The notes below the pieces were generated by a model that worked only from the letters and a program-made list of their open reading frames with translations, did not search any database and was not told where the DNA came from. 64,000 nucleotides of DNA, taken from NCBI RefSeq assembly GCF_004138215.1, contig NZ_RYYS01000050.1, positions 1 to 64,000 on the forward strand, written 5' to 3'. Source of the DNA: Anaerophilus nitritigenes (GTDB taxonomy: Bacteria; Bacillota; Clostridia; Peptostreptococcales; Thermotaleaceae). The stretch's first letter is position 1; every line of letters starts with the position of its first letter. A program made the position numbers and the translations under genes. Positions 1 through 64,000 of this stretch are shown piece by piece.

Positions 1-1
1 C

Positions 2-295
2 AGTGGAAGAAGTGCTACTGTATTTGATCCAAATGGAAACATTACAAGAGAAGAAATGGCAACGATTATTGGAAAAGTACTTACACAAAAAGGCAAAGAA
101 AAAGCAAATGTCAACGAATTAGAAAGGTTTAGTGACAAAATAAATATAGCTCCTTGGGCAGATGAGAATGTATCATTATGCGTAAAGGAAAAAATCATAA
201 ATGGAATGCCAGATAATACACTTATGCCAAAACAAAATGCCAATAGAGCTCAAGGTGCTGTAATGCTTTATAAACTCTATCAATCTATACAATAA
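2..295 (+). CDS. C-terminal end of an SLH-domain surface protein (5' end outside window)
   Basis: The frame is open from the first bases of the window, so this is the last 97 residues of a longer gene. It contains the end of one S-layer homology repeat (FDPNGNITREEMA), then most of another ending in NRAQGAVMLYKLY. SLH repeats bind pyruvylated wall polymers and hold exported proteins on the cell surface. The fragment matches the last two SLH repeats of the protein encoded at 15461-18256 almost residue for residue, so the two genes are paralogues, and both end in similar hairpin terminators. The upstream domains cannot be seen. From its neighbours I infer another toroid/DUF4430 surface protein. 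Confidence 0.85.
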   Translation, partial: SGRSATVFDPNGNITREEMATIIGKVLTQKGKEKANVNELERFSDKINIAPWADENVSLCVKEKIINGMPDNTLMPKQNANRAQGAVMLYKLYQSIQ

Positions 296-298
296 ATT

Positions 299-328
299 AA
301 AAACACTAGCATCTGCTAGTGTTTTTAA
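299..328 (+). terminator. Rho-independent terminator of the SLH gene
   Basis: The inverted repeat AAACACTAGC / GCTAGTGTTT has a 4-base loop and a T-rich tail directly after the stop codon. It resembles the terminator at 18267-18297 after the paralogous gene. The following 260 bases up to the next gene are very A+T-rich; a TATAAT at 429-434 is the only promoter-like element I see, and I see no riboswitch. Confidence 0.85.
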
Positions 329-594
329 TTAGATAAAAAATAAAAAAAGTATAAACTGTATATTTATAATTTGTATTATAGATTATAAAACGGAACATAT
401 TGTTTTAAAATGAAAAATATGGTAACGTTATAATGGAATTTAGATGATGTTATTTCTTGTGAATAGGATAAGAAGATTAAAGACATTACTATAAAATATT
501 TTATGATTTTAAAATATATAGTAGTTTATGTAAAGCATTTTTTCTTATGGAGAAGATGATTTTTTAATAATATGAATAAGGAGGAAGTGAAAAA

Positions 595-2832
595 ATGTCA
601 AATAAAAAATGGAGAAAGCAGTTAGCTTTATATCTTAGCTTTATCATGATTTTCTCAGTATTTAGTTCGATATGCGTCTGGGCAGATGAAGGGTTAAATC
701 AAGATATTACAAAAAATGAAGTTTTAAAAATTTCCAAAGAAGAAAATATGACTAAAACTAAAGAATCACTAAATAAAGTGGTTGAATATTATAGAAAAAA
801 TCAACCTACAATGCCAATGGATGATTGGGAAGCCTTTGTTGCTTTATGGGCAGCAGGAGAAAACTTTGAAAAATCTCCATGGAAAAATTATTCGTGGAAA
901 AAGAAAGATCCAGGTTTTAGTGCTACAGTTGGTGGTAACGATCATATTCATCATATTTTTAGTTTGTTAGGAGTAGGTAAAAATCCTGCAAAGGCATTCG
1001 AAACAAATAGAAATCTTTTTGCTGAATTAGCAGCTCAACAAAATAAAAAAGGAAGCTTTGGAACAATAGGTAAAACAGTATGGGCAATAGTTGCTTTAGA
1101 TGTAGGTGTAGAATTAGGGGTAGATGTAGGTGTATGGAATGAAGAAAATAGAGAAAAAGCTATTGAAGCATTAATAAAAGAACAAAATGACAACGGAAGC
1201 TTTGGATCTTTTAGTAATATTGATAATACAGGTTGGGCATTGATTGTATTATCAAAATCAAAAGGAGAAGAAGTACAAGAAAGTATTCAAAAAGCTAAAG
1301 AATACTTAAAGAGTATGCAGTTAGATAATGGGGCCTTTGGTGGAAAGGGTCAGTGGGATCAAGAAAATTCGAATAGTATTGCTTGTGCAATTCAAGGTTT
1401 GGTAGCAATCGGAGAGAATGTTGTTGATGCAAATGGATATTGGGCAGTAAATGGAAAAACCCCAGTAAATGCTCTTTTAAAATATCAAAATAGAGATGGT
1501 TCTTTTAGATGGAAATTAGATGATGGCGGATCTGTAGGTATGGCAACAAAGCAAGCCGCAATAGCTGTATGTGACATGGTTCATCAAAGTTCAACTTGGT
1601 ATAGATTAGGACAAATTAAATTTCAAGATGACACATCAAAACCAGAAATAAATAAAGAAGAATTAACTAAGGCAATAGAAGTAGCTAATAAAAATAAAGA
1701 TTCAGTAGTCATAAGTGTAGAGGGACAAGATGTATCATTAAAAGATGTGTGGGTAACAGAAAAAGATGTAAAAGATTATGTAACTGAAATAAAAAAAGCT
1801 CAAACAATATCTTATAAAGCAAATGCTACACAAGAAGAGGTAGACAATGCACTAGCTTTATTAAACATAGCTACACAAACGTTTAATAAAGCTAAGAAAA
1901 ATGGGAAAAAAGAAGGAGTAGAACAAGAATATGTAACTATATCTATAGAGAAATTTACTTTAGGACAAGGATACTACAAAGAGCCAATAAAAATGCCTTT
2001 GAATAAAGGCGATAATGGAGCAAAAATGATAACAAGGCTAATAGGAGAAGGAAATTATAAACATACAGGAAAAATTGATCGAGAATTTTATCTAGCTAAA
2101 GTAAGAGATGATGATAAAAGTCAAGTTAAAATTCCACAATATATTTTAGATAAAGTTGAAAAAGAAATAGGATCAAAAAAAGAAGAAGAGTGGCTTGGAG
2201 AATTTGACTATACTTCTATGTCTGGTTGGATGTATTCTGTGAATAATAAAATTGTTAATTATGGTTTTTCAAATTATATACCAAAGAATGGAGATGTTAT
2301 TAGATGTCAGTTTACTGTATATGGACTTGGTGCTGATCTTGGAGGTACAGATTTTATGGGAGAAGATCCTTATATTACTCCTGCTAATAAAGATGCTTTA
2401 ACAGCAAAAATTGCTGAGATTAACAGTGATTGGGCTAAAAATAAGATTCTTTCCAATACATTAGTATTAAAAGCATATCATCATGCCTATGATGTACTAA
2501 AAAATATGGAAGGCAGTCAAGAAAGTGTAGATGATGCTTTGTTACACCTTGATAAAGCATTAGTAGGCGAAGAAGAAAAACCAATAGAAATAGTAGTAGA
2601 GGGTTTAAATCATAATATGAAAGTTAATAAACCCAAAATGAGCTTTAAAGCTTATGCAAAAGACAATGAAAGTAGTATTGTTGTAATTCTTAATGATAAA
2701 ATAATAAAAGAACAAGGTGGACAATACAATGTTACCTTTAAAAAAGGAAAAAATACACTTATCATTAAAGCAGTAGATCAAGAAAATAAATATAATTCAG
2801 TAATAAAAATATCAAAACATATAATAGAGTAG
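595..2832 (+). CDS. Secreted transcobalamin-like protein (toroid + DUF4430), probable corrinoid-binding
   Basis: 745 residues with a strong ribosome binding site (AAGGAGGAAG). Residues 1-31 form a signal peptide (basic start, hydrophobic core, cut near VWA/DE). Residues about 55-340 are an alpha/alpha toroid with QxxxGxF-type repeats such as EQNDNGSFGSF and YQNRDGSFRW, as in squalene-cyclase-like and transcobalamin N-terminal domains. After a FIVAR-like helical stretch (about 350-440), residues 443-581 are a DUF4430 domain with the hallmark SGWMYSVNNK and NGDVIRCQFT. A second FIVAR-like segment and an Ig/cadherin-like domain (663-745) end the protein. Toroid plus DUF4430 is the domain order of intrinsic factor and transcobalamin, so I infer cobalamin or corrinoid binding. 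There are no SLH repeats, lipobox or sortase motif, so it may be released or held by a partner. No riboswitch is visible directly upstream. Confidence 0.8.
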   Translation: MSNKKWRKQLALYLSFIMIFSVFSSICVWADEGLNQDITKNEVLKISKEENMTKTKESLNKVVEYYRKNQPTMPMDDWEAFVALWAAGENFEKSPWKNYSWKKKDPGFSATVGGNDHIHHIFSLLGVGKNPAKAFETNRNLFAELAAQQNKKGSFGTIGKTVWAIVALDVGVELGVDVGVWNEENREKAIEALIKEQNDNGSFGSFSNIDNTGWALIVLSKSKGEEVQESIQKAKEYLKSMQLDNGAFGGKGQWDQENSNSIACAIQGLVAIGENVVDANGYWAVNGKTPVNALLKYQNRDGSFRWKLDDGGSVGMATKQAAIAVCDMVHQSSTWYRLGQIKFQDDTSKPEINKEELTKAIEVANKNKDSVVISVEGQDVSLKDVWVTEKDVKDYVTEIKKAQTISYKANATQEEVDNALALLNIATQTFNKAKKNGKKEGVEQEYVTISIEKFTLGQGYYKEPIKMPLNKGDNGAKMITRLIGEGNYKHTGKIDREFYLAKVRDDDKSQVKIPQYILDKVEKEIGSKKEEEWLGEFDYTSMSGWMYSVNNKIVNYGFSNYIPKNGDVIRCQFTVYGLGADLGGTDFMGEDPYITPANKDALTAKIAEINSDWAKNKILSNTLVLKAYHHAYDVLKNMEGSQESVDDALLHLDKALVGEEEKPIEIVVEGLNHNMKVNKPKMSFKAYAKDNESSIVVILNDKIIKEQGGQYNVTFKKGKNTLIIKAVDQENKYNSVIKISKHIIE

Positions 2833-3028
2833 AAGAATTATTTCATGAGTAATTATGATAAAAAATATAAATTTTATTGAATAATGTTTTATATTATGGA
2901 AGAATATAAAGAAAATTTTTAAAAATATGTAACATATTGGTTGAAAAAGAAACTAGAATATGAAATAATATTTATAGAGATGAATAAAATTATATTTGAA
3001 TAGATTCTTATATAAAATTACATATTAT

Positions 3029-3193
3029 TTTTTAGGTTCTTTGATGTATACATCAAAGATGAAAAAGGGAATTAGGTGAAAATCCTAAACGGTCCGGCCA
3101 CTGTAAGTGGGAAGCTACCTTTGATATACCACTGGGAAACTGGGAAGGTAAAGGAAAGCGTTGATCCACAAGTCAGGAGACCTGCCTAAAAAG
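3029..3193 (+). promoter_or_regulatory. Cobalamin (B12) riboswitch aptamer
   Basis: All the conserved boxes occur in order: GGGAA-TTAGGTGAAAATCC, ACGG-TCC, the core GGCCACTGTAA, then GGGAAG, and finally the B12-box AGTCAGGAGACCTGCC at about 3171-3186. The ends pair as P1 (TTTTTAGG at about 3029-3036 with CCTAAAAA at 3185-3192). It lies in the 706-base gap before the giant gene, with an intrinsic terminator 82 bases downstream. B12 riboswitches normally switch off corrinoid uptake or synthesis genes when adenosyl- or methyl-cobalamin is plentiful. It therefore ties the giant surface protein, and by inference this gene family, to corrinoid metabolism. Confidence 0.95.
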
Positions 3194-3274
3194 TGTAGCA
3201 TTTAACCTTCCGAGGAAAGGTGATATGCAAGGTAAAATAAGAAAATATAAATATAAGTGAAATGTACTTATGTT

Positions 3275-3316
3275 AAAAAAGCCTTGACTTTCATTAGGAA
3301 GTCAAGGCTTTTTTAT
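3275..3316 (+). terminator. Riboswitch expression-platform terminator
   Basis: A 16-bp stem with an 8-base loop (AAAAAAGCCTTGACTT / AAGTCAAGGCTTTTTT) ends in a T run. Its position after the B12 aptamer and before the giant gene fits a transcription-termination OFF switch. I could not identify the antiterminator pairing with certainty. Confidence 0.9.
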
Positions 3317-3363
3317 AGAAAAGTATAGATGTTTTTTTGTGATTTTATTTTAAACTTCACCCT

Positions 3364-3399
3364 TTGACAGATAAATTTTCGACAAATTTGTTATATAAA
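3364..3399 (+). promoter_or_regulatory. Possible second promoter with Spo0A-box-like site, downstream of the riboswitch
   Basis: TTGACA (3364-3369) precedes TATATA/TATAAA (3392-3399) at the unusually long spacing of 22-24 bases. Between them lies ATTTTCGACAAAT (3375-3387), whose complement contains TGTCGAA, the Spo0A box. Long spacers combined with 0A boxes occur at some Spo0A-activated promoters such as Bacillus spoIIG. If real, it would give transcription of the giant gene independent of the riboswitch. Inference from motifs only. Confidence 0.3.
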
Positions 3400-3432
3400 A
3401 TGATTGTAATCACAAAGGGAACATTTATACAA

Positions 3433-3463
3433 AAAGTCCTAATAAAATAAAAATTAGGACTTT
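3433..3463 (+). other. Leader hairpin before the giant gene
   Basis: AAAGTCCTAAT and ATTAGGACTTT form a perfect 11-bp inverted repeat with a 9-base loop, 75 bases before the start codon. It lacks a proper T run (TTTCCTATT follows), so it may stabilise the mRNA or act as a weak terminator. Confidence 0.5.
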
Positions 3464-3538
3464 CCTATTGCTTTTATTTATTATTATGAAAGGAGAAGAA
3501 GAATGAAAACAAAATTACAATAAAAAAGGAGGACGGTC

Positions 3539-6500
3539 ATGAAAAAATCTATTAGTATACTTTTAGCAGTTGCAATGTTTTTTTCGTATATACCAGGGAT
3601 TGACAATTTAATGTATGTTTATGGACAACAAACAGTAACAGATCATGTATATGAAAAAGAGAAAACGACAACTGAGGATGTCTATGAAGAGAATGGCTAC
3701 AAAAAAGAAGTAGAAGAGGTGATAGAAAAGGTTGAAATACAGCCTCTTATGGAAGAACCAAAGACATTAAATTATAAAAGTGAGATTGATGATGCACTAG
3801 AAAAATTAAAGGAGTATTATAAAAATGAATCATTAGATTACATATCAGCTATGGCATATCGTCATTCAAGTAAAAACTTAAATGAAGACATAAAAATTAT
3901 TAAGAACAATTTAAGAAAATATGAACCTAAAAATGAATTTAATTGCTATAAGGGAATCATGGAAGCTATTTCTATAGATCATGATCCTAGAGCTTTTGAT
4001 TATAAAGGAGATATTGTAAATTATGTAGATGTTCTTGCACAAAAGCAAAAACCAACAGGAGAATTTACTACTCTTACAGATGGATTATCCTATTCTATAC
4101 TAGCATTAGATTTGGCAAGTGCAGACTATGATAAAGAAAAAGCAGTAGAAGCTTTAAAAAATAAATTTGAAATAAAAAAAGATCAAGCTTATATAAAGGG
4201 AACTAGTAGTGCTGATTTAAAACAGACTGCTTTAGCTATGATTGCTTTGTCTAATCATAAAGATCATGTAGGAGTTCCTAATTTATTGAAAAAATGTGTA
4301 AATTATATAAAAGTATCTCAACAGAATGATGGAGGATTTGGAAATTATTCAACTGACCCAGAAACATTAGGAAAAGTAATTCAAGGATTGATTGCAGTAG
4401 AAGAAGATCCATTAACTGGAGATTATGTAAAAAATAAAAAAAACATAATGGATGTATTGATGGAATATCAAAATGAAGATGGAGGATTTAGAAAAGGTGC
4501 ATGGAAGGCTCCATCAGATACAAAATCTACAGAAGCAGCTTTTGCAGCCTTGGCAGATTTGGATAGAAATGAGTCTATGTATCATGCTTTAAAAATAAAG
4601 CTAGGAGATGTAGCATCTAAAATTGAGATTAAAGCAGAAAAAACTGAAATCATCAAAGGAAAGAGCATAAAACTTCAAGCTAAGGTTCTAGATAATGAAG
4701 ATAGATTGGTAACAGGACAAAAAATAAAATGGACAAGTTCTAATCCAAATATCTTAGAAATTGAAAAAGGAGTAGTTACAGCAAAAGAAAAAGGAGATTC
4801 AATTATCACAGCACAAATAGAAGAAAATGCTTCTATCAAAGGATTTATAAATATAAAAGTAGTAGATGCAAAGCCATCTTTTATAAAAATTTATTTAAAG
4901 GATCAACAGATCAAAGATATTAAAATCAAAAAAGATGAGATTATTGAAATTACTGCTAAAGTATTTGATCAAGATGAAGTAGAAATAAAGGATAAAGAAA
5001 TTATATGGAGCGTAGAAGATGAAAATAAGCTTGTAAAAATAGAAAAAGGAAAAATTACAGGCTTATCAAAGGGAAATACAAGTATAAAAGCTTTATGTGA
5101 AGGAATAGAAGAAATCTGTAATATAGAAGTTGTTACAATTAATGATATAGCAAAAGATGTATTAGATGAAGTAAAAGGTTTCTATCAAGATAAATCACAA
5201 TATTCTGAGATAGAGGCTTTAGGTTTAAGTTATATAGGAGAAGACAAAAAAGTAATAGGAGAAAAAATTAAAATAGATAATAATTTATATACTCCTAATG
5301 CTTATGCTAAAAATATAATGATGTTGATTGCAGCAGGATTAGATCCAAGGGATTATAAGGGACATAATTATGTAGAAGAATTGTCAAGATCTCAAAATGA
5401 TACAGGATATTTTAAAATAGGTAGTAGCTTTACTTATCCAACAAAGGCAGAAGATATGATTTTACCAATTATAGCATTAGATATGGCAGGTGCAGTATAC
5501 AATAAAGAAAAAGCAATAAGCTTTTTACAAAATACAGCAAAGACAGATAAAGATAGCAAATATTTTGATAAAAGCTATAATTATAATCAAATGGAAATGA
5601 CAGCTATGGCAATGATAGCTATGTCTAATCACATGGAAATAGATGGAGTAAAAGAGCTAGTACAAGAATGTAAAATATATCTTAGAAAATATCAAAGTAA
5701 AGAAGGCGCAATAACTGCACCATCTGGAAGTAATGGATATTTAGAAGATAATTGTAAAGCTACGTCAGTTACTATACAAGCTCTTTTATCAATAGAAGAA
5801 GATCCTTTTTCAGATGAGTTTAAGAAAAATGGAAACTCACTACTAGATGGACTACTAACATTTAAAAAAGAAAATAAATTTAAAGAAAAAAAATCTGATT
5901 TTATTACAGATGACAAAGCTACAGCTTTAGCTTTTGCAGCTATGACAGATATTTATACGGGTAAATCTATGTATAAAGAAATAAAGATACAAATAGGAAA
6001 CCCTGAAAAAGTAGAGATTCAAGCAGAAAACGATCAAAAAGAGCTCAAGATAGGAAAAAAATTAAAATTATCAGCAAAAGCATTAGATAAAGACGGTAAG
6101 CTTGTACCTTCTCAACAATTTACATGGTCTGTAAGTGATCCAGCTATTGCAACGATAAATGCAAACACAGGAGAAGTTACAGCTATAGGTTCAGGAACAG
6201 TAGTTATTACGGCTATGGTGAAAGATTTTAAAAGTGCTAAAAATACTTTTGAATTAAAGATTATTACTGTAAATCCTAACAAAATAGAAGTATCTGTAGA
6301 TCAAGATATTAAAGAAATAGAAGAAGGTAAAAAGATAAAAATCAATTCAAAGGTATATGATACAGATGATGATTCTGTTGAAAACTATCCTGTAGAATGG
6401 ACTGTTGCTCCTAATGATTTAGCAAGTATTGATTCATCGGGTATTGTAACAGCTCTAAAAGAAGGAATAATCAAAATAACAGGAACTGTACAAAAAGAAG

Positions 6501-9500
6501 ATGGACAAGAAATTCAAGGTGAAGTAACTTTAACAATTGTTAAAGGAAAAACAAATGAAGAAAAAATTAATGAAGCCATTCATGATGTAAAAGAATATTT
6601 TAACAAACAAGATTCATATGATTTTATCACATCTTTAGGACTTAGATTTACAGATGAGAATATAAGTGACATAAGTTCTAAAAAGAATATTTATTCCTAT
6701 AGAAATCTCGAAAATGATGCAAAAAATATTATTAATATTATTGCAACAAATGAAGATCCTAAAAATTATAAAGGTAAAAACTATATAGATTTTATTTTAA
6801 ATGATAAATCTAAGTTTTATAATGATTCTAATGCTGGATCTATAACAAAAGCTATCATTGCCCTTGATATGGCAGGAGAAAGCTATGAAGAAAAAGAAGC
6901 TATTGATGCTTTAATAGGAAAGATTACAAAGGATAATGACCAATACTATATAGCAGGAAGATTTGCTATAGAGGATACATCTTATGCATTGATTGCTCTT
7001 TCTAATCATAAAGAAAAATTAGGTGCACAAGAAGCTATAGAAGGAATTAAAAAATATTTAAAAGAACAACAAGATGAAAATGGATTCATTGAAAGCTGTT
7101 CAGATACTGCAATTGTCATTCAAGCTTTAATAGCAATAGGTGAAAATCCATTTTCAGATGAATGGACAAAAATTGATGGATACGGAAATAAAATTACTCT
7201 ATTAGATGCTATTTTATCATGTAAAGATGGGGAGCAGTTTAAATCAAAACCTTCTTCAACGTTTAAATCAAAACCTGCAACATCGTATTCATTAGCAGCA
7301 TTAGGAGATTTAGCTAAAAATAAATCAATGTATCATGAGTTAAAATATGTACCAGCAGGAAAAGCAAAGAGTATAAAAATTAACTCAGAGAATTTAAATC
7401 TTTTTGTAGGAGAAGAAAAATCTATAGAGGTACAAGCTTTTGATGAAAACAATGTATTAGTAAAAAATGCACAGATAATTTGGGAGAGCTTAACTTCTAC
7501 GATTGTGGAAGTTAAAGATGGAAAAATAAAGGCATTACAAATTGGAGAAGGAAAAGTAAAAGTAACATTACAAGAAAATAAAGATGTATTTGATGAAATC
7601 ACAGTAAAAGTTATTGAAAGTCAAGATATTAGCTTGAATGTAAAAGTAGCTATAGATAAATTAGTAGCTTTTTATGATCAACATGGCTCTTATGATTATA
7701 TGGCAGCATTAGCTTCCAAACATATAGGAGAAGAATTTAATGTAGATCAACAAAAAGTAGCGTCAAATTTAAGACTTTATAGAAAAGATTATGCAATCCA
7801 TTATGCAAAAAATATAATGGAAATTATAGCAGCAGGACAAAATCCTAGAGATTATAATCTAAAGGATGAAAAAGGAAATATTGTAGAAAGTAAAAACTAT
7901 GTACATAATCTTGAGAAGGCGCAAAAGAAAAACGGAGAATTTATAGTTCAACAAACAACAGATCAAGATAGTGTAGTTACTTTATCTTTATCTATTATGG
8001 CACTGGATATGGCAGATGGAAAATATAATGTAGAACAAGCTGTAAATAGACTTGTCAATATGATGAAAGATGAAAAATATCAAAAGGATGGTCTGTATAC
8101 AGAAATTGAAACAAAAGCATTAGCCATTACTGCTTTGTCTAAGCATAAAGATATAGATGGAGTAAAAGTTACTATTGAGGAATGTATTACTTATATTAAA
8201 GATAATCAAAATGAAGATGGTGGATTTGACCATGGTGGTTATAAAAACAATCCATTTGCTATAGGGACTGTTATTCAAGGACTTGTTGCAAATAAAATAG
8301 ATCCTATGAAGTGGGTCAAAAATGGAAAGAACATGGTACAAATTTTACTAGATCGTCAACTTGATAATGGTGGATTTGAATATAATGAGCAATTGCCTTC
8401 GACACCAAATAAAGAGATATTTGATGATTTTAAATGCACAGAAACGGCATTTGCAGCACTAGCAGATTTATATAAAAATAAATCTATGTATCACTCTATT
8501 GAAATTAAGAATGATGTAGATGATGAAATAGATGAAAAAATAAAAGAAGAAATAGAATTTTTAAATAAAGCGTATCAACAAAAGAAAATATTAGATTATT
8601 TATCTGCTTTATCAGGAAATTTATCAGGATTAGACAAACAATTGATACAAAATAAAATACCTGAAAATAAAAAAGCAGATAGAGCTCAGTTTGTATCAAA
8701 ACAAATTATGTGTTTAATCGGTGCAGGCTTAGATCCAAGAGGTGCATTGATCGAAAAGGATGAAGTGAAAAACTTTGTTCATGAGTTAGTATCTTCACAA
8801 ATGGTAAGTGGAGATAACAAAGGAGAATTTATACTAAAAGATAGCGATCAAAACTCTATTGAAGCTTTAGCATACTCTATCATAGCCCTTGATATGGCAG
8901 ATGGAAAATATGATCAAGAAGCAGCAGTAAAAAGACTTATTCAAATGCTTAATGATAAAGATTCTAAAACTTATAATGAAGTTACAACAGAAGCTTTAGT
9001 TTTAACAGCTTTATCAAGACATAACGATATAGATGAAGTAAAAGAAACAATTAAAAATTTAATACATTTCTTAAAATCTAAACAAAATGAAGATGGTGGA
9101 TTTGATACTAAATCAAGATCGTTAGGATTAAAAAATAGTACGATAGCAACAGGTAGAGTGATTCAAGCATTGATAGCAAATGGTATTGATCCTATACATA
9201 GCAAAGAATGGATAAAAAATGATCAAACTATGTTGGATGGGTTGTTAAAAAATAAAATATTACAAGACAATCCAGAAAAATGTGGTTATGGAAAAGGTGG
9301 AGGACAAGGAGAAGCATATTTACATGCTGATTCAACTCATCAAGCATTTGCAGCTTTAGTAGATCTTTATAATCACGAATCTATGTTTGAAAAACTTGCT
9401 ATCAAAAATGATGGACCAGAGATCACATCAAAAGAAAGAATTGATAAGCTCATTAAAGCAGTAAACTCCTACTATCAAACAGATTATTTTATACAAAACC

Positions 9501-12500
9501 AAGGAAATTTAAATGCCTTAGAAACAGCAACATTAAAAAGAGCAGGAGTAGATTTAAGTAAATGGAGTACAGATATAAAACATACTACAAAGTATGATAC
9601 AACCTTAAAAAATCTATCTAGTATCATTACGCAAGTATCTATTTTATTAGATATACAAAAAGATCCAAAAGATTTTGAAGGAAAGAATTTGGTACAAGAA
9701 ATTGTAGATAAGCTGGATCAAAGTACAAATCCAAATGAATATATCAATGCTGTAACAATTTTGGATAAATATAATGAAAAATATCCAGATCAAAAGGCAG
9801 TATATAGTATAGAAAAAACTATCAAAAAGATTATTTCAAATCAAACAGATGATGGAGGATTTGCACTAAGAAAAAATATATCAAATCCTAGAACTACAGG
9901 AGATGCATTGCTTGCATTAAGTAAGCACAAAGATATAGAAGGAGTAGAAGAAAGTATTAATAAGGCTGTATCTTATCTTCAATCTATCCAAAAAGAAGAT
10001 GGAGGATTATACGATAACGTATATATTACAGGATATCATGCAGATGTAGTGAGAGGACTTTTATCAGTAGAAGAAGATTTAAAATCACAAAAATGGATGA
10101 AGTCAGGCAAAAATCCAATAGATGCATTGTTTATACTATGGAAAGAAAATAACTCCTTTGATAATCAAAAAGGAGAAAGTATAAACAATAGAGGATGGAT
10201 AGAAGCTACACAAAAAGCATTGTATACATTGATAGACTTACAAGAAGCTGGATATGAAAATTACTATGTAAAAGATGTAAAAATATCAAGTGAGATTCAA
10301 GAACCAGAACAGACTAGTACTGTTTATACAGCTATTGTTGTACCAGAAAGCGGAAAATATGTAGCATATTCTAAACCACAACAAGTGACTATTAGTACAA
10401 AAGAGCATAATGGAGGACTTACTGCATTTGGAGCATTACAAGCTACTACTACTTTATATAAAGCCATAGGTGGATTTGTTACAGAAATATATGGCATCCA
10501 AAACAAAGGTATGGGTGGCTGGATGTTTACTTTAAACGGAAAAGTAAGTGACGAATATGCAGATAAAACTATTGTAAAAGATGGAGATCAAATTATTTGG
10601 TACTATAGTTCAGAAGGAATGGAAGGAAAAGTTCCAAGATGGGATGAAATAGAAGGTGAAATTTCTAAAGAATTAAAGCTTATTGTAGATGGAATCTCTG
10701 ATCAAATGATTGTAAATAAAGAAGAAATAGTATTTACAGCAAAAGCTTCAGAACAAGAAGTAAATATTATAGTAAAACTTGGGGATATAGTCATTAAACC
10801 AGATAAAGACCATCAATATAAGGTACTTTTACAAAATGGAGAAAATAATATTATTATAGAAGCAATACACAAAGAAAAGAAAATACAAAATGTATACAAA
10901 GTGATATATATAAAATCAAGCAAATTTGCAACAAAACTAATAGAGTATACACCAGCTCCAGGACAATTTATCAATTCAAAATTTGGAACGATAGAAGATG
11001 CAAAATCAACTTTAAATGGAAAAAATGGGTTGATATCTTTAGGAGGATTTGGAGGATCTATTGTATATGGTTTTGATCATCCAATTAAAAATAAAAAAGG
11101 AGCTTGTGATTTTAAAGTATATGGAAATGCATTTAAAGGTAATGAAGAACCTGCTGGCATAGCTGTTATGAAGGATGAAAATAAAAATGGACTAGCAGAT
11201 GATACGTGGTACTATTTATCAGGATCAGAATACAACAAAAAAGGAACTATAAAAAATTATCAAGTAACTTATAAAAATCCAAAAAGTGCAAAAGATGTAG
11301 AATGGATAGATAATCAAGGAAATAGTGGAGTAATCAAACAAAACAGTGATCATAAACAAGCTTATTATCCATCAAAAGAAAACTTTCCACATATTAACCA
11401 AAATGAATATACACTAAGTGGAATACGTATCAATACAAGAACTCCACAATGGGGATATGCAGATGTAACACCAGGTGGAGATGAAATGAATATTGACTGG
11501 GCAGTAGATGAGAATGGAAATAAAATAGACCTAGATGAAGTAGATTTTGTAAAAGTATATACAGCAGTACAAATGGATGCAGGTATGTTTGGAGAAGTAT
11601 CTTCAGAAGTATCAGGAATAGAAGTATTAGATAAAGTAGAAGAAGACCAAAACCCACTTGCAAAAGTTTCAGTTACTTGTGAGAAAGTCACTTCAAAAGA
11701 AGTAACTTTAAAATTCTCTACAAAGAATACATCAGCAATTGATCATTATAAAATATTTAGAGATCATTTTGATAAAGAAATAGCTATCTCTAAAAACAAT
11801 ATTTATATAGATAAAACAGTTGAACCTAATAAAGTTTATCAATATAAAATAAAAGCAGTAGATACTTTAGGCAATGAATCAGAGTTTAGCGATATATTAA
11901 AAGTCAAAACTTTAGCTGATGAAAACGGTAATGTTACACCGCCAGAGAATAAATCTATCAAAGTAAATGTAAGAGTAGAAGGAAATAAAAGTACAATGAT
12001 TCAACCAACAAAAGTATATCTAAGTGAAAGTGATTTAGATTTGAACAAATATGGTATTGATAGAATCTATAAAAACTATATGGCTATTCATCCGACAATA
12101 AAAACATTAGAAGAAAAAGGCATATCATATGATTGTAAAAATTCAGATTACAATTTTGTTACTATGATTAATGGATTAAAAATGAATACAGTCAACGAAG
12201 GAAAAGATGGTTGGATGTATTATGTAAATCACAAATTTGCAAATCGTGGATTAAGCGAATATTCTATTCATGATGGAGATAGTATAGTATGGTTTTTTGC
12301 TGAAGATCATACAAATTATTGGTATGCTTGGTTTGATAAGGAACAAATCAAAACAAAAACAGGACAAGACGTAGTACTAAATCTTCAAGGAAGTCATTAT
12401 GATATGGATAGTGGAAATGTTTTAACAACATCCATTCAGGATGCAACAATCCTTGTAAACAATGAAAAATATAAATGGAATGAAGAATTTGTAAAAACAG

Positions 12501-15286
12501 ATAAAGATGGAAAAGTTATTTTAAAATTCAATCAAGCAGGAACTTATTATTTGTCAGCAGAAAGAATGAATGAAAGCATACGAGATATTTCAAGACCATA
12601 TTGTAAGATTGTAGTAGAAAGAAATATAGTTTTAGATGATGGAGAAGATAATATTTCAAATGAAGATTATGATAAAGAATATTCTAAAGTGATAGATCCA
12701 AATTCAAGCGAAAAAGATATCATAAATGCAACAAAAGAGGTAGCAAATAAGCTAGATAAAAAAGTGAATGAAATGAAAACAGAAAAAGATGCACAAAATA
12801 TAGTAAAAGAGGTAAATGATGTTGTAAAGATTATTGAAAAAGCAGCAGATCGAGTTATTACTGAGGAAGGAGCCAAAGCAGTAGCAAAAGATAGTATAAA
12901 AATTGTAAATTCTTTAGTAAAATCAACAGAAAAATTATCAAAAGATAGTGATCAAAAAGAAATAAGCAAAGCAGTAGATAAAAATATAAAAGTTACAATA
13001 AAAGCAATAGATAAAGTAAATGATACAAAAGAAATGAATAAAGTGGCAGGGGATATGATTGATGCTGCTGGTAAATTAATTGAAAATATAGGAAATAAAA
13101 ATGGAAAAGAAGTTATTGAAAGCACAATCCAAATAGCACAAAAAGCAGTACAAAAAGTTAGTGTGAAAGAATTGGATAAAAAGCTAGTAAAAGTACAACA
13201 AGATAAAGCTATAGCACAAATAGATGTAGATATAATAAAAGAAATGTCTCAAGACACATCATATACAGTAAAAGAAATGAATGAAAAATTAAAATCAAAT
13301 GGTATAGAGGGTACTTTACTAGAAAATAAAGTGATTGTACAAATACCAAAAGTAGAGAAAGAACAAGTAGAAGTAATACTTCCAGCTAATATGATGAAAA
13401 TAGTAAAAGAAAATAAGATAGAAAAAGTAGCTATTCAAACAGAAAATACAATCTTTAATGTAACACCAAACACATGGATTCAAAAAGATGAAAAAATAAC
13501 TTTAAGTTCAAGAATAATAAATCGAAATGATTTAACAACTTTTGAAAAAAATAAAGTACCAAAGCGCTGTATAGTAGTAGATTTAAATGTAAAAATAGGA
13601 GAGCAAAAAATAACTCAATTTAATGAACCTATGCAAGTATCTATACCGTACAATGGAGAAGTTAAAGCTAAAGAAGTAGTACAAGCCTTTTACTTAAATG
13701 AGGATGAAAGTGTAGAAAATATGGGTGGAGTATATGATTTTACTACTAAAATGGTAACATTTGAAACGACTCATTTTAGTAAATACTTTGCTCAAAAGAT
13801 AGTAAAAGAACAAGAAATAAATAAAGAAGCACTAAATGCTGCAAAAAAAATAGCAAGCACTAAAGATGAAAAATATTACACAGAAGAAAGTTATAAAGCT
13901 TTAAAAGAAGTATTAGAAATGCCAGAGACAACACAAGAAGAAGTAGACGCAAAGGTGAAAGCTATAAATAAAGCCATTGAAGAGTTGATCAAAAAATCAG
14001 AAACACCAGAACAACCACAAAATCTAGAAATAATAGTAGAAGGTTTAACAGATGATATGAAAGTAAATAAACCACAACTAACCTTTAAAGCATATGTTAA
14101 AGATCACGAAGACAGCATTAAAGTAATCTTTAACGAAAAAACAATAATAGAACAAGATGAAAAATATTCTGTTACATTACAAGAAGGAAAGAATATAATC
14201 ATAATCAAAGGAGTAGACAAAGCAGGGAATAAAGTAGAAAAAAAATACAGTGTGATCTATGAAAAAGCTAAATCATCAATAGGTAGCTCTGGTGGCGGTG
14301 GAGGAGGAGGTTCATCACTACCAAGTGGAATAAAAGTAGAAAAAGATAAGGATTCAAAAGTAGAAAAATATAATTTAGTCATAGAAATACCAAAGGATGC
14401 AATAGACGAAGAGATGTATGTAAAAATAGAAAAGAAGGAAAATGTATCTAATTTAAAATTAAAAGACAATGAAAAATTAGTAAGCTCTATATATGAAATT
14501 ACAAATGATAAAAATAAAGATTTCAAAAAAGTTATTACTATTACATTACCATTTGAAAAATCAAGCATAGATAAAAATCAAGAAAAGATTAGTATATGCT
14601 ACTATGATGAAAATTATAAACAATGGGTAGAGCTTGAAAATATGAAAGTAGATTTTGAAAAAGGTAAAGTAAGTGGACAAGTTAAACATTTTGCAAGATT
14701 TGCAGTATTAGTAACAAAAGTTCAAAAAGAACAAGAAGAAATCAAAAAGCCAGTAGATCAAGAAGCAAAAGTAGATTTAAAAGATGTGAATGGACACTGG
14801 GCAGAAGGATTTATCAAAGAATTAATACAAAAACAAGCAATCAGTGGATATTCAGATCAAACCTTTAAACCAGATAAAAATATTACAAGAGCAGAATTTG
14901 CAATAGTAGTTATCAAAGCATTTAAACTACAAGATAAAGAAGGAAAAGTCTTTACAGATATAAAAGATCATTGGGCAAAAGATATAATCTCTACAGCATC
15001 AGCATATGGTATCGTATCAGGGTATGAAGATGGAAGCTTTAGACCAGATGAAATAATAACAAGAGAACAAATGGCAGTAATGCTAGTAAAAGCTTCAAAA
15101 TTGGTAAAACAAGAAAATATACAAGTATTTATAGATAGTAAAGATATATCTAGTTGGGCAAAAGATGCTATAGGCACACTAGTAAGTAAAAAAATTATCC
15201 AAGGATATCCAGATGGAAAATTAAAACCACAAGGAAATGCTACAAGAGCAGAAGCCGTAACAGCAATAGTAAAAGTGATGAAGTAA
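3539..15286 (+). CDS. Giant SLH-anchored multi-toroid/DUF4430 surface protein, putative corrinoid-capture protein
   Basis: 3915 residues, start supported by AAAAAGGAGG. Approximate layout: signal peptide 1-29; toroid 1 at 81-355; two bacterial Ig-like (Big_2) domains to 540; toroid 2 to 820; two Big_2 to 1003; toroid 3 to 1275; one Big_2 to 1363; toroids 4, 5 and 6 in tandem to about 2258; DUF4430 at 2258-2361 (GGWMFTLNGK, DGDQIIWYY); Ig-like; a beta-rich module at 2461-2700 (GNAFKGNEEPAGIAV, DTWYYLSGSEY); fibronectin III to 2800; second DUF4430 at 2805-2925 (DGWMYYVNHKF); a helical region 3031-3238 and a beta domain to 3421, both shared with the next gene; FIVAR-like; Ig-like; a Gly/Ser linker near 3581; a ZU5-like domain; three SLH repeats 3744-3915. 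The toroids carry QxxDGGF motifs and end in SMYxxLxI. The B12 riboswitch upstream and the transcobalamin-like domain pairing imply corrinoid binding at the wall. That function is inferred. Confidence 0.85.
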   Translation: MKKSISILLAVAMFFSYIPGIDNLMYVYGQQTVTDHVYEKEKTTTEDVYEENGYKKEVEEVIEKVEIQPLMEEPKTLNYKSEIDDALEKLKEYYKNESLDYISAMAYRHSSKNLNEDIKIIKNNLRKYEPKNEFNCYKGIMEAISIDHDPRAFDYKGDIVNYVDVLAQKQKPTGEFTTLTDGLSYSILALDLASADYDKEKAVEALKNKFEIKKDQAYIKGTSSADLKQTALAMIALSNHKDHVGVPNLLKKCVNYIKVSQQNDGGFGNYSTDPETLGKVIQGLIAVEEDPLTGDYVKNKKNIMDVLMEYQNEDGGFRKGAWKAPSDTKSTEAAFAALADLDRNESMYHALKIKLGDVASKIEIKAEKTEIIKGKSIKLQAKVLDNEDRLVTGQKIKWTSSNPNILEIEKGVVTAKEKGDSIITAQIEENASIKGFINIKVVDAKPSFIKIYLKDQQIKDIKIKKDEIIEITAKVFDQDEVEIKDKEIIWSVEDENKLVKIEKGKITGLSKGNTSIKALCEGIEEICNIEVVTINDIAKDVLDEVKGFYQDKSQYSEIEALGLSYIGEDKKVIGEKIKIDNNLYTPNAYAKNIMMLIAAGLDPRDYKGHNYVEELSRSQNDTGYFKIGSSFTYPTKAEDMILPIIALDMAGAVYNKEKAISFLQNTAKTDKDSKYFDKSYNYNQMEMTAMAMIAMSNHMEIDGVKELVQECKIYLRKYQSKEGAITAPSGSNGYLEDNCKATSVTIQALLSIEEDPFSDEFKKNGNSLLDGLLTFKKENKFKEKKSDFITDDKATALAFAAMTDIYTGKSMYKEIKIQIGNPEKVEIQAENDQKELKIGKKLKLSAKALDKDGKLVPSQQFTWSVSDPAIATINANTGEVTAIGSGTVVITAMVKDFKSAKNTFELKIITVNPNKIEVSVDQDIKEIEEGKKIKINSKVYDTDDDSVENYPVEWTVAPNDLASIDSSGIVTALKEGIIKITGTVQKEDGQEIQGEVTLTIVKGKTNEEKINEAIHDVKEYFNKQDSYDFITSLGLRFTDENISDISSKKNIYSYRNLENDAKNIINIIATNEDPKNYKGKNYIDFILNDKSKFYNDSNAGSITKAIIALDMAGESYEEKEAIDALIGKITKDNDQYYIAGRFAIEDTSYALIALSNHKEKLGAQEAIEGIKKYLKEQQDENGFIESCSDTAIVIQALIAIGENPFSDEWTKIDGYGNKITLLDAILSCKDGEQFKSKPSSTFKSKPATSYSLAALGDLAKNKSMYHELKYVPAGKAKSIKINSENLNLFVGEEKSIEVQAFDENNVLVKNAQIIWESLTSTIVEVKDGKIKALQIGEGKVKVTLQENKDVFDEITVKVIESQDISLNVKVAIDKLVAFYDQHGSYDYMAALASKHIGEEFNVDQQKVASNLRLYRKDYAIHYAKNIMEIIAAGQNPRDYNLKDEKGNIVESKNYVHNLEKAQKKNGEFIVQQTTDQDSVVTLSLSIMALDMADGKYNVEQAVNRLVNMMKDEKYQKDGLYTEIETKALAITALSKHKDIDGVKVTIEECITYIKDNQNEDGGFDHGGYKNNPFAIGTVIQGLVANKIDPMKWVKNGKNMVQILLDRQLDNGGFEYNEQLPSTPNKEIFDDFKCTETAFAALADLYKNKSMYHSIEIKNDVDDEIDEKIKEEIEFLNKAYQQKKILDYLSALSGNLSGLDKQLIQNKIPENKKADRAQFVSKQIMCLIGAGLDPRGALIEKDEVKNFVHELVSSQMVSGDNKGEFILKDSDQNSIEALAYSIIALDMADGKYDQEAAVKRLIQMLNDKDSKTYNEVTTEALVLTALSRHNDIDEVKETIKNLIHFLKSKQNEDGGFDTKSRSLGLKNSTIATGRVIQALIANGIDPIHSKEWIKNDQTMLDGLLKNKILQDNPEKCGYGKGGGQGEAYLHADSTHQAFAALVDLYNHESMFEKLAIKNDGPEITSKERIDKLIKAVNSYYQTDYFIQNQGNLNALETATLKRAGVDLSKWSTDIKHTTKYDTTLKNLSSIITQVSILLDIQKDPKDFEGKNLVQEIVDKLDQSTNPNEYINAVTILDKYNEKYPDQKAVYSIEKTIKKIISNQTDDGGFALRKNISNPRTTGDALLALSKHKDIEGVEESINKAVSYLQSIQKEDGGLYDNVYITGYHADVVRGLLSVEEDLKSQKWMKSGKNPIDALFILWKENNSFDNQKGESINNRGWIEATQKALYTLIDLQEAGYENYYVKDVKISSEIQEPEQTSTVYTAIVVPESGKYVAYSKPQQVTISTKEHNGGLTAFGALQATTTLYKAIGGFVTEIYGIQNKGMGGWMFTLNGKVSDEYADKTIVKDGDQIIWYYSSEGMEGKVPRWDEIEGEISKELKLIVDGISDQMIVNKEEIVFTAKASEQEVNIIVKLGDIVIKPDKDHQYKVLLQNGENNIIIEAIHKEKKIQNVYKVIYIKSSKFATKLIEYTPAPGQFINSKFGTIEDAKSTLNGKNGLISLGGFGGSIVYGFDHPIKNKKGACDFKVYGNAFKGNEEPAGIAVMKDENKNGLADDTWYYLSGSEYNKKGTIKNYQVTYKNPKSAKDVEWIDNQGNSGVIKQNSDHKQAYYPSKENFPHINQNEYTLSGIRINTRTPQWGYADVTPGGDEMNIDWAVDENGNKIDLDEVDFVKVYTAVQMDAGMFGEVSSEVSGIEVLDKVEEDQNPLAKVSVTCEKVTSKEVTLKFSTKNTSAIDHYKIFRDHFDKEIAISKNNIYIDKTVEPNKVYQYKIKAVDTLGNESEFSDILKVKTLADENGNVTPPENKSIKVNVRVEGNKSTMIQPTKVYLSESDLDLNKYGIDRIYKNYMAIHPTIKTLEEKGISYDCKNSDYNFVTMINGLKMNTVNEGKDGWMYYVNHKFANRGLSEYSIHDGDSIVWFFAEDHTNYWYAWFDKEQIKTKTGQDVVLNLQGSHYDMDSGNVLTTSIQDATILVNNEKYKWNEEFVKTDKDGKVILKFNQAGTYYLSAERMNESIRDISRPYCKIVVERNIVLDDGEDNISNEDYDKEYSKVIDPNSSEKDIINATKEVANKLDKKVNEMKTEKDAQNIVKEVNDVVKIIEKAADRVITEEGAKAVAKDSIKIVNSLVKSTEKLSKDSDQKEISKAVDKNIKVTIKAIDKVNDTKEMNKVAGDMIDAAGKLIENIGNKNGKEVIESTIQIAQKAVQKVSVKELDKKLVKVQQDKAIAQIDVDIIKEMSQDTSYTVKEMNEKLKSNGIEGTLLENKVIVQIPKVEKEQVEVILPANMMKIVKENKIEKVAIQTENTIFNVTPNTWIQKDEKITLSSRIINRNDLTTFEKNKVPKRCIVVDLNVKIGEQKITQFNEPMQVSIPYNGEVKAKEVVQAFYLNEDESVENMGGVYDFTTKMVTFETTHFSKYFAQKIVKEQEINKEALNAAKKIASTKDEKYYTEESYKALKEVLEMPETTQEEVDAKVKAINKAIEELIKKSETPEQPQNLEIIVEGLTDDMKVNKPQLTFKAYVKDHEDSIKVIFNEKTIIEQDEKYSVTLQEGKNIIIIKGVDKAGNKVEKKYSVIYEKAKSSIGSSGGGGGGGSSLPSGIKVEKDKDSKVEKYNLVIEIPKDAIDEEMYVKIEKKENVSNLKLKDNEKLVSSIYEITNDKNKDFKKVITITLPFEKSSIDKNQEKISICYYDENYKQWVELENMKVDFEKGKVSGQVKHFARFAVLVTKVQKEQEEIKKPVDQEAKVDLKDVNGHWAEGFIKELIQKQAISGYSDQTFKPDKNITRAEFAIVVIKAFKLQDKEGKVFTDIKDHWAKDIISTASAYGIVSGYEDGSFRPDEIITREQMAVMLVKASKLVKQENIQVFIDSKDISSWAKDAIGTLVSKKIIQGYPDGKLKPQGNATRAEAVTAIVKVMK
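3779..10310 (+). repeat. Six diverged alpha/alpha-toroid coding repeats
   Basis: Six homologous units of roughly 0.8-0.9 kb encode toroid domains (starts near 3779, 5155, 6556, 7625, 8521 and 9421). Each contains AKNIMxxIxAGxDPR-like, SIxALDMAxxxYD, ALxALSxHKDIxGV, QNEDGGF and AALxDLxxxxSMY motifs, although units 1 and 6 are more diverged. Units 1-4 are separated by Ig-like domains, while units 4-6 are directly adjacent. The units differ enough in DNA sequence that they look like old intragenic duplications. Confidence 0.75.
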
Positions 15287-15324
15287 AAGATAAAGTAATA
15301 AAATGAATAAAAAAGATAAGTTTT

Positions 15325-15363
15325 AAAAAGAGAATTCTTTTATAAAAAAGGATTCTCTTTTTT
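15325..15363 (+). terminator. Terminator after the giant gene
   Basis: AAAAAGAGAATTC pairs with GGATTCTCTTTTTT and a T run follows, 39 bases after the stop codon of the giant gene. Confidence 0.85.
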
Positions 15364-15426
15364 GTGTGTGTAATACAAATAAGAAAATAAAACTCTTTAT
15401 ATACAATCACTACATTTAGGTTAAAG

Positions 15427-15455
15427 TTGAAATTATATATAGAATCAGTTAAAAT
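15427..15455 (+). promoter_or_regulatory. Sigma-A-like promoter abutting the third surface-protein gene
   Basis: TTGAAA, a 17-base spacer and TAAAAT form a near-consensus promoter. Transcription would begin at about 15462, which is at or after the first ATG (15461). Translation would then need to be leaderless or to start at the in-frame ATG at 15503. Confidence 0.5.
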
Positions 15456-15460
15456 ATACC

Positions 15461-18256
15461 ATGTGTTCAAACAAAATAATTAATTATTACATTTTTCTTA
15501 CAATGGTAAAAGAAAAATATCAACTCATTTTTAATACTTCAGCTGCAAATTATGCAAAAAATATTATGGCTTTAATAGAAACAGGACAAGACCCTAAAAA
15601 TATGGTAGATGAATTACTAAGTAAACAGACAATAGAAGGGAAGTTTATTGTTCAGGGATGGGATGATTATCCATCTACTCAAGCTTATTGTATTCTTGCT
15701 CTAGATTTATCAAATGCTGATTATGATACACAAAAATCAGTCAAATCTCTTATAAAATATCAAAATACAGATGGAACGTTTGGCGAATATAGAGATATAG
15801 ATACTTTGGCTATGTCTATTATGGGGCTTTCTAATCATAAAGACATAGAAGGCGTAAATGAAGCAATACAAAAGGCTGTACATAAATTACAGTTAGAAAA
15901 GAACAATATTATAAATAATGATAATGCAAATACATTAGCAACAGTGATTCAAGGGCTTGTTTCTGTAGGAGAAAATCCTTTACAGAGTCAATGGAGAGTA
16001 GATCAAAAAACTATGCTCAATGCTATGTTAAAGTATCAAAATGAAGGTAATTTTGGAAATGATTTAGCTACAGAACAAGTATTTGCAGCTTTATCTGATT
16101 TATATCAAAAACAATCAATGTATACAAAACAATCTATTTCTACAGAAGGTTTTGAAGATTATTTCATTTCTACTAAAAATGATGGATCAGGATCTGGAGG
16201 AGGCTCTATTGAACAAGGAGATGAAGCTTTTATTTCCATCAAAGGATATAATAATGATCCCAATATATCTAAAACAAAAATAAAATTGCAAAAAGGAGAT
16301 ACAGTTTTATCTGTAACAAAAAGAATTTTAAAGGATAAAAATATAAGCTATGTGTTAAATGAGCAAAAAAGTTATTTTAAGCGTATAGGAAAATATGGAG
16401 AATTTGATCAAGGAGCAAAAAGTGGATGGGAATATAAATTAAATGGAGAAAAAGTACAAAAAAGTGTAGATGATTGTAGTGTGAAAAATAAAGATGAAAT
16501 AGAGTGGATTTATACTACAGATTATACAAAGAGTTCTTCAGCAAATACAGAAGAAGATGAAATTACGAAAGAAATAGACAAAATACAAGATATTTTAAAT
16601 AATACAAATATAAATGAAGGAGATATTAAAAAAGCAGTAAAGAATGTAATAGATCAATTGAATAAAAAAGCAGAAGATATAAAAACAGAAGCGGATGCAA
16701 AAAATTTAGTATCTTATGGTAAAGAAATTTCTAACTCTATACAAAATGCTACAGAAAAAATAAAAAGTGAAGAAACAGCAAAAAATTTGCTAAAAGAAAA
16801 TGTAAGAATACTAAATATTTTAGCGAAATCTACAGAAAAACTATCGAAAGAAGAGAATCAAAAGGAAGTAAGTGAAGTTGTATCAAAAAATATTTATAAT
16901 ACTTTAAAATTAATCAATAAGGTAAATGATCCAAAAGAAGTAGTGAGTTTAGCAGGAAACATCATAGATGAAAGTGGAAAAGTATTAAAAGTCATAGGAA
17001 AAGAAAATGGAGAAGAAATAGCAAAAAGTATTATAGATATGGCTCAAAGTACAATCAATAAATGGAGTATAATACAAGTAAAAAAAATAGAAGATGAAAG
17101 TGAAAAATCAGTAGCTCAGCTAGATGAAAATATAATCAAAGAAACAGCAAAAAATATAGAAAATACTACAAAAGAGATAAAGAAAAAATTAAATAAAAAT
17201 GGTATTGAAGCTAATCTGATAGAAAATAAAATGATGATTCAAATACCAAGTATAAGCAAAAAAGAAGTAGAAACTATATTACCAGCAAATACAATAAAAA
17301 TATTAAAAGAAAACAATATAGAAAAAGTGATTATAAAAACAGAAAAAGCAGTGTTTACTCTTACATCCACTACGTTTGATGAAGTAAAAGACAATATTAT
17401 ATTAAAAGTAAAGGAAATAGAAAAAAATACATGGACTTTTTTAATACCAAAAGAAAGTATAGTAGTAGATTTGACAGCTCATATAGGAGAAAAATCTATT
17501 AAAGAATGTAAAGAAAAAATAAAAGTATCTATTCCATATAATGGAGAATTTAAAACAGGAGAAATAGTACAAGTATTTTATCTAAAAGACAATGGTACTA
17601 TAGAAAATATGGGTGGAGAATATGATTTAGATACAAATATGGTAACTTTTGAAACAAGTCATTTTAGTAAATACTTTGCTCAAAAAGTAGAAAATGGAGA
17701 AGAAATAGGATTTCATGATTTAAAAGATTATGAATGGGCAAAAGAAGCTATAGAAGAAATGGCTCAAAAGGGAATTATTAATGGAAGAAGTAAAGATGTA
17801 TTTGATCCGAGTGCATCTATTACAAGAGCAGAATTTGTGACTTTTATTACAAAAATGCTTGGATTAAATATAGAAGATATAAATATAAGCTTTACAGACG
17901 TAGAAGATTCTGCTTGGTATACTCCATATGTAGAAACTGCTTACAAAAATGGACTCATCAGTGGAAAAAGTGAAGCTGTATTTGATCCAAATGGAAAAAT
18001 TACAAGAGAAGAGATGGCAGTAATTATTGGAAAGGTATTGATACAAAAAGGATACACAAAGGAAAGTCTAGAGGAATTAGAAAGATTTAGTGATAAAGCC
18101 AATATAGCACCTTGGGCAAATGAGGATGTAGCATTATGTGTAAAAGAATCTATCATTAGTGGAATGACAGATAAAACATTTATCCCAAAAGAAAATGCAA
18201 ATAGAGCCCAAGCAGCTATAATGCTTTACAAATTATACCATTTAGTTGTAGAATAA
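15461..18256 (+). CDS. SLH-anchored toroid/DUF4430 protein, apparently 5'-truncated
   Basis: 931 residues from the first ATG; neither 15461 nor the in-frame ATG at 15503 has a ribosome binding site. Layout: toroid about 20-235 (AKNIMALIETGQDPKN, YQNTDGTFGEY), a Gly/Ser linker, DUF4430 at 256-356 (SGWEYKLNGEKV), a helical region 366-557, a beta domain to 744 and three SLH repeats from 748. The helical and beta parts closely match residues 3031-3421 of the giant protein. Unlike its relatives it has no signal peptide and lacks the first toroid helices (about 60 residues), so the original 5' end seems lost. As written it would not be exported by Sec, which argues for a decaying gene, although the remaining frame is intact and a good promoter sits upstream. 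A frameshift or assembly gap is possible. Confidence 0.65.
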   Translation: MCSNKIINYYIFLTMVKEKYQLIFNTSAANYAKNIMALIETGQDPKNMVDELLSKQTIEGKFIVQGWDDYPSTQAYCILALDLSNADYDTQKSVKSLIKYQNTDGTFGEYRDIDTLAMSIMGLSNHKDIEGVNEAIQKAVHKLQLEKNNIINNDNANTLATVIQGLVSVGENPLQSQWRVDQKTMLNAMLKYQNEGNFGNDLATEQVFAALSDLYQKQSMYTKQSISTEGFEDYFISTKNDGSGSGGGSIEQGDEAFISIKGYNNDPNISKTKIKLQKGDTVLSVTKRILKDKNISYVLNEQKSYFKRIGKYGEFDQGAKSGWEYKLNGEKVQKSVDDCSVKNKDEIEWIYTTDYTKSSSANTEEDEITKEIDKIQDILNNTNINEGDIKKAVKNVIDQLNKKAEDIKTEADAKNLVSYGKEISNSIQNATEKIKSEETAKNLLKENVRILNILAKSTEKLSKEENQKEVSEVVSKNIYNTLKLINKVNDPKEVVSLAGNIIDESGKVLKVIGKENGEEIAKSIIDMAQSTINKWSIIQVKKIEDESEKSVAQLDENIIKETAKNIENTTKEIKKKLNKNGIEANLIENKMMIQIPSISKKEVETILPANTIKILKENNIEKVIIKTEKAVFTLTSTTFDEVKDNIILKVKEIEKNTWTFLIPKESIVVDLTAHIGEKSIKECKEKIKVSIPYNGEFKTGEIVQVFYLKDNGTIENMGGEYDLDTNMVTFETSHFSKYFAQKVENGEEIGFHDLKDYEWAKEAIEEMAQKGIINGRSKDVFDPSASITRAEFVTFITKMLGLNIEDINISFTDVEDSAWYTPYVETAYKNGLISGKSEAVFDPNGKITREEMAVIIGKVLIQKGYTKESLEELERFSDKANIAPWANEDVALCVKESIISGMTDKTFIPKENANRAQAAIMLYKLYHLVVE

Positions 18257-18266
18257 AATAAATAAT

Positions 18267-18297
18267 AAAAACTGCTAGAATATGCTAGCAGTTTTTA
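18267..18297 (+). terminator. Terminator after the third surface-protein gene
   Basis: AAAAACTGCTAG and CTAGCAGTTTTT flank a 6-base loop just after the stop codon. It separates this gene from the ECF transporter operon. The 93 bases before ecfT contain no riboswitch that I can recognise. Confidence 0.85.
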
Positions 18298-18390
18298 TTA
18301 CAAAAGAAAAAGGTAAACACACGAAAGAAATCGCTATATGAAGAGCAATCGTATTTTTAAATTATATTTTAATAAAGATCAGGTGATAAA

Positions 18391-19272
18391 ATGAAATTTC
18401 ATCCATTAACAATGATATTGTTTTCTATAACTTTGCTATTTATGACCCTTGTATATTCTCATCCCGTATATATTGGTTCTATACTTTTATTTATGATTAT
18501 GAGTATATGCACTTTAGGAGAAGGTAAAAAGATCATAAGTAGCGTAAAGTACGGAATTTATGGAGCAATACTTATAATTATCGTTAATCCTTTAGTATAT
18601 CATGAAGGAAGAATGGTTATTTATGAAGGAATAAGACTTCCCATCATAGGAAGATTTAAAATTACTCTAGAAGCTTTGGCTTATGGTGGAAATAGTGCTT
18701 TAAAGCTCATTTGTATTTTATTAATCTTTGCTTTTTATGGAGTCATGACAGATCGTGATGATACTTTTAGTTTTTTTTCAAAATATGCTCACAAATTGAC
18801 ACTTACTTTATCTATGACCATTAATATGATTCATAGACTGAAGCTAGAGGTTTTAAGGGTAAAGGATGTAATGATCTTAAGGGGAGTCAATTTTAAAGAA
18901 AAAAAGATCATAAAAAGAGTAAAAGCTTATTATCCAATATTAAAGGTTATTTTTATATCCTCTTTGGAAGGATCTTTAGATCGAGCAGAGTCTCTTTATT
19001 CAAGGGGATACGGAAAATATATAAGAACTTCTTATTCAAAGCTTGAGATGAAGGGAAGAGATTATTTATTTTTAAGTTTAAATACTATTGTATTAGCGGT
19101 ATTCATATATGGATTATTGTCAGAAAAAGGATTGGTGCTGTTTTATCCTACTTTTACAGGTTTTCATATAGAGAATCTTTTATTTGTAATTTGGATAGAT
19201 GTAGCCCTATTTAGTTGTGTTTTACTATTATGGGGGTGTATGAGATGGAAATTTCTAAAATACAAGATTTAA
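18391..19272 (+). CDS. ecfT: ECF transporter transmembrane component EcfT
   Basis: 293 residues with AGGTGAT as ribosome binding site. It is a membrane protein with four to six hydrophobic segments and, in the cytoplasmic coupling part, two Arg-Gly signatures (MILRGVNF near residue 163 and SLYSRGYGK near 206). EcfT proteins use these to dock onto the two ATPase subunits and pass their movement to the substrate-binding S component. The gene overlaps the following ATPase gene, so the two are translationally coupled. The genes for all ECF parts lie together here, which suggests a dedicated (group I) transporter and not a shared one. Substrate is not visible from this subunit. Confidence 0.88.
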   Translation: MKFHPLTMILFSITLLFMTLVYSHPVYIGSILLFMIMSICTLGEGKKIISSVKYGIYGAILIIIVNPLVYHEGRMVIYEGIRLPIIGRFKITLEALAYGGNSALKLICILLIFAFYGVMTDRDDTFSFFSKYAHKLTLTLSMTINMIHRLKLEVLRVKDVMILRGVNFKEKKIIKRVKAYYPILKVIFISSLEGSLDRAESLYSRGYGKYIRTSYSKLEMKGRDYLFLSLNTIVLAVFIYGLLSEKGLVLFYPTFTGFHIENLLFVIWIDVALFSCVLLLWGCMRWKFLKYKI

Positions 19273-20816
19273 CTTATTATTATCCTAGAAAGTCAGAGCC
19301 TGCACTAGAAAAAATTAATTTATCTATAAAAGAAGGAGAATTTGTTCTTTTGTTGGGAGAGTCAGGATCAGGAAAATCTACATTAGGAAGAGTATTCAAT
19401 AAAATTGTACCAGAGTTTTATGGAGGAAAAATACAGGGAAATATAGACAATCAAGTAGAGGTTGGAATGGTATTTCAAGATCCAGAAAAACAACTTGTCA
19501 TGGATTGTGTAGAAAGAGAAATTGCTTTTGGGCTAGAAAATTTAGGGAAACCATATGAAATCATGAGAAAAAAAGTAATGGAGGCTTTAAGCTTTTTAAA
19601 TATATGGGATATTAAAGATAAAAAAACCTATGAGTTATCAGGAGGACAAAAGCAAAAGGTGGCAATAGGAGCCACTGTTGCGATGGGTTATCGTTTTTTT
19701 GTTTTAGATGAACCTACTTCTCAACTAGATCCAGTAGCAGCAGAGGAGATTTTACATATTTTAAAAAGATTAAATGAAGAGTTAGGATACACTATTGTAT
19801 TGATTGAGCAAAGAATTGACCGATGTTTTCATTTAGCAGATCGAGTGCTTTTTATGGAAGATGGAAAAATCGCATTTGATGGAGAACCACAAAGTTTTGT
19901 AAATTTTAGTTATGAAAATGATAAAAACTTTTCTCCTTCAGTCTCTGAGTATTTTATTAGAAAACAAAAAAGAGAGGTTCCTTTGACAATAAAAGAAGGA
20001 AGAAAAATATTAAGAAAAAAATTTTCTATGGATGATTCTACACCTTTTACATATGAAGAAGAAAAAATATCTAATGAAGAAGTTATATCTATTCAAAATT
20101 TATCTTTTACTTATGAAAATGGGAAAGAAGCTTTAAAAAAATTAAATTTAACTGTTTTTGAAGGAGAAGTTCTTGGAATTATGGGGGAAAATGGAGGAGG
20201 AAAATCTACTCTTCTTAAAAATATTTCAGGGCTTGTAAAACCTACAAAGGGAAAAGTAAAAGTAAAAAAAGAAGTAGGATATCTTTCTCAAAATCCAAAT
20301 GATTATTTATTTAATGATACAGTATATGAAGAATTAAAATATACATTAGATCAAAAGAACATAAAGGATTTGTCTAGAATTGATAAAGTTTTAAAGGATT
20401 TAGAGATTTTTCATTATAGAGATAAAAATCCAAGGGATTTAAGTGGAGGAGAAAAGCAAAGAGTAGCTTTAGGTTCTATACTAGTTATGGAGCCTGAGAT
20501 TTTGATTTTAGATGAACCTACAAGAGGACTAGATAGAAAACTGAAAGAAAGATTAGGAAAAATTATAAATGATTTAAAAAACAAAGGAAAAACTATTATT
20601 TTAGTAACTCATGATGCAGAATTTGTGTCAAAATATTGTGCTAGAGTATGTCTGATATTTGATGGAACTATTGCTCAAATAGGTTCTAAGTATCATGTAT
20701 TGACAGACGGAATTTATTATACTACTCAAATGAATAAATTATTTAGTGGATATATAGATCATATTCTTACTTTAGAGGATGCTTTAAAAGCTACCAAAGA
20801 AGAGGTGAAAATATGA
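19245..20816 (+). CDS. Fused double ATP-binding protein of the ECF transporter (EcfA-EcfA')
   Basis: 523 residues from the ATG at 19245, chosen because GGGGGTG lies 7 bases upstream; an in-frame ATG 30 bases earlier lacks a site. Two complete ABC ATPase domains are fused head to tail. The first has Walker A GESGSGKST (38-46), signature LSGGQKQ and Walker B FFVLDEPT. The second has GENGGGKST, LSGGEKQR and ILILDEPT. ECF transporters normally use a heterodimer of two ATPases, and here one chain supplies both. The start overlaps the end of ecfT and the stop overlaps the start of the S-component gene by 4 bases, so the three form one operon that powers uptake of one small molecule. Confidence 0.92.
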   Translation: MEISKIQDLTYYYPRKSEPALEKINLSIKEGEFVLLLGESGSGKSTLGRVFNKIVPEFYGGKIQGNIDNQVEVGMVFQDPEKQLVMDCVEREIAFGLENLGKPYEIMRKKVMEALSFLNIWDIKDKKTYELSGGQKQKVAIGATVAMGYRFFVLDEPTSQLDPVAAEEILHILKRLNEELGYTIVLIEQRIDRCFHLADRVLFMEDGKIAFDGEPQSFVNFSYENDKNFSPSVSEYFIRKQKREVPLTIKEGRKILRKKFSMDDSTPFTYEEEKISNEEVISIQNLSFTYENGKEALKKLNLTVFEGEVLGIMGENGGGKSTLLKNISGLVKPTKGKVKVKKEVGYLSQNPNDYLFNDTVYEELKYTLDQKNIKDLSRIDKVLKDLEIFHYRDKNPRDLSGGEKQRVALGSILVMEPEILILDEPTRGLDRKLKERLGKIINDLKNKGKTIILVTHDAEFVSKYCARVCLIFDGTIAQIGSKYHVLTDGIYYTTQMNKLFSGYIDHILTLEDALKATKEEVKI

Positions 20817-21445
20817 ATTATGGACTTCTATCAGTAGCAGTTATATTGATCTGTTTTATATTTGTTTTTATTTCTTATGAAAGGAAAAAGGTTTCAGTAA
20901 AAGAAATATCTCTTATTGCTACTTTAGCGGGTTTAGCAGGAGTAGGAAGAGTTCCTTTTGCAGCTCTTCCAAATGTACAGCCTACTACTTTTTTGGTAAT
21001 TATTTCAGGGTATGTATTTGGACCTTTTTTTGGATTTATGGTAGGAGCTTTTGCTGCTTTAGCTTCTAACTTCTTTTTAGGACAAGGACCATGGACTCCA
21101 TGGCAGATGCTTGCTTGGGGACTTTGTGGAGTAAGTGCAGGGGTTTTAAAGAAATTTTATCAAAATCCTTCAAGAATTATGATTAGTATGTTTGCGTTTT
21201 TATGGGGTTTTTTATTTGATTATATTATGAATTTGTGGCATTGGCTAGCTTTTGTATATCCACTTACACTACAAAGCTTTTTATTCACATATATGAATTC
21301 ATTTTATTTTGATTTGATGCATGCTATAGGAAATTTCTTTTTTGCTTATCTATTTGGAAAAGATTTTATTCATTTATTATCAAGATTTAAGGATAGAATT
21401 TCTTATACAGAAATACCTGTTGAAAAAATAAAAAACCTGCTTTAA
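20813..21445 (+). CDS. ECF transporter substrate-binding (S) component, probably for a corrinoid
   Basis: 210 residues with about six membrane segments: one at 4-21, then a typical S-component bundle. An AxxxA-type motif (ATLAGLAGVGR, near 37) would contact EcfT, and PNVQPTTFLVIISGYVFG followed by GQGPWTPWQML resembles unassigned ECF S components of Clostridia. Its start overlaps the ATPase stop (ATGA). S components decide specificity. The family is not one I can assign to a vitamin from sequence, but three toroid/DUF4430 genes and a B12 riboswitch directly upstream make cobalamin or a corrinoid precursor the best guess. From memory, S components of this kind recur beside DUF4430 proteins in Clostridia. 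Confidence 0.78.
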   Translation: MNYGLLSVAVILICFIFVFISYERKKVSVKEISLIATLAGLAGVGRVPFAALPNVQPTTFLVIISGYVFGPFFGFMVGAFAALASNFFLGQGPWTPWQMLAWGLCGVSAGVLKKFYQNPSRIMISMFAFLWGFLFDYIMNLWHWLAFVYPLTLQSFLFTYMNSFYFDLMHAIGNFFFAYLFGKDFIHLLSRFKDRISYTEIPVEKIKNLL

Positions 21446-21455
21446 GCAGGTTTTA
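21432..21455. terminator. Terminator overlapping the S-component stop codon
   Basis: AAAACCTGC and GCAGGTTTT pair across the TAA stop. A- and T-runs on the two sides mean it could serve both this operon and the convergent gpmI gene. Confidence 0.75.
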
Positions 21456-21485
21456 CATTGTCAATCAATCGTATAACTTTATTTT

Positions 21486-23045
21486 TTATGCATCTGCCAA
21501 AGCAGGTTCTTCAGAAGGAATAAGGAGAGATTCTCCACTCATCTCAATTGGTTTTTCCAGATCCATTAATTGCAGAAGGGTAGGGGCAAGGTCTGCAAGT
21601 TTTCCTTCTTTAATATCATATTCGCTAGAAGTATTGATTAAAAGAATAGGAACAGGATTTGTAGAATGAGAAGTAATAGGATTTTCATTTTTATCAAGCA
21701 TCTCATCTGCATTTCCATGATCAGCAGTAAGGATCATTTGTCCGCCTACTTCTATGATTTTATCTACAATTTTTCCAACACAAGTATCTACAGCTTCTAT
21801 AGCAGTAATCGTTGCATCTATTACACCAGTATGACCTACCATATCAGGATTTGCAAAGTTTACAACGATAAAGTCATAAATATCTTGATCTATTGCTTCT
21901 ATTAATTTTTCAGTGACTTCATAAACGCTCATTTCAGGTTTTAAATCGTAAGTTGCTACCTTTGGAGAAGGAATCAATATTCGATCTTCTCCTTGTAGGG
22001 AAGCTTCTACTCCTCCATTAAAGAAAAAGGTTACATGAGCATATTTTTCTGTTTCTGCAATACGAAGTTGTTTTTTCCCTAATTTAGATAAATATTCTCC
22101 TAATGTGTTTGTAAGAGTTTGAGGCGGATAAGATACATTTACATTAGGCATAGTTGCATCATATTGAGTCATACATACATAATGAAGAGGGAAAAATCCG
22201 TTTTTTCTTTCAAAGCCTTGAAAATCTTTATCTACAAAGCTTCTTGTGATTTCTCTTGCTCGATCAGGTCTAAAATTAAACATAATAACAGAATCATTTT
22301 CAGATACTTTGGCAGTAGGCTCATTATTTTCTAATATAATTGTAGGTTTTACAAATTCATCTAATTCATTTTTAGAATAAGAATTTGTAATAGCTTCTAT
22401 AGAGGAGTTAGCACATTCACCTACTCCTAAAGTAAGTGCATCATAAGCAAGTTTTACTCGATCCCATCTATTGTCTCGATCCATTGCATAATAACGACCA
22501 GAGATGGTTGCTATTTTTCCTACACCTATTTTTTTTATTTTCTCTTCTAATTCTTCTATATATTTTATAGCACTATCAGGAGGAACATCTCTTCCATCTA
22601 AGAAAGCATGAACATATACTTTTTCAATATTATTCTTTTTAGCCATTTCAAGAAGTGCATAAAGATGAGTATTGTGACTATGAACTCCTCCATCTGATAA
22701 AAGACCAAATAAATGAAGGGAAGTATTATTTTTTTTTACATGATCTATAGCAGATAACAAAGTATCATTTTCAAAAAAAGTTTTTTCTTCAATAGCTTTT
22801 GTGATTCTTGTAAATTCTTGATATACGACTCTTCCAGCACCAATATTTAAATGACCTACTTCTGAGTTTCCCATTTGGCCTTGGGGAAGACCTACATCTA
22901 AACCACTAGCATATATCTGATTATGTGGATATTTATTTAAATATTGATCAATATTTGGAGTACTTGCCATTTTTATAGCATTTCCATAATCATTTTCATT
23001 CCATCCAAAACCATCTAAAATCATAAGAATTGTAGGTTTTTGCAT
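21486..23045 (-). CDS. gpmI: 2,3-bisphosphoglycerate-independent phosphoglycerate mutase
   Basis: 519 residues, the usual length (about 510). The enzyme interconverts 3- and 2-phosphoglycerate in glycolysis and gluconeogenesis using two Mn ions and a phosphoserine. The N-terminal metal site ILDGFGW, the catalytic serine in [13 protein letters not shown] (Ser61) and the C-terminal metal motif [11 protein letters not shown] are all present, so it should be active. GAAAGGAG precedes the ATG. It lies 58 bases after a small ferredoxin gene on the same strand and may share its promoter. Other glycolytic genes that often flank gpmI are not in the window. Confidence 0.97.
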
Positions 23046-23103
23046 AGTAAAGCTCCTTTCAAATTTGAATATAAACTAATTTATACATACCCAAATGGGC
23101 GTA

Positions 23104-23283
23104 TTACTCTTCAATGATTGCATGAAATTTACAAAGGCTTTTGCATTTTCCACAATGAATACATTTTTGTTGATCAATTTCATAGCCTTCTTTTGCAAGT
23201 CCTCCAATAGCTTCTACAGGACAATTTTTCAAACAGCTGTTACAGGCTACACAATCATTTTTTATAATAAAATATTTCTTCAT
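23104..23283 (-). CDS. Small 2[4Fe-4S] ferredoxin-like protein
   Basis: 59 residues with AAAAGGAG six bases before the ATG. It has two cluster motifs, CVACNSCLKNCP and CIHCGKCKSLCKF, separated by 17 residues, as in clostridial 2[4Fe-4S] ferredoxins. The proline normally following the last cysteine is lysine. The second motif resembles the C-terminal ferredoxin motif of the NuoF-like protein nearby (DQQKCIKCGKC), suggesting common ancestry. It is probably a low-potential cytoplasmic electron carrier. It sits between the terminator of the nuoEF-type operon and gpmI, so it is likely transcribed separately. Confidence 0.9.
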   Translation of the reverse strand: MKKYFIIKNDCVACNSCLKNCPVEAIGGLAKEGYEIDQQKCIHCGKCKSLCKFHAIIEE

Positions 23284-23317
23284 ATAAAAACTCCTTTTAA
23301 GATTTTATAGTACTATT

Positions 23318-23345
23318 ATTATATCATAGTAAAAATATGTTGAAA
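23318..23345 (-). promoter_or_regulatory. Possible promoter of the ferredoxin gene
   Basis: On the minus strand TTTCAA, a 16-base spacer and TATAAT precede the ferredoxin gene by 35 bases. The -10 box is perfect and the -35 box is poor. Confidence 0.4.
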
Positions 23346-23354
23346 AATAAAAGG

Positions 23355-23373
23355 AAGCCCTAGGGTAGGGCTT
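23355..23373 (-). terminator. Terminator of the nuoE-nuoF-large subunit operon
   Basis: AAGCCCTA and TAGGGCTT form an 8-bp stem with a 3-base loop. On the minus strand it is followed by a T-rich tract, about 90 bases past the stop of the large-subunit gene. Confidence 0.75.
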
Positions 23374-23464
23374 GCCATATTATTAACAAAATATATTAGA
23401 TAAAATTCATAAAAAATAAGGAATCATTATTGAAAATTTAGTGACGTTTTTTTATAATTTTTAC

Positions 23465-26400
23465 TTATAGTATTTCTTGTTCTTGAAGAAATTTAACAAA
23501 TTCATTTGTTAAATGATTTGTATTTTTATATTTTTCAAAGAAAACTCCATCATTTGTAATTTGTAATTTTGCATTTTTATTTTCAAAATTAAATCCATCA
23601 GTGTATAAAATAGGATTTTGATGGGTAGGCCAAAACTCATTATTTTCTTCTTCATTAAATTTAAAATACTCGTAAATATTGGTACAAATTTCTTTTCTAA
23701 TTTCATTAGGACCATTATATTTCATATTCAATCCTAGAGAATTTGAAAGGTTTAAGATTATTTGCCAATTTTCTAGTCCACATAGTGGAGGAATAGCTTG
23801 ATGGATTTTTTGAATCCTTCTTTCGCTATTAGTAAAGGTTCCTCTAGATTCAGCAAAGCTTACTCCAGGAAGCACTACATCAGCTAATTTTGCAGCAGCT
23901 GTAAGATGTGTATCTTGAACCATTAAAAATTCAAGGGAGTCAAGATCTATATCGTAAGGATCTTCTCCAAAGATCATAAGACCTTTTATTTGTTTGTCAT
24001 AAATTCTTTGGTTCATTTCATCTTTGTTGATGCAAATACCCATGTCTACAAGACCTTGACTATTATTATTAGGTTTTAGTTGAATGATTCCACATCGAGC
24101 TTTTCCAATGTGACCAGATACTACTGCTATATTTGCAATAAGCTTTTGTGCATCATAGCTGACAAAAGCTTGATCAAATACAATCATAGCTTTCTTAGAA
24201 GAACCATAAAGACTAGCAATTTCTTTTGCATTTTGGCTTACTTCTACGTTTGATAAGTTTTTTTGTAATTGTTCAAAGTTATCAGCATTTTTAGGAATGT
24301 AGCCATCATCTATCAATGTTTTTAATATACCTTTTAAAAGAGTTAAATCGTTTTTAGGAGTAAGTTTTTTATGTGCCCATTCGTCTATAGAAGAAGTAAA
24401 TGGATTGATTACTATAAGCTTAGCACCTTTTTTAATGGCATTTTGAATTTTTAATCCTAAAACAGTGTGATCCTTCATTATATTTGACCCTATTAATAAA
24501 ATTAAATCAGTAGATAAAATTTCTTCAAACGTATTGGTAGATGCATCATATCCTAAAACATCTTTTAGTCCAGAAGGTACTTTATTAAAAGAACCTATAC
24601 TTTGATAATCAAAAATATTTTTTGCAGTTTTTTGTAAAAGATATAATTCTTCATTTGTATATCTATCAGAGACAGAGATTCCAATAGATTTATTTCCATA
24701 AAGGGAAGATAAGGTTTGGATTTTTTTAGTTGTATATAAGATAGCTTCGTCCCAAGATACTTCCTCAAGTTTTCCTTCTTTTTTAATGAAAGGCTTTTGA
24801 ATTCTTTTTTCTATTTGCTCTGAATCAAAGCCAAATCTTCCTTTGACACATAAAAGTCCATGGTCGATATTACTTTTTTTATTAGGAAGAGAACGAAGAA
24901 GTAAATCTCCTTTTGTAGTAAGGTCTATATTACAGCCTATACTACAGTGAGAACAGATAGTATGTGTAGTATTTGTCTTTATAGGAACACTCTTTTGGAT
25001 ACTTAGTTTTTCTCCTAAAGCACCTGTAGGACACATATCAATACAAGCTCCACAAGATATACATCCACTTTTATTTAAAGGTTTATCTAAAGAAGGTGTA
25101 ACAGTTGTATCAAAGCCTCTATCTACAAGACCTAAAGCTGAAATTCCAATAATTTCATCACAAACTCTTACACACAATCCACAAAGAATACATTTGTCAG
25201 GATTTCTATGGACAAAAGGATGAGTATCTTCTATTTGAGATTTATGTATTTCACCTTCATATCTTTGAGGAGATACTTGATATTCGTTGGCATATTCTAA
25301 AAGTTTACATTCAAATACATCATGACAGCCACACTCTAAACATCTTGATGCTTCTTGTCTTGCTTTTTCTTTTGTATAACCTGTTACGATTTCTTCAAAA
25401 TTATTTTTTCGAATAGAAGGAGATAGGTGAGAAATAGAAGGACGATATAATTTTTCACGATCTTTAAAATCCTCTTTTGTTAAATCATCTCTTTCTACAT
25501 AGAAAGGCTTTTCATAAGGAGTTATTTTTCCATCTAAGTAAGAACAGATGACTTGAGATGCATATTTACCTTCTCCAATAGCAGAGATTGCAATACTAGC
25601 TCCCTTATTTGTAGCATCTCCACCAGCAAATACTCCAGGAATATTAGTTTGAAAAGTAGATTCATCTGCATGAATTGTTTCTTTTTTTGTTAAACAGATA
25701 TCATCAAATCCTTTTGTATTTGCACTTTGACCTATGGCTACAATAATAGAATCTATATCTAATAAATCTGTTTCTCCCTCTATAGGAATAGATTTTCTTC
25801 TACCACTTGTATCTTTTTCCCCTTGCTTCATTTTTTGGAGTCTAACATTTTTAACTTTTCCAGATGCTCCTATGACTTCTATAGGATCTACTAAAAATTT
25901 GAAAATAACTCCTTCTTCTTCAGCTTCTTTTATTTCTATTTCTTCTGCAGGCATTTCATCCTTTGTTCTTCTATATAATAGATAAACTTGTTTTGCACCT
26001 AGACGAATAGCTGTTCTACAAGCATCCATTGCAGTATTTCCGCCACCGATGATAGCTACTTTTTCACCAATTTGAACAGGTTTATTCATAGAAATATCAG
26101 ATAAAAAGTCAATTCCACCTATTACACCTTCTAAATCATTTCCAGGACAAGAAAGAGGAGTGCTTTTCCATGCACCAATAGATACATATACAGCATCAAA
26201 ATGCTCTTTAATATATGAAAAATCTATATCTTTTCCAATTCTTGTATTTGTAATCATAGTAACTCCCATATTTTCTATGAGCTTTATTTCTTGATCCAGT
26301 ATTTCTTTTGGAAGACGATACTGAGGAATTCCATATTGAAGCATTCCACCCATCTTAGGCATAGCTTCATAAATAGTAACATGATGACCTTCTTTTGAAA

Positions 26401-27034
26401 GAAAATATGCAGCAGTAAGTCCAGAAGGTCCTCCACCTATGATTGCAACTTTTTTATTTGTAGAAGGTTTTATATCTGGCATAAAAGTATTTAAATCTTT
26501 TAAATCTAGATCTGCTGCAAAGCTTTTTAACTGTGCAATAGATATAGGTTCTTCTACTAGATTTCTTCTACAAGCTTCTTCACAAGGATGAGGGCAGACT
26601 CTTCCTATACTTGCAGGAAGGGGAAGTTGTTCTTTGATAAGGGCTAGAGCTTCTTTATATTCTCCATTCGCAATAAGACCTATATATCCTTGACAATCTG
26701 TATTGGCAGGACAGGCTAGAACACAAGGAGGACGACAATCTCCAGTGTGATTAGATAAAAGAAGCTCAAGTGCTGTTTTTCTAGATTTTTTAACTCTTAG
26801 AGTGTCGGTTTTTACGATCATACCATTATTTACTTTTGTAGCACAAGCTCTTAAAAGCTTTGGAACTCCTTCTACTTCTACTACGCAAAGACCACAGGCA
26901 CCATAAATTTCAAGCCGATCATCATAGCAAAGAGTAGGAATAGAAATTCCATTTTCTCTTGCTACCTCCAAAATAGTTTGATTAGGATAAGCAATTACTT
27001 CTTTGCCATCTATATTTAATGAAATTTTCATCAT
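23465..27034 (-). CDS. Fused [2Fe-2S] / GltD-like flavoprotein / ferredoxin / molybdopterin-oxidoreductase-like large subunit
   Basis: 1189 residues. Layout: [2Fe-2S] ferredoxin domain with Cys36, 47, 50 and 64; a cysteine-rich segment (HTGDCRPPCVLAC, then CPHPCEEACRR) like that ahead of GltD/NfnB; FAD and NAD(P)-binding domains (GGGPSGLTAA near 196, IGGGNTAMD near 328, GVFAGGDATNKGAS); two [4Fe-4S] motifs (CILCGLCVRVC, CISCGACIDMCP) near 615-665; and a molybdopterin-oxidoreductase-like domain from about 686, with CSHCSIGCNI and CVKGRFGFD for a further cluster. Formate dehydrogenases of this fold place Cys or Sec a little further on. Here the aligned stretch (IGSFNKVPSGL) has neither, and there is no in-frame TGA, so I doubt formate dehydrogenase activity. 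With nuoE and nuoF upstream it probably forms a cytoplasmic NAD(P)H/ferredoxin-linked, possibly bifurcating, complex. The terminal substrate is unknown. Confidence 0.8.
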   Translation of the reverse strand: MMKISLNIDGKEVIAYPNQTILEVARENGISIPTLCYDDRLEIYGACGLCVVEVEGVPKLLRACATKVNNGMIVKTDTLRVKKSRKTALELLLSNHTGDCRPPCVLACPANTDCQGYIGLIANGEYKEALALIKEQLPLPASIGRVCPHPCEEACRRNLVEEPISIAQLKSFAADLDLKDLNTFMPDIKPSTNKKVAIIGGGPSGLTAAYFLSKEGHHVTIYEAMPKMGGMLQYGIPQYRLPKEILDQEIKLIENMGVTMITNTRIGKDIDFSYIKEHFDAVYVSIGAWKSTPLSCPGNDLEGVIGGIDFLSDISMNKPVQIGEKVAIIGGGNTAMDACRTAIRLGAKQVYLLYRRTKDEMPAEEIEIKEAEEEGVIFKFLVDPIEVIGASGKVKNVRLQKMKQGEKDTSGRRKSIPIEGETDLLDIDSIIVAIGQSANTKGFDDICLTKKETIHADESTFQTNIPGVFAGGDATNKGASIAISAIGEGKYASQVICSYLDGKITPYEKPFYVERDDLTKEDFKDREKLYRPSISHLSPSIRKNNFEEIVTGYTKEKARQEASRCLECGCHDVFECKLLEYANEYQVSPQRYEGEIHKSQIEDTHPFVHRNPDKCILCGLCVRVCDEIIGISALGLVDRGFDTTVTPSLDKPLNKSGCISCGACIDMCPTGALGEKLSIQKSVPIKTNTTHTICSHCSIGCNIDLTTKGDLLLRSLPNKKSNIDHGLLCVKGRFGFDSEQIEKRIQKPFIKKEGKLEEVSWDEAILYTTKKIQTLSSLYGNKSIGISVSDRYTNEELYLLQKTAKNIFDYQSIGSFNKVPSGLKDVLGYDASTNTFEEILSTDLILLIGSNIMKDHTVLGLKIQNAIKKGAKLIVINPFTSSIDEWAHKKLTPKNDLTLLKGILKTLIDDGYIPKNADNFEQLQKNLSNVEVSQNAKEIASLYGSSKKAMIVFDQAFVSYDAQKLIANIAVVSGHIGKARCGIIQLKPNNNSQGLVDMGICINKDEMNQRIYDKQIKGLMIFGEDPYDIDLDSLEFLMVQDTHLTAAAKLADVVLPGVSFAESRGTFTNSERRIQKIHQAIPPLCGLENWQIILNLSNSLGLNMKYNGPNEIRKEICTNIYEYFKFNEEENNEFWPTHQNPILYTDGFNFENKNAKLQITNDGVFFEKYKNTNHLTNEFVKFLQEQEIL

Positions 27035-27049
27035 AATTCCCCCCTTACA

Positions 27050-28792
27050 TTACTTACGATCTACAGCATGGAAAGGACAGACTGTATGACACTTTCCACA
27101 CTTGATACATTTTTGTTGATCAATGAGTACTGTACCATCTTTTTTAGATATAGCATCTACTGGACAACTTCTTATACAGATACCACATTTTCTACATAAA
27201 TCTTCTTTAATATGATAATGAATAAGGGCACTACATGTGTGAGCAGGACATGTTTTTTCATAAATATGTTTTTCGTATTCTTCTCTAAAATATTTTAGAG
27301 TAGTAAGGACTGGATTAGGAGCAGTTTGACCTAGTCCACACAGTGCTCCTTCTTTGATTTGTACAGCCAAATCTTCTAAAAGCTCAATATCTCCATTTTT
27401 GCCTTTTCCATCACAAATTCTATTTAAAACTTCTAACATTCTCTTTGTACCAATCCTACAATGAATGCATTTTCCACAAGATTCTTTACAAGTAAAGTCT
27501 AAAAAGAAACGAGCCATATCTACCATACAAGTCGTCTCATCCATAACTACCATTCCACCAGATCCCATAATAGCTCCAGTAGCAGTGATAGATTCATAAT
27601 CAACAGAAGTATCTATTAAAGATAAAGGAATACATCCACCAGATGGGCCTCCCATTTGAACAGCTTTTAATTTCTTGTCATCTTTAATACCTCCACCGAT
27701 ATCAAATATAATCTTACGAAGAGGCACTCCCATAGGAACTTCTACAAGACCACCTTTTTTTATTTTGCCTGTTAGAGCAAATACTTTTGTTCCTTTGCTT
27801 TTTTGTGTACCCATAGATGCAAAGGATTTTCCCCCATTTTGTAAAATCCAAGCTACATTAGCAAAGGTTTCTACGTTATTGATGTTAGTAGGATATTGAA
27901 GATATCCTTTTTCAGCAGGAAATGGAGGCTTAAGCCTTGGCATACCACGTTCACCCTCTAAAGATGCAATAAGAGCTGTTTCTTCCCCACATACAAATGC
28001 ACCAGCACCAGCTTTGATTCTCATATCAAAATCAAAATCACTACCAAATAAATTCTTTCCCAAAACTCCTTTTTCACGAGCTTGCAGGATAGCTTTTTTA
28101 AGTCTTTTTATAGCTAGGGGATATTCAGCACGAACATATACGATTCCTTCATTAGCGCCCATAGAAAAACCACCAATAATCATTCCCTCAATTAATGTAT
28201 GAGGATCTCCTTCTAAAACACTTCGATCCATAAAGGCTCCTGGATCACCTTCATCTGCATTACATACAATATATTTAGGAGAACCTAAAGAGTTTTTTGC
28301 AGCATTCCATTTAAACCAAGTTGGAAAACCAGCTCCACCTCTTCCTCGTAGACCAGATAATTTAATTTCTTCTATGACTTTATCAGGATCTTTATCTAAA
28401 ATACATTTTTTTATGGCCTCATAACCACCAATAGAAGTATACTCTTCTATAGATTCAGGATTAATGATCCCACAATTTCTTAGAGCAATTCTTTTTTGTT
28501 CGTGTAAAATATTTAAATCTTCTTCTGAAATGATATAATTTTTAGCCTTTTTATGATTTAATGCACTTAATAATATTTCATCAATCATTTGAGGAGATAC
28601 TTTAACATATGTAGTTATATCATCTTTATCATATACATCTATGATAGGTTCAAGATGGCACATTCCAATACATCCCGCAATTTGTAAATCTATGTCTAAG
28701 TTTTTTTTATGTATTTGATCTTCTAGTTCTTCATACACGTCTTTTGCACCAGCTGCCAAACCACAGCTGCCATAGCCCACAACTATTTTCAT
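27050..28792 (-). CDS. NuoF-like NADH-binding flavoprotein subunit (HydB/HndC type)
   Basis: 580 residues. An N-terminal thioredoxin-like [2Fe-2S] domain (cysteines 10, 41 and 45 visible) precedes the FMN/NADH-binding NuoF core with GLRGRGGAGFPTW and NADEGDPGAFMDR, then an SLBB segment, the [4Fe-4S] motif ESCGKCIHCRIG, and a C-terminal pair of ferredoxin motifs (CRKCGICIRSCP, CIKCGKCHTVCP). This is the arrangement of NADH-oxidising subunits in electron-bifurcating hydrogenases and NADH-dependent formate dehydrogenases. It starts 3 bases after nuoE with AGGAGG upstream, and the large-subunit gene follows 15 bases later. It should exchange electrons between NADH, FMN and the Fe-S chain of the complex. 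Confidence 0.92.
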   Translation of the reverse strand: MKIVVGYGSCGLAAGAKDVYEELEDQIHKKNLDIDLQIAGCIGMCHLEPIIDVYDKDDITTYVKVSPQMIDEILLSALNHKKAKNYIISEEDLNILHEQKRIALRNCGIINPESIEEYTSIGGYEAIKKCILDKDPDKVIEEIKLSGLRGRGGAGFPTWFKWNAAKNSLGSPKYIVCNADEGDPGAFMDRSVLEGDPHTLIEGMIIGGFSMGANEGIVYVRAEYPLAIKRLKKAILQAREKGVLGKNLFGSDFDFDMRIKAGAGAFVCGEETALIASLEGERGMPRLKPPFPAEKGYLQYPTNINNVETFANVAWILQNGGKSFASMGTQKSKGTKVFALTGKIKKGGLVEVPMGVPLRKIIFDIGGGIKDDKKLKAVQMGGPSGGCIPLSLIDTSVDYESITATGAIMGSGGMVVMDETTCMVDMARFFLDFTCKESCGKCIHCRIGTKRMLEVLNRICDGKGKNGDIELLEDLAVQIKEGALCGLGQTAPNPVLTTLKYFREEYEKHIYEKTCPAHTCSALIHYHIKEDLCRKCGICIRSCPVDAISKKDGTVLIDQQKCIKCGKCHTVCPFHAVDRK

Positions 28793-28795
28793 TAT

Positions 28796-29278
28796 CTATA
28801 CCTCCTTACTTTCCTTTTTTTTGATTTCTCTTATAATTTTTTTTGCTTCTTCAGGAGTTAGTTGTCCATAAGTTGTATCATTGATCATCATAACTGGAGA
28901 TAAGCTACAACAACCAAGACAGGCAACATTATTTAAAGTGAAAAGCCCATCCTCTGTAGTTTGTCCCTCAATGATTCCTAATTCATCACAAACAGCTTCT
29001 TCAATAAGTTTTGAACTATTTACATGACAGGCAGTTCCTTGGCAAAGCATGATAAGATATTTTCCTATAGGATGAAGGCGAAACTGGGTATAAAAAGTTG
29101 CTACTCCATGTATCTTTGATGCTTTGATATTAGTCTTTTGTGCAATATAGTCAAGAAGCTCTAAAGGAAGATAACCATATAATCCTTGAGCTTCTTGCAA
29201 GATAGAGATTAAATTTGTGGAACTTTCTTTGTACTTTTCTAAAATAGGGTCTAACATTTGGAAGTCTTTACATTTCAT
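28796..29278 (-). CDS. NuoE-like [2Fe-2S] subunit
   Basis: 160 residues, typical for the NuoE/HydC/HndA family. The C-terminal thioredoxin-like domain holds the four cluster ligands in CQGTAC and CLGCC (the first and last cysteines of the latter), preceded by the helical NuoE region (GVATFYTQF). It is the first gene of a three-gene minus-strand operon with nuoF and the large fused subunit. In bifurcating complexes this subunit sits beside NuoF and relays electrons to or from its FMN. Confidence 0.93.
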   Translation of the reverse strand: MKCKDFQMLDPILEKYKESSTNLISILQEAQGLYGYLPLELLDYIAQKTNIKASKIHGVATFYTQFRLHPIGKYLIMLCQGTACHVNSSKLIEEAVCDELGIIEGQTTEDGLFTLNNVACLGCCSLSPVMMINDTTYGQLTPEEAKKIIREIKKKESKEV

Positions 29279-29340
29279 TTTCTACACTCCCTTTATATAA
29301 AGTAAATTTTAAGAAACAAAATATAACAATTTTGTAATTA

Positions 29341-29369
29341 AATTATAACATGGGTATAATTGAAAGTAA
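29341..29369 (-). promoter_or_regulatory. Possible promoter of the nuoE operon
   Basis: On the minus strand TTTACT, 17 bases and TATAAT precede nuoE by about 60 bases. The -10 is perfect and the -35 is weak. Confidence 0.4.
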
Positions 29370-29540
29370 ATTAAACATAAAAAATATTCAGAAATTAAAA
29401 ATGTTGAGTATAATATAAAAATCATAAAGAAAAATTTACTCAAATAGAATATTTTTGATACTATAGAATATGAGAAATAGTGATTAATATAAATGTATAA
29501 CTTGTAAATCAAATTTATTGATAAATAGGAGGAATAGAAT

Positions 29541-29951
29541 ATGGAAATTTTTAAAGAATGTTGTGCAATTGCAGTTGTGAAAGATAAAAAAGTATTATTA
29601 GGACTTAGAAAAGATGGACAAGGGTGGAGCATGGCAGGAGGAAAATTAGAAAAAGGAGAAAATTATGAAATGGCAGCAATGAGAGAATTGAAAGAGGAAT
29701 TTAATCTAGTTGCTAATGAACTTTATGATTTAGGAAATATAGAATCAAACGCTTATGTAAGAGGAGAAGAAAAAAAAGTAAGCCCTAAGGTTTTTTTATG
29801 TAAAAATTTTAGTGGAGATGAAAAACCTCAAGATGATGAAATGAAAGAATTAAGATGGTTTTTACTAGATGAATTAAAGGAGCTTTCATTATTTTTACCT
29901 ACTAAAGAAGTGATTGATAAATATAAAAATGAAATATTTAGATGTTTATAG
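29541..29951 (+). CDS. Nudix hydrolase
   Basis: 136 residues with TAGGAGGAATAG before the ATG. The Nudix box is clear: G, five residues, E, seven residues, RELKEE (residues about 34-56 region, starting GGKLEKGE), which binds the metal and attacks the pyrophosphate of a nucleoside diphosphate linked to some group. The usual glycine near the end of the box (REUxEExGU) is asparagine (EEFNL), a tolerated variation in some members. The N-terminal AVVKDKKVLLGLRKDGQGWSM suggests a nucleotide-cleaning (MutT-type) or related role. Substrate cannot be assigned. It is transcribed away from nuoE and ends before a hairpin at 30016. Confidence 0.9.
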   Translation: MEIFKECCAIAVVKDKKVLLGLRKDGQGWSMAGGKLEKGENYEMAAMRELKEEFNLVANELYDLGNIESNAYVRGEEKKVSPKVFLCKNFSGDEKPQDDEMKELRWFLLDELKELSLFLPTKEVIDKYKNEIFRCL

Positions 29952-30015
29952 GACATAGTAAGTTGATTATGAAAAAGGACTGATGTTAAAGTTAAATAGA
30001 ATTGGATTAAGGGAG

Positions 30016-30055
30016 CCAGTTAAAGTCATTTGAATGATCGTTACTGGTTTTTGTT
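30016..30055 (+). terminator. Terminator after the Nudix gene
   Basis: CCAGTTAAAGTCATT pairs imperfectly with AATGATCGTTACTGG, followed by TTTTTGTTTT. The remainder of the 368-base gap up to 30320 is A+T-rich and I see nothing else in it. Confidence 0.7.
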
Positions 30056-30319
30056 TTATCTAGAATATGATGATATTGAATCCAAATATTTAATAAATTT
30101 ACATTAAATAAACCAAGGTTCTTAACTATAATAAAAATATAAGAATAATAACAATATACATGTTCAAGGCTATTTATACAAACTATATAAAATTTTGTCG
30201 TTTTTTAAAATAAGATGTAAGATTAACAAGAAAAATATTAGAATTTGATGAATGATTTATAGGTATATAGATGAATATGAGGGTATTATTACGATATAAA
30301 AAATATAGGTAGGATAGAG

Positions 30320-30499
30320 ATGCATAAATTAAAAGAAATGGAAATTAAAGAATTGAAAGAGGAAATCAAAAGGTTGAGGGCATTGTTAGATTTATGTTAT
30401 ATAGATGAAAATATGTCCTTTGAAATGAAATTAAAAATAAGTGAAGATATGGATGTATTGATTGTTAAATATTATAAACTTATGAAATTTAAAATGTAA
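30320..30499 (+). CDS. Small Spo0E-like protein (probable Spo0A~P phosphatase family)
   Basis: 59 residues. The protein consists of two predicted helices: an N-terminal EEIKRLRALLDLCY and a C-terminal KISEDMDVLIVKYYK. The second matches the Spo0E-family signature S-x-x-[LM]-D-x-L-I-x-x-Y-Y. Spo0E proteins in Bacillus dephosphorylate Spo0A~P and delay sporulation. In clostridia similar small proteins are common and less well understood. The ribosome binding site is weak (AGGATAG), so expression may be low. It stands alone, with a small coiled-coil gene 124 bases downstream. Confidence 0.8.
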   Translation: MHKLKEMEIKELKEEIKRLRALLDLCYIDENMSFEMKLKISEDMDVLIVKYYKLMKFKM

Positions 30500-30623
30500 T
30501 TAGAGGATAAAAAAATAGCAATATATGTATAAAAAGAAGGGAAAACAAGATAAATATAGAATAAATATACAATATATTTAAAGAATTTTGTGAATGGTTA
30601 TATGAAAAGAAAGGGAGGATATC

Positions 30624-30830
30624 ATGAAAGAAGTTCTTAAAACAAAACCAACTTTGACTGATGATCAAAAAAATATATCTAGAGATATTCAAAATATCTA
30701 TCAAGTGTTACAAACTATGGCGAATGTTTTAGACAATGTGGCAGCTCGTCAAAAAGAAATAGTAGAATTAAAAAAAGAAGTGAAATATTTAAAAGAAAAG
30801 GTAGAGAAAAAAAGATTTTTTTTCTTTTGA
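30624..30830 (+). CDS. Small coiled-coil protein of unknown function
   Basis: 68 residues with a strong site (AAAGGGAGGATATC). It is charged and helical, with heptad-like spacing in the second half (VAARQKEIVELKKEVKYLKE), and ends in KKRFFFF. No family is recognised. The good ribosome binding site and coiled-coil composition favour a real gene. The upstream neighbour is the Spo0E-like gene, but nothing else links the two. Confidence 0.6.
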   Translation: MKEVLKTKPTLTDDQKNISRDIQNIYQVLQTMANVLDNVAARQKEIVELKKEVKYLKEKVEKKRFFFF

Positions 30831-30931
30831 AAAATAAAGTTTTTTAATAATTGATGTGGGTATATAGTAAATATCAATATGAAAGGAGTGAGTCCGCCAA
30901 AGTATGCATAAATTACAACTGAATATAGAGT

Positions 30932-30978
30932 AAAAAGACAACTCCATTGAATAGTAATCATTAAAGAGTTGTCTTTTT
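30932..30978 (+). terminator. Terminator with no clear gene directly before it
   Basis: AAAAAGACAACTC and GAGTTGTCTTTTT form a perfect 13-bp stem around a 21-base loop. The preceding 100 bases contain only a 10-codon frame (30879-30911) with an internal GGAG. It may end the coiled-coil gene's transcript or a small RNA. Confidence 0.75.
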
Positions 30979-31086
30979 ATTTTATGAAAGATTTTCAATT
31001 TTAAAAAGCGTATTTTTAAAAAATAAAATGTTAACAAAATTGATTTTAATAAATTATAAAGAAAAAAAGTACAAGGAGGAAATTAT

Positions 31087-32427
31087 ATGAATGACAAAAG
31101 ATTAATTATCATAGGAGGAGATGCTGCTGGTATGAGTGCAGCAGCAAAAGCCAAAAGGGTAGATCCAAGTTTAAATATTACTGTCTTTGAAAAAGGAGAA
31201 TATATTTCTTATGCACAGTGTGGATTGCCTTATTATATTTCAAATGTGACAAAAGATGAAGAAACATTAATTGCAAGAACAGTACAAGACTTTGAAAAAC
31301 AAGGGATATCTGTTTTTACCAATCATGAAGTAATTCATATTGATATAAAACAAAAGTGTATACAAATTCGTGATCAAAATCAAAACATACATACAAAAAA
31401 ATATGATTATTTATTAATGGCTACTGGAGCTGATCCACAATTACCACAAGTAAAGGGAGCAGATTATAAAAATATATTTACATTAAAGACAATTCCTGAT
31501 GCAAAAAATATAAAAGAAATAGCTCAACGAGAAGAGATAAGAGATGTAGTCTTGATAGGCGGAGGCTATATCAATGTAGAATTGATAGAATCTATGATTT
31601 TGTTAGGAAAAAAGGTAAGAATTATTCAAAGACCAAAAACTTTACTCAATATTATGGATGAAGAGTTTGGAAAAATGATACAAACAGAAGTAGAAAAATA
31701 TGGAGGGATTGTAAATACAGAAGAAAGTTTAGAAGAGTTTATAGGAAAAGAAAAAGTAGAAAAGGTGCGTACTAATAAAGGAGAATATAAAGCAGATTTA
31801 GTGATTGTTGCTATAGGAATTAAACCTATGACAAATCTTTTAAAAGATACAAACATACAAATGTTAAAAAATGGAGCAATTAAAGTGGATGCTTATGGAA
31901 AAACATCTATTAAAGATATATATGCTGCAGGAGATTGTGCTAGTGTATATCATTTAGTCAAAAAAGAAGATGTATATATTCCTTTGGCAACCAACGCAAA
32001 TAAACAAGGAAGATTTACAGGAGCTTTTATTGCAGGCGAGAAGAAGAAATTTCCTGGTGTCTTAGGATCATCTGTTGTGAAGGTGTTTGATATGACCTTT
32101 GCAAAAACAGGAATAAGTGAAAATGAAGCAAAAAAAATGGATATAGAGTATGAAACTGTTAGTGTGAAGGCACCTAGTCATGCTAGATATTATCCAGATC
32201 AAAAGCAGATATACATCAAGCTTGTATATGAAAAAGAAACAAAAATATTATTAGGAGCTCAAATGGCAGGAAAAGATGGCGTAGCAAAAAGATTAGATGT
32301 ATTTGCATTAGCAATTGATCGAAAAATGACAGCACAGGAGCTAGGTAGTGTGGATTTTTGTTATTCTCCACCTTATGCAACCCCTTGGGATGCAATACAT
32401 ATTGCTGCAAATAGTATAAAACTATAA
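31087..32427 (+). CDS. CoA-disulfide reductase / NADH oxidase-like flavoprotein
   Basis: 446 residues with CAAGGAGG upstream. The FAD motif GGDAAGMSAA, the single redox cysteine in YISYAQCGLPYY (Cys45), the NAD(P)H motif VLIGGGYINVELIE, and the second FAD motif DIYAAGDCA are typical of CoA-disulfide reductase and related NADH oxidases or persulfide reductases. The last glycine of the NADH motif is asparagine (GGGYIN). These enzymes reduce disulfides or oxygen/peroxide with NAD(P)H and help anaerobes withstand oxidative or sulfur stress. No rhodanese domain is fused. The gene is transcribed alone between two terminators. Confidence 0.88.
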   Translation: MNDKRLIIIGGDAAGMSAAAKAKRVDPSLNITVFEKGEYISYAQCGLPYYISNVTKDEETLIARTVQDFEKQGISVFTNHEVIHIDIKQKCIQIRDQNQNIHTKKYDYLLMATGADPQLPQVKGADYKNIFTLKTIPDAKNIKEIAQREEIRDVVLIGGGYINVELIESMILLGKKVRIIQRPKTLLNIMDEEFGKMIQTEVEKYGGIVNTEESLEEFIGKEKVEKVRTNKGEYKADLVIVAIGIKPMTNLLKDTNIQMLKNGAIKVDAYGKTSIKDIYAAGDCASVYHLVKKEDVYIPLATNANKQGRFTGAFIAGEKKKFPGVLGSSVVKVFDMTFAKTGISENEAKKMDIEYETVSVKAPSHARYYPDQKQIYIKLVYEKETKILLGAQMAGKDGVAKRLDVFALAIDRKMTAQELGSVDFCYSPPYATPWDAIHIAANSIKL

Positions 32428-32582
32428 TAGTATTTTTTTACTTTAATAAATTTCTATCATAAAGGTTTATTGATAAAAAATAATAGCTTCTAAAATTTTG
32501 AAGGAAGGACTTTTTAATATACAAAAGAAGAGGTTGAGGAAAAATTTTAAAAAAAACAATAAGTGTTCCTCGATCAAAAAAG

Positions 32583-32616
32583 AAGACATCTTTATAGAGT
32601 TTCAAAGATGTCTTTT
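32583..32616 (+). terminator. Terminator after the CoA-disulfide reductase-like gene
   Basis: AAGACATCTTT and AAAGATGTCTT form an 11-bp stem with a short TTTT tail, about 155 bases after the stop. Confidence 0.7.
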
Positions 32617-32694
32617 AATCACTAGTGTTCAAATTTTATAAAAATGAGGTATATATGGAATATAGTGTTAATTGATATGGGAAGGGTGTTAGTG

Positions 32695-34029
32695 ATGAAT
32701 AATGAAAATTTAAAAACATGGAAATGTACGGTATGTGGGAAATCTTTCAATGGGGAGTATCCTCCTATTCCTTGTCCAGTATGTGGAGTGGGAGAAGAAT
32801 ATTTTATTGAAATTAAAAAAGAAAAAATAAAAAATTCATCTACTTTACAAGAAAAAATAATTATTGTTGGAAATAATGCTGCAGGAGTATCTGCAGCCGA
32901 AGCTATAAGGGAAAGAAATAAAAATGCATTTATTCAAATTATATCTAATGAAAAAGTATTTGGATATTATCGCCCTAGTCTTTCTAAATTTTTATCGACT
33001 AATTTATCTGATGACGAATTTTATTTAAAATCAAAAGATTGGTATCAAGAAAATAACATTACGATTACTTTAAATACTAATGTGAATAAAATTTTAAAAG
33101 ATCAAAAGAAAATACTTTTAGATAATGGGGATGTAGAAGAATACGATAAGCTTATTTTAGCTAATGGAAGTAGATGTTTTATGCCTCCTATAAAAGGTTA
33201 TGAAAAAGAGGGAGTATTTACCTTAAGAAATTTAGAAGATGCTAATCATATTAAAAACTATGCTAAAAATTCAAAGGTAGCTGTAGTAGTAGGTGGAGGT
33301 ATTTTAGGGATTGAAACTGCTTGGCAACTTCATCTATTAGGTGTTCATGTAACTATAATAGAACGTTCAGATAGACTTTTATTAAGACAATTAGATGAAA
33401 GAGGATCTACTTTATTAGAAAAAGCTATACAAGCACAAAATATAAGAATCATAAAAGATTCTTTAGTAGAAGAAATTTTAGGTGATAAAAATATTACTGG
33501 AATAAAAACAAACAGGGGAGAGAATATTTTATGTGATCTTGTAATTGTTTCTGCTGGTATTTGTCCTAATAAAGAGATTGCAGATGAAGCTGGAATTGAT
33601 ACAAATAGAGGAGTTGTTGTAAATGAAAAAATGCAAACTAACGAAATAGATATATATGCTTGTGGTGATGTTGCAGAATTTGAAAAAATTAATTATGGAC
33701 TATGGACAGAGGCTATTGAGCAAGGTAAAGTTGCAGGAGCTAATGTAGTAGGGGATTCTCTAATTTATAAAAATATTACGCCCTCTAATGTTTTTGAATG
33801 CATGAATATACAGATTTTTTCCATAGGGGATATTGGAAGAGATACAGATAAAAATTATGAAACAAGTGAAATTTATAATTCTGAAAAAAAAAATTATCAG
33901 AAAATGTATTTTGAAAACAATAGATTAGTAGGAGCAATTTTATTTGGAGATGTTTCTAAATCAGTAAAGATAACAGAAGGAGTTAGAAAACATTTTTCTT
34001 TATCTATGATGATCAAAAATTTATATTAA
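32695..34029 (+). CDS. Rubredoxin-NADH:rubredoxin oxidoreductase fusion
   Basis: 444 residues from the ATG at 32695, which has AAGGGTG six bases upstream; in-frame ATGs at 32644 and 32677 would add an unlikely leader. Residues 8-35 form a short rubredoxin-like iron site (WKCTVCGKSF, CPVCGVG). The rest is a pyridine-nucleotide-disulfide-type flavoprotein with IIVGNNAAGVSAAEAIR, VVVGGGILGIETAW and DIYACGDVAE. In clostridia NADH:rubredoxin reductase passes electrons to rubredoxin and then to flavodiiron proteins or rubrerythrins, removing oxygen and peroxide. Here donor and carrier are fused. The gene stands alone with its own terminator. Confidence 0.88.
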   Translation: MNNENLKTWKCTVCGKSFNGEYPPIPCPVCGVGEEYFIEIKKEKIKNSSTLQEKIIIVGNNAAGVSAAEAIRERNKNAFIQIISNEKVFGYYRPSLSKFLSTNLSDDEFYLKSKDWYQENNITITLNTNVNKILKDQKKILLDNGDVEEYDKLILANGSRCFMPPIKGYEKEGVFTLRNLEDANHIKNYAKNSKVAVVVGGGILGIETAWQLHLLGVHVTIIERSDRLLLRQLDERGSTLLEKAIQAQNIRIIKDSLVEEILGDKNITGIKTNRGENILCDLVIVSAGICPNKEIADEAGIDTNRGVVVNEKMQTNEIDIYACGDVAEFEKINYGLWTEAIEQGKVAGANVVGDSLIYKNITPSNVFECMNIQIFSIGDIGRDTDKNYETSEIYNSEKKNYQKMYFENNRLVGAILFGDVSKSVKITEGVRKHFSLSMMIKNLY

Positions 34030-34099
34030 ATGGGGTATGAAAAAACAGAAAAAGAAAATATTATTAGAATGGTTATTTAACAAAATAGTGAGTTTAAAG

Positions 34100-34139
34100 T
34101 TAGAAAAAACCTCTTGAGTTTTTAAGAGGTTTTTTCTAA
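34100..34139. terminator. Bidirectional terminator between convergent genes
   Basis: TTAGAAAAAACCTCTT and AAGAGGTTTTTTCTAA form a perfect 16-bp inverted repeat with A and T runs on both sides, between the rubredoxin reductase gene and the convergent chemoreceptor gene. Confidence 0.9.
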
Positions 34140-34141
34140 TT

Positions 34142-36163
34142 TTATTTTTGTTCATAATCAAATTTCTGAATGGTCTGTTCTAAGTTTTGAATATTTTCTT
34201 CTAAATCTTTTATTGTTTTTACCATAGTTTCCATAGAAGCTGTTTGTTCTTGTGTTGAAGCTGCTACTTCTTCTGTATTGGCAGAAAATTGTTCTGTAAT
34301 ACTATTTACTTCTTCAATGCTTTTAGTAACAATTTGAGATTTTTCATTTACAAGGATTACTTTTTCATTAGCTGTATATAGACTGTTATTTGTAATTTGG
34401 AATCCTTCTATTATGTTTTTGAAGGATTGTAATACTTCTTCTAAAACAAATTTTCCAGCTTCAGCTTCTTGGTTTCCTTCATCAATGGAGGTTAATGCTT
34501 TTTTTGTATGATTTTGAATATTAACAATTAGATCTTTAATATGATCTGCTGAATTCATGGACTCTTCTGCTAACTTTCTTATTTCTTCTGCTACTACTGC
34601 AAAACCACGACCTGCTTCTCCTGCTCTTGCAGCTTCAATAGATGCATTAAGAGCCAGTAAGTTTGTTTGATTTGCAATACCATTGATCATATCTACAATA
34701 TTTCCTATTTTTGTGGAAGTTAATTCTAATTCATTAATTACTTGAGAAGAAGAGTGAACACTACCTCTTATTTTATCCATTTGAGTAGCTAACTTATCTA
34801 TTTTTTCTCCTCCTAAGGATAATACTTGATTTGTTTCATCTGAATATTTAACAACCTTTGAGATTTCAGATTTTACATCATCTATATGAGTGATTACATC
34901 TTTAATACTAGCGGATGCTTCATTCATAGATATAACTTGCTCTTCTGCTCCTTCTGCAATATTTTGTGTAGCGTTTGCTATTTGTTCAGAAACATCTTCA
35001 ACTTGTAAAGATATATTTACCAACTCTTTTGTATCGGATAAAGAAGTTGAGGAAATAGATTGTATTTTTTGTATCATTTCCCTTAGGCTATCTATCATAT
35101 GATTAAAGCTATTTCCTAACAATCCAATTTCATCATTAGTAGTAATATCTATTTTTTGATTAAGATTTCCTGATGAAGTTTCTTCAGCAAGAGAAGATAA
35201 ATCTTTTAGTGGAGAAATAATTTTTCGAATGATCAGTAATAATAAAGCTCCTGATAGTAAGAAACATATACTGCCTAATAAAATAGATACTTTAAGAATA
35301 TGATTCTTTGTATTATTAAGGTTATCTAAAGAAAGTCCCACATTTACTGCACCTATATGATTTCCATTTTCATAAATTGGAATTAATACATCATAAGCGG
35401 AAACTCCTGGTTTATATTCAAAAACACTACTATAAGGTTTTCCATCTACAGCAGAAGTTTTACTTCCTAAATCATTTAGTGTTTTTCCAATTTTTTTTGT
35501 ATCACTATGTGCTATTACTGTTAAATTTTTATCTATGACTACAGCATATAAGATACTTTCTTTTTTAGCTATTTCTTCTACAACTTTTTGTTTCCCTAAT
35601 TTTTCTTTTAAATCATTTACATTATTTGCTTCAATGCCAACTTGTATAATTCTATTAGGACTTAGGGCTATAGCTCCTAATTTTAAAAACAATCCCTGTT
35701 GATTTCTACTTTCTCGAATAGGTTCCATAATTTCACCAGTACCACTTTCGAATAAAGGAATTATAGGGTGATCTGGATTGCATGTTATACCTATACGATC
35801 TAAAAGATTAGAAGAAATAACTTTTTTCTTTTCATCAAAGACTTGAATGGTAAAAAGATTTAAATCTTGAGCAATTTGTTGAAGATACTCATTTGAAATG
35901 TTTTGATTGTGACCAACTAAATAAGCACAAGTTCTAATTTTATCTTCTAATAATTTTTCTACTGTTTCTTCAGAAATTTGACTATTTTCTATTTCATTGG
36001 CTATTTTTTCAGATAATAACATACCATCTACTTTTAGTTGATTCTCCATTTCTTTATTTACAATATGTAAAGAGACTGATGTCATTATAAAAACTACAAT
36101 GAACAAAATGGATAAAGATAAACTTGCAATTTTAAATTTTATAGATATATTTCTTTTTTTCAA
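34142..36163 (-). CDS. Methyl-accepting chemotaxis protein
   Basis: 673 residues, read from a TTG start behind GAGGAGG. Residues 8-30 are the first membrane helix. About 35-285 form an extracellular cache-type sensor (motifs [13 protein letters not shown] and [12 protein letters not shown]). A second membrane helix at about 288-312 is followed by HAMP ([14 protein letters not shown]) and a long cytoplasmic signalling coiled coil with the hairpin tip [21 protein letters not shown] around 510-540. Such receptors control CheA and thus flagellar rotation. Ligand is unknown. It is monocistronic and its neighbours give no clue to the ligand. Confidence 0.93.
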
Positions 36164-36497
36164 TAAGGCTACCTCCTCTTTACGGTTATTATTTTTTAGA
36201 AAGATAAATTACCAATAGCCATATCAATTTACATGTTTTTTATGAATATAAAGATAAAAATGGAATTGTTTTTATAAATAATACAACTTATAAAGCTTTA
36301 TAGATTATGGCTGATGTAAGTAGTATGACTATAGGATATAAGCGGATTATCCCTCCTTTATATAAATTTTACTATATGAATTATATTACATTTTTGTATT
36401 TGAATTCATATATTAGAGTGATAATGAAAACAAATCTTATGATAAAAAACTAAAAGGTATAAAGAGGAGGTTATTGACAAATATAGAGATAAAATAT
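36164..36497. other. Intergenic region, no gene recognised
   Basis: This 334-base gap lies between the start of the chemoreceptor gene and the end of ycsI. It holds the chemoreceptor's ribosome binding site at the left end. Near 36460 there is an AGAGGAGG followed by TTG on the plus strand, and it opens a frame antisense to ycsI that I regard as chance. I see no riboswitch or convincing terminator. Confidence 0.5.
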
Positions 36498-37289
36498 TTA
36501 AATTACTGCCAAATCATGATTTTTAATATCGGTAATAAACATATGTCCAGGGGAGTGAGTAATCATAATTTCTGGCTTTACATGCATTGCTACTGCTTGA
36601 GGAGTAACCCCACAAGCCCAAAATACAGGAACTTCACCTTTTTTTATTTCAACTGGGTCTCCAAAATCAGGATGGTTTATATCTTTTATACCGATTATAT
36701 TAGGATCTCCTATATGGATAGGAGATCCATGAACACTTGGATACCTAGAAGTAATTTGAACAGCTTTTACTACTTTGTCATAAGGAATAGGTCTCATACT
36801 TACAACAGTAGGACCAGAAAATATTCCAGAGGGATGGCAGTTTATATTTGTAATATACATAGGAACATTTTGATTAAGATCAATATGACGCATTTGTATG
36901 TCTGCTTCTATTAAAGCATGTTCAAAGGTAAAACTACATCCTAATATAAAAGATACAAAATCATCTTGCCAGAAAGGTGTGATATTGGTATATTCTCCTA
37001 CTAATTCTCCTTTTTTATAAATTCGATACTTTGGAAGATCTGTAGCGATATTTGCATCTTTCCCAATGAAGTTTAAGGTTTTAGAGCCTACATCTGTTAC
37101 TTCTAATATAGGACAAGGTTTTGGATTTCTTTGAGCAAACAATAAAAAGTCATAAGCTAAGCTTTTAGGAAGAATTACTAAATTGCCTTGGGCATAGCCA
37201 TCACACATACCACAAGTAGGTTTGATGATTTTTTCTTCTCGAATAAGTTTTCGAATATGAGAAGGTGTTGTAAATTTTAAATCATTCAT
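36498..37289 (-). CDS. ycsI: YcsI/DUF1445 family protein (putative hydro-lyase, D-glutamate cyclase-like)
   Basis: 263 residues, matching the family length. Family features include CDGYAQGNLVILP near the start, CSFTFEHALIEA in the middle, GPTVVSMRPI and the C-terminal HSPGHMFITD. DUF1445 members are linked to 5-oxoproline and glutamate metabolism. Mammalian relatives act as D-glutamate cyclases, converting 5-oxo-D-proline and D-glutamate. The gene is divergent from an IclR regulator and lies beside pxpA, the YcsG-like transporter and pxpBC, the same set as ycsF-ycsG-ycsI-kipI-kipA-kipR in Bacillus subtilis. It probably handles a pyroglutamate stereoisomer or related acid. Confidence 0.88.
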   Translation of the reverse strand: MNDLKFTTPSHIRKLIREEKIIKPTCGMCDGYAQGNLVILPKSLAYDFLLFAQRNPKPCPILEVTDVGSKTLNFIGKDANIATDLPKYRIYKKGELVGEYTNITPFWQDDFVSFILGCSFTFEHALIEADIQMRHIDLNQNVPMYITNINCHPSGIFSGPTVVSMRPIPYDKVVKAVQITSRYPSVHGSPIHIGDPNIIGIKDINHPDFGDPVEIKKGEVPVFWACGVTPQAVAMHVKPEIMITHSPGHMFITDIKNHDLAVI

Positions 37290-37304
37290 AAAAAAATCCT
37301 CCTT

Positions 37305-37331
37305 TTACAATATAGTTTACATTTATTGTAA
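37305..37331. promoter_or_regulatory. Inverted repeat between ycsI and the IclR gene
   Basis: TTACAATA and TATTGTAA form a perfect 8-bp inverted repeat spaced by 11 bases, just upstream of ycsI in the divergent region. It may be an operator for the IclR protein or another regulator, although it differs from the palindrome before pxpA. Confidence 0.35.
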
Positions 37332-37434
37332 TGGGCAAAGAATGTTTTGACAATAATAAAAATTCAGCGAAATAAAAAAATAGTGTATAATGAAATTAAA
37401 ATCATTATAAAAAAGAGGAGCGTTTAAGAAGAAT

Positions 37435-38214
37435 ATGGAACAGGAGAATCAGATCAATCAAAGTCTAGATAAGGCATTACATATTTTACAATATTTCACT
37501 TTGGAAAATCCAGTAAGAGGATTAAGTGAACTTACACGCCTTTCATCCATTCCAAAGGCAACCGTTTATAGATTACTCAATACCTTTGAGAAAGATGGAT
37601 ATTTAAGACGTGTAGATCTAGATGGAAAGAAAAATCAGTACAAATTAGGTGTTAAATTTTTACAATTAGGAACTATTGCTTCTGAGTCTATAGAAATAAA
37701 AGAAATTGCACTACCTTTTATGAAAAAATTAAGAGATACAATCAATGAAGATGTACAATTAGTTATGAAAGAAGATAATTATGCCATTTATGTAGAAAAA
37801 ATCATGAGCTCTCATCCAGTAAGGTTATTCACAAAAACTGGAAGACCAGCATCGTTTAATGCAGGTGCTTGTCCAAGAGCCATTTTATCATTTCTAGAAG
37901 ATGAAGAAATTCATCATATTTTAAAAGAAGAAAGCTTAATGAAATATACCCACAATACAATAACAGATCCTAATGAACTTTGGGAGATGATTTTAGATAG
38001 TAGAAAAAAAGGATATACCATTAGCTTTGGTGAAATGGAAGATCAAACAGTAGCTGTAGGAGCACCTATATTTGATTATAGAAAAAAGGTCGTGGCATCT
38101 ATCAGTACAGCAGGACCACAACAAAGATTTCATGAGGAAAGATTTCCTGAGATTATTCAAAGGACAAAAGAGACAGCCTTAGAAATATCAAAAGCATTAG
38201 GCTATAAAAAATAA
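37435..38214 (+). CDS. IclR-family transcriptional regulator (KipR-like)
   Basis: 259 residues, typical for IclR. The N-terminal winged helix (LSELTRLSSIPKATVYRLLNTF) binds DNA. The C-terminal effector domain contains DNVQLVMK-like and KTGRPASFNAGACPRAI segments that line the ligand pocket. It lies between divergent ycsI and the pxp operon, as kipR accompanies the Bacillus kip genes, so it probably senses 5-oxoproline or a related acid and represses or activates the cluster. Its own start has only a distant GAGGAG. A terminator follows it directly, so the pxp genes need another promoter. Confidence 0.9.
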   Translation: MEQENQINQSLDKALHILQYFTLENPVRGLSELTRLSSIPKATVYRLLNTFEKDGYLRRVDLDGKKNQYKLGVKFLQLGTIASESIEIKEIALPFMKKLRDTINEDVQLVMKEDNYAIYVEKIMSSHPVRLFTKTGRPASFNAGACPRAILSFLEDEEIHHILKEESLMKYTHNTITDPNELWEMILDSRKKGYTISFGEMEDQTVAVGAPIFDYRKKVVASISTAGPQQRFHEERFPEIIQRTKETALEISKALGYKK

Positions 38215-38244
38215 TGAAAGATGAAAATCTTTCATTATTTTTTT
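38210..38244 (+). terminator. Terminator after the IclR gene
   Basis: AATAATGAAAGAT and ATCTTTCATTATT flank a 4-base loop, followed by TTTTTT. The stem includes the stop codon. Confidence 0.85.
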
Positions 38245-38371
38245 AAAAATTTTTTGCTAAATTAAAAAACAAATAATAGAAAACTAGGTAGATAATAAAA
38301 GATGAAACATATATAAAAAACAGAAAATTAAGTCTAATGAAATAAAAAATGGAATAAATATTCGTTGCTAG

Positions 38372-38384
38372 AATTGTCGAAAAT
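38372..38384 (+). promoter_or_regulatory. Spo0A-box-like site upstream of pxpA
   Basis: AATTGTCGAAAAT contains TGTCGAA, a full match to the Spo0A box. It shares the 11-mer TTGTCGAAAAT with the site at 3375-3387 on the opposite strand. It lies about 100 bases before the pxpA start. Functional only if Spo0A binds there. Confidence 0.3.
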
Positions 38385-38442
38385 TTGTAAAAGTTATTAT
38401 AGACAATGAAAAACTCATATGATACTATATAACTATAAAAAA

Positions 38443-38457
38443 TGAACCATTGGTTCA
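38443..38457. promoter_or_regulatory. Perfect palindrome, probable IclR operator of the pxp operon
   Basis: TGAACCATTGGTTCA is a 15-base perfect palindrome (6-bp arms, 3-base centre) 29 bases before the pxpA start, just downstream of TATAAA-like sequence. IclR proteins bind short palindromes of this type close to the promoter, and an IclR gene lies immediately upstream. Confidence 0.65.
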
Positions 38458-38486
38458 ATTAATGAAACAATTATGGAGGTGCTTTC

Positions 38487-39257
38487 ATGTATACAGTAGA
38501 TCTAAATAGTGACTTAGGAGAAAGTTTTGGTAATTATAAAATTGGATTAGATGAAGAGGTCATTCAATATGTAACTTCTGCAAATATTGCGTGTGGATGG
38601 CATGCAGGGGACCCTCTAGTAATGGAAAAAACTGTTCACATGGCTAAAAAAGAAAATGTAAGAATTGGAGCACATCCAGGATATCCTGATTTGATGGGAT
38701 TTGGAAGAAGAAATATCACCTGTAGTCCTAAGGAAGTAAAAGCATATGTAAAATATCAATTAGGAGCTTTACAAGCTTTTACAAAATCTCTAGGAGAAAA
38801 GATTCAACATGTTAAACCTCATGGGGCTATGTATAATATGGCAGCAAAAGATTATGCATTAGCTAAAGCTGTAGCAGAGGCTATCTATGAGGTGGATGAA
38901 AACGTTATTTTGATGGGACTTGCAAATAGTGCTCTGATAAAAGCGGCAGAAGAAATAGGACTTAAAGTAGCCAATGAAGTATTTGCAGATCGAGCTTATA
39001 ATACAGATGGAACATTAGTTTCGAGAAGTTTAGAAGGAGCAGTCATTCATGATACAGATGTGGCCATAAAAAGAGTGATAAAAATGGTAAAGGAAGGAAA
39101 AGTTACAGCTATAAATGGAGAAGAAATACATATAAAGGCTGATTCTATTTGTGTCCATGGAGACAATCCTAAGGCTGTGGCATTTGTAAAGCAAATTAGA
39201 GAAAAGTTAGAAGAAGAAGGTGTAAAAGTTACTGCAATTTCAAATTTTATTAAATAG
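38487..39257 (+). CDS. pxpA: 5-oxoprolinase subunit PxpA (LamB/YcsF family)
   Basis: 256 residues, the usual length, with TGGAGGTGC upstream. The N-terminal [12 protein letters not shown], then [13 protein letters not shown] and [15 protein letters not shown], and [10 protein letters not shown] are hallmark metal- and substrate-binding motifs of the family. PxpA works with PxpB and PxpC to open the ring of 5-oxoproline (pyroglutamate) with ATP, giving glutamate. It is the first gene of the operon pxpA-transporter-pxpB-pxpC, behind the palindrome at 38443. Confidence 0.96.
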
Positions 39258-39268
39258 GGGGAGATAGG

Positions 39269-40489
39269 ATGAAAGCTAAAACACAAAAGCGAAAAATGCC
39301 TAAAGCAAATAATTTGGGAGCTTTATTAGGAGCTGCTTTTATCATGGCAACATCAGCTATTGGACCAGGATTTTTAACGCAAACAGCTACTTTTACAGAA
39401 CAATTTGCAGCAAGCTTTGGTTTTGTTATTTTATTATCTATCATATTAGATATAGGAGCTCAGGTAAATGTATGGAGAGTTATTGGGGTATCTGGTATGA
39501 GAGGGCAAGATATTGCCAATAAGGTAGTACCAGGGCTTGGATATTTTGTAGCTATTTTAGTAGCACTAGGAGGGCTTGCTTTTAATATTGGCAATATTGG
39601 AGGGGCTGCTTTAGGATTAAATGTAATTTTGGGAATTGATGTAAAAATAGCTGCCATTCTATGTGGAATCGTAGGAAGTATCATTTTTTTATCTAAAGAT
39701 GCAGGACCAGTAGTAGATAAATTTACAAAAATTCTTGGTGGACTCATGATCTTACTTGTTGGGTATGTAGCTTTTGTAACGAATCCTCCTATGGGGGAAG
39801 CTTTATATAGAAGTATTGCACCTGAAAATGCAAAAGAACTTGTTTTTCCAACAATCACTCTTGTAGGAGGAACCGTAGGAGGTTATATTACTTTTGCAGG
39901 AGGACATAGGTTAATTGATGCAGGAATTACAGGAGAAGAAAATTTAGGAGAAATCACTAAAGGATCTGTAATGGGAATTGTAATTGCATCTATTATGAGA
40001 GTATTTCTATTCTTGGCAGTATTAGGTGTAGTTGTAAAAGGAGTTCAATTAGATCCTTCAAATCCTGCTGCATCTGCTTTTAAGCATGGAGCAGGTATGA
40101 TTGGATATAAATTTTTTGGAATTGTCTTATTGTCTGCAGGAATCACATCTGTAGTAGGAGCAGCTTATACATCTGTATCATTTTTAAAGACTCTTCATTC
40201 TTCTATTGAAAAAAATGAAAAGTATTGGATTATTGGATTTATTGTAGCATCTACTGCAATTATGGCGATCCTTGGAAAGCCTGCAAAACTTCTTATATTA
40301 GCAGGTTCGTTAAATGGATTAATTTTACCTATTACTATTGGAGTGATTTTATTAGCTTCTAAAAGAAAAGATATTGTTGGGGATTATAAACATCCTACAT
40401 GGTTACTAATATTTGGTATAATTATAGTATTCATAGCAGGATATGCAGGATTAGGGGCACTTCAAAATATGCAAATGTTAGTTCATTAA
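39269..40489 (+). CDS. NRAMP-related transporter (YcsG-like), candidate 5-oxoproline permease
   Basis: 406 residues with about eleven hydrophobic helices. It is related to the NRAMP divalent-metal family, but the metal-binding DPGN of helix 1 is replaced by GPGFLTQTA, and helix 6 reads TFAGGHRLIDAG, not the usual A-x-x-M site. It is therefore unlikely to carry Mn or Fe. It begins 11 bases after pxpA, and the equivalent gene in Bacillus (ycsG) also sits between pxpA and the other oxoprolinase genes, so uptake of 5-oxoproline or a related acid is the sensible guess. Confidence 0.82.
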   Translation: MKAKTQKRKMPKANNLGALLGAAFIMATSAIGPGFLTQTATFTEQFAASFGFVILLSIILDIGAQVNVWRVIGVSGMRGQDIANKVVPGLGYFVAILVALGGLAFNIGNIGGAALGLNVILGIDVKIAAILCGIVGSIIFLSKDAGPVVDKFTKILGGLMILLVGYVAFVTNPPMGEALYRSIAPENAKELVFPTITLVGGTVGGYITFAGGHRLIDAGITGEENLGEITKGSVMGIVIASIMRVFLFLAVLGVVVKGVQLDPSNPAASAFKHGAGMIGYKFFGIVLLSAGITSVVGAAYTSVSFLKTLHSSIEKNEKYWIIGFIVASTAIMAILGKPAKLLILAGSLNGLILPITIGVILLASKRKDIVGDYKHPTWLLIFGIIIVFIAGYAGLGALQNMQMLVH

Positions 40490-40493
40490 GGAT

Positions 40494-40519
40494 TAGCATC
40501 TAGGTTTTCCTAGATGCTA
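40494..40519 (+). other. Intra-operon hairpin before pxpB
   Basis: TAGCATCTAGG and CCTAGATGCTA form a perfect 11-bp stem with a TTTT loop directly after the transporter stop codon. No T run follows, so it is more likely a processing or mRNA-stability element than a full terminator. Confidence 0.65.
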
Positions 40520-40550
40520 TACCTAATTCGTACAAAAGGGAGGTTTATAT

Positions 40551-41288
40551 ATGTATGAACAAACAAAATTTTTAATAGCAGGAGAAAAAGCAGTAGTAGT
40601 AGAATTTGGTGATGAAATTTCAGAAAAAATAAACCAAAAGGTAAGATCTATGATGATTGCTACTAAAGAAAGAAATATAGATGGAATTATAGAGTTTATT
40701 CCTACTTATAGATCTTTGATGATTCAGTATGATCCTTGTAAGATTGAATATGAAACTTTGTTAGATAATCTTAAAAAAATAGAAAAACAATTAAATGAAA
40801 TAGATATTCCCCTTCCAAAAGTCATTGAAATCCCCACTCTTTATGGAGGTGAATATGGTCCAGATATACAAAATGTAGCAGATCATAATCATTTGAGTAT
40901 AGAAGAAGTGATAAATATTCATTCATCAAAAGAATATTTGATTTATATGTTAGGTTTTACACCTGGATTTCCTTATTTGGGAGGAATGAATGAAAAAATT
41001 GCAACACCAAGGCTTAAGGTGCCAAGGACTAAAATTACAGGAGGATCTGTTGGAATTGCAGGAAGTCAAACGGGTATCTATCCTATAGATAGTCCTGGAG
41101 GGTGGCAATTAATTGGAAGAACACCTCTCAAATTATATGATGCTTATAGAAAAGATCCTATTTTATTAGAAACAGGCAATTATATTAAATTTGTTCCTAT
41201 TGATGAAAAAGATTATAAAAAAGTTCAAGAGAAAATTCAAAATAATATTTATGAATATAAGACATATCCTAAAGAAAGGAATGAATGA
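40551..41288 (+). CDS. pxpB: 5-oxoprolinase subunit PxpB (KipI family)
   Basis: 245 residues, normal for the family. The C-terminal half has the cyclophilin-like allophanate-hydrolase subunit 1 fold with YMLGFTPGFPYLGGM and the region SQTGIYPIDSPGGWQLIGRT, the strongest family signatures. With PxpC it forms the ATP-using part of 5-oxoprolinase. In Bacillus the homologue KipI also inhibits the sporulation kinase KinA, but nothing here shows that role. GGGAGG precedes the start and the stop overlaps the pxpC start by 4 bases. Confidence 0.95.
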   Translation: MYEQTKFLIAGEKAVVVEFGDEISEKINQKVRSMMIATKERNIDGIIEFIPTYRSLMIQYDPCKIEYETLLDNLKKIEKQLNEIDIPLPKVIEIPTLYGGEYGPDIQNVADHNHLSIEEVINIHSSKEYLIYMLGFTPGFPYLGGMNEKIATPRLKVPRTKITGGSVGIAGSQTGIYPIDSPGGWQLIGRTPLKLYDAYRKDPILLETGNYIKFVPIDEKDYKKVQEKIQNNIYEYKTYPKERNE

Positions 41289-42316
41289 TTATGGGTCAAA
41301 TAAAAATTGTTCATCCAGGGCTTTTAACAACGATTCAAGATGAAGGAAGATATGGATATCAACAATTTGGTGTTCCAGTATCAGGAGTAATGGATGATTT
41401 TTCTTATAGAGTATCTAATATATTAGTAGGAAATGAAGAAAAAGAAGCAGTGCTAGAAGTTACTATGATGGGTCCTACCATAGAATTTGAAGAAGAAGGA
41501 ATGATATCTATTACAGGAGGAGATTTATCTCCTATGATTAACGGAAAAAGTATTTCTATGTGGAGAAGTATTCATGTAAAAACAGGGGATACATTGTCTT
41601 TTGGAGCTATCAAAAGTGGTTGCAGAAGTTATATCTCATTTTGCGGAGGAATTAAGACTCCCATAGTGATGGGAAGTAGATCTACTTACATGAAAGCAAA
41701 AATAGGAGGACTAGAGGGTAGAGCATTAAAGGCAGGAGATATAGTACCGATAGGAGAAAAAATAAAGAATTTTTCTAGTAGAATCCTTCCTGTTAAATAT
41801 ATTCCTCAATATGAAAAAGAAATAGAAGTAAGAGTCATATTAGGTCCTCAAGAAGATGCTTTTACAAAAGAAGGAATACATACTTTTTTAGCTAATTCTT
41901 ATACAGTAACAAATGAGTGTGATCGAATGGGATTTCGATTAGATGGAGAAGAAATAAAGCATATAGATGGAGGAGACATTATTTCTGATGGAATTAATTT
42001 TGGAGCTATTCAAATTCCAGGTCATGGAAAGCCCATTGTGATGATGGCAGATCGACAAACTACAGGAGGATATACTAAAATTGCAAATGTTATTTCTGTA
42101 GATCTTTATAAAATAGCTCAAGCAAAGCCGAAGGATCAAATAAGATTTAAAAAAGTAGATATCAAACAAGCTCAAAATCTTTTAAAAGAAACAAATGAAA
42201 AAATAGAACAAATAAAAGAAGTAACTATTTCCCAAGAAATTATTAAAATAAATAAATATATAGTAAAAATAAATGGAAAATCTTACGAAGTGAAGGTAGA
42301 AGAAATAAAGGTATGA
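41285..42316 (+). CDS. pxpC: 5-oxoprolinase subunit PxpC (KipA family)
   Basis: 343 residues. Allophanate-hydrolase subunit 2 / biotin-dependent carboxyltransferase-like family: KIVHPGLLTTIQDEGRYGYQ near the start, then GVPVSGVMDDFS, and the C-terminal ADRQTTGGYTKIA. It pairs with PxpB and PxpA in ATP-dependent ring opening of 5-oxoproline. The start overlaps the pxpB stop (ATGA), so expression is coupled; a second in-frame ATG six bases later is also possible. The last 25 residues (KINKYIVKINGKSYEVKV) form a small extra beta-rich tail. Confidence 0.95.
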   Translation: MIMGQIKIVHPGLLTTIQDEGRYGYQQFGVPVSGVMDDFSYRVSNILVGNEEKEAVLEVTMMGPTIEFEEEGMISITGGDLSPMINGKSISMWRSIHVKTGDTLSFGAIKSGCRSYISFCGGIKTPIVMGSRSTYMKAKIGGLEGRALKAGDIVPIGEKIKNFSSRILPVKYIPQYEKEIEVRVILGPQEDAFTKEGIHTFLANSYTVTNECDRMGFRLDGEEIKHIDGGDIISDGINFGAIQIPGHGKPIVMMADRQTTGGYTKIANVISVDLYKIAQAKPKDQIRFKKVDIKQAQNLLKETNEKIEQIKEVTISQEIIKINKYIVKINGKSYEVKVEEIKV

Positions 42317-42339
42317 TAAATTTTATTTTATCATACCTT
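42308..42339. terminator. Terminator shared by pxpC and the convergent helicase gene
   Basis: AAGGTATGATAA and TTATCATACCTT form a 12-bp stem that includes both genes' stop codons. No long T run follows on either side, so efficiency is uncertain. Confidence 0.6.
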
Positions 42340-44452
42340 GTTCTATACATACAGAAATAGAAAGAGATCTGATACCAAATTTTTTAAAATCTACTTCCAT
42401 AAAATCTTTTTCTATAGATAGAATTTTTCCATTGCCAAAAAATTTGTGATGAATTTTCATATGAATAGAAAAAGAATGAGCTATTGTTTTTTCTGATTTT
42501 ATAGGATAAGATATGTAGAAATCCTTATGAGAAGAAACCTCTGTTTTAAGATGATTTTCTAACTCCTCTATAAAAGGAGAACTCTTTTGATAAGCTCCAT
42601 CTAAAAATATAGGAATCATCAATGAAAGATTTTTTTTTGCTCTTGTCATACCTACATAAAAAAGTCTTCTTTCTTCTTCGATAAGATTTATTTTTTCTTC
42701 TTCAGAAAGATCAGAAGGAATATTAGGTGGAAATTGTCCATCTGTTAGATCTATCATATAAACACGATCAAATTCTAATCCCTTAGCACCATGAACAGTA
42801 GAAAGATAAATAGATACTTTTTCATTTTTTTTAGAATTTTGTATAAAAAAAGATTCTAAAGCATTTAACCTTTCTATAAATTCAATAAGTGAAGAAGCAT
42901 TTTTACTAATGAGCTTTAATTGTTCAAGGATCAATAATGTATTTTCATAAGATGATCTGATTCGTTGACAATAGTTTTTAAAATATTTTTTATAATCTAG
43001 ATTTTCTTCAATAAATACAAGAGCATCATAAGGATTCATAGAGGATAGATGATAAAAATCCTTTTGAAGTCTTTTTAAATTTTTGATTTGAAAAATTTTT
43101 AAATCTGGTTCATTTAAAAGGTTATCAAAGACAGAAATAGGTCGTTGATATTCTTTAATAGAAAGAATTGATTTTTTTGAAATATATCCATTCATTTTAT
43201 AATAAATTTTTTCAAAAGCCTCTAAATCATAAGGATTAAGTGATACTTTTAAAAAAGCTAATAAATCTTTAATCAACCAATGATGAAAAAAAGACGTTTG
43301 AAATCCATTGATAGAAAAAGAAATATCATTTTTCAAAAGAAAATCTACTAAAGCGATAGAAGATACATGACTTCTATAAAGAATAGCAGTAGTTCCTTTA
43401 TAAGCCGTTTTTAATTCTTGATCAATGTATTTGATTTGATCAAAAAAATTTTGTATTTTTATGATTTGTACAGGTTCAAAAGATTGATTTTGAGTATACA
43501 TATTTTTTATATATCGTTGTGTATTTTTTTTAATAAAATCGTTACTAACACAAACTACTTCTTCGGAAGAACGATAATTTTTTTCTAGAAAAAATAATTT
43601 TCCACCCTTATAAATTTGATCAAACGAAAGTAAAGCTTTAGGATGTGCTCCGCGAAATCCATAAATAGATTGATCATCATCTCCTACCATAAATAAATTA
43701 TGATGAGGAGTAGATAAAAGATAAATAATATTATGCTGAATTTTAGAAGTATCTTGAGCTTCGTCTACTTGAATATAAGGATAATGATTTCTATATTGAT
43801 GAAGAAGTATTTTATCTTTTTTCAAAATAGAAAAAGCTAGAGATAACATATCATCAAAATCAATAAAACCATGCTTTTTTTTATATTTTTCATAAGAAGT
43901 ATACATATCTAAAAAGTTATTGACTTCAAAATCATAAGAAGAAAAATCATTTTCCTGAATTAAATTGTTTTTGACAAAACTAATATGACTTAAAAGAGCT
44001 TCAAGTTTTTCTTCTGTAAGTTTTTCACGATTGAATTGTTCATAAATATTTTTCAAAAGAATAGTCTTTTGAATTGGACTATTACTTCCTTCTATAATGG
44101 TATAGGAAATATTATTTTTTCGAGCATATTGATTGACTATTTTTAAAGCCAATTGATGAATAGTAGAAAAATATACTTTTGAATGAATATGTTCTCCAAA
44201 AACATCATAAAATCTTTTTTTCATATCTGTAGCAGAAGCTTTACTAAAGGTGACAGAAAGGATATTGGAAGGATTAATTTTATGATGAAAAATTAAATGA
44301 GCTGTTCGACAAATAAGAGTAGTAGTTTTTCCACTTCCAGGAACTGCTAAAATCAAAGCAGGACCGTCTTTATGAAGAACAGCTTTTTTTTGTTGTGGAT
44401 TTAATTCTATATTATGATTTTTATGTAACATTTGAAAAAATGAATTGTACAA
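42323..44452 (-). CDS. UvrD/PcrA-like superfamily 1 DNA helicase
   Basis: 709 residues, read from a TTG start with GGAGG nine bases upstream. SF1A helicase motifs are present: Q motif LNPQQKKAV, Walker A AVPGSGKTTT (36-45), Walker B VDEAQDTS, motif III GDDDQSIYGFRGA, motif IV NYRSS, motif V STVHGAKGLEFDRV and motif VI RRLFYVGMTRAK. The C-terminal FGNGKILSIEKDFMEVDF is a Tudor-like strand set like that of PcrA. It is shorter than PcrA (about 740) and encoded alone, not beside ligA, so it may be an accessory UvrD paralogue in DNA repair. The role is inferred from family. Confidence 0.92.
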   Translation of the reverse strand: MYNSFFQMLHKNHNIELNPQQKKAVLHKDGPALILAVPGSGKTTTLICRTAHLIFHHKINPSNILSVTFSKASATDMKKRFYDVFGEHIHSKVYFSTIHQLALKIVNQYARKNNISYTIIEGSNSPIQKTILLKNIYEQFNREKLTEEKLEALLSHISFVKNNLIQENDFSSYDFEVNNFLDMYTSYEKYKKKHGFIDFDDMLSLAFSILKKDKILLHQYRNHYPYIQVDEAQDTSKIQHNIIYLLSTPHHNLFMVGDDDQSIYGFRGAHPKALLSFDQIYKGGKLFFLEKNYRSSEEVVCVSNDFIKKNTQRYIKNMYTQNQSFEPVQIIKIQNFFDQIKYIDQELKTAYKGTTAILYRSHVSSIALVDFLLKNDISFSINGFQTSFFHHWLIKDLLAFLKVSLNPYDLEAFEKIYYKMNGYISKKSILSIKEYQRPISVFDNLLNEPDLKIFQIKNLKRLQKDFYHLSSMNPYDALVFIEENLDYKKYFKNYCQRIRSSYENTLLILEQLKLISKNASSLIEFIERLNALESFFIQNSKKNEKVSIYLSTVHGAKGLEFDRVYMIDLTDGQFPPNIPSDLSEEEKINLIEEERRLFYVGMTRAKKNLSLMIPIFLDGAYQKSSPFIEELENHLKTEVSSHKDFYISYPIKSEKTIAHSFSIHMKIHHKFFGNGKILSIEKDFMEVDFKKFGIRSLSISVCIEQGMIK

Positions 44453-44510
44453 GATAACTGCCTCCAGTTTAAAAGATCATTGTATAGTATATCACAAAAT
44501 ATATATTTAA

Positions 44511-44539
44511 AACAAAAAATCCCCTGAAAAGGGGATTTG
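44511..44539 (-). terminator. Terminator of brnQ
   Basis: On the minus strand AAATCCCC and GGGGATTT flank a 6-base loop, then TTTTTGTTTT, just after the brnQ stop codon. Confidence 0.88.
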
Positions 44540-44548
44540 TCTTTATAC

Positions 44549-45838
44549 TTATGAATGAGATTTAGGATCATTTCTAAAAATAAATGCACTAATGATTCCA
44601 AATATAATAGATGGGATCACCCATGCAAAGCCAGCATCCGCAAGAGGTATATGACTAATTATCTTTCTAAAGAAAGTAATTTGTATACCCATAGCACTAA
44701 GTCCATCATAAAAGCTTACAAGTAATGCTCCAAATACAGCTCCGATATAAGCTCCTTTTGGCATAAATTCATCTAAAGCATTCATAATAATGAGTACAGC
44801 AGTAATAGGATATACTGTTACCAATAAAGGAACTGCAATAGCTAGGATTTTTTCAACTCCACCAATAGCAAACATACCACTAAATACAACTGTTGCAATA
44901 ACAATTACTTGATAACTTATTTTGTTGTTGCTTAATTTATTAAAGAAAGTTCCAACAGTTGCAGTCAGCCCAATAGATGTAGTAAGACATGCTAAAGATA
45001 CAACAATTCCTAAAGCTACTTTACCAAAATCACCTAAAAGGGTATTTGTAATACTCATTAGTAAAACAGATTTATCTATAGTAGGTGGGTAAACAGAATT
45101 GGCATGAGAACCAAGATACATAAGTCCTCCATAAACAATTACTAAACTAATTGCTGCAATGACACCAGCTCGTATAGTAATTGTTACTTGCTCTTTTACA
45201 TCTTTATATCCTTTTCCAACAAGAGCAGTAAGCATTACTCCTGCAAATACTACGGAAGCCAAGGCATCCATTGTTTGATACCCTTCTGTAAAACCTTTTG
45301 TAAAGGCATTTCCTTCCATTGCAGTAGAGGCAATTCCCACTGGAGATATAAATCCTTTAATGATGATAATAAAAATTACAACTAAAAGAAGTGGTGTAAG
45401 GATTTTACCAATTTTATCTACAATTTCAGATGGTTTAATAACAAAATACAAAGTAATACCGAAAAATATAATAGATGAAATTACAGGGCTAATACCTGGA
45501 AAATTAGGAAGTACTCCCATTTCAAAAGTAGTTGCTCCAGTTCTTGGGATAGCTAAAAGAGGTCCTATAGCTAAAATAATAATTGTTGCAAATATCTTAC
45601 TAAAAACTGGATGAACCTTATTACCAACATCGTTAATTGTACCTCCAGCTTTTGCAGAGGCTATAATTCCTAAAAGAGGCATACCAATAGCGGTTAAGAA
45701 AAATCCAATAGCACACATAATCCAACTTTTACCTGCAATAAGTCCTAAAAAAGGTGGAAAAATTAAGTTTCCTGCTCCAAAGAACATAGCGAATAAAGCA
45801 AGGCCTAATACAAAAGCATCTTTGTTTTTTTGATTCAT
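44549..45838 (-). CDS. brnQ: Branched-chain amino acid carrier BrnQ
   Basis: 429 residues with about twelve membrane helices. BrnQ features: FAMFFGAGNLIFPPFLG near the start and the family's conserved helix pattern. It imports leucine, isoleucine and valine with Na or H ions. GGAGGG precedes the ATG. The long leader carries a T-box with a leucine specifier and a near-perfect promoter, so uptake should rise when uncharged tRNA-Leu accumulates. It is a single-gene unit ending in a strong hairpin. Confidence 0.96.
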   Translation of the reverse strand: MNQKNKDAFVLGLALFAMFFGAGNLIFPPFLGLIAGKSWIMCAIGFFLTAIGMPLLGIIASAKAGGTINDVGNKVHPVFSKIFATIIILAIGPLLAIPRTGATTFEMGVLPNFPGISPVISSIIFFGITLYFVIKPSEIVDKIGKILTPLLLVVIFIIIIKGFISPVGIASTAMEGNAFTKGFTEGYQTMDALASVVFAGVMLTALVGKGYKDVKEQVTITIRAGVIAAISLVIVYGGLMYLGSHANSVYPPTIDKSVLLMSITNTLLGDFGKVALGIVVSLACLTTSIGLTATVGTFFNKLSNNKISYQVIVIATVVFSGMFAIGGVEKILAIAVPLLVTVYPITAVLIIMNALDEFMPKGAYIGAVFGALLVSFYDGLSAMGIQITFFRKIISHIPLADAGFAWVIPSIIFGIISAFIFRNDPKSHS

Positions 45839-45959
45839 TTACATCCCTCCATAATAAAATATAAAATTTCATGAAAAATCTAAAAATTCAATTGATATTT
45901 AAATATATGATAGAAATTATGACGTAGCTACAATTTTATAAATTACATAATTTCATATA

Positions 45960-46225
45960 CATAAAAAAACCTTCATCTCTATGAATAATATATTCATAGG
46001 GACGAAGGTATATTTTCGTGGTACCACCCTATTTTGCATAAAAATGCCTCTATCAGATCTAAGAAGACCTCAAATCCTAGCCATATATCGGTGGCAACCG
46101 GCCAAATCTACTAAATAGTTTCGAGATGGCTGCTTAGAAGTGAGTATTGTATACACCTTTGACGCTAACTTTCAGCAGCTGTTAGCTCTCTGTAGTCGAA
46201 AGAATAGTATTTTTTTCTTCATCAT
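45960..46225 (-). promoter_or_regulatory. T-box leader of brnQ, Leu (CTC) specifier
   Basis: Minus strand. Stem I begins with AGAGAGC; the specifier region reads AATA-CTC-ACTTC, placing CTC (Leu) at 46142-46144. The conserved T-box AGGGTGGTACCACG lies at 46017-46030, and its TGGT would pair with the ACCA end of tRNA-Leu. It is followed by the terminator hairpin (ACCTTCGTCCCTATGAA / TTCATAGAGATGAAGGT, then a T run) at about 45962-46010. Uncharged tRNA-Leu would favour antitermination and brnQ expression. Confidence 0.93.
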
Positions 46226-46255
46226 TGCATTATTATGTGTAATTGATTAATATGT

Positions 46256-46284
46256 ATTATATGTGTAATTTAAAATATTGTCAA
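46256..46284 (-). promoter_or_regulatory. Consensus sigma-A promoter of brnQ
   Basis: On the minus strand TTGACA, exactly 17 bases, TATAAT: both boxes are perfect. It lies about 30 bases upstream of the T-box stem I. Confidence 0.88.
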
Positions 46285-46315
46285 TGTTTTTTTAAAAAAA
46301 GAGGTGATATAATAT

Positions 46316-46343
46316 GAAAAATCTCTTAATTTAAGAAATTTTT
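46316..46343 (-). terminator. Probable terminator after the lysine exporter genes
   Basis: An imperfect hairpin on the minus strand (TTTCTTAA / TTAAGAGA with flanking A and T runs) immediately after the stop codon of the second lysO gene. It separates the unit from the brnQ promoter. Confidence 0.45.
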
Positions 46344-46347
46344 TATA

Positions 46348-46941
46348 TTATAGATTAATAAGTATAGGTACTAAAATAGGAACAGAGCTAGATAATATTA
46401 CTCCAGTAATAAAGGATACAATAGCTGTTTGAGAATTGGTAGCATTAGAAATAATAGGGAGTGTTGTATCCATAGCTGTAGCTCCTGCAGGGGCTATGGC
46501 TTCAAAATCTCCAACATATTTTGCTATAAATGGAATAGAAATGAGTGCAATAATTTCTCGAACTACATTAGAGATAAAAGCTAATGCACTAAGTTCCGGT
46601 GAATATTGAGTAAGCATCATAGCAGATAAAGTATACCATCCAAAGCCTGCACCTACTGCACTAGATTCATTGATTGGAAGATGAAGTAAAAATCCACCTA
46701 TAATACTTCCTATAATACTTCCTACAGCGATCATAAATGGAATGAAAAGAATTTTAAGTCCCATTTTCTTGATTTGTGAAAAAGCATCTTTGTTTCTACC
46801 CATATCTAAACCTACAAAAAACAATAAAAGACATAAGCCTATATCAATTATTAAATCTGTATGTTGTAATATTTCTGAAGATAAAACGAAATGTCCAAAG
46901 CCTATACCAAATACTACAGAAGCGATAATATTAAAGCTCAT
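46348..46941 (-). CDS. Lysine exporter LysO family, C-terminal half (split gene)
   Basis: 197 residues with about six membrane segments. It matches the C-terminal part of LysO (DUF340): LCLLLFFVGLDMG, LPINESSAVGAGFGWYTLS, VVREIIALISIPF and GATAMDTTLPI. Single-chain LysO in E. coli has about 299 residues; here the two pieces total 311. The gene starts inside the end of the upstream half, in another frame, behind its own strong AAGGAGGTAA, so translation is coupled and the split is not a simple frameshift. Two-gene LysO is known in other Firmicutes. Export of lysine is inferred from the family. Confidence 0.85.
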   Translation of the reverse strand: MSFNIIASVVFGIGFGHFVLSSEILQHTDLIIDIGLCLLLFFVGLDMGRNKDAFSQIKKMGLKILFIPFMIAVGSIIGSIIGGFLLHLPINESSAVGAGFGWYTLSAMMLTQYSPELSALAFISNVVREIIALISIPFIAKYVGDFEAIAPAGATAMDTTLPIISNATNSQTAIVSFITGVILSSSVPILVPILINL

Positions 46942-47275
46942 GAGAAGTTACCTCCTTATTCATGTCTTTTGTTTGATGATTTTTTTGAGAGGAGATACCT
47001 TTTAGAATATAGCCCTTTACCAGTTTTACACCTAGTACACTAAATAAAACTGCAAAAATAGACATAATAAGAGCTTGATAACCAAGTTTAAAAAAAGATG
47101 ATAAAACCTTTTCATCTACACCAATTCGAATTCCCATAATAAAAAGTAAGAATAAAAGGCATGAGTTTTGAATGAAATTTAATTTGCTAGCTAAATTTTC
47201 AGACAAATGACCTTTAAAGCCTATCAAAGCTCCAATTCCTAAAATAAATAAGTAGAGTAGTAACCTTGTTAACAT
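46931..47275 (-). CDS. Lysine exporter LysO family, N-terminal half (split gene)
   Basis: 114 residues with three hydrophobic segments (LYLFILGIGALIGF, SCLLFLLFIMGIRIGVDE and a third to about 85), then a charged tail. It matches the N-terminal part of LysO. It overlaps the second half-gene by 11 bases and lies first in the pair, with GAAAGGGGATAAAG before the ATG. The two membrane pieces probably assemble into one exporter. Confidence 0.82.
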   Translation of the reverse strand: MLTRLLLYLFILGIGALIGFKGHLSENLASKLNFIQNSCLLFLLFIMGIRIGVDEKVLSSFFKLGYQALIMSIFAVLFSVLGVKLVKGYILKGISSQKNHQTKDMNKEVTSHEL

Positions 47276-47510
47276 GACTTTATCCCCTTTCAGATCAGTA
47301 AAATATTAACTTAACTTCTTCAAGATAACATAGTTTTATATAGATAACAAGCGTTTTCTTAATAAATGGAATACTTAGAAGGTTTAAAAAACAATTTGAT
47401 TTCTGACAAGTGGAATATTGAACAAAATGAAAAGATTTTGTTGGTGCTATGATAGAAACATGTGAATTTTTTGTAAAATAAATATGTATTAATTATAATA
47501 TTTAACTTTT

Positions 47511-47627
47511 TTAATATCTTTTATTTGGGGATAAGTAGTTAATAAATAATTTAAGAACAATAATAATTCCTTGGATTTTCCAATAAAACATATTCTGTTT
47601 TGAGATGTAAATTTTAACATACTTCAT
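47511..47627 (-). CDS. Possible 38-residue small protein
   Basis: Within the 595-base gap between the lysO pair and addB, a short frame starts at an ATG directly behind a strong AAAGGAAGGGGAT site. The product starts MKYVKIYISKQNMFYWK, continues with a hydrophobic stretch IQGIIIVLKLFINYL and ends in NKRY: a basic, possibly membrane-associated peptide. TATAAT-like boxes lie 35 and 65 bases upstream. I do not recognise a family. The rest of the gap is A+T-rich, with the addB promoter region (TTATAATAATAAG) at its right end. Confidence 0.45.
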   Translation of the reverse strand: MKYVKIYISKQNMFYWKIQGIIIVLKLFINYLSPNKRY

Positions 47628-47870
47628 ATCCCCTTCCTTTATATAAATTTAAATATTATAGGACTTTATACCCAATTTTTCTTTTTATTATATCATTTTT
47701 TTACTTAAATTTTATAAAAAGTGTCGTTTAATAAAAAATAAAAAATAGAATGAAAATATGAATACTTTTAGTAGTAAAGTGATAATTTTTTATCCATGAA
47801 CAACACTTATAGCCATCTACATAAAAATCAATTATGTTATAATAATAAGACATAGTAAAGGAGTGAAAGT

Positions 47871-50800
47871 ATGGGAATTTGTTGTGTTTTGGGGAGAAGT
47901 GGAGTAGGAAAAACTCATTTTGTGCTTAAAAATATAAAACATTATATAGAAAATACAAATAAAACATTAATTTTAATTGTACCAGAGCAATTTACACTAC
48001 AAGCAGAAAGAAATTTGATTGAGAAATTAAATCTTCCTGGTATTATGCATGTTGAAGTCCTAAGTTTCACAAGGCTTGCACATAAGGTATTAAATGAGGT
48101 AGGAGGAATTACTAGAGTTCACATTAATGAACAAGGAAAAAATATGATTCTTAGAAAAATTATAGATGAAGGGCAAAAAAATCTTACTATTTATAAAAAT
48201 GCATCCACACAAGAAGGATTCATTCCTATGTTTCATGATTTGTTATGTGAACTCAAACAACAAGATATTTTACCTATAGATTTATTAACAGGAATCAATA
48301 ATATAGATGAAAACGAAATATTATACTCTAAAATAAAAGACATTACTTATATTTACGAGTTGTTTGAACTCTATTTAGAAGGTCGTTATATAGATACAGA
48401 AGATTATTTTAATCTATTAATTGAAAAAATGGATGAAGCGAAATTCTTAAAAGATGCTTATATTTGGATTGATGAATTTGATACCTTTACTCTACAGACT
48501 TATAGGATTATAGAAAAATTAATGAAAATGTCTAAGAATTTGACTATGACTTTTTCTATGGATCCATCTTCGAGTAGAGATGATGGAGATTTGTTTAAAA
48601 TATCAGAAATGACTTATGAAAAAATATCAGATATGGCTTTTAAAAATGGTTTGTCTAAAGAAAATATAGATTTAAATAAAGAAAATAACATTTCTATTAA
48701 GAAAGATGAAATTAATCATATACAAAAAAATATTTATGCATATCCGTACCATACTTTTTCAAAAGAAATAAATAATATAGAAGTTTTTGCGGGGGTAAAT
48801 ATTCGCAGAGAAACAGAAAATGCAGTAGCTCAAATGACTCATTTGGTAAGAGAAAGAGGATATAGATGGAAAGATTTTGCAGTTGTGTCTAATGATCTTA
48901 AAAATTATGCTCCTTTTATTAAAAATGTACTGGAAGAGTATGATATTCCATATTTTTTAGACCAAAAAAGAGGGATTGCTCATAATCCTATTGTTGAATT
49001 TGTTTTATCATCTTTATCTATCGTATGGAAAGGGTATAGATATGAAGATGTATTTCGGCTTTTAAAAACAGGATTTACAGATGTAGACATAGATGGGTAT
49101 GAAAAACTTGAAAACTATGCGCTTCAGTATGGAATAAAAGGAGATAAATGGAAAACAGCCTTTGAATATGGAAAAGAAATACACAACTTAGAAGAGCTAA
49201 ATGAATGTAGACAAATTTTTATAAAACCTATAGAAAATTTAGAGAAAAAAATAAAAGGTAAAAAAAATATTTCGGACATGACAAAAGGGTTATACAATTA
49301 TTTAGAAGAAAGTAAGCTTCAGGAAAAAATAGAAAAGTGGATTGATCATTTAAGAGATCAGGGTAAGTATGAGTATGTCAATGAAAATACACAAATATGG
49401 AATGTGATTATGGAAGTATTCGATCAGCTTGTAGAGATTATGGGTGACCAACGGGTTACTTTAAAGGAATATATACGCATGCTTGATTCAGGCTTTTCAT
49501 CTATGGAAATAGGAATTATTCCTACATCTATTGATCAAGTATTAGTAGGAAATATGAGTAGATCCAAAAGTCATGATATAAAAGCTTTATTCATACTAGG
49601 AGTCAATGATGGAATATTACCATCAGGAAAAGAAGATGATGGAATACTATCTGAAGAAGAAAGAATTTATATGAAAGAACAAAATATTGTATTAGGACAT
49701 GATGGAGAAAAAAAAGCATATCAAGAAAAATTTACTATTTATTCTACTTTTTCAAAACCTAGTGAGTATTTATGGATTAGTTTTTCAATGGCTGATGAAG
49801 AAGGAAAAGCAATGCGTCCATCTATACTGATAGACAAGCTAAAAAAAATATTTCCAAATCTTACAGTCTATAGTGATTTGATGGATGGGATAGATCAACA
49901 AAAAAGAATGATTACAACACCTAAAAGTACTTTTGCACATCTGGTTGAAAACATAAGAATGAATCTAGATGGTAAAGAAATCAATCCTATATGGTGGGAT
50001 GTATATGGATGGTATTACAGACAAAAAGAATGGGAAGAGAGAATGAAAATGGTTGTAGAAGGACTTTTTCATCATAACAATACAAATTATATACAAAAAG
50101 ATGCTGTGAAAAAATTATATTCTATGCCTATAAAATCTAGTGTTTCAAGACTTGAACAATTTGTAAATTGTCCATTTGCTCATTTTATTAAATATGGGTT
50201 AAAGCCTAAGGATCGAAAAGTATTTGAAGTAAAAGCACCAGATATAGGACAGATTTTTCATAGATCTATGGAAGCTTTTACTGAGGAACTTGAATCACAA
50301 AATATAACTTGGAGACAATTAAAAAAAGATCAATGTGAAGAATTTATGGAAAAAGTAATAGATGAGATGATTCCTAATTATGAAAATGGGGTTATGCTTA
50401 GTACAAATCGATATAAATACCTTGTGAAAAGATTAAAACGAATTTCTAAAAGAGCTGTTTGGACATTAACAGAACATATTCAACAAAGCGAGTTTGAGCC
50501 TAAAGAATATGAAGTAGAATTTGGAATAGATAAAAAATATCCTCCTATTACAATAGAATTATCAGATGAAGAAAAAATATATGTAGAAGGACGAATCGAT
50601 CGAGTAGATGTATTAGAAGAAGAGGATGAATACATTAAAATTATAGATTATAAATCAGGAGATAAGGACTTTAACCTTTCAGATGTATATTATGGATTTC
50701 AATTACAGCTTATGATTTATTTAGATGCAGTTTTAAATGGAGGGGATCATAGAAAGCCTGGTGGAATTTTTTATTTTAAAATAGATGATCCTATGGTAAA

Positions 50801-51251
50801 AACAGAAGAAAAAGTAAAACAAATAATAGAAGAAGAAATAAAAAAGAAATTAAAAATGAAGGGATTAGTATTAAAGGATGTAAATATTGTAAGAAAAATG
50901 GATTGTGAATTTGAGGGATACTCTCAAATGATTCCTGTAGGAATTAACAAAAAAGGAGAATTTTATTCTAATTCTTCTGCCGTAGATGAAAAAACATTTA
51001 AAGAATTGATTGCACATGTAAAAAAATTAATAACAGAGATTACTTATGAAATTATGAAAGGCAATATAGAGATTACTCCTTGTAAAAATGGAAAGCAAAC
51101 TGCTTGTGATTATTGTCAGTATTTGAGTATTTGTCAATTTGATACAAAAGTAGAGGGAAATGATTATAAAAATATGAAAAAGCTATCAGACGATGAAGTA
51201 ATTACAAAGATAAAAAATGTGAGGGATGAAAATGGTAAATTGGACGGATGA
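47871..51251 (+). CDS. addB: Helicase-nuclease AddB subunit
   Basis: 1126 residues with AAAGGAG upstream. Walker A is GRSGVGKT (8-15). The C-terminal RecB-type nuclease has EGRIDRVDV and IIDYKSGD. Four cysteines for the structural [4Fe-4S] cluster appear as VNCPFAHF near 765 and CDYCQYLSICQF near 1085. AddAB is the Gram-positive counterpart of RecBCD: it resects double-strand breaks until it meets a Chi site, preparing DNA for RecA. The stop overlaps the addA start by about 20 bases. Confidence 0.96.
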   Translation: MGICCVLGRSGVGKTHFVLKNIKHYIENTNKTLILIVPEQFTLQAERNLIEKLNLPGIMHVEVLSFTRLAHKVLNEVGGITRVHINEQGKNMILRKIIDEGQKNLTIYKNASTQEGFIPMFHDLLCELKQQDILPIDLLTGINNIDENEILYSKIKDITYIYELFELYLEGRYIDTEDYFNLLIEKMDEAKFLKDAYIWIDEFDTFTLQTYRIIEKLMKMSKNLTMTFSMDPSSSRDDGDLFKISEMTYEKISDMAFKNGLSKENIDLNKENNISIKKDEINHIQKNIYAYPYHTFSKEINNIEVFAGVNIRRETENAVAQMTHLVRERGYRWKDFAVVSNDLKNYAPFIKNVLEEYDIPYFLDQKRGIAHNPIVEFVLSSLSIVWKGYRYEDVFRLLKTGFTDVDIDGYEKLENYALQYGIKGDKWKTAFEYGKEIHNLEELNECRQIFIKPIENLEKKIKGKKNISDMTKGLYNYLEESKLQEKIEKWIDHLRDQGKYEYVNENTQIWNVIMEVFDQLVEIMGDQRVTLKEYIRMLDSGFSSMEIGIIPTSIDQVLVGNMSRSKSHDIKALFILGVNDGILPSGKEDDGILSEEERIYMKEQNIVLGHDGEKKAYQEKFTIYSTFSKPSEYLWISFSMADEEGKAMRPSILIDKLKKIFPNLTVYSDLMDGIDQQKRMITTPKSTFAHLVENIRMNLDGKEINPIWWDVYGWYYRQKEWEERMKMVVEGLFHHNNTNYIQKDAVKKLYSMPIKSSVSRLEQFVNCPFAHFIKYGLKPKDRKVFEVKAPDIGQIFHRSMEAFTEELESQNITWRQLKKDQCEEFMEKVIDEMIPNYENGVMLSTNRYKYLVKRLKRISKRAVWTLTEHIQQSEFEPKEYEVEFGIDKKYPPITIELSDEEKIYVEGRIDRVDVLEEEDEYIKIIDYKSGDKDFNLSDVYYGFQLQLMIYLDAVLNGGDHRKPGGIFYFKIDDPMVKTEEKVKQIIEEEIKKKLKMKGLVLKDVNIVRKMDCEFEGYSQMIPVGINKKGEFYSNSSAVDEKTFKELIAHVKKLITEITYEIMKGNIEITPCKNGKQTACDYCQYLSICQFDTKVEGNDYKNMKKLSDDEVITKIKNVRDENGKLDG

Positions 51252-54200
51252 TCAAAGGGATGCTATTGATGCAAGAAAAAGTAATTTGTTAATTGCAGCG
51301 GCAGCAGGATCAGGTAAAACAGCCGTATTAGTGCAAAGAATTATACAGATGCTTATAAAAGATAAATTAGATATAGATAGATTGTTGATTGTAACTTTTA
51401 CAAATGCAGCTGCAGGAGAAATGAGAGAGAGAATTGCACAAGCGATTATGAAAGAATTAGAAAAAAGAGATTTGAATGAAGAACATTTAAGAAAACAGCT
51501 TCACTTGATCAATAAAGCATCTATAAGTACACTTCATGCATTTTGTATAGACGTAGTAAGAAAATATTTTCATCTTATAGATATAGATCCTCATTTTAGA
51601 ATTGGAGATAGTACAGAAACAACTATTATGAAGATAGAAGCTTTAGAAGAATTATTTGAAAGTCAATATGAAAAAGAAGAAAAAAATTTTTTAGGACTGG
51701 TAGAGCGGTTTGGAGGAAATAAGGAGGATACACCTCTTGGGGATTTGGTTCTTCATTTATATGAATTTATTCAAAGCCAACCTTATCCAAGTAAATGGCT
51801 TGAAGAAAAGGTTGAAGATTTTAAATTAAATATAGATGATTTTGAAGATTCCAATTGGTATAAAATGCTTAAATACCAAATTGAAATGTCTTTACTTGCG
51901 GCAAAAAATCTATTCTTAGAAGGAAAAAAACTTTGTAATATTCCTTATGGACCAAAAGGTTATGAAGATGCTATTGATCAAGATATTTTTATAGTAGAAG
52001 ATATGATGAATGGTTTATACGAAGATATCCATAAGTTTTATACTATTGTTTCTAATGTAGAACATAAAAGACTAGGGAAAATAGATAAAGATACAAATGA
52101 AGATGTAAAGGAATCTGTAAAAAGCTTAAGAGATCAAGGAAAGGATATCTTAAAAAGCATAAAAAACGAAATACTTATGAAAGAACCACAAGATTTTATA
52201 AAAGATTTGAATGAATTGTATCCTTATATGGAATATCTATACGAGCTTGTGGTAGATTTTGAAGAAATCTATAATGAAAAGAAAAAAGAAAAAGGAATTG
52301 TAGATTTTAATGATTTAGAACATTATGCATTAGCTATTTTAGAAAATAAGGAAGCATCAAAAGAATATAGAAAAAAATATGAATATATTTTTGTAGATGA
52401 ATATCAAGATAGCAATATTGTTCAAGAAACTCTTTTAAGTCTTATAAAAAGAGAGAACAATTTATTTATGGTAGGGGACGTAAAACAAAGTATTTATCGA
52501 TTTCGCTTAGCAGATCCATCTTTATTTATTGAAAAATATGAAACGTTTCAAAAAGATAAAGATGCTCAAAATAGAAGAATTGATTTGAGTAAAAACTTTA
52601 GAAGCAAAGAAGAAGTTATTCATGGAGTAAATTTTATTTTTAAAAATATTATGACAAAGGAATTAGGAGAAATAGATTATGATGAAGATTCGTATCTTTA
52701 TTATGGAGGAGAAAATCAATCTTTAGACGACATGGAAATAGAATTTTGTTGTATAGAAAAAAAGGAAGATCGTACAGATGAAGAATTAGAAGAGTTAGAA
52801 GATATGGAAGTAGAAGCACGTACCATTGCAAAAAAAATAAAGGAATTATTAAAAAAAGAAATATATGATTCAAAGTTACAAGATTTTAGAGAAATAAATT
52901 ATAAAGATATGGTCATTCTTCTTCGTGGTACGAAAAATTGGGCTCAAAATTTTTTAGAAGTTTTTACAGAGGAAGGAATTCCTTCTTATGCAGATGTAAA
53001 TACAGGATATTTTGAAGCAATAGAAGTAAATATTTTTATGAATCTTTTAAAAGTGATAGATAATAAAAGACAAGATGTTCCATTATTGAGTATGATGCGT
53101 TCCCCAATAGGAGGATTTTCTACTGAAGAGCTTATAAAAATTCGTACAGAAAGTATAGAAAAAAGTTACTTTGAAGCAGTATGTAACTATGCACAATATA
53201 AAGATTATCTAGGAGATAAATGTAGAAAGCTTTTAGAAAAAATGAGTCTTTGGAAAGAAGATGCAAGGTATATTCCTATGGATGAACTTATTTGGAAGCT
53301 TTTAAAAGAAACAGGATATTATCATTATGTAGGAGCTATGTCAGGAGGTATACAAAGACAAGCAAATTTAAGAGTATTAGTAGATAGAGCAAGACAGTTT
53401 CAAAAAACTTCCATAAAAGGACTCTTTAATTTTATCAAATTTATTGATAAACTTAAAAGTAGCAGTGGAGATATGGGAACTGCAAAAACATTAGGAGAAA
53501 ATGATGATGTAGTAAGAATTATGAGTATTCATAAAAGTAAAGGATTAGAGTTTCCTATTGTCATTATAGCAGGAATGGGAAAACAATTTAACCTTAGAGA
53601 TAGTTATTCACAAGTTTTATTTCATAAGGATTTAGGGTTAGGACCTAGATATGTAGAACCAAACCTTAGACAATATACAGATACTTTTCCTAAGATTGTC
53701 ATGAAGCATCAAATTAAAATAGAAAGTTTATCAGAAGAAATGAGAATACTATATGTAGCTATGACAAGAGCAAAAGATAAACTTATTTTAGTAGGATCTA
53801 TAAAAGACATAGATAAAACTTGTAAAAAATGGACAAATCCAATACATTCTTTTTCTTTATCACATAGTAAAAATTATATGGACTGGATAGGAGCTGTTCT
53901 TATAAGACATAAAGCTGGTGAAAAATTAAGAGAATGGGCAAGTGTTTCATGGGATGATAATAAGTTATGGGATGATCCTTCAAAGTGGATTGTTAAAAGA
54001 TTAAGCAAAATAAATATTCAACAGCAAGAAGCAAAAAAGAAGATAAATCAATTGGAATTCAGACAATGTTTAGAGGATTTTAAACTTAAGAATATAGAAA
54101 ATGAAGAGTTTGTAGAGTCAAGATTAAACTTTAGATATCCTTATGAAATTGCTACTCAAATACCATCTAAAATGTCTGTAACAGAAATTAAAAAACTATC

Positions 54201-54798
54201 TTTAAAGGAATTAGATACAATCAAGATGCATATTCCTGCATTGATTCAAAGACCCGAATTTATGGAAAAAACAAAAAAGTTAACAGGAGCACAAAGAGGA
54301 ACTATGATCCATTTTGTTATGCAGCATCTTGATTTATCAAAGGTAGGAACACAAGAAGAAATTAAAATACAAATAGAAAACATGATAGAGGTAGAGTTGT
54401 TAATAAGAGAAGAAGCAGATGATATAGACATTAAAAAAATTATAAATTTCTTTGAAAATTCTATTGGAAAACGTATGATAAAAGCAAAGCAAATATATAG
54501 GGAAATTCCATTTAACTTTGTAAAAAAGGCTTCACAAGTTATTACAAATGGAGAAGATTGTAATGAAAAATTATTGATACAAGGAATTATTGATTGTTAT
54601 TTTGAAGAAGATGATGGATTGATTTTAATAGATTATAAAACTGACTACATAGGTAGTGAAAATGAAAAAAAAATAATTGATCAATATAATTTACAGATCG
54701 AATTGTATAAAGAAGCTTTGCAGGAAATTACTAAAAAGAAAGTAAAAGAAAGTTATATTTATTTATTTGATATAGAAAAAGAAGTTAAAGTATTGTAA
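51232..54798 (+). CDS. addA: Helicase-nuclease AddA subunit
   Basis: 1188 residues from the ATG at 51232, six bases after GAGGG; an ATG six bases earlier would leave no spacing. Helicase motifs: WTDDQRDAID, Walker A AAAGSGKTA (23-31), VDEYQDSN, GDVKQSIYRFR, MSIHKSKGLEFP and RILYVAMTRAKDKL. The C-terminal nuclease has IQGIIDCYFEED and LIDYKTD. It pairs with AddB in recombinational repair. queG follows 15 bases later, so the transcript continues. Confidence 0.97.
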   Translation: MVNWTDDQRDAIDARKSNLLIAAAAGSGKTAVLVQRIIQMLIKDKLDIDRLLIVTFTNAAAGEMRERIAQAIMKELEKRDLNEEHLRKQLHLINKASISTLHAFCIDVVRKYFHLIDIDPHFRIGDSTETTIMKIEALEELFESQYEKEEKNFLGLVERFGGNKEDTPLGDLVLHLYEFIQSQPYPSKWLEEKVEDFKLNIDDFEDSNWYKMLKYQIEMSLLAAKNLFLEGKKLCNIPYGPKGYEDAIDQDIFIVEDMMNGLYEDIHKFYTIVSNVEHKRLGKIDKDTNEDVKESVKSLRDQGKDILKSIKNEILMKEPQDFIKDLNELYPYMEYLYELVVDFEEIYNEKKKEKGIVDFNDLEHYALAILENKEASKEYRKKYEYIFVDEYQDSNIVQETLLSLIKRENNLFMVGDVKQSIYRFRLADPSLFIEKYETFQKDKDAQNRRIDLSKNFRSKEEVIHGVNFIFKNIMTKELGEIDYDEDSYLYYGGENQSLDDMEIEFCCIEKKEDRTDEELEELEDMEVEARTIAKKIKELLKKEIYDSKLQDFREINYKDMVILLRGTKNWAQNFLEVFTEEGIPSYADVNTGYFEAIEVNIFMNLLKVIDNKRQDVPLLSMMRSPIGGFSTEELIKIRTESIEKSYFEAVCNYAQYKDYLGDKCRKLLEKMSLWKEDARYIPMDELIWKLLKETGYYHYVGAMSGGIQRQANLRVLVDRARQFQKTSIKGLFNFIKFIDKLKSSSGDMGTAKTLGENDDVVRIMSIHKSKGLEFPIVIIAGMGKQFNLRDSYSQVLFHKDLGLGPRYVEPNLRQYTDTFPKIVMKHQIKIESLSEEMRILYVAMTRAKDKLILVGSIKDIDKTCKKWTNPIHSFSLSHSKNYMDWIGAVLIRHKAGEKLREWASVSWDDNKLWDDPSKWIVKRLSKINIQQQEAKKKINQLEFRQCLEDFKLKNIENEEFVESRLNFRYPYEIATQIPSKMSVTEIKKLSLKELDTIKMHIPALIQRPEFMEKTKKLTGAQRGTMIHFVMQHLDLSKVGTQEEIKIQIENMIEVELLIREEADDIDIKKIINFFENSIGKRMIKAKQIYREIPFNFVKKASQVITNGEDCNEKLLIQGIIDCYFEEDDGLILIDYKTDYIGSENEKKIIDQYNLQIELYKEALQEITKKKVKESYIYLFDIEKEVKVL

Positions 54799-54813
54799 AT
54801 AGAAGGGACATGA

Positions 54814-55710
54814 ATGAAAGAAAAACTAAAAGAATTTTGCAGAAAAATTAATATTGAATATGTAGGTATTGCACCAGTAGGACGTTATAAAGAATTAGAA
54901 AATATTCTAAAAAGAAGAATGAAAAAAGGATATTTAACAGGGTTTGAAGAAAAGGATTTACAAAAAAGAATCAATCCAAAAAAGATTATGGAGGATGCTC
55001 AATCTATCATTGTATGTCTATTTCCTTATTTTATAGGAGATAAAGAAGATGGTAATTTATCTAAATATACTTATGGATTAGATTATCACAAAGTGATTGA
55101 AGAAAAATTAGAAGAAATAGGGCAAGTTTTAAAAAAAGAAATAAAAAATTTTACTTATAAAGCTTTTGTAGACAATGGACCTTTAGTAGATCGATATTTA
55201 GCATATATTTCTGGAGTAGGATACTTTGGTATGAATCAGCATATTATTACAGATGATTATGGGTCTTATGTATTTATTGGATATATAGTTAATAATTATC
55301 CCTTTGAAGTAGACCATCCTTTAAATAAGAATTGTATAGAATGTGGAAAATGTATAAAAAGTTGTCCAGGAGGGGCATTGCTTTCAAATTATGAAATGAA
55401 TCCTAAAAGGTGTGTTGCTTATTTAACACAGAAAAAAGAAGAGCTAACTTATGAGGAAGAAAGCATTTTTAAAAAAGGAAAAACTATATTTGGATGTGAT
55501 ATCTGTCAGGATATATGTCCTCATAATGCAAATGTTAAAAATACACCTTTAGAAGAATTTAAAAAAAATATTATTCATAAAATAGATGAAAAAGAAATAG
55601 AGAGCCTGTCGAATAAAGGATTTCAAAAAAAATATAAGGATCATTCATTTAGTTGGAGAGGTAGAAAAACAATTCAAAGGAATTTAGATATTTTTAAAGA
55701 TAAGGAGTAA
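54814..55710 (+). CDS. queG: Epoxyqueuosine reductase QueG
   Basis: 298 residues, shorter than the Bacillus and E. coli enzymes (about 380) because the C-terminal repeat region is missing, as in many clostridial forms. The N-terminal DUF1730 half (AFVDNGPLVDRYLA) forms the cobalamin-binding site, and CIECGKCIKSCPGGAL and CDICQDICPHN carry two [4Fe-4S] clusters. The enzyme makes queuosine in tRNA from epoxyqueuosine and needs cobalamin, which makes it one consumer of the B12 that the first region may import. It is co-transcribed with addAB. Confidence 0.93.
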   Translation: MKEKLKEFCRKINIEYVGIAPVGRYKELENILKRRMKKGYLTGFEEKDLQKRINPKKIMEDAQSIIVCLFPYFIGDKEDGNLSKYTYGLDYHKVIEEKLEEIGQVLKKEIKNFTYKAFVDNGPLVDRYLAYISGVGYFGMNQHIITDDYGSYVFIGYIVNNYPFEVDHPLNKNCIECGKCIKSCPGGALLSNYEMNPKRCVAYLTQKKEELTYEEESIFKKGKTIFGCDICQDICPHNANVKNTPLEEFKKNIIHKIDEKEIESLSNKGFQKKYKDHSFSWRGRKTIQRNLDIFKDKE

Positions 55711-55715
55711 TGATG

Positions 55716-56885
55716 ATGAGACTTGTACCCGTTAATTGTCTAAAAGATGAAATGTATTTGGCCCAAACACTACACGATAGAGATAATAGAGTGCTACTGC
55801 AAAAAGGGGTCAGGTTGAATGATAATTTAATAGAAAAAATAAAAGAAAATGGAATATATAGTATTTACATTCATGATGAATATAGTGATAATGAAATAGA
55901 AGATGTAATTAGCTCTACCCTTAGAAATGAAGCAGTAAAATCTATGAAAGAAACCTTTGAGGGATTTAATCAATCTTATCAACAAAGAAATAGTCTAAAA
56001 AGTATGCAATACGAGAAACAACAAGAAAAGAAACTAGAGGTATTAAGTGATGTATCAAAGGATATTGTAGAAGAAATTGCGTTAAGCAAAGACATAATGA
56101 TTCGTTTAGTAGACATAAAGAATATGGATACCTATACGTATCAGCATTCTGTAAATGTAGCAGTTTTATCTTTGATTTTAGGAATTGAATTGAGCCTAAA
56201 TCAACATGAATTGTATGATTTGTGTATAGGTGCTATGCTTCATGATGTAGGCAAAGCATCTATTTCTAAAGAAATTCTCCTAAAGAGGGGTATGCTTACA
56301 AACGAAGAGTGGAATATGGTAAAACAGCATCCAAAGAAAGGCTATGATCAATTAAAAGATCAGTATCAATTAAATACAAATGTGAAAATTATTGCGCTCC
56401 AACATCATGAAAGAGTAGACGGAACAGGATATCCTAATGGGTATAAAGACGAAAAAATTAATAAACTTGCAAAAATTGTTTCGATTGCGGATGCATATGA
56501 TGCTATGATTTCAGATACCCCATACCAAAGAGCTGTTTCTCCAAATGAAGCTATAGAGATGATTATGGGAAGTGCAGGAAGACAATTTGATTTTGAAATG
56601 GTAAAAGTTTTTGTCAAAAAAATTATCCCTTATCCTGTAGGAACTTTGGTGCAGCTTAGCAATAAAGAAATAGGAGTAGTAGAAGAAATTCATACAGATT
56701 TTCCTCTTCGTCCTAAAATAAAAATTGTAAAGCAAAATGCAGTAACGGTAGAGATGAAATCTATAGATTTGATGAAAGAGACAAACCTTGTAATTGAAAG
56801 AATGCTCTATGAGGTTCCTAATGCGTGTGTATCTAAAAATTTAGGAGAAGAGAATTCTTTTAAAACACAAGGGGTAATTTCTTAG
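55716..56885 (+). CDS. HD-GYP domain phosphodiesterase (cyclic di-GMP)
   Basis: 389 residues from the third of three adjacent in-frame ATGs (55710, 55713, 55716), chosen for its 8-base spacing to AAGGAG. An N-terminal DUF3391-like region of about 110 residues precedes the HD-GYP domain: [10 protein letters not shown] near 173 and [13 protein letters not shown] near 229, with the GYP triad intact. Such proteins hydrolyse cyclic di-GMP to GMP and influence motility or attachment. No receiver or membrane domain is present, so it is cytoplasmic and its signal is unknown. It starts immediately after queG. Confidence 0.92.
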
Positions 56886-56898
56886 AAGGAGGATTCAT

Positions 56899-57789
56899 TT
56901 GGAAATTAATTATATAAATAGAAAAACTTCTGCAAAAGAAAAGGAGATTGTAGCAGGAGATTTTTTTTTAAAGTGGATTTATGATACCAAAATAGGAAGT
57001 ACAATTCTTGAAATGATTGTAAAAAGAAAGATGTTTTCAAGTATATATGGAAAAATGCAAGATTTATCTTTTAGTAAAAGAAAGATCAATCAATTTATAA
57101 AGGATCTTAAAATTGATATGAAGGAAGCAGAAATAGAAAATATAGAAGAGTATAAAAACTTCAATGATTTTTTTGCAAGGAAATTAAAAAAAGAAGCAAG
57201 ACCTATTGAAAAAGATGAAAAATATTTGGTATCTCCAGCAGATGGAAGGATTTTAGCTTATGAAAATATAGATAAAAATTCTATTATACAAGTAAAAGGT
57301 TTTACTTATACTCTTAAAGAATTAATAGGAGATGAAGAGTTAGCCAATGAGTATCAAGGAGGAGACTGCATAGTCATTAGACTTTGTCCTGCTGATTATC
57401 ATAGATTTCATTTTCCTGATAGCGGGATACCCATGGAGACAAAAAAGATAAATGGTCTTTATTATTCAGTGAATCCTATTGCTCTTAAAAAAGTTGCTTC
57501 TATTTATTGTCAAAATAAAAGAGAGGTTACTTTATTCCATTCAAATCATTTTAAAGAAATGATTTTGATAGAGGTAGGGGCTACTTGTGTAGGGTCTATT
57601 ATTCAAACATATATACCGAATAGGAAAATTCAAAAGGGAGAAGAAAAAGGATATTTTAAATTTGGAGGGTCTACAGTTATTTTATTTTTAAAAAAAGAAG
57701 CCGTTCAAATAGATCAAGATTTAATTAAAAATACAGAAAAAGGCATAGAAACAAAGGTGAATATGGGAGAAAGAATAGGCACTAAATAG
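56899..57789 (+). CDS. psd: Phosphatidylserine decarboxylase proenzyme
   Basis: 296 residues, TTG start six bases after AGAAGGAGG. Typical motifs: [35 protein letters not shown] and, near the C-terminus, GGST, whose serine (Ser258) becomes the pyruvoyl cofactor on self-cleavage. The enzyme converts phosphatidylserine to phosphatidylethanolamine at the membrane. This is the clostridial (type II) length. pssA is not next to it here. It is the last gene of the addBA operon, with a terminator 60 bases on. Confidence 0.96.
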
Positions 57790-57850
57790 AGAGAATTTCT
57801 TGAAAACAATAGAAATATAGAATATAATAAAAAAGAAAAAATTATTTATT

Positions 57851-57878
57851 TCTCTACAACTTAGTAGAGATTTTTTGT
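57851..57878 (+). terminator. Terminator of the addBA-psd operon
   Basis: TCTCTAC and GTAGAGA flank a 6-base loop and TTTTTTG follows. Confidence 0.82.
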
Positions 57879-57986
57879 TTTGAAATATAGAGCAATTGAA
57901 TCAAATTAGGTCCTAGGTCCTATGATGGAGATTCTATTAAATTTACGATATATTTATGATGGATAGCAAAACGGAGGTTATGGGAC

Positions 57987-58583
57987 ATGGAAAAAAATAT
58001 TGAATTAGATCAAAATATTATTAAAAAAAATAAAATCCCTATTTTGATTGAAGATGGGGAGTGGACATCCTTATTTGAAAGTACTATGACAAGGTCTATG
58101 GAGAAAACTTCAAAAGTTTTAAAAGAAAAAGTCATAGAATATAGAGAAGCTACTAAACAAATTAAAATATATAAAAAACTTAAAAAAGATTTAATGGAAA
58201 GAGTTCTTCAGATTTCTAATGAAGTAAATAATAATCAAAATGACAGTGTGCTAGATTCATTAGAGCAAACAAAAGATAAAATACTTCAAGCAAATGACAA
58301 GATTGATGAATTTCAATTTATGATAGAGACTCTTCCGAAGGAAATAGAAATATTAAATAAAGCATTATTGACAGAAACTATTTCCATAGCTTATGAAAAA
58401 ATTGAAAAAGGAAGCAGTAAAATAAAAGATCTTACAGATGAAATTATAAAATTAAGAGATCAGCTTAAAAGAAGCTGGGATGAAAAAATAGAGTTAGAAA
58501 AAACAGTGGATGATTTGTATCATTATCTTCATGATACATTAGGACATGAAGAAACAAATAAACTAGATAGAAAATTTCTTTAA
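57987..58583 (+). CDS. Coiled-coil protein of unknown function
   Basis: 198 residues with ACGGAGGT upstream of the ATG. No signal peptide or membrane segment. A short N-terminal segment (NKIPILIEDGEWTSLF) precedes a long helical part, rich in Lys and Glu, with heptad-like repeats from about residue 35 to 185 (LKKDLMERVLQISNEV, IIKLRDQLKRSWDEK). I do not recognise a family. It is a single-gene unit between the psd terminator and its own hairpin, ahead of acpS. It could be a structural or scaffolding protein of the cytoplasm. Confidence 0.75.
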   Translation: MEKNIELDQNIIKKNKIPILIEDGEWTSLFESTMTRSMEKTSKVLKEKVIEYREATKQIKIYKKLKKDLMERVLQISNEVNNNQNDSVLDSLEQTKDKILQANDKIDEFQFMIETLPKEIEILNKALLTETISIAYEKIEKGSSKIKDLTDEIIKLRDQLKRSWDEKIELEKTVDDLYHYLHDTLGHEETNKLDRKFL

Positions 58584-58611
58584 AAAAAGTACGTATTAAT
58601 ACGTGCTTTTT
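58584..58611 (+). terminator. Terminator of the coiled-coil gene
   Basis: AAAAAGTACGTAT and ATACGTGCTTTTT form a hairpin with one G-T pair and a T run. Confidence 0.8.
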
Positions 58612-58785
58612 AGTTTTTAGTAATCTATATCAATAAGATCATTTTACGGAAATTTTGAATGAAATGAAAGAATTTAGTTTGCGCTATGAGCAATTCCAAT
58701 AGGAGTATGCAAATTTTTATTTTAGGAGGAATTTACAGAATACAGTAGAATATATAAGAATAAATAAGAAATGAGGAGTTTTATT

Positions 58786-59151
58786 ATGAAAGGTATAGGA
58801 ATAGATATCATAGAAATAGATAGAATATCTAATGCTATTTGTAAAAATGATAAATTTTTACAAAGAATATTTACAAAAAAAGAAATAGAATATTTTTTAT
58901 CTATTGATTATAGAAAAAATACTATAGCAGGAGGTTTTGCTGCAAAGGAAGCTGTGATGAAATCACTTGGAACCGGGCTTAGAAATTTTAAATGGATTGA
59001 TATTGAGATTGATAGAGATCATTTGGGAAAGCCAGTTGTAAATCTTTATAATGGGGCACAAGAGATTGCAGATCACAAAGAAATAAAGGAGATTATGGTT
59101 AGTATATCTCATAGTAGAGATTATGCAGTAGCACAAGCTGTAGCTATTTAG
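58786..59151 (+). CDS. acpS: Holo-[acyl-carrier-protein] synthase
   Basis: 121 residues from the ATG at 58786, with GAGGAG seven bases upstream; an ATG 15 bases earlier would lie across that site. GIGIDIIEIDRI (metal-binding Asp) and GGFAAKEAVMKSLGTG are the two phosphopantetheinyl transferase signatures. It attaches 4'-phosphopantetheine from CoA to ACP. In many Firmicutes acpS is followed by a lipoprotein gene, alr and mazEF, as here. Confidence 0.97.
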   Translation: MKGIGIDIIEIDRISNAICKNDKFLQRIFTKKEIEYFLSIDYRKNTIAGGFAAKEAVMKSLGTGLRNFKWIDIEIDRDHLGKPVVNLYNGAQEIADHKEIKEIMVSISHSRDYAVAQAVAI

Positions 59152-59232
59152 AAAAGTGAATTATGTTTCATAGGAATAAATTTTAAAACTTTCACGTAAA
59201 GATAGTAGAGGCTATTTTGTGGAGGGATAAAT

Positions 59233-59853
59233 TTGAGAATAAAAAAGATAGGATTATGGATACTTGTGATATTTCTTTTAGGAGGATGTAGTCCTAAAAC
59301 AAAAGAAGATTTATTATATGATGTTCAAAAAAAGTTAAATCAAATAAATTCTTATACATGTAAAGCAGAAATCAAGATCCATGGAAATAAAGATGTGCAA
59401 AAATATATTGTAAAGCAGTGGTTTCAAAAACCAAATAGATATAAACTTGAGACTATTTATCCTAAGCATCAAAAGGGAAAAGTTACTTTATTTGATGGAA
59501 AGAGGGCATGGATGTATCATCCCTTAATTGAACAAACCTTTATCATGGAAGATTTTTCAAGATCAGATGAACAAAATATGTTTTTGGGATATTTTGTAAA
59601 AAATTATTTAGAGTCTGAAAATGTACAAATAGATCAAAAAACAAAAGAACATAAAAATTATCTTTTAATCACTGCTGAAATTCCTGGAAATCATATTTAT
59701 TTTCATAAACAAATATTATGGATAGATATAGATACAAAAGAACCTTTTTTATTAGAAGTGTATGATGCAAGTGACCATATAAGAATGAGTGTAAAATATG
59801 ATGAATTTGAGTATAATCCTATTATAGAAAATGATTTTTTTAACATAAGATAA
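59233..59853 (+). CDS. gerS: GerS-like lipoprotein (LolA-like fold)
   Basis: 206 residues, TTG start six bases after GGAGGG. The signal sequence ends in the lipobox LLGGC (Cys19), so it is a membrane lipoprotein. The rest resembles LolA-like outer-membrane-lipoprotein carriers: repeated beta strands such as QWFQKPNRYKLETIY and VTLFDGKRAWMYHP. In Clostridioides difficile the related lipoprotein GerS is encoded directly before an alanine racemase gene and is required, with the amidase CwlD, for muramic-delta-lactam in spore cortex and for germination. Here alr follows 28 bases later. The symbol rests on fold and gene order; a B. subtilis-type lipoprotein of the same locus (YdcC) is the alternative. 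Confidence 0.72.
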   Translation: MRIKKIGLWILVIFLLGGCSPKTKEDLLYDVQKKLNQINSYTCKAEIKIHGNKDVQKYIVKQWFQKPNRYKLETIYPKHQKGKVTLFDGKRAWMYHPLIEQTFIMEDFSRSDEQNMFLGYFVKNYLESENVQIDQKTKEHKNYLLITAEIPGNHIYFHKQILWIDIDTKEPFLLEVYDASDHIRMSVKYDEFEYNPIIENDFFNIR

Positions 59854-59881
59854 GGTATTTCAAAGAAAGAGGGGGAGAAAA

Positions 59882-61057
59882 GTGTTATCTTTAGAAAAAA
59901 CAAGACCTGTATGGGCAGAAATTAATTTAGATCATTTGGCTTATAATATGAGAGAAATTAGAAAGCTTGTAGAAAAAGAAATAAAAATTACAGGAGTTAT
60001 TAAAGCAGATGCATATGGACATGGAGCATTAGAAATTGGGAGAACACTTCTTGAAAACGGAGTAGACAGATTTGCTGTAGCAACATTATCAGAAGCTTTG
60101 GAATTAAGAAAAAGTTATAAAGACACACCTCTATTGATTTTAGGATATACGCCAAAGGAGTGTGCACAAGAGGTTATAGAAAATAAAATCATTCAAACAA
60201 TTTATTCTATAGAAGATGCAAGAGATTACTCAAAAGTAGCACAAGAATTAAAAAAAAGTGTAATCTTTCACATTAAAATAGATACAGGTATGAGTAGAAT
60301 TGGATTTTTACCTAATAAAGAAACTGTAAAGATCATAAAAGAAATCATAGAGTTACCTTATGTAAAAGTTGAAGGTATGTTTACTCATTTTGCAGTAGCA
60401 GATGCATTCAATAAAGATTTTACGGATAAGCAATATGAAAGATTTATAAGTGTGGATCAAATGCTTAAAGAAGAGAATATTCATATTCCTATTCGCCATG
60501 TAGGAAATAGTGCAACGATTATAGATTTACCGAATATGCATTTAGATATGGTAAGAGCAGGAGTAATTCTTTATGGACTTTATCCTTCAGAAGAAATTAA
60601 AAAAGAAAGACTAAATTTAAAGCCTGTTTTATCTTTAAAAGCTAAAATTAGTCATATAAAAATACTAGATGAAGGAGTAGGGGTCAGTTACGGACTTAAA
60701 TTTGTTACTCCTAAAAAGTCTAAAATTGCAACTTTACCTATAGGATATGCAGATGGATTTACAAGAATGTTATCAGGAAAAGCAGAAGTTTTAGTAAAAG
60801 GAAAAAAAGTACCAGTAGTAGGAAGAATATGCATGGATCAATGTATGATTGATGTAAGCTCCATAGAAGATATTCAAGTAGGAGAACAAGTAATATTTAT
60901 TGGAACAGATGGTAAAAATACAATACTTGCAGATGATTTAGCAAATCAATTAGATACTATTAATTATGAAATTGTATGTATGCTTGGAAGAAGAATCCCA
61001 AGAATATATATCAAAAACAATGAAGTGATAAAGATTAAAGATTATTTAATCATGTAG
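59882..61057 (+). CDS. alr: Alanine racemase
   Basis: 391 residues, GTG start behind GGGGGAG. VIKADAYGHG holds the PLP lysine (Lys41). The C-terminal domain has VSYGLKF with the second catalytic tyrosine and GRICMDQCMIDVS. It makes D-alanine for peptidoglycan, and in sporeformers it can also affect germination. It lies after the gerS-like gene and before mazEF, the arrangement of Bacillus and many clostridia. Confidence 0.97.
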   Translation: MLSLEKTRPVWAEINLDHLAYNMREIRKLVEKEIKITGVIKADAYGHGALEIGRTLLENGVDRFAVATLSEALELRKSYKDTPLLILGYTPKECAQEVIENKIIQTIYSIEDARDYSKVAQELKKSVIFHIKIDTGMSRIGFLPNKETVKIIKEIIELPYVKVEGMFTHFAVADAFNKDFTDKQYERFISVDQMLKEENIHIPIRHVGNSATIIDLPNMHLDMVRAGVILYGLYPSEEIKKERLNLKPVLSLKAKISHIKILDEGVGVSYGLKFVTPKKSKIATLPIGYADGFTRMLSGKAEVLVKGKKVPVVGRICMDQCMIDVSSIEDIQVGEQVIFIGTDGKNTILADDLANQLDTINYEIVCMLGRRIPRIYIKNNEVIKIKDYLIM

Positions 61058-61192
61058 ATTTTGGAAATTAGTATAAAAAAGTGGGCATATTGACACACTT
61101 ATAATAAATAGTATATAATGTTGTATATATTTTTAGTATGGATACGAGTGCCCATGTGGTGTCCTATTTTTACAATCTTAGGAGGTGCGAAC

Positions 61193-61468
61193 ATGGCTGA
61201 ATCCAAAAGAATTATGATCAGCTTGCCTAATACTCTTTTACAAGAGGTAGATGATATTGTAGCAATGGAACAACGGAATAGGAGCGAATTTATTCGAGAA
61301 GCAATGAAATTATATATTAGAGAGAGGCATAAAATGCAAATTAGAGAGGCTATGAAAAAGGGCTATAGGGAAATGGGTGCAATGAATTTAGCGTTATCGG
61401 AGATGGGATTAGACCTGGATGTAAATGGACTACAGACATATGAATCAAGGCTGGCGGAGTGTGAGTAG
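61193..61468 (+). CDS. mazE: Antitoxin MazE (EndoAI-like)
   Basis: 91 residues from the ATG at 61193, eight bases after a perfect AGGAGGTG. The N-terminal ribbon-helix-helix ([31 protein letters not shown]) binds DNA and neutralises the toxin through the C-terminal tail. It is followed at once by mazF and preceded by alr, the same arrangement as in Bacillus subtilis. It probably represses its own operon with the toxin. Confidence 0.92.
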
Positions 61469-61469
61469 T

Positions 61470-61820
61470 GTGATTGTAAAAAGAGGAGATATTTTTTATG
61501 CGGATCTTAGCCCTGTAGTCGGATCGGAGCAGGGAGGAGTTAGACCAGTCCTTGTAGTACAAAATGATATTGGAAATAAATATAGTCCTACAGTCATTGT
61601 AGTTGCCATAACCTCTCAAATTAATAAAGCAAAATTACCAACTCATATTGAAATTAGCGCGTCAGAGTATGGATTAACAAGGGATTCAGTTGTTTTACTA
61701 GAACAAGTTCGTACTATTGACAAAAAAAGATTAAGAGAAAAAATAGGACACTCAGATGATGAAATGATGAATAAAGTAAATGAGGGCTTATTAATAAGTT
61801 TTGGACTAATAGATTTTTAA
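61470..61820 (+). CDS. mazF: mRNA interferase toxin MazF (EndoA-like)
   Basis: 117 residues from GTG at 61470, one base after the mazE stop; the family begins [12 protein letters not shown], which fits this start, and GGAG lies 10 bases upstream. Motifs [17 protein letters not shown] and [16 protein letters not shown] form the active site with conserved Arg and Thr. Clostridial and Bacillus MazF enzymes cut single-stranded mRNA at short sequences such as UACAU, halting translation. A strong terminator follows. Confidence 0.95.
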
Positions 61821-61848
61821 GACTGTCAGAGAGAGGACAGTCTTTTTT
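61819..61848 (+). terminator. Terminator of the mazEF unit
   Basis: AAGACTGTC and GACAGTCTT with an 8-base loop and TTTTTTG follow the mazF stop codon. Confidence 0.9.
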
Positions 61849-62028
61849 GTATATCTTTCAAAGTGTAAGTCATTTTGTCATATGCAGGTAACTAAAGTCA
61901 ATTATTTTTTTAAAAAAGGATCTTTAGGTATCTGGTCTTCTTGCAATTATATTAAAATAATTGTAAACTTAAAACATATAGCAAATAAAGAATTATGTCT
62001 AAATATGCTTAAAGGAGTAAATAATACA

Positions 62029-62649
62029 ATGATCGATATACTAAAAGGAATAATCATGGGTATGATTATTGCAATCCCTGTAGGTCCTATTGGGATTTTG
62101 TCTATACAAAGAAGTATTCATAAAGGATGGAAAGAGGGCTTTCTTTCAGGGATTGGTGGGGCAACCTCTGATATGGTATATTCATCTATGGCTATTTTAG
62201 GAATGGATTATATAGATGTTTTTTTAGAAAAACATACTTCTTTAATTTATTATATAACAGGAAGCGTATTTTTGATTATTGGAGTAAATATTTTTATACA
62301 AGCAATAAAAAATAAGAAAAAAAAGAAAAAGTTTGAAGAAGAATCTATACACCCATATATTTCAACTTTTTTTATGGGAATATCTAATCCAATGACTTTC
62401 TTTATTTTTTTAGCCATGTTTACAAAATTTGATATACATGTTAATGAAGAGATATTGATACAACAGGTAACTTTTATTGCAGCTATTTTTTCAGGCTCTT
62501 GTATGTCTTGGTTTTTGATTTCAAATTTTATACAATATTCTAAGAAAGATTATAAAATAGAAAATTTTACTTTGGTAGATAAAGTAGTAGGATGTATGAT
62601 TAGTTTATTAGGTATTGTGAATATTGTAAAAGGAATGATAAGATGTTAA
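62029..62649 (+). CDS. LysE-family amino acid exporter
   Basis: 206 residues from the ATG at 62029, with AAAGGAG 11 bases upstream, which gives the usual family length; ATGs up to 147 bases earlier add a non-hydrophobic leader. Six membrane segments, with the N-terminal signature MIIAIPVGPIGILSIQRS and GISNPMTFFIFLAM. LysE/RhtB proteins export lysine, arginine, homoserine or similar amino acids. The substrate is not visible here. It is a single gene with its own terminator. Confidence 0.87.
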   Translation: MIDILKGIIMGMIIAIPVGPIGILSIQRSIHKGWKEGFLSGIGGATSDMVYSSMAILGMDYIDVFLEKHTSLIYYITGSVFLIIGVNIFIQAIKNKKKKKKFEEESIHPYISTFFMGISNPMTFFIFLAMFTKFDIHVNEEILIQQVTFIAAIFSGSCMSWFLISNFIQYSKKDYKIENFTLVDKVVGCMISLLGIVNIVKGMIRC

Positions 62650-62673
62650 GGTGATCCTTTGGGTCGCCTTATT
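62648..62673 (+). terminator. Terminator of the LysE-family gene
   Basis: AAGGTGATCC and GGGTCGCCTT pair with a short T-rich tail (ATTTATTG), overlapping the stop codon. Confidence 0.65.
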
Positions 62674-62775
62674 TATTGTTAATAAATGATATAAGATTGT
62701 AATGTATTCGTAACCATAGAATCGACAGATATTGATATAATAAAAGCAACGAAATTATAGAAGGGGGAAGATAAT

Positions 62776-64000
62776 ATGCATAGCCTAAAAAAAGTGATGA
62801 TGTCTATGGGACTTGCTTGTTCTATAGCATTTATAAACATACCAAGCTTTTCTTATGCACATATTTCTAATACAGTTTATGAACAAAAAAATGAATCTTA
62901 CATAGCAAAGGGTATAAAACATGAGCAACACCTTAAATTTACGGATAGTGGATGGGTCAATGTAAATGTAATTCGAGTAAATTTAGATGAACCATATGCT
63001 ACCTTAGATTTATTATTTCATCAAAATGGTTTGGGACAAAAGGCTAGGTTATCAGAGTTAGTAGGTCAAAGAAGTGATGTAGTGGGAGCAGTGAATGGAG
63101 ACTTTTTTAATATGAAAGGAGCTGCTACCATAGGACCAATGGTCAGAGATGGAGAACTCCTTACTACTACAGCTTATTTAGGACAACCTGTACCAAGTAT
63201 GAGTTTGACCAATGAAAAAATTCCTATTATTCAAAATTGGGTAAACAATGCAATTGTACTTACCAATGTAACAAAAGGATATAATTTTGAAGTACTAGCT
63301 TCCAATAAACAAACTGATTATGCACATATAGCTGTGCTATATACGCAAAAATGGGGAAGTCAAACTCCTGCTAAAAATTTACCTGGAGGAGTTCAAATGG
63401 TTATACAAAACAATATAATAACAGAGATTTTACCAGCAGGAGTATCTAAAGTAATTCCTCCTAATGGATCTGTAATATTTGCGGCAGGAATGAAAGCTAC
63501 AGAGTTACAAGGAAATTTTGCAGTTGGAGATATGGTAAATTTTACAAATCAAGCAAATTTGGATATTCCAAATATTAAATTTTCTGTAGGAGGAGGAGGT
63601 TTACTTGTAAAGGATGGTATACCACAATCTAACTACTACATTAATATAAAAGGTAATCAACCAAGGACTGCACTAGGCATTTCAAAAGATAAAAAAGAAG
63701 CTTTTTTAGTGACTATAGATGGAAGAGTAGGATCTTATACAGGGGTAACACAAGAAGAACTAACACAGATTATGATTTCACTAGGAGCTTATGATGCCAT
63801 TAATTTAGATGGTGGAGGTTCCACTGATATGGTAGCAAGACCTTTAGGAGAAGAAAATAAAAAGGTAATAAATAACCTTTCAGAAGGTGTAGAGAGAAGA
63901 ATTATGAATGGAGTAGGAGCTGTGAGTAATGCTCCTAGAACAGAGGAAATTGGAGGTATGATTTTACGAATAGAAGACTCTAATGTTCCTTTAAATAGTT
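62776..64000 (+). CDS. Secreted phosphodiester glycosidase (NAGPA family), cut by the window end
   Basis: At least 408 residues; the frame is open to the end of the window. GGGGGAAG precedes the ATG. Residues 1-28 are a signal peptide (cut near SYA). The NAGPA domain includes VVGAVNGDFF near 105, RTALGISKDKKEAF near 300 and NLDGGGSTDMVARP near 345. The family removes sugars joined by phosphodiester bonds, and bacterial members act on wall polymers or exopolysaccharide. The stretch beyond the domain probably continues into more surface modules. A TATAAT about 40 bases upstream may be its -10. Confidence 0.88.
   Translation, partial: MHSLKKVMMSMGLACSIAFINIPSFSYAHISNTVYEQKNESYIAKGIKHEQHLKFTDSGWVNVNVIRVNLDEPYATLDLLFHQNGLGQKARLSELVGQRSDVVGAVNGDFFNMKGAATIGPMVRDGELLTTTAYLGQPVPSMSLTNEKIPIIQNWVNNAIVLTNVTKGYNFEVLASNKQTDYAHIAVLYTQKWGSQTPAKNLPGGVQMVIQNNIITEILPAGVSKVIPPNGSVIFAAGMKATELQGNFAVGDMVNFTNQANLDIPNIKFSVGGGGLLVKDGIPQSNYYINIKGNQPRTALGISKDKKEAFLVTIDGRVGSYTGVTQEELTQIMISLGAYDAINLDGGGSTDMVARPLGEENKKVINNLSEGVERRIMNGVGAVSNAPRTEEIGGMILRIEDSNVPLNS

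Follow-up and report, generated by a model that had tools for sequence, protein, structure and literature searches.

Why should a bacterium keep, side by side, proteins that look like the B12 carriers of animals, a riboswitch that senses B12 and an ECF transporter? The question is raised by positions 595-21445 of the window, by which I mean the whole 64,000-nucleotide stretch analyzed (Anaerophilus nitritigenes, assembly GCF_004138215.1, contig NZ_RYYS01000050.1, positions 1-64,000 of the forward strand). The answer I consider highly likely is that the locus represents a corrinoid-uptake system that is widespread, mostly among Gram-positive bacteria, and in which toroid/DUF4430 proteins would capture the ligand and pass it through CbrT to an ECF module, under riboswitch control. 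That bacteria capture B12 with transcobalamin-like proteins is itself an idea already known, since Burroughs et al. 2007 (PMC1796856) predicted, in its available text, such scavengers beside CbiO/CbiQ transporters. The initial annotation overlooked that work when it wrote that Gram-positives usually get credit for BtuF or an S component alone. What is new here is the linkage to riboswitches, the identity of CbrT, the giant SLH proteins with six toroids, and a linked MoxR/vWA operon.

Three neighboring genes, on the + strand like every feature of the window described below, combine an alpha-toroid with DUF4430, and two of them also carry SLH repeats, as initially annotated. Gene 1 (595..2832; 745 aa) matches the Pfam profiles for the Prenyltrans toroid (32.7 bits) and DUF4430 (35.7 bits, at 2200-2316) and has no Pfam match to SLH. 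Gene 2 (3539..15286) encodes a giant of 3915 aa with six alpha-toroids, Big_2 domains, two DUF4430 domains and three SLH repeats. By my own repeat definition and profile, which set their limits, the toroids lie at 3782..4618, 5144..6010, 6563..7369, 7637..8527, 8534..9424 and 9434..10303. They are followed by DUF4430 domains at 10415..10609 (53.7 bits) and 12104..12298 (54.5 bits) and by the SLH repeats at approximately 14720..15283. When the protein was submitted to Pfam in four fragments, the two DUF4430 domains together scored 90.9 bits and the three SLH repeats 154 bits. Gene 3 (15461..18256; 931 aa) has DUF4430 (49.2 bits), three SLH repeats (128 bits) and a partial toroid, missed by Pfam and placed by my own profile at residues 15-226. 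The window itself begins at the contig end, inside another SLH protein, of which only the C-terminal part is present (2..295; SLH 58.9 bits). Two other contigs of the host, C28 and C45, terminate in the same SLH sequence, and 2-295 probably completes a DUF4430-SLH protein that runs off the open end of one of them.

Would these proteins reach the surface? The N-termini of genes 1 and 2 look, to the eye, like signal peptides. Gene 3 is different. It is 5'-truncated and 76% identical to residues 381-1299, the C-terminal 919, of a 1300-aa protein from the same genus. By this alignment about 380 N-terminal residues, including the signal peptide, are missing, and gene 3 has probably lost secretion and is probably not displayed.

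The cobalamin riboswitch class senses cobalamins. A complete aptamer of this class (RF00174) precedes gene 2 at 3017..3203, covering the model from 1 to 189 with 129.1 bits against a cut-off of 31.5. To its 3' side lies a terminator-like hairpin with a run of T at about 3274..3316. The fold of 3150-3330 reaches -49 kcal/mol (z -5.55), although a simple terminator scanner applied to 2700-3700 listed none. From this folding the riboswitch probably acts by transcription attenuation. Two more terminator-like hairpins separate it from the transporter genes: one in the gap between genes 2 and 3 (15325..15362; fold of 15310-15375, z -4.89), the other between gene 3 and the ECF T gene (18263..18300; fold of 18255-18315, z -7.45). 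Given these hairpins, a single B12-controlled transcript spanning every gene of the window is unlikely. Riboswitch control of the ECF genes is, for this window, not supported by the sequence. In C. difficile, according to the portions of PMC11477304 consulted, which also describe cobalamin sensing by the RF00174-type class, such riboswitches precede genes for synthesis, for a cobalt ECF transporter and for a system resembling BtuCDF.

The downstream ECF operon of T, AA' and S genes is as initially described: T is of the CbiQ family (18391..19272; CbiQ 36 bits), AA' has two ATPase domains in one chain (19215..20816; ABC_tran in two stretches, ECF_ATPase_1 365.5 bits; the true start is probably an ATG later than 19215), and S occupies 20813..21445. 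All three proteins are 91-95% identical to copies from the same genus. The S component speaks for corrinoids. Its sole match in PDB up to an E value of 10 is 6fnp_A (E 2e-11, residues 25-198), the ECF-CbrT complex of L. delbrueckii, a proven B12 transporter whose binding and transport extend from cobalamin to cobinamide (PMC5997447, in the text available). The S component also exceeds the Pfam cut-offs for the general ECF_trnsprt family and the riboflavin S-component family, and it weakly meets the folate-family model; I take it as CbrT-like and predict corrinoid as its substrate. Both systems have a CbrT-homologous S, a T and two ATPase domains. The L. delbrueckii system uses one ECF module common to several S components, and the available text of PMC5997447 describes no extracellular partner, whereas the window has T and AA' genes beside S together with predicted surface capture proteins.

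Then there is the predicted fold. Two AlphaFold2 models were built, one of the window's own toroid 6 plus first DUF4430 of gene 2, the other of the same-genus orthologue of gene 3, in line with the structure comparison that the initial annotation called for. For both, every one of the top 15 Foldseek matches is a transcobalamin, an intrinsic factor or a haptocorrin, and in both DUF4430 forms a helix, a hairpin and strands, in keeping with the beta-grasp domain of transcobalamin-like SLBB proteins, whose hairpin comes after the helix. In the orthologue both domains align jointly to the carriers (rmsd 5.4-5.9 A over 318-330 residues), for example to intrinsic factor 2pmv with Z 20.2 and rmsd 5.6 A over 327 residues. 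The joint fit fails for the window's own model, in which each domain matches the carriers but their mutual arrangement differs (rmsd 18-19 A). AlphaFold2 may also have learnt the carrier-like arrangement from carriers in its training set. The structural link to transcobalamin comes from the models only, because searches of PDB by sequence, with the window proteins or with a toroid-DUF4430 profile, gave no match to transcobalamin; squalene-hopene cyclases match that profile best, and in structure comparison terpene cyclases match the toroid alone as well as carriers do or better. The Pfam Cobalamin_bind match in the gene 2 fragment 6539-10138 (38.6 bits, cut-off 25, best stretch toroid 4) is too weak to stand alone, since squalene-cyclase models give similar scores on the same toroids. 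The toroids are not well explained as thioester or cyclase enzymes: the thioester motif occurs in 0 of 168 and a cyclase-like DxDD pattern in 8 of 168. Among DUF4430 domains picked by the Pfam profile, a tryptophan is conserved in 149 of 149, and the position assigned to the hairpin is aromatic in 139 of 145.

If the locus concerns corrinoids, its parts should not keep company by accident. DUF4430 is present in 65 of 148 genomes of the order, and the 51 with listed positions were surveyed (the other 14 have weaker matches only), along with 149 of their 151 listed domains, those lying within the fetched stretches; weaker, unlisted matches in these genomes were set aside. Of the 149 domains, 106 have a B12 riboswitch no more than 10 kb away, always on the same strand, and for 91 one lies upstream at that distance. 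Counted as distinct nearest riboswitches, 75 of 75 are on the DUF4430 strand. In 10 of the 51 genomes none of the listed DUF4430 domains has a riboswitch that near. The riboswitch model behind these counts derives from 21 riboswitches, the majority of which belong to loci later counted with it, and it agrees with Rfam at all 22 hand-picked loci (14 positive, 8 negative). It ignores matches of 30 bits or less, which drops weak ones near DUF4430 in two genomes. Riboswitch numbers per genome are lower bounds, with at most 16 candidates scored under strict filters. Rfam finds the cobalamin class in 14 of the 22 picked loci, TPP riboswitches in 4 and, at its threshold, no other class, so that at these loci the outcome named in the initial annotation as refuting, other riboswitches linked to DUF4430 as often as B12, does not appear. 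Control loci (30 around BioY and 10 arbitrary) give 0 of 40 with DUF4430 or a toroid, 4 of 40 with a riboswitch and 2 of 40 with SLH genes; one of the four riboswitches has a DUF4430 locus next to it in its own genome.

Next comes the association with the transporter. The 51 genomes hold 33 CbrT-like S genes (in 32 of them), and on the same strand within 10 kb there is DUF4430 in all 33 cases and a toroid in 30. Over the order, the survey of ECF neighbors and B12 riboswitches proposed in the initial annotation comes out in its favor. Reversing the search gave at least 580 CbrT loci, of which the best 80, not a random draw, were inspected; at least two are shared with the survey of the order. 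DUF4430 is found in 68 of these 80, a toroid in 58 and both in 56, with 0 instances of either on the opposite strand. Eight of the ten loci with neither have less than 2.6 kb of contig before CbrT. An upstream riboswitch on the same strand appears in 45 of the 80; among the 53 that have 8 kb or more of sequence before CbrT, the count is 41. The domain order varies: besides toroid-then-DUF4430, CbrT loci also encode proteins in which DUF4430 comes first. No more than 27 of the best 80 loci have SLH repeats, so anchoring to the S-layer is one form among several.

I propose that toroid and DUF4430, the latter of the transcobalamin beta type, close around a corrinoid as transcobalamin does, whether they belong to one protein or to separate ones. 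The separate carriers would be surface proteins and lipoproteins, and SLH repeats would fix the largest proteins at the S-layer. The S component of CbrT type would then receive the corrinoid, and the ECF module would import it. In B12-replete cells the riboswitch and its terminator would turn the surface proteins off. Split carriers have a precedent, in that human alpha and beta domains expressed separately assemble on cobalamin, according to the text available of PMC5599065. Very probably the locus encodes a device for trapping B12-like molecules at the surface of the cell, because the proteins are built like carriers, a riboswitch and an importer adjoin them, and the same set recurs in many bacteria. 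Surface capture feeding the S component, the core of the initial annotation, is the reading best supported by CbrT, the riboswitch linkage, the reverse search and the models.

Could the domains bind something else, such as heme, another tetrapyrrole or a polysaccharide, or serve in the S-layer or in adhesion, with no tie to B12 but a response to it? Toroids do resemble many carbohydrate-active and terpene enzymes, TPP riboswitches accompany 4 of the 22 scanned loci, and some DUF4430 loci lack a B12 riboswitch. It is too much to expect, however, that such proteins would be linked with consistent strand to both B12 riboswitches and CbrT, that their two-domain structure would match B12 carriers first, and that their toroids would so seldom bear the enzymatic motifs. 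I consider this view very improbable. The question of which corrinoid is bound arises within the preferred reading. In a search that took in part of the corrin synthesis pathway, the host proved to encode CbiD, E, T, F, G and H, CobA, a dehydrogenase of CysG type and a precorrin-6A reductase. Given these corrin synthesis genes, the host is unlikely to be a B12 auxotroph, and it need not scavenge finished B12. The main ligands might then be incomplete or foreign corrinoids, cobinamide or other cobamides, salvaged by a B12 producer, and the L. delbrueckii CbrT does take cobinamide (PMC5997447, in the text available). Weighing against this are the sensing of cobalamins by the riboswitch class, as given in part of PMC11477304, and eight surveyed genomes without CbiD, in each of which the one listed B12 riboswitch (at least one) is near DUF4430; these would need complete cobamides or late precursors. 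Salvage of this sort as the main purpose is possible but doubtful. Across the order, CbiD is present in 45 of 65 genomes with DUF4430 and in 62 of 83 without (Fisher p 0.47), hence no association between DUF4430 and the absence of CbiD, which departs from the 2007 description of such hosts as usually lacking B12 synthesis.

Is the copy in the window still whole? A genome of the same genus has a fuller island, about 91 kb with 34 predicted genes and seven B12 riboswitches, whose counterpart in the host amounts to three riboswitches on three contigs. Add to this the N-terminal loss in gene 3, the lack of a small DUF4430 lipoprotein adjoining the ECF genes, and the two hairpins that cut those genes off from the riboswitch, and one may suppose that the family captures corrinoids while this copy is a decaying remnant in which only gene 1, the giant and perhaps the ECF genes work. 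Such decay and the main reading of the family can both hold. I think decay unlikely, though worth keeping in mind: the open frames of genes 1 and 2 and of the ECF genes are intact, the ECF proteins remain 91-95% identical to their same-genus copies, and assembly gaps may explain part of the apparent loss. Moreover, the host keeps further units on C45 and C28, and all 3 of its contigs with a DUF4430 match also have a B12 riboswitch (ten riboswitches in 3.06 Mb).

One of those units suggests a further step in the uptake system. A second operon, found on C45 and in eleven other surveyed genomes, runs DUF4430, three unnamed proteins, a MoxR AAA protein, DUF58, BatA/vWA, vWA and a toroid, with a B12 riboswitch within 300 bases of the first gene in 8 of the 12 genomes. 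Some islands also encode a papain-family protease. A speculative account, more likely wrong than right, is that the MoxR/vWA machine uses ATP to strip corrinoids from transcobalamin-like carriers that bind them very tightly, and delivers them to CbrT, aided in some islands by the protease. If so, bacteria would have an equivalent of the lysosomal step that frees B12 in animals.

How does the system compare with others? NEAT-domain SLH hemophores likewise capture a cofactor from an SLH anchor, with unrelated fold and ligand, and the BtuG/BtuB proteins of Bacteroides differ in fold from toroid-DUF4430 proteins. In partial accounts of BtuG/BtuB, a surface protein feeds a dedicated B12 importer, as proposed here, in a Gram-negative outer-membrane system unlike that of the window. 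Mammalian transcobalamin, intrinsic factor and haptocorrin share the succession of alpha-toroid and beta-grasp domain, but the bacterial copies are tandem, anchored by SLH or made as lipoproteins, often split between genes, and set beside an ABC-type importer, while the mammalian carriers enter by receptor-mediated endocytosis (PMC5599065, in the text available). Closest are the systems of Burroughs et al. 2007, which, as given in the available text (PMC1796856), have the same domain pair, surface proteins, CbiO/CbiQ-like neighbors and the same predicted role. The hosts of those systems are described there as usually lacking B12 synthesis enzymes, of which the window's host has many. The words 'riboswitch' and 'S-layer' are absent from the main text of that paper, and six-toroid giants, multi-riboswitch islands and the MoxR/vWA operon do not appear in the text available. 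Judged from listings and abstracts of the open-licence literature, no paper appears to connect bacterial DUF4430/toroid genes with B12 riboswitches.

As far as the open-licence literature shows, the collection of B12 outside the Gram-positive membrane is little studied. The linkage described here suggests that a probable B12 producer can spend on the order of 90 kb on capturing corrinoids. It also proposes a function for DUF4430, which still bears an unknown-function name in the Pfam version used. For the animal carriers, an origin by transfer from bacteria of the low-GC Gram-positive group was proposed in 2007 (PMC1796856, in the text available). With DUF4430/toroid genes linked to a riboswitch and CbrT across many phyla, both that origin and capture by Gram-positives become directly testable: the split lipoprotein/toroid pairs are of a small size and should be readily expressed, and an E. 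coli strain for CbrT complementation exists (PMC5997447, in the text available).

All the elements that the initial annotation noted are present at the left end of the window, in its first 21.4 kb: three genes that encode toroid and DUF4430 domains (595-2832, 3539-15286 and 15461-18256, all on the forward strand), one cobalamin riboswitch (3017-3203) and, on the same strand, an ECF T-AA'-S operon (18391-19272, 19215-20816 and 20813-21445). The window's left edge is the end of the contig, and an SLH fragment lies there (2-295). The riboswitch scores 129.1 bits and covers the entire Rfam model (RF00174). A strong hairpin bearing a T run (z -5.55) comes after it, an arrangement compatible with an OFF switch acting by termination. 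The middle gene encodes 3915 residues, comprising six toroids, two DUF4430 domains and three SLH repeats. The third corresponds to the C-terminal 919 residues of a 1300-residue protein in G040, a genome of the same genus (76% identity). It lacks the signal peptide and part of the toroid, so its product is probably not displayed at the surface.

The T, AA' and S components share 94, 95 and 91% identity with their G040 counterparts. Among PDB sequences, the sole match to the S component up to E 10 is CbrT of 6FNP (2e-11); the PDB also contains structures of other S components. It passes as well the Pfam cut-offs of ECF_trnsprt and the riboflavin S-component family, both broader. Terminator-like hairpins lie 3' of the middle gene (z -4.89) and between the third gene and that for T (z -7.45), and the window thus offers no support for the riboswitch at 3017 controlling the ECF genes. 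Elsewhere in the window a T-box leader lies on the minus strand (45995-46234), and the next gene looks by eye like a branched-chain amino acid carrier.

Two models bear on the supposed resemblance to transcobalamin: model 1, toroid 6 with the first DUF4430 domain of the middle gene (pLDDT 84.6), and model 2, the G040 orthologue of the third gene (pLDDT 90.6). In Foldseek the top 15 matches of each are transcobalamin, intrinsic factor and haptocorrin, with E from 1.9e-9 to 1.3e-7 for model 1 (next 3.7e-4) and from 3.7e-10 to 2.1e-8 for model 2 (next 7.0e-5; TM-scores about 0.5), a likeness to be read knowing that AlphaFold2 training may have included these carriers. With model 2 the resemblance extends to both domains aligned jointly: intrinsic factor gives Z 20.2 (5.6 A, 327 residues), haptocorrin Z 19.7 (5.4 A, 325 residues) and human transcobalamin Z 19.1 (5.9 A, 320 residues). 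With model 1 it stops short of that. The VIA-align matches span the two domains (308-328 residues, Z 16.2-17.1) at an rmsd of 18-19 A, hence their mutual arrangement differs from that of the carriers. For both models, terpene cyclases score equally high on the toroid alone, and therefore it is the toroid-DUF4430 pair, not the toroid, that is the evidence.

DUF4430 occurs in 65 of 148 genomes from the order. The loci of the 51 with DUF4430 places listed were searched with a riboswitch model, and the linkage to B12 expected by the initial annotation was evident: of the 149 domains covered, 106 have a riboswitch no more than 10 kb away, on the same strand every time, and 91 have one upstream at that range. 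With each nearest riboswitch counted once, 75 of 75 share the strand. At least one domain is so placed in 41 of the 51 genomes and none in 10. DUF4430 regions contain 94 riboswitches per 1.83 Mb, as against 4 per 0.74 Mb of control loci (30 BioY and 10 arbitrary), where neither DUF4430 nor toroids were found and SLH genes occur at 2 of 40. Exactly one B12 riboswitch is listed, as a lower bound, for 15 genomes. DUF4430 is present in 11, of which 8 have a riboswitch at most 10 kb from it, matched by coordinates to the listed one for G111 only. Other riboswitches did not accompany DUF4430 as often as those for B12 at 22 chosen loci (14 positive and 8 negative by the riboswitch model): Rfam found cobalamin riboswitches in the same 14, TPP riboswitches in 4 and no other class. 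In genome G114, a TPP riboswitch (L130:15141-15253) precedes a 185-residue gene directly upstream of DUF4430-ECF-CbrT genes; a search of 20 kb there turned up no B12 riboswitch.

The association with ECF transporters also holds when approached from CbrT. The best 80 of at least 580 CbrT-like loci, many of them from metagenome bins, come from Moorella, Desulfotomaculum, Syntrophomonas, Paenibacillus, Bacillus, Clostridium, Lentilactobacillus, Chloroflexota, Actinomycetota, Thermoplasmatota and others. Within 10 kb of CbrT, always on its strand, are DUF4430 at 68, a toroid at 58 and both at 56; SLH repeats occur at 27. A same-strand riboswitch lies upstream at 45 of the 80; of the 53 loci whose upstream sequence reaches 8 kb or more, 41 have one. 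One gene order recurs in the order survey: riboswitch, DUF4430 lipoprotein of about 300 residues (its lipobox called by a simple pattern), T, AA', CbrT, toroid protein. The lipoprotein is presumably what automated annotation has given names such as additional lipoprotein component of a predicted cobalamin ECF transporter. By their predicted domains, these genes amount to transcobalamin's two halves as separate proteins flanking the importer. At other loci there are proteins in which DUF4430 precedes the toroid. The human alpha and beta domains, expressed separately, come together on cobalamin (PMC5599065).

In the host genome, two more contigs, C45 and C28, encode DUF4430, and a separate B12 riboswitch is present on each. 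Both contigs terminate in the SLH sequence that opens the window, so assembly has probably divided one island over several contigs. The G040 island is contiguous (92,127-183,060 of a single contig), with 7 B12 riboswitches and 34 predicted genes of at least 80 residues, on one strand throughout, encoding DUF4430, toroid, PQQ-propeller, Big and SLH proteins and ending with ECF T-AA'-S. Further B12 riboswitches of the host include those on C86, C52 and C75. That on C86 (L020:2-1278; 130.7 bits) precedes a secreted-looking frame, broken by the contig end and without Pfam matches up to E 0.01, possibly a further island unit. On C52 (L022:6431-6607; 113.6 bits) the nearest same-strand downstream frame is about 3 kb off and frames in between lie on the opposite strand, which may point to an antisense arrangement. 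On C75 (L026:2524-9000) the riboswitch is followed by frames that resemble membrane proteins and by a very long one that looks secreted and, by eye, similar to a CobN-type chelatase.

A MoxR-vWA machine within a B12 regulon is unexpected. Its operon on C45 (L017:6227-17271) encodes DUF4430, three unnamed proteins (about 660, 230 and 500 residues), MoxR, DUF58, BatA and vWA, and recurs in G040, G022, G085, G048, G065, G075, G017, G028, G045, G042 and G061. A toroid protein follows in most copies, including that in the G040 island, whose members are named after the C45 copy. In 8 of the 12 genomes the distance from a B12 riboswitch to the first gene is under 300 bases, and in 3 the riboswitch is 5.7-7.2 kb upstream; none was found in G042. 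The G040 island also contains (L061:16425-19902) a NifH-NifD fusion (about 739 residues) along with another NifD-like protein (about 431 residues), with matching genes in G085, G065, G075 (two loci) and G061. The G040 pair falls below every curated NCBIfam cut-off for NifH/NifD, Bch and Cfb. Corrinoids or other tetrapyrroles might be the substrates of these proteins. A second NifD-like pair, on host contig C63 (L278:4885-11107), adjoins an ABC transporter of the FecCD/BtuCD family; no B12 riboswitch on C63 is among those listed for the host. Between two toroid-DUF4430 genes of the G040 island lies a papain-family protease with a lectin-like domain (L061:11541-13139), with homologues in G085, G048, G065 and G075. 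Animals free B12 from transcobalamin by proteolysis, of which this protease is reminiscent.

Burroughs et al. 2007 (PMC1796856) defined the superfamily, noted bacterial toroid fusions, surface location and CbiO/CbiQ neighbours, and already put forward B12 scavenging by bacterial members and transfer to animals. To these points the present case adds the riboswitch linkage, CbrT as importer, SLH giants, multi-riboswitch islands and MoxR/vWA and nitrogenase-like neighbours. Among the open-licence papers listed, none appeared to connect bacterial DUF4430 with riboswitches.

I propose that B12 limitation would lead the riboswitch to permit transcription, that SLH-anchored toroid-DUF4430 proteins and DUF4430 lipoproteins would capture corrinoids outside the cell, and that these would pass to CbrT for import by the ECF module. 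The system's parts and their linkage are supported by sequence; corrinoid binding, handover and regulation I infer. The host genome encodes, in a single run of genes, CbiD, E, T, F, G and H, precorrin-6A reductase, a CysG-type dehydrogenase and CobA, the last fused to a HemD-like part that falls under its cut-off, and the host probably makes corrinoids itself. Nor is DUF4430 associated with absence of CbiD, which is present in 45 of the 65 genomes with DUF4430 and 62 of the 83 without. The likely setting is therefore that of a producer salvaging exogenous corrinoids.
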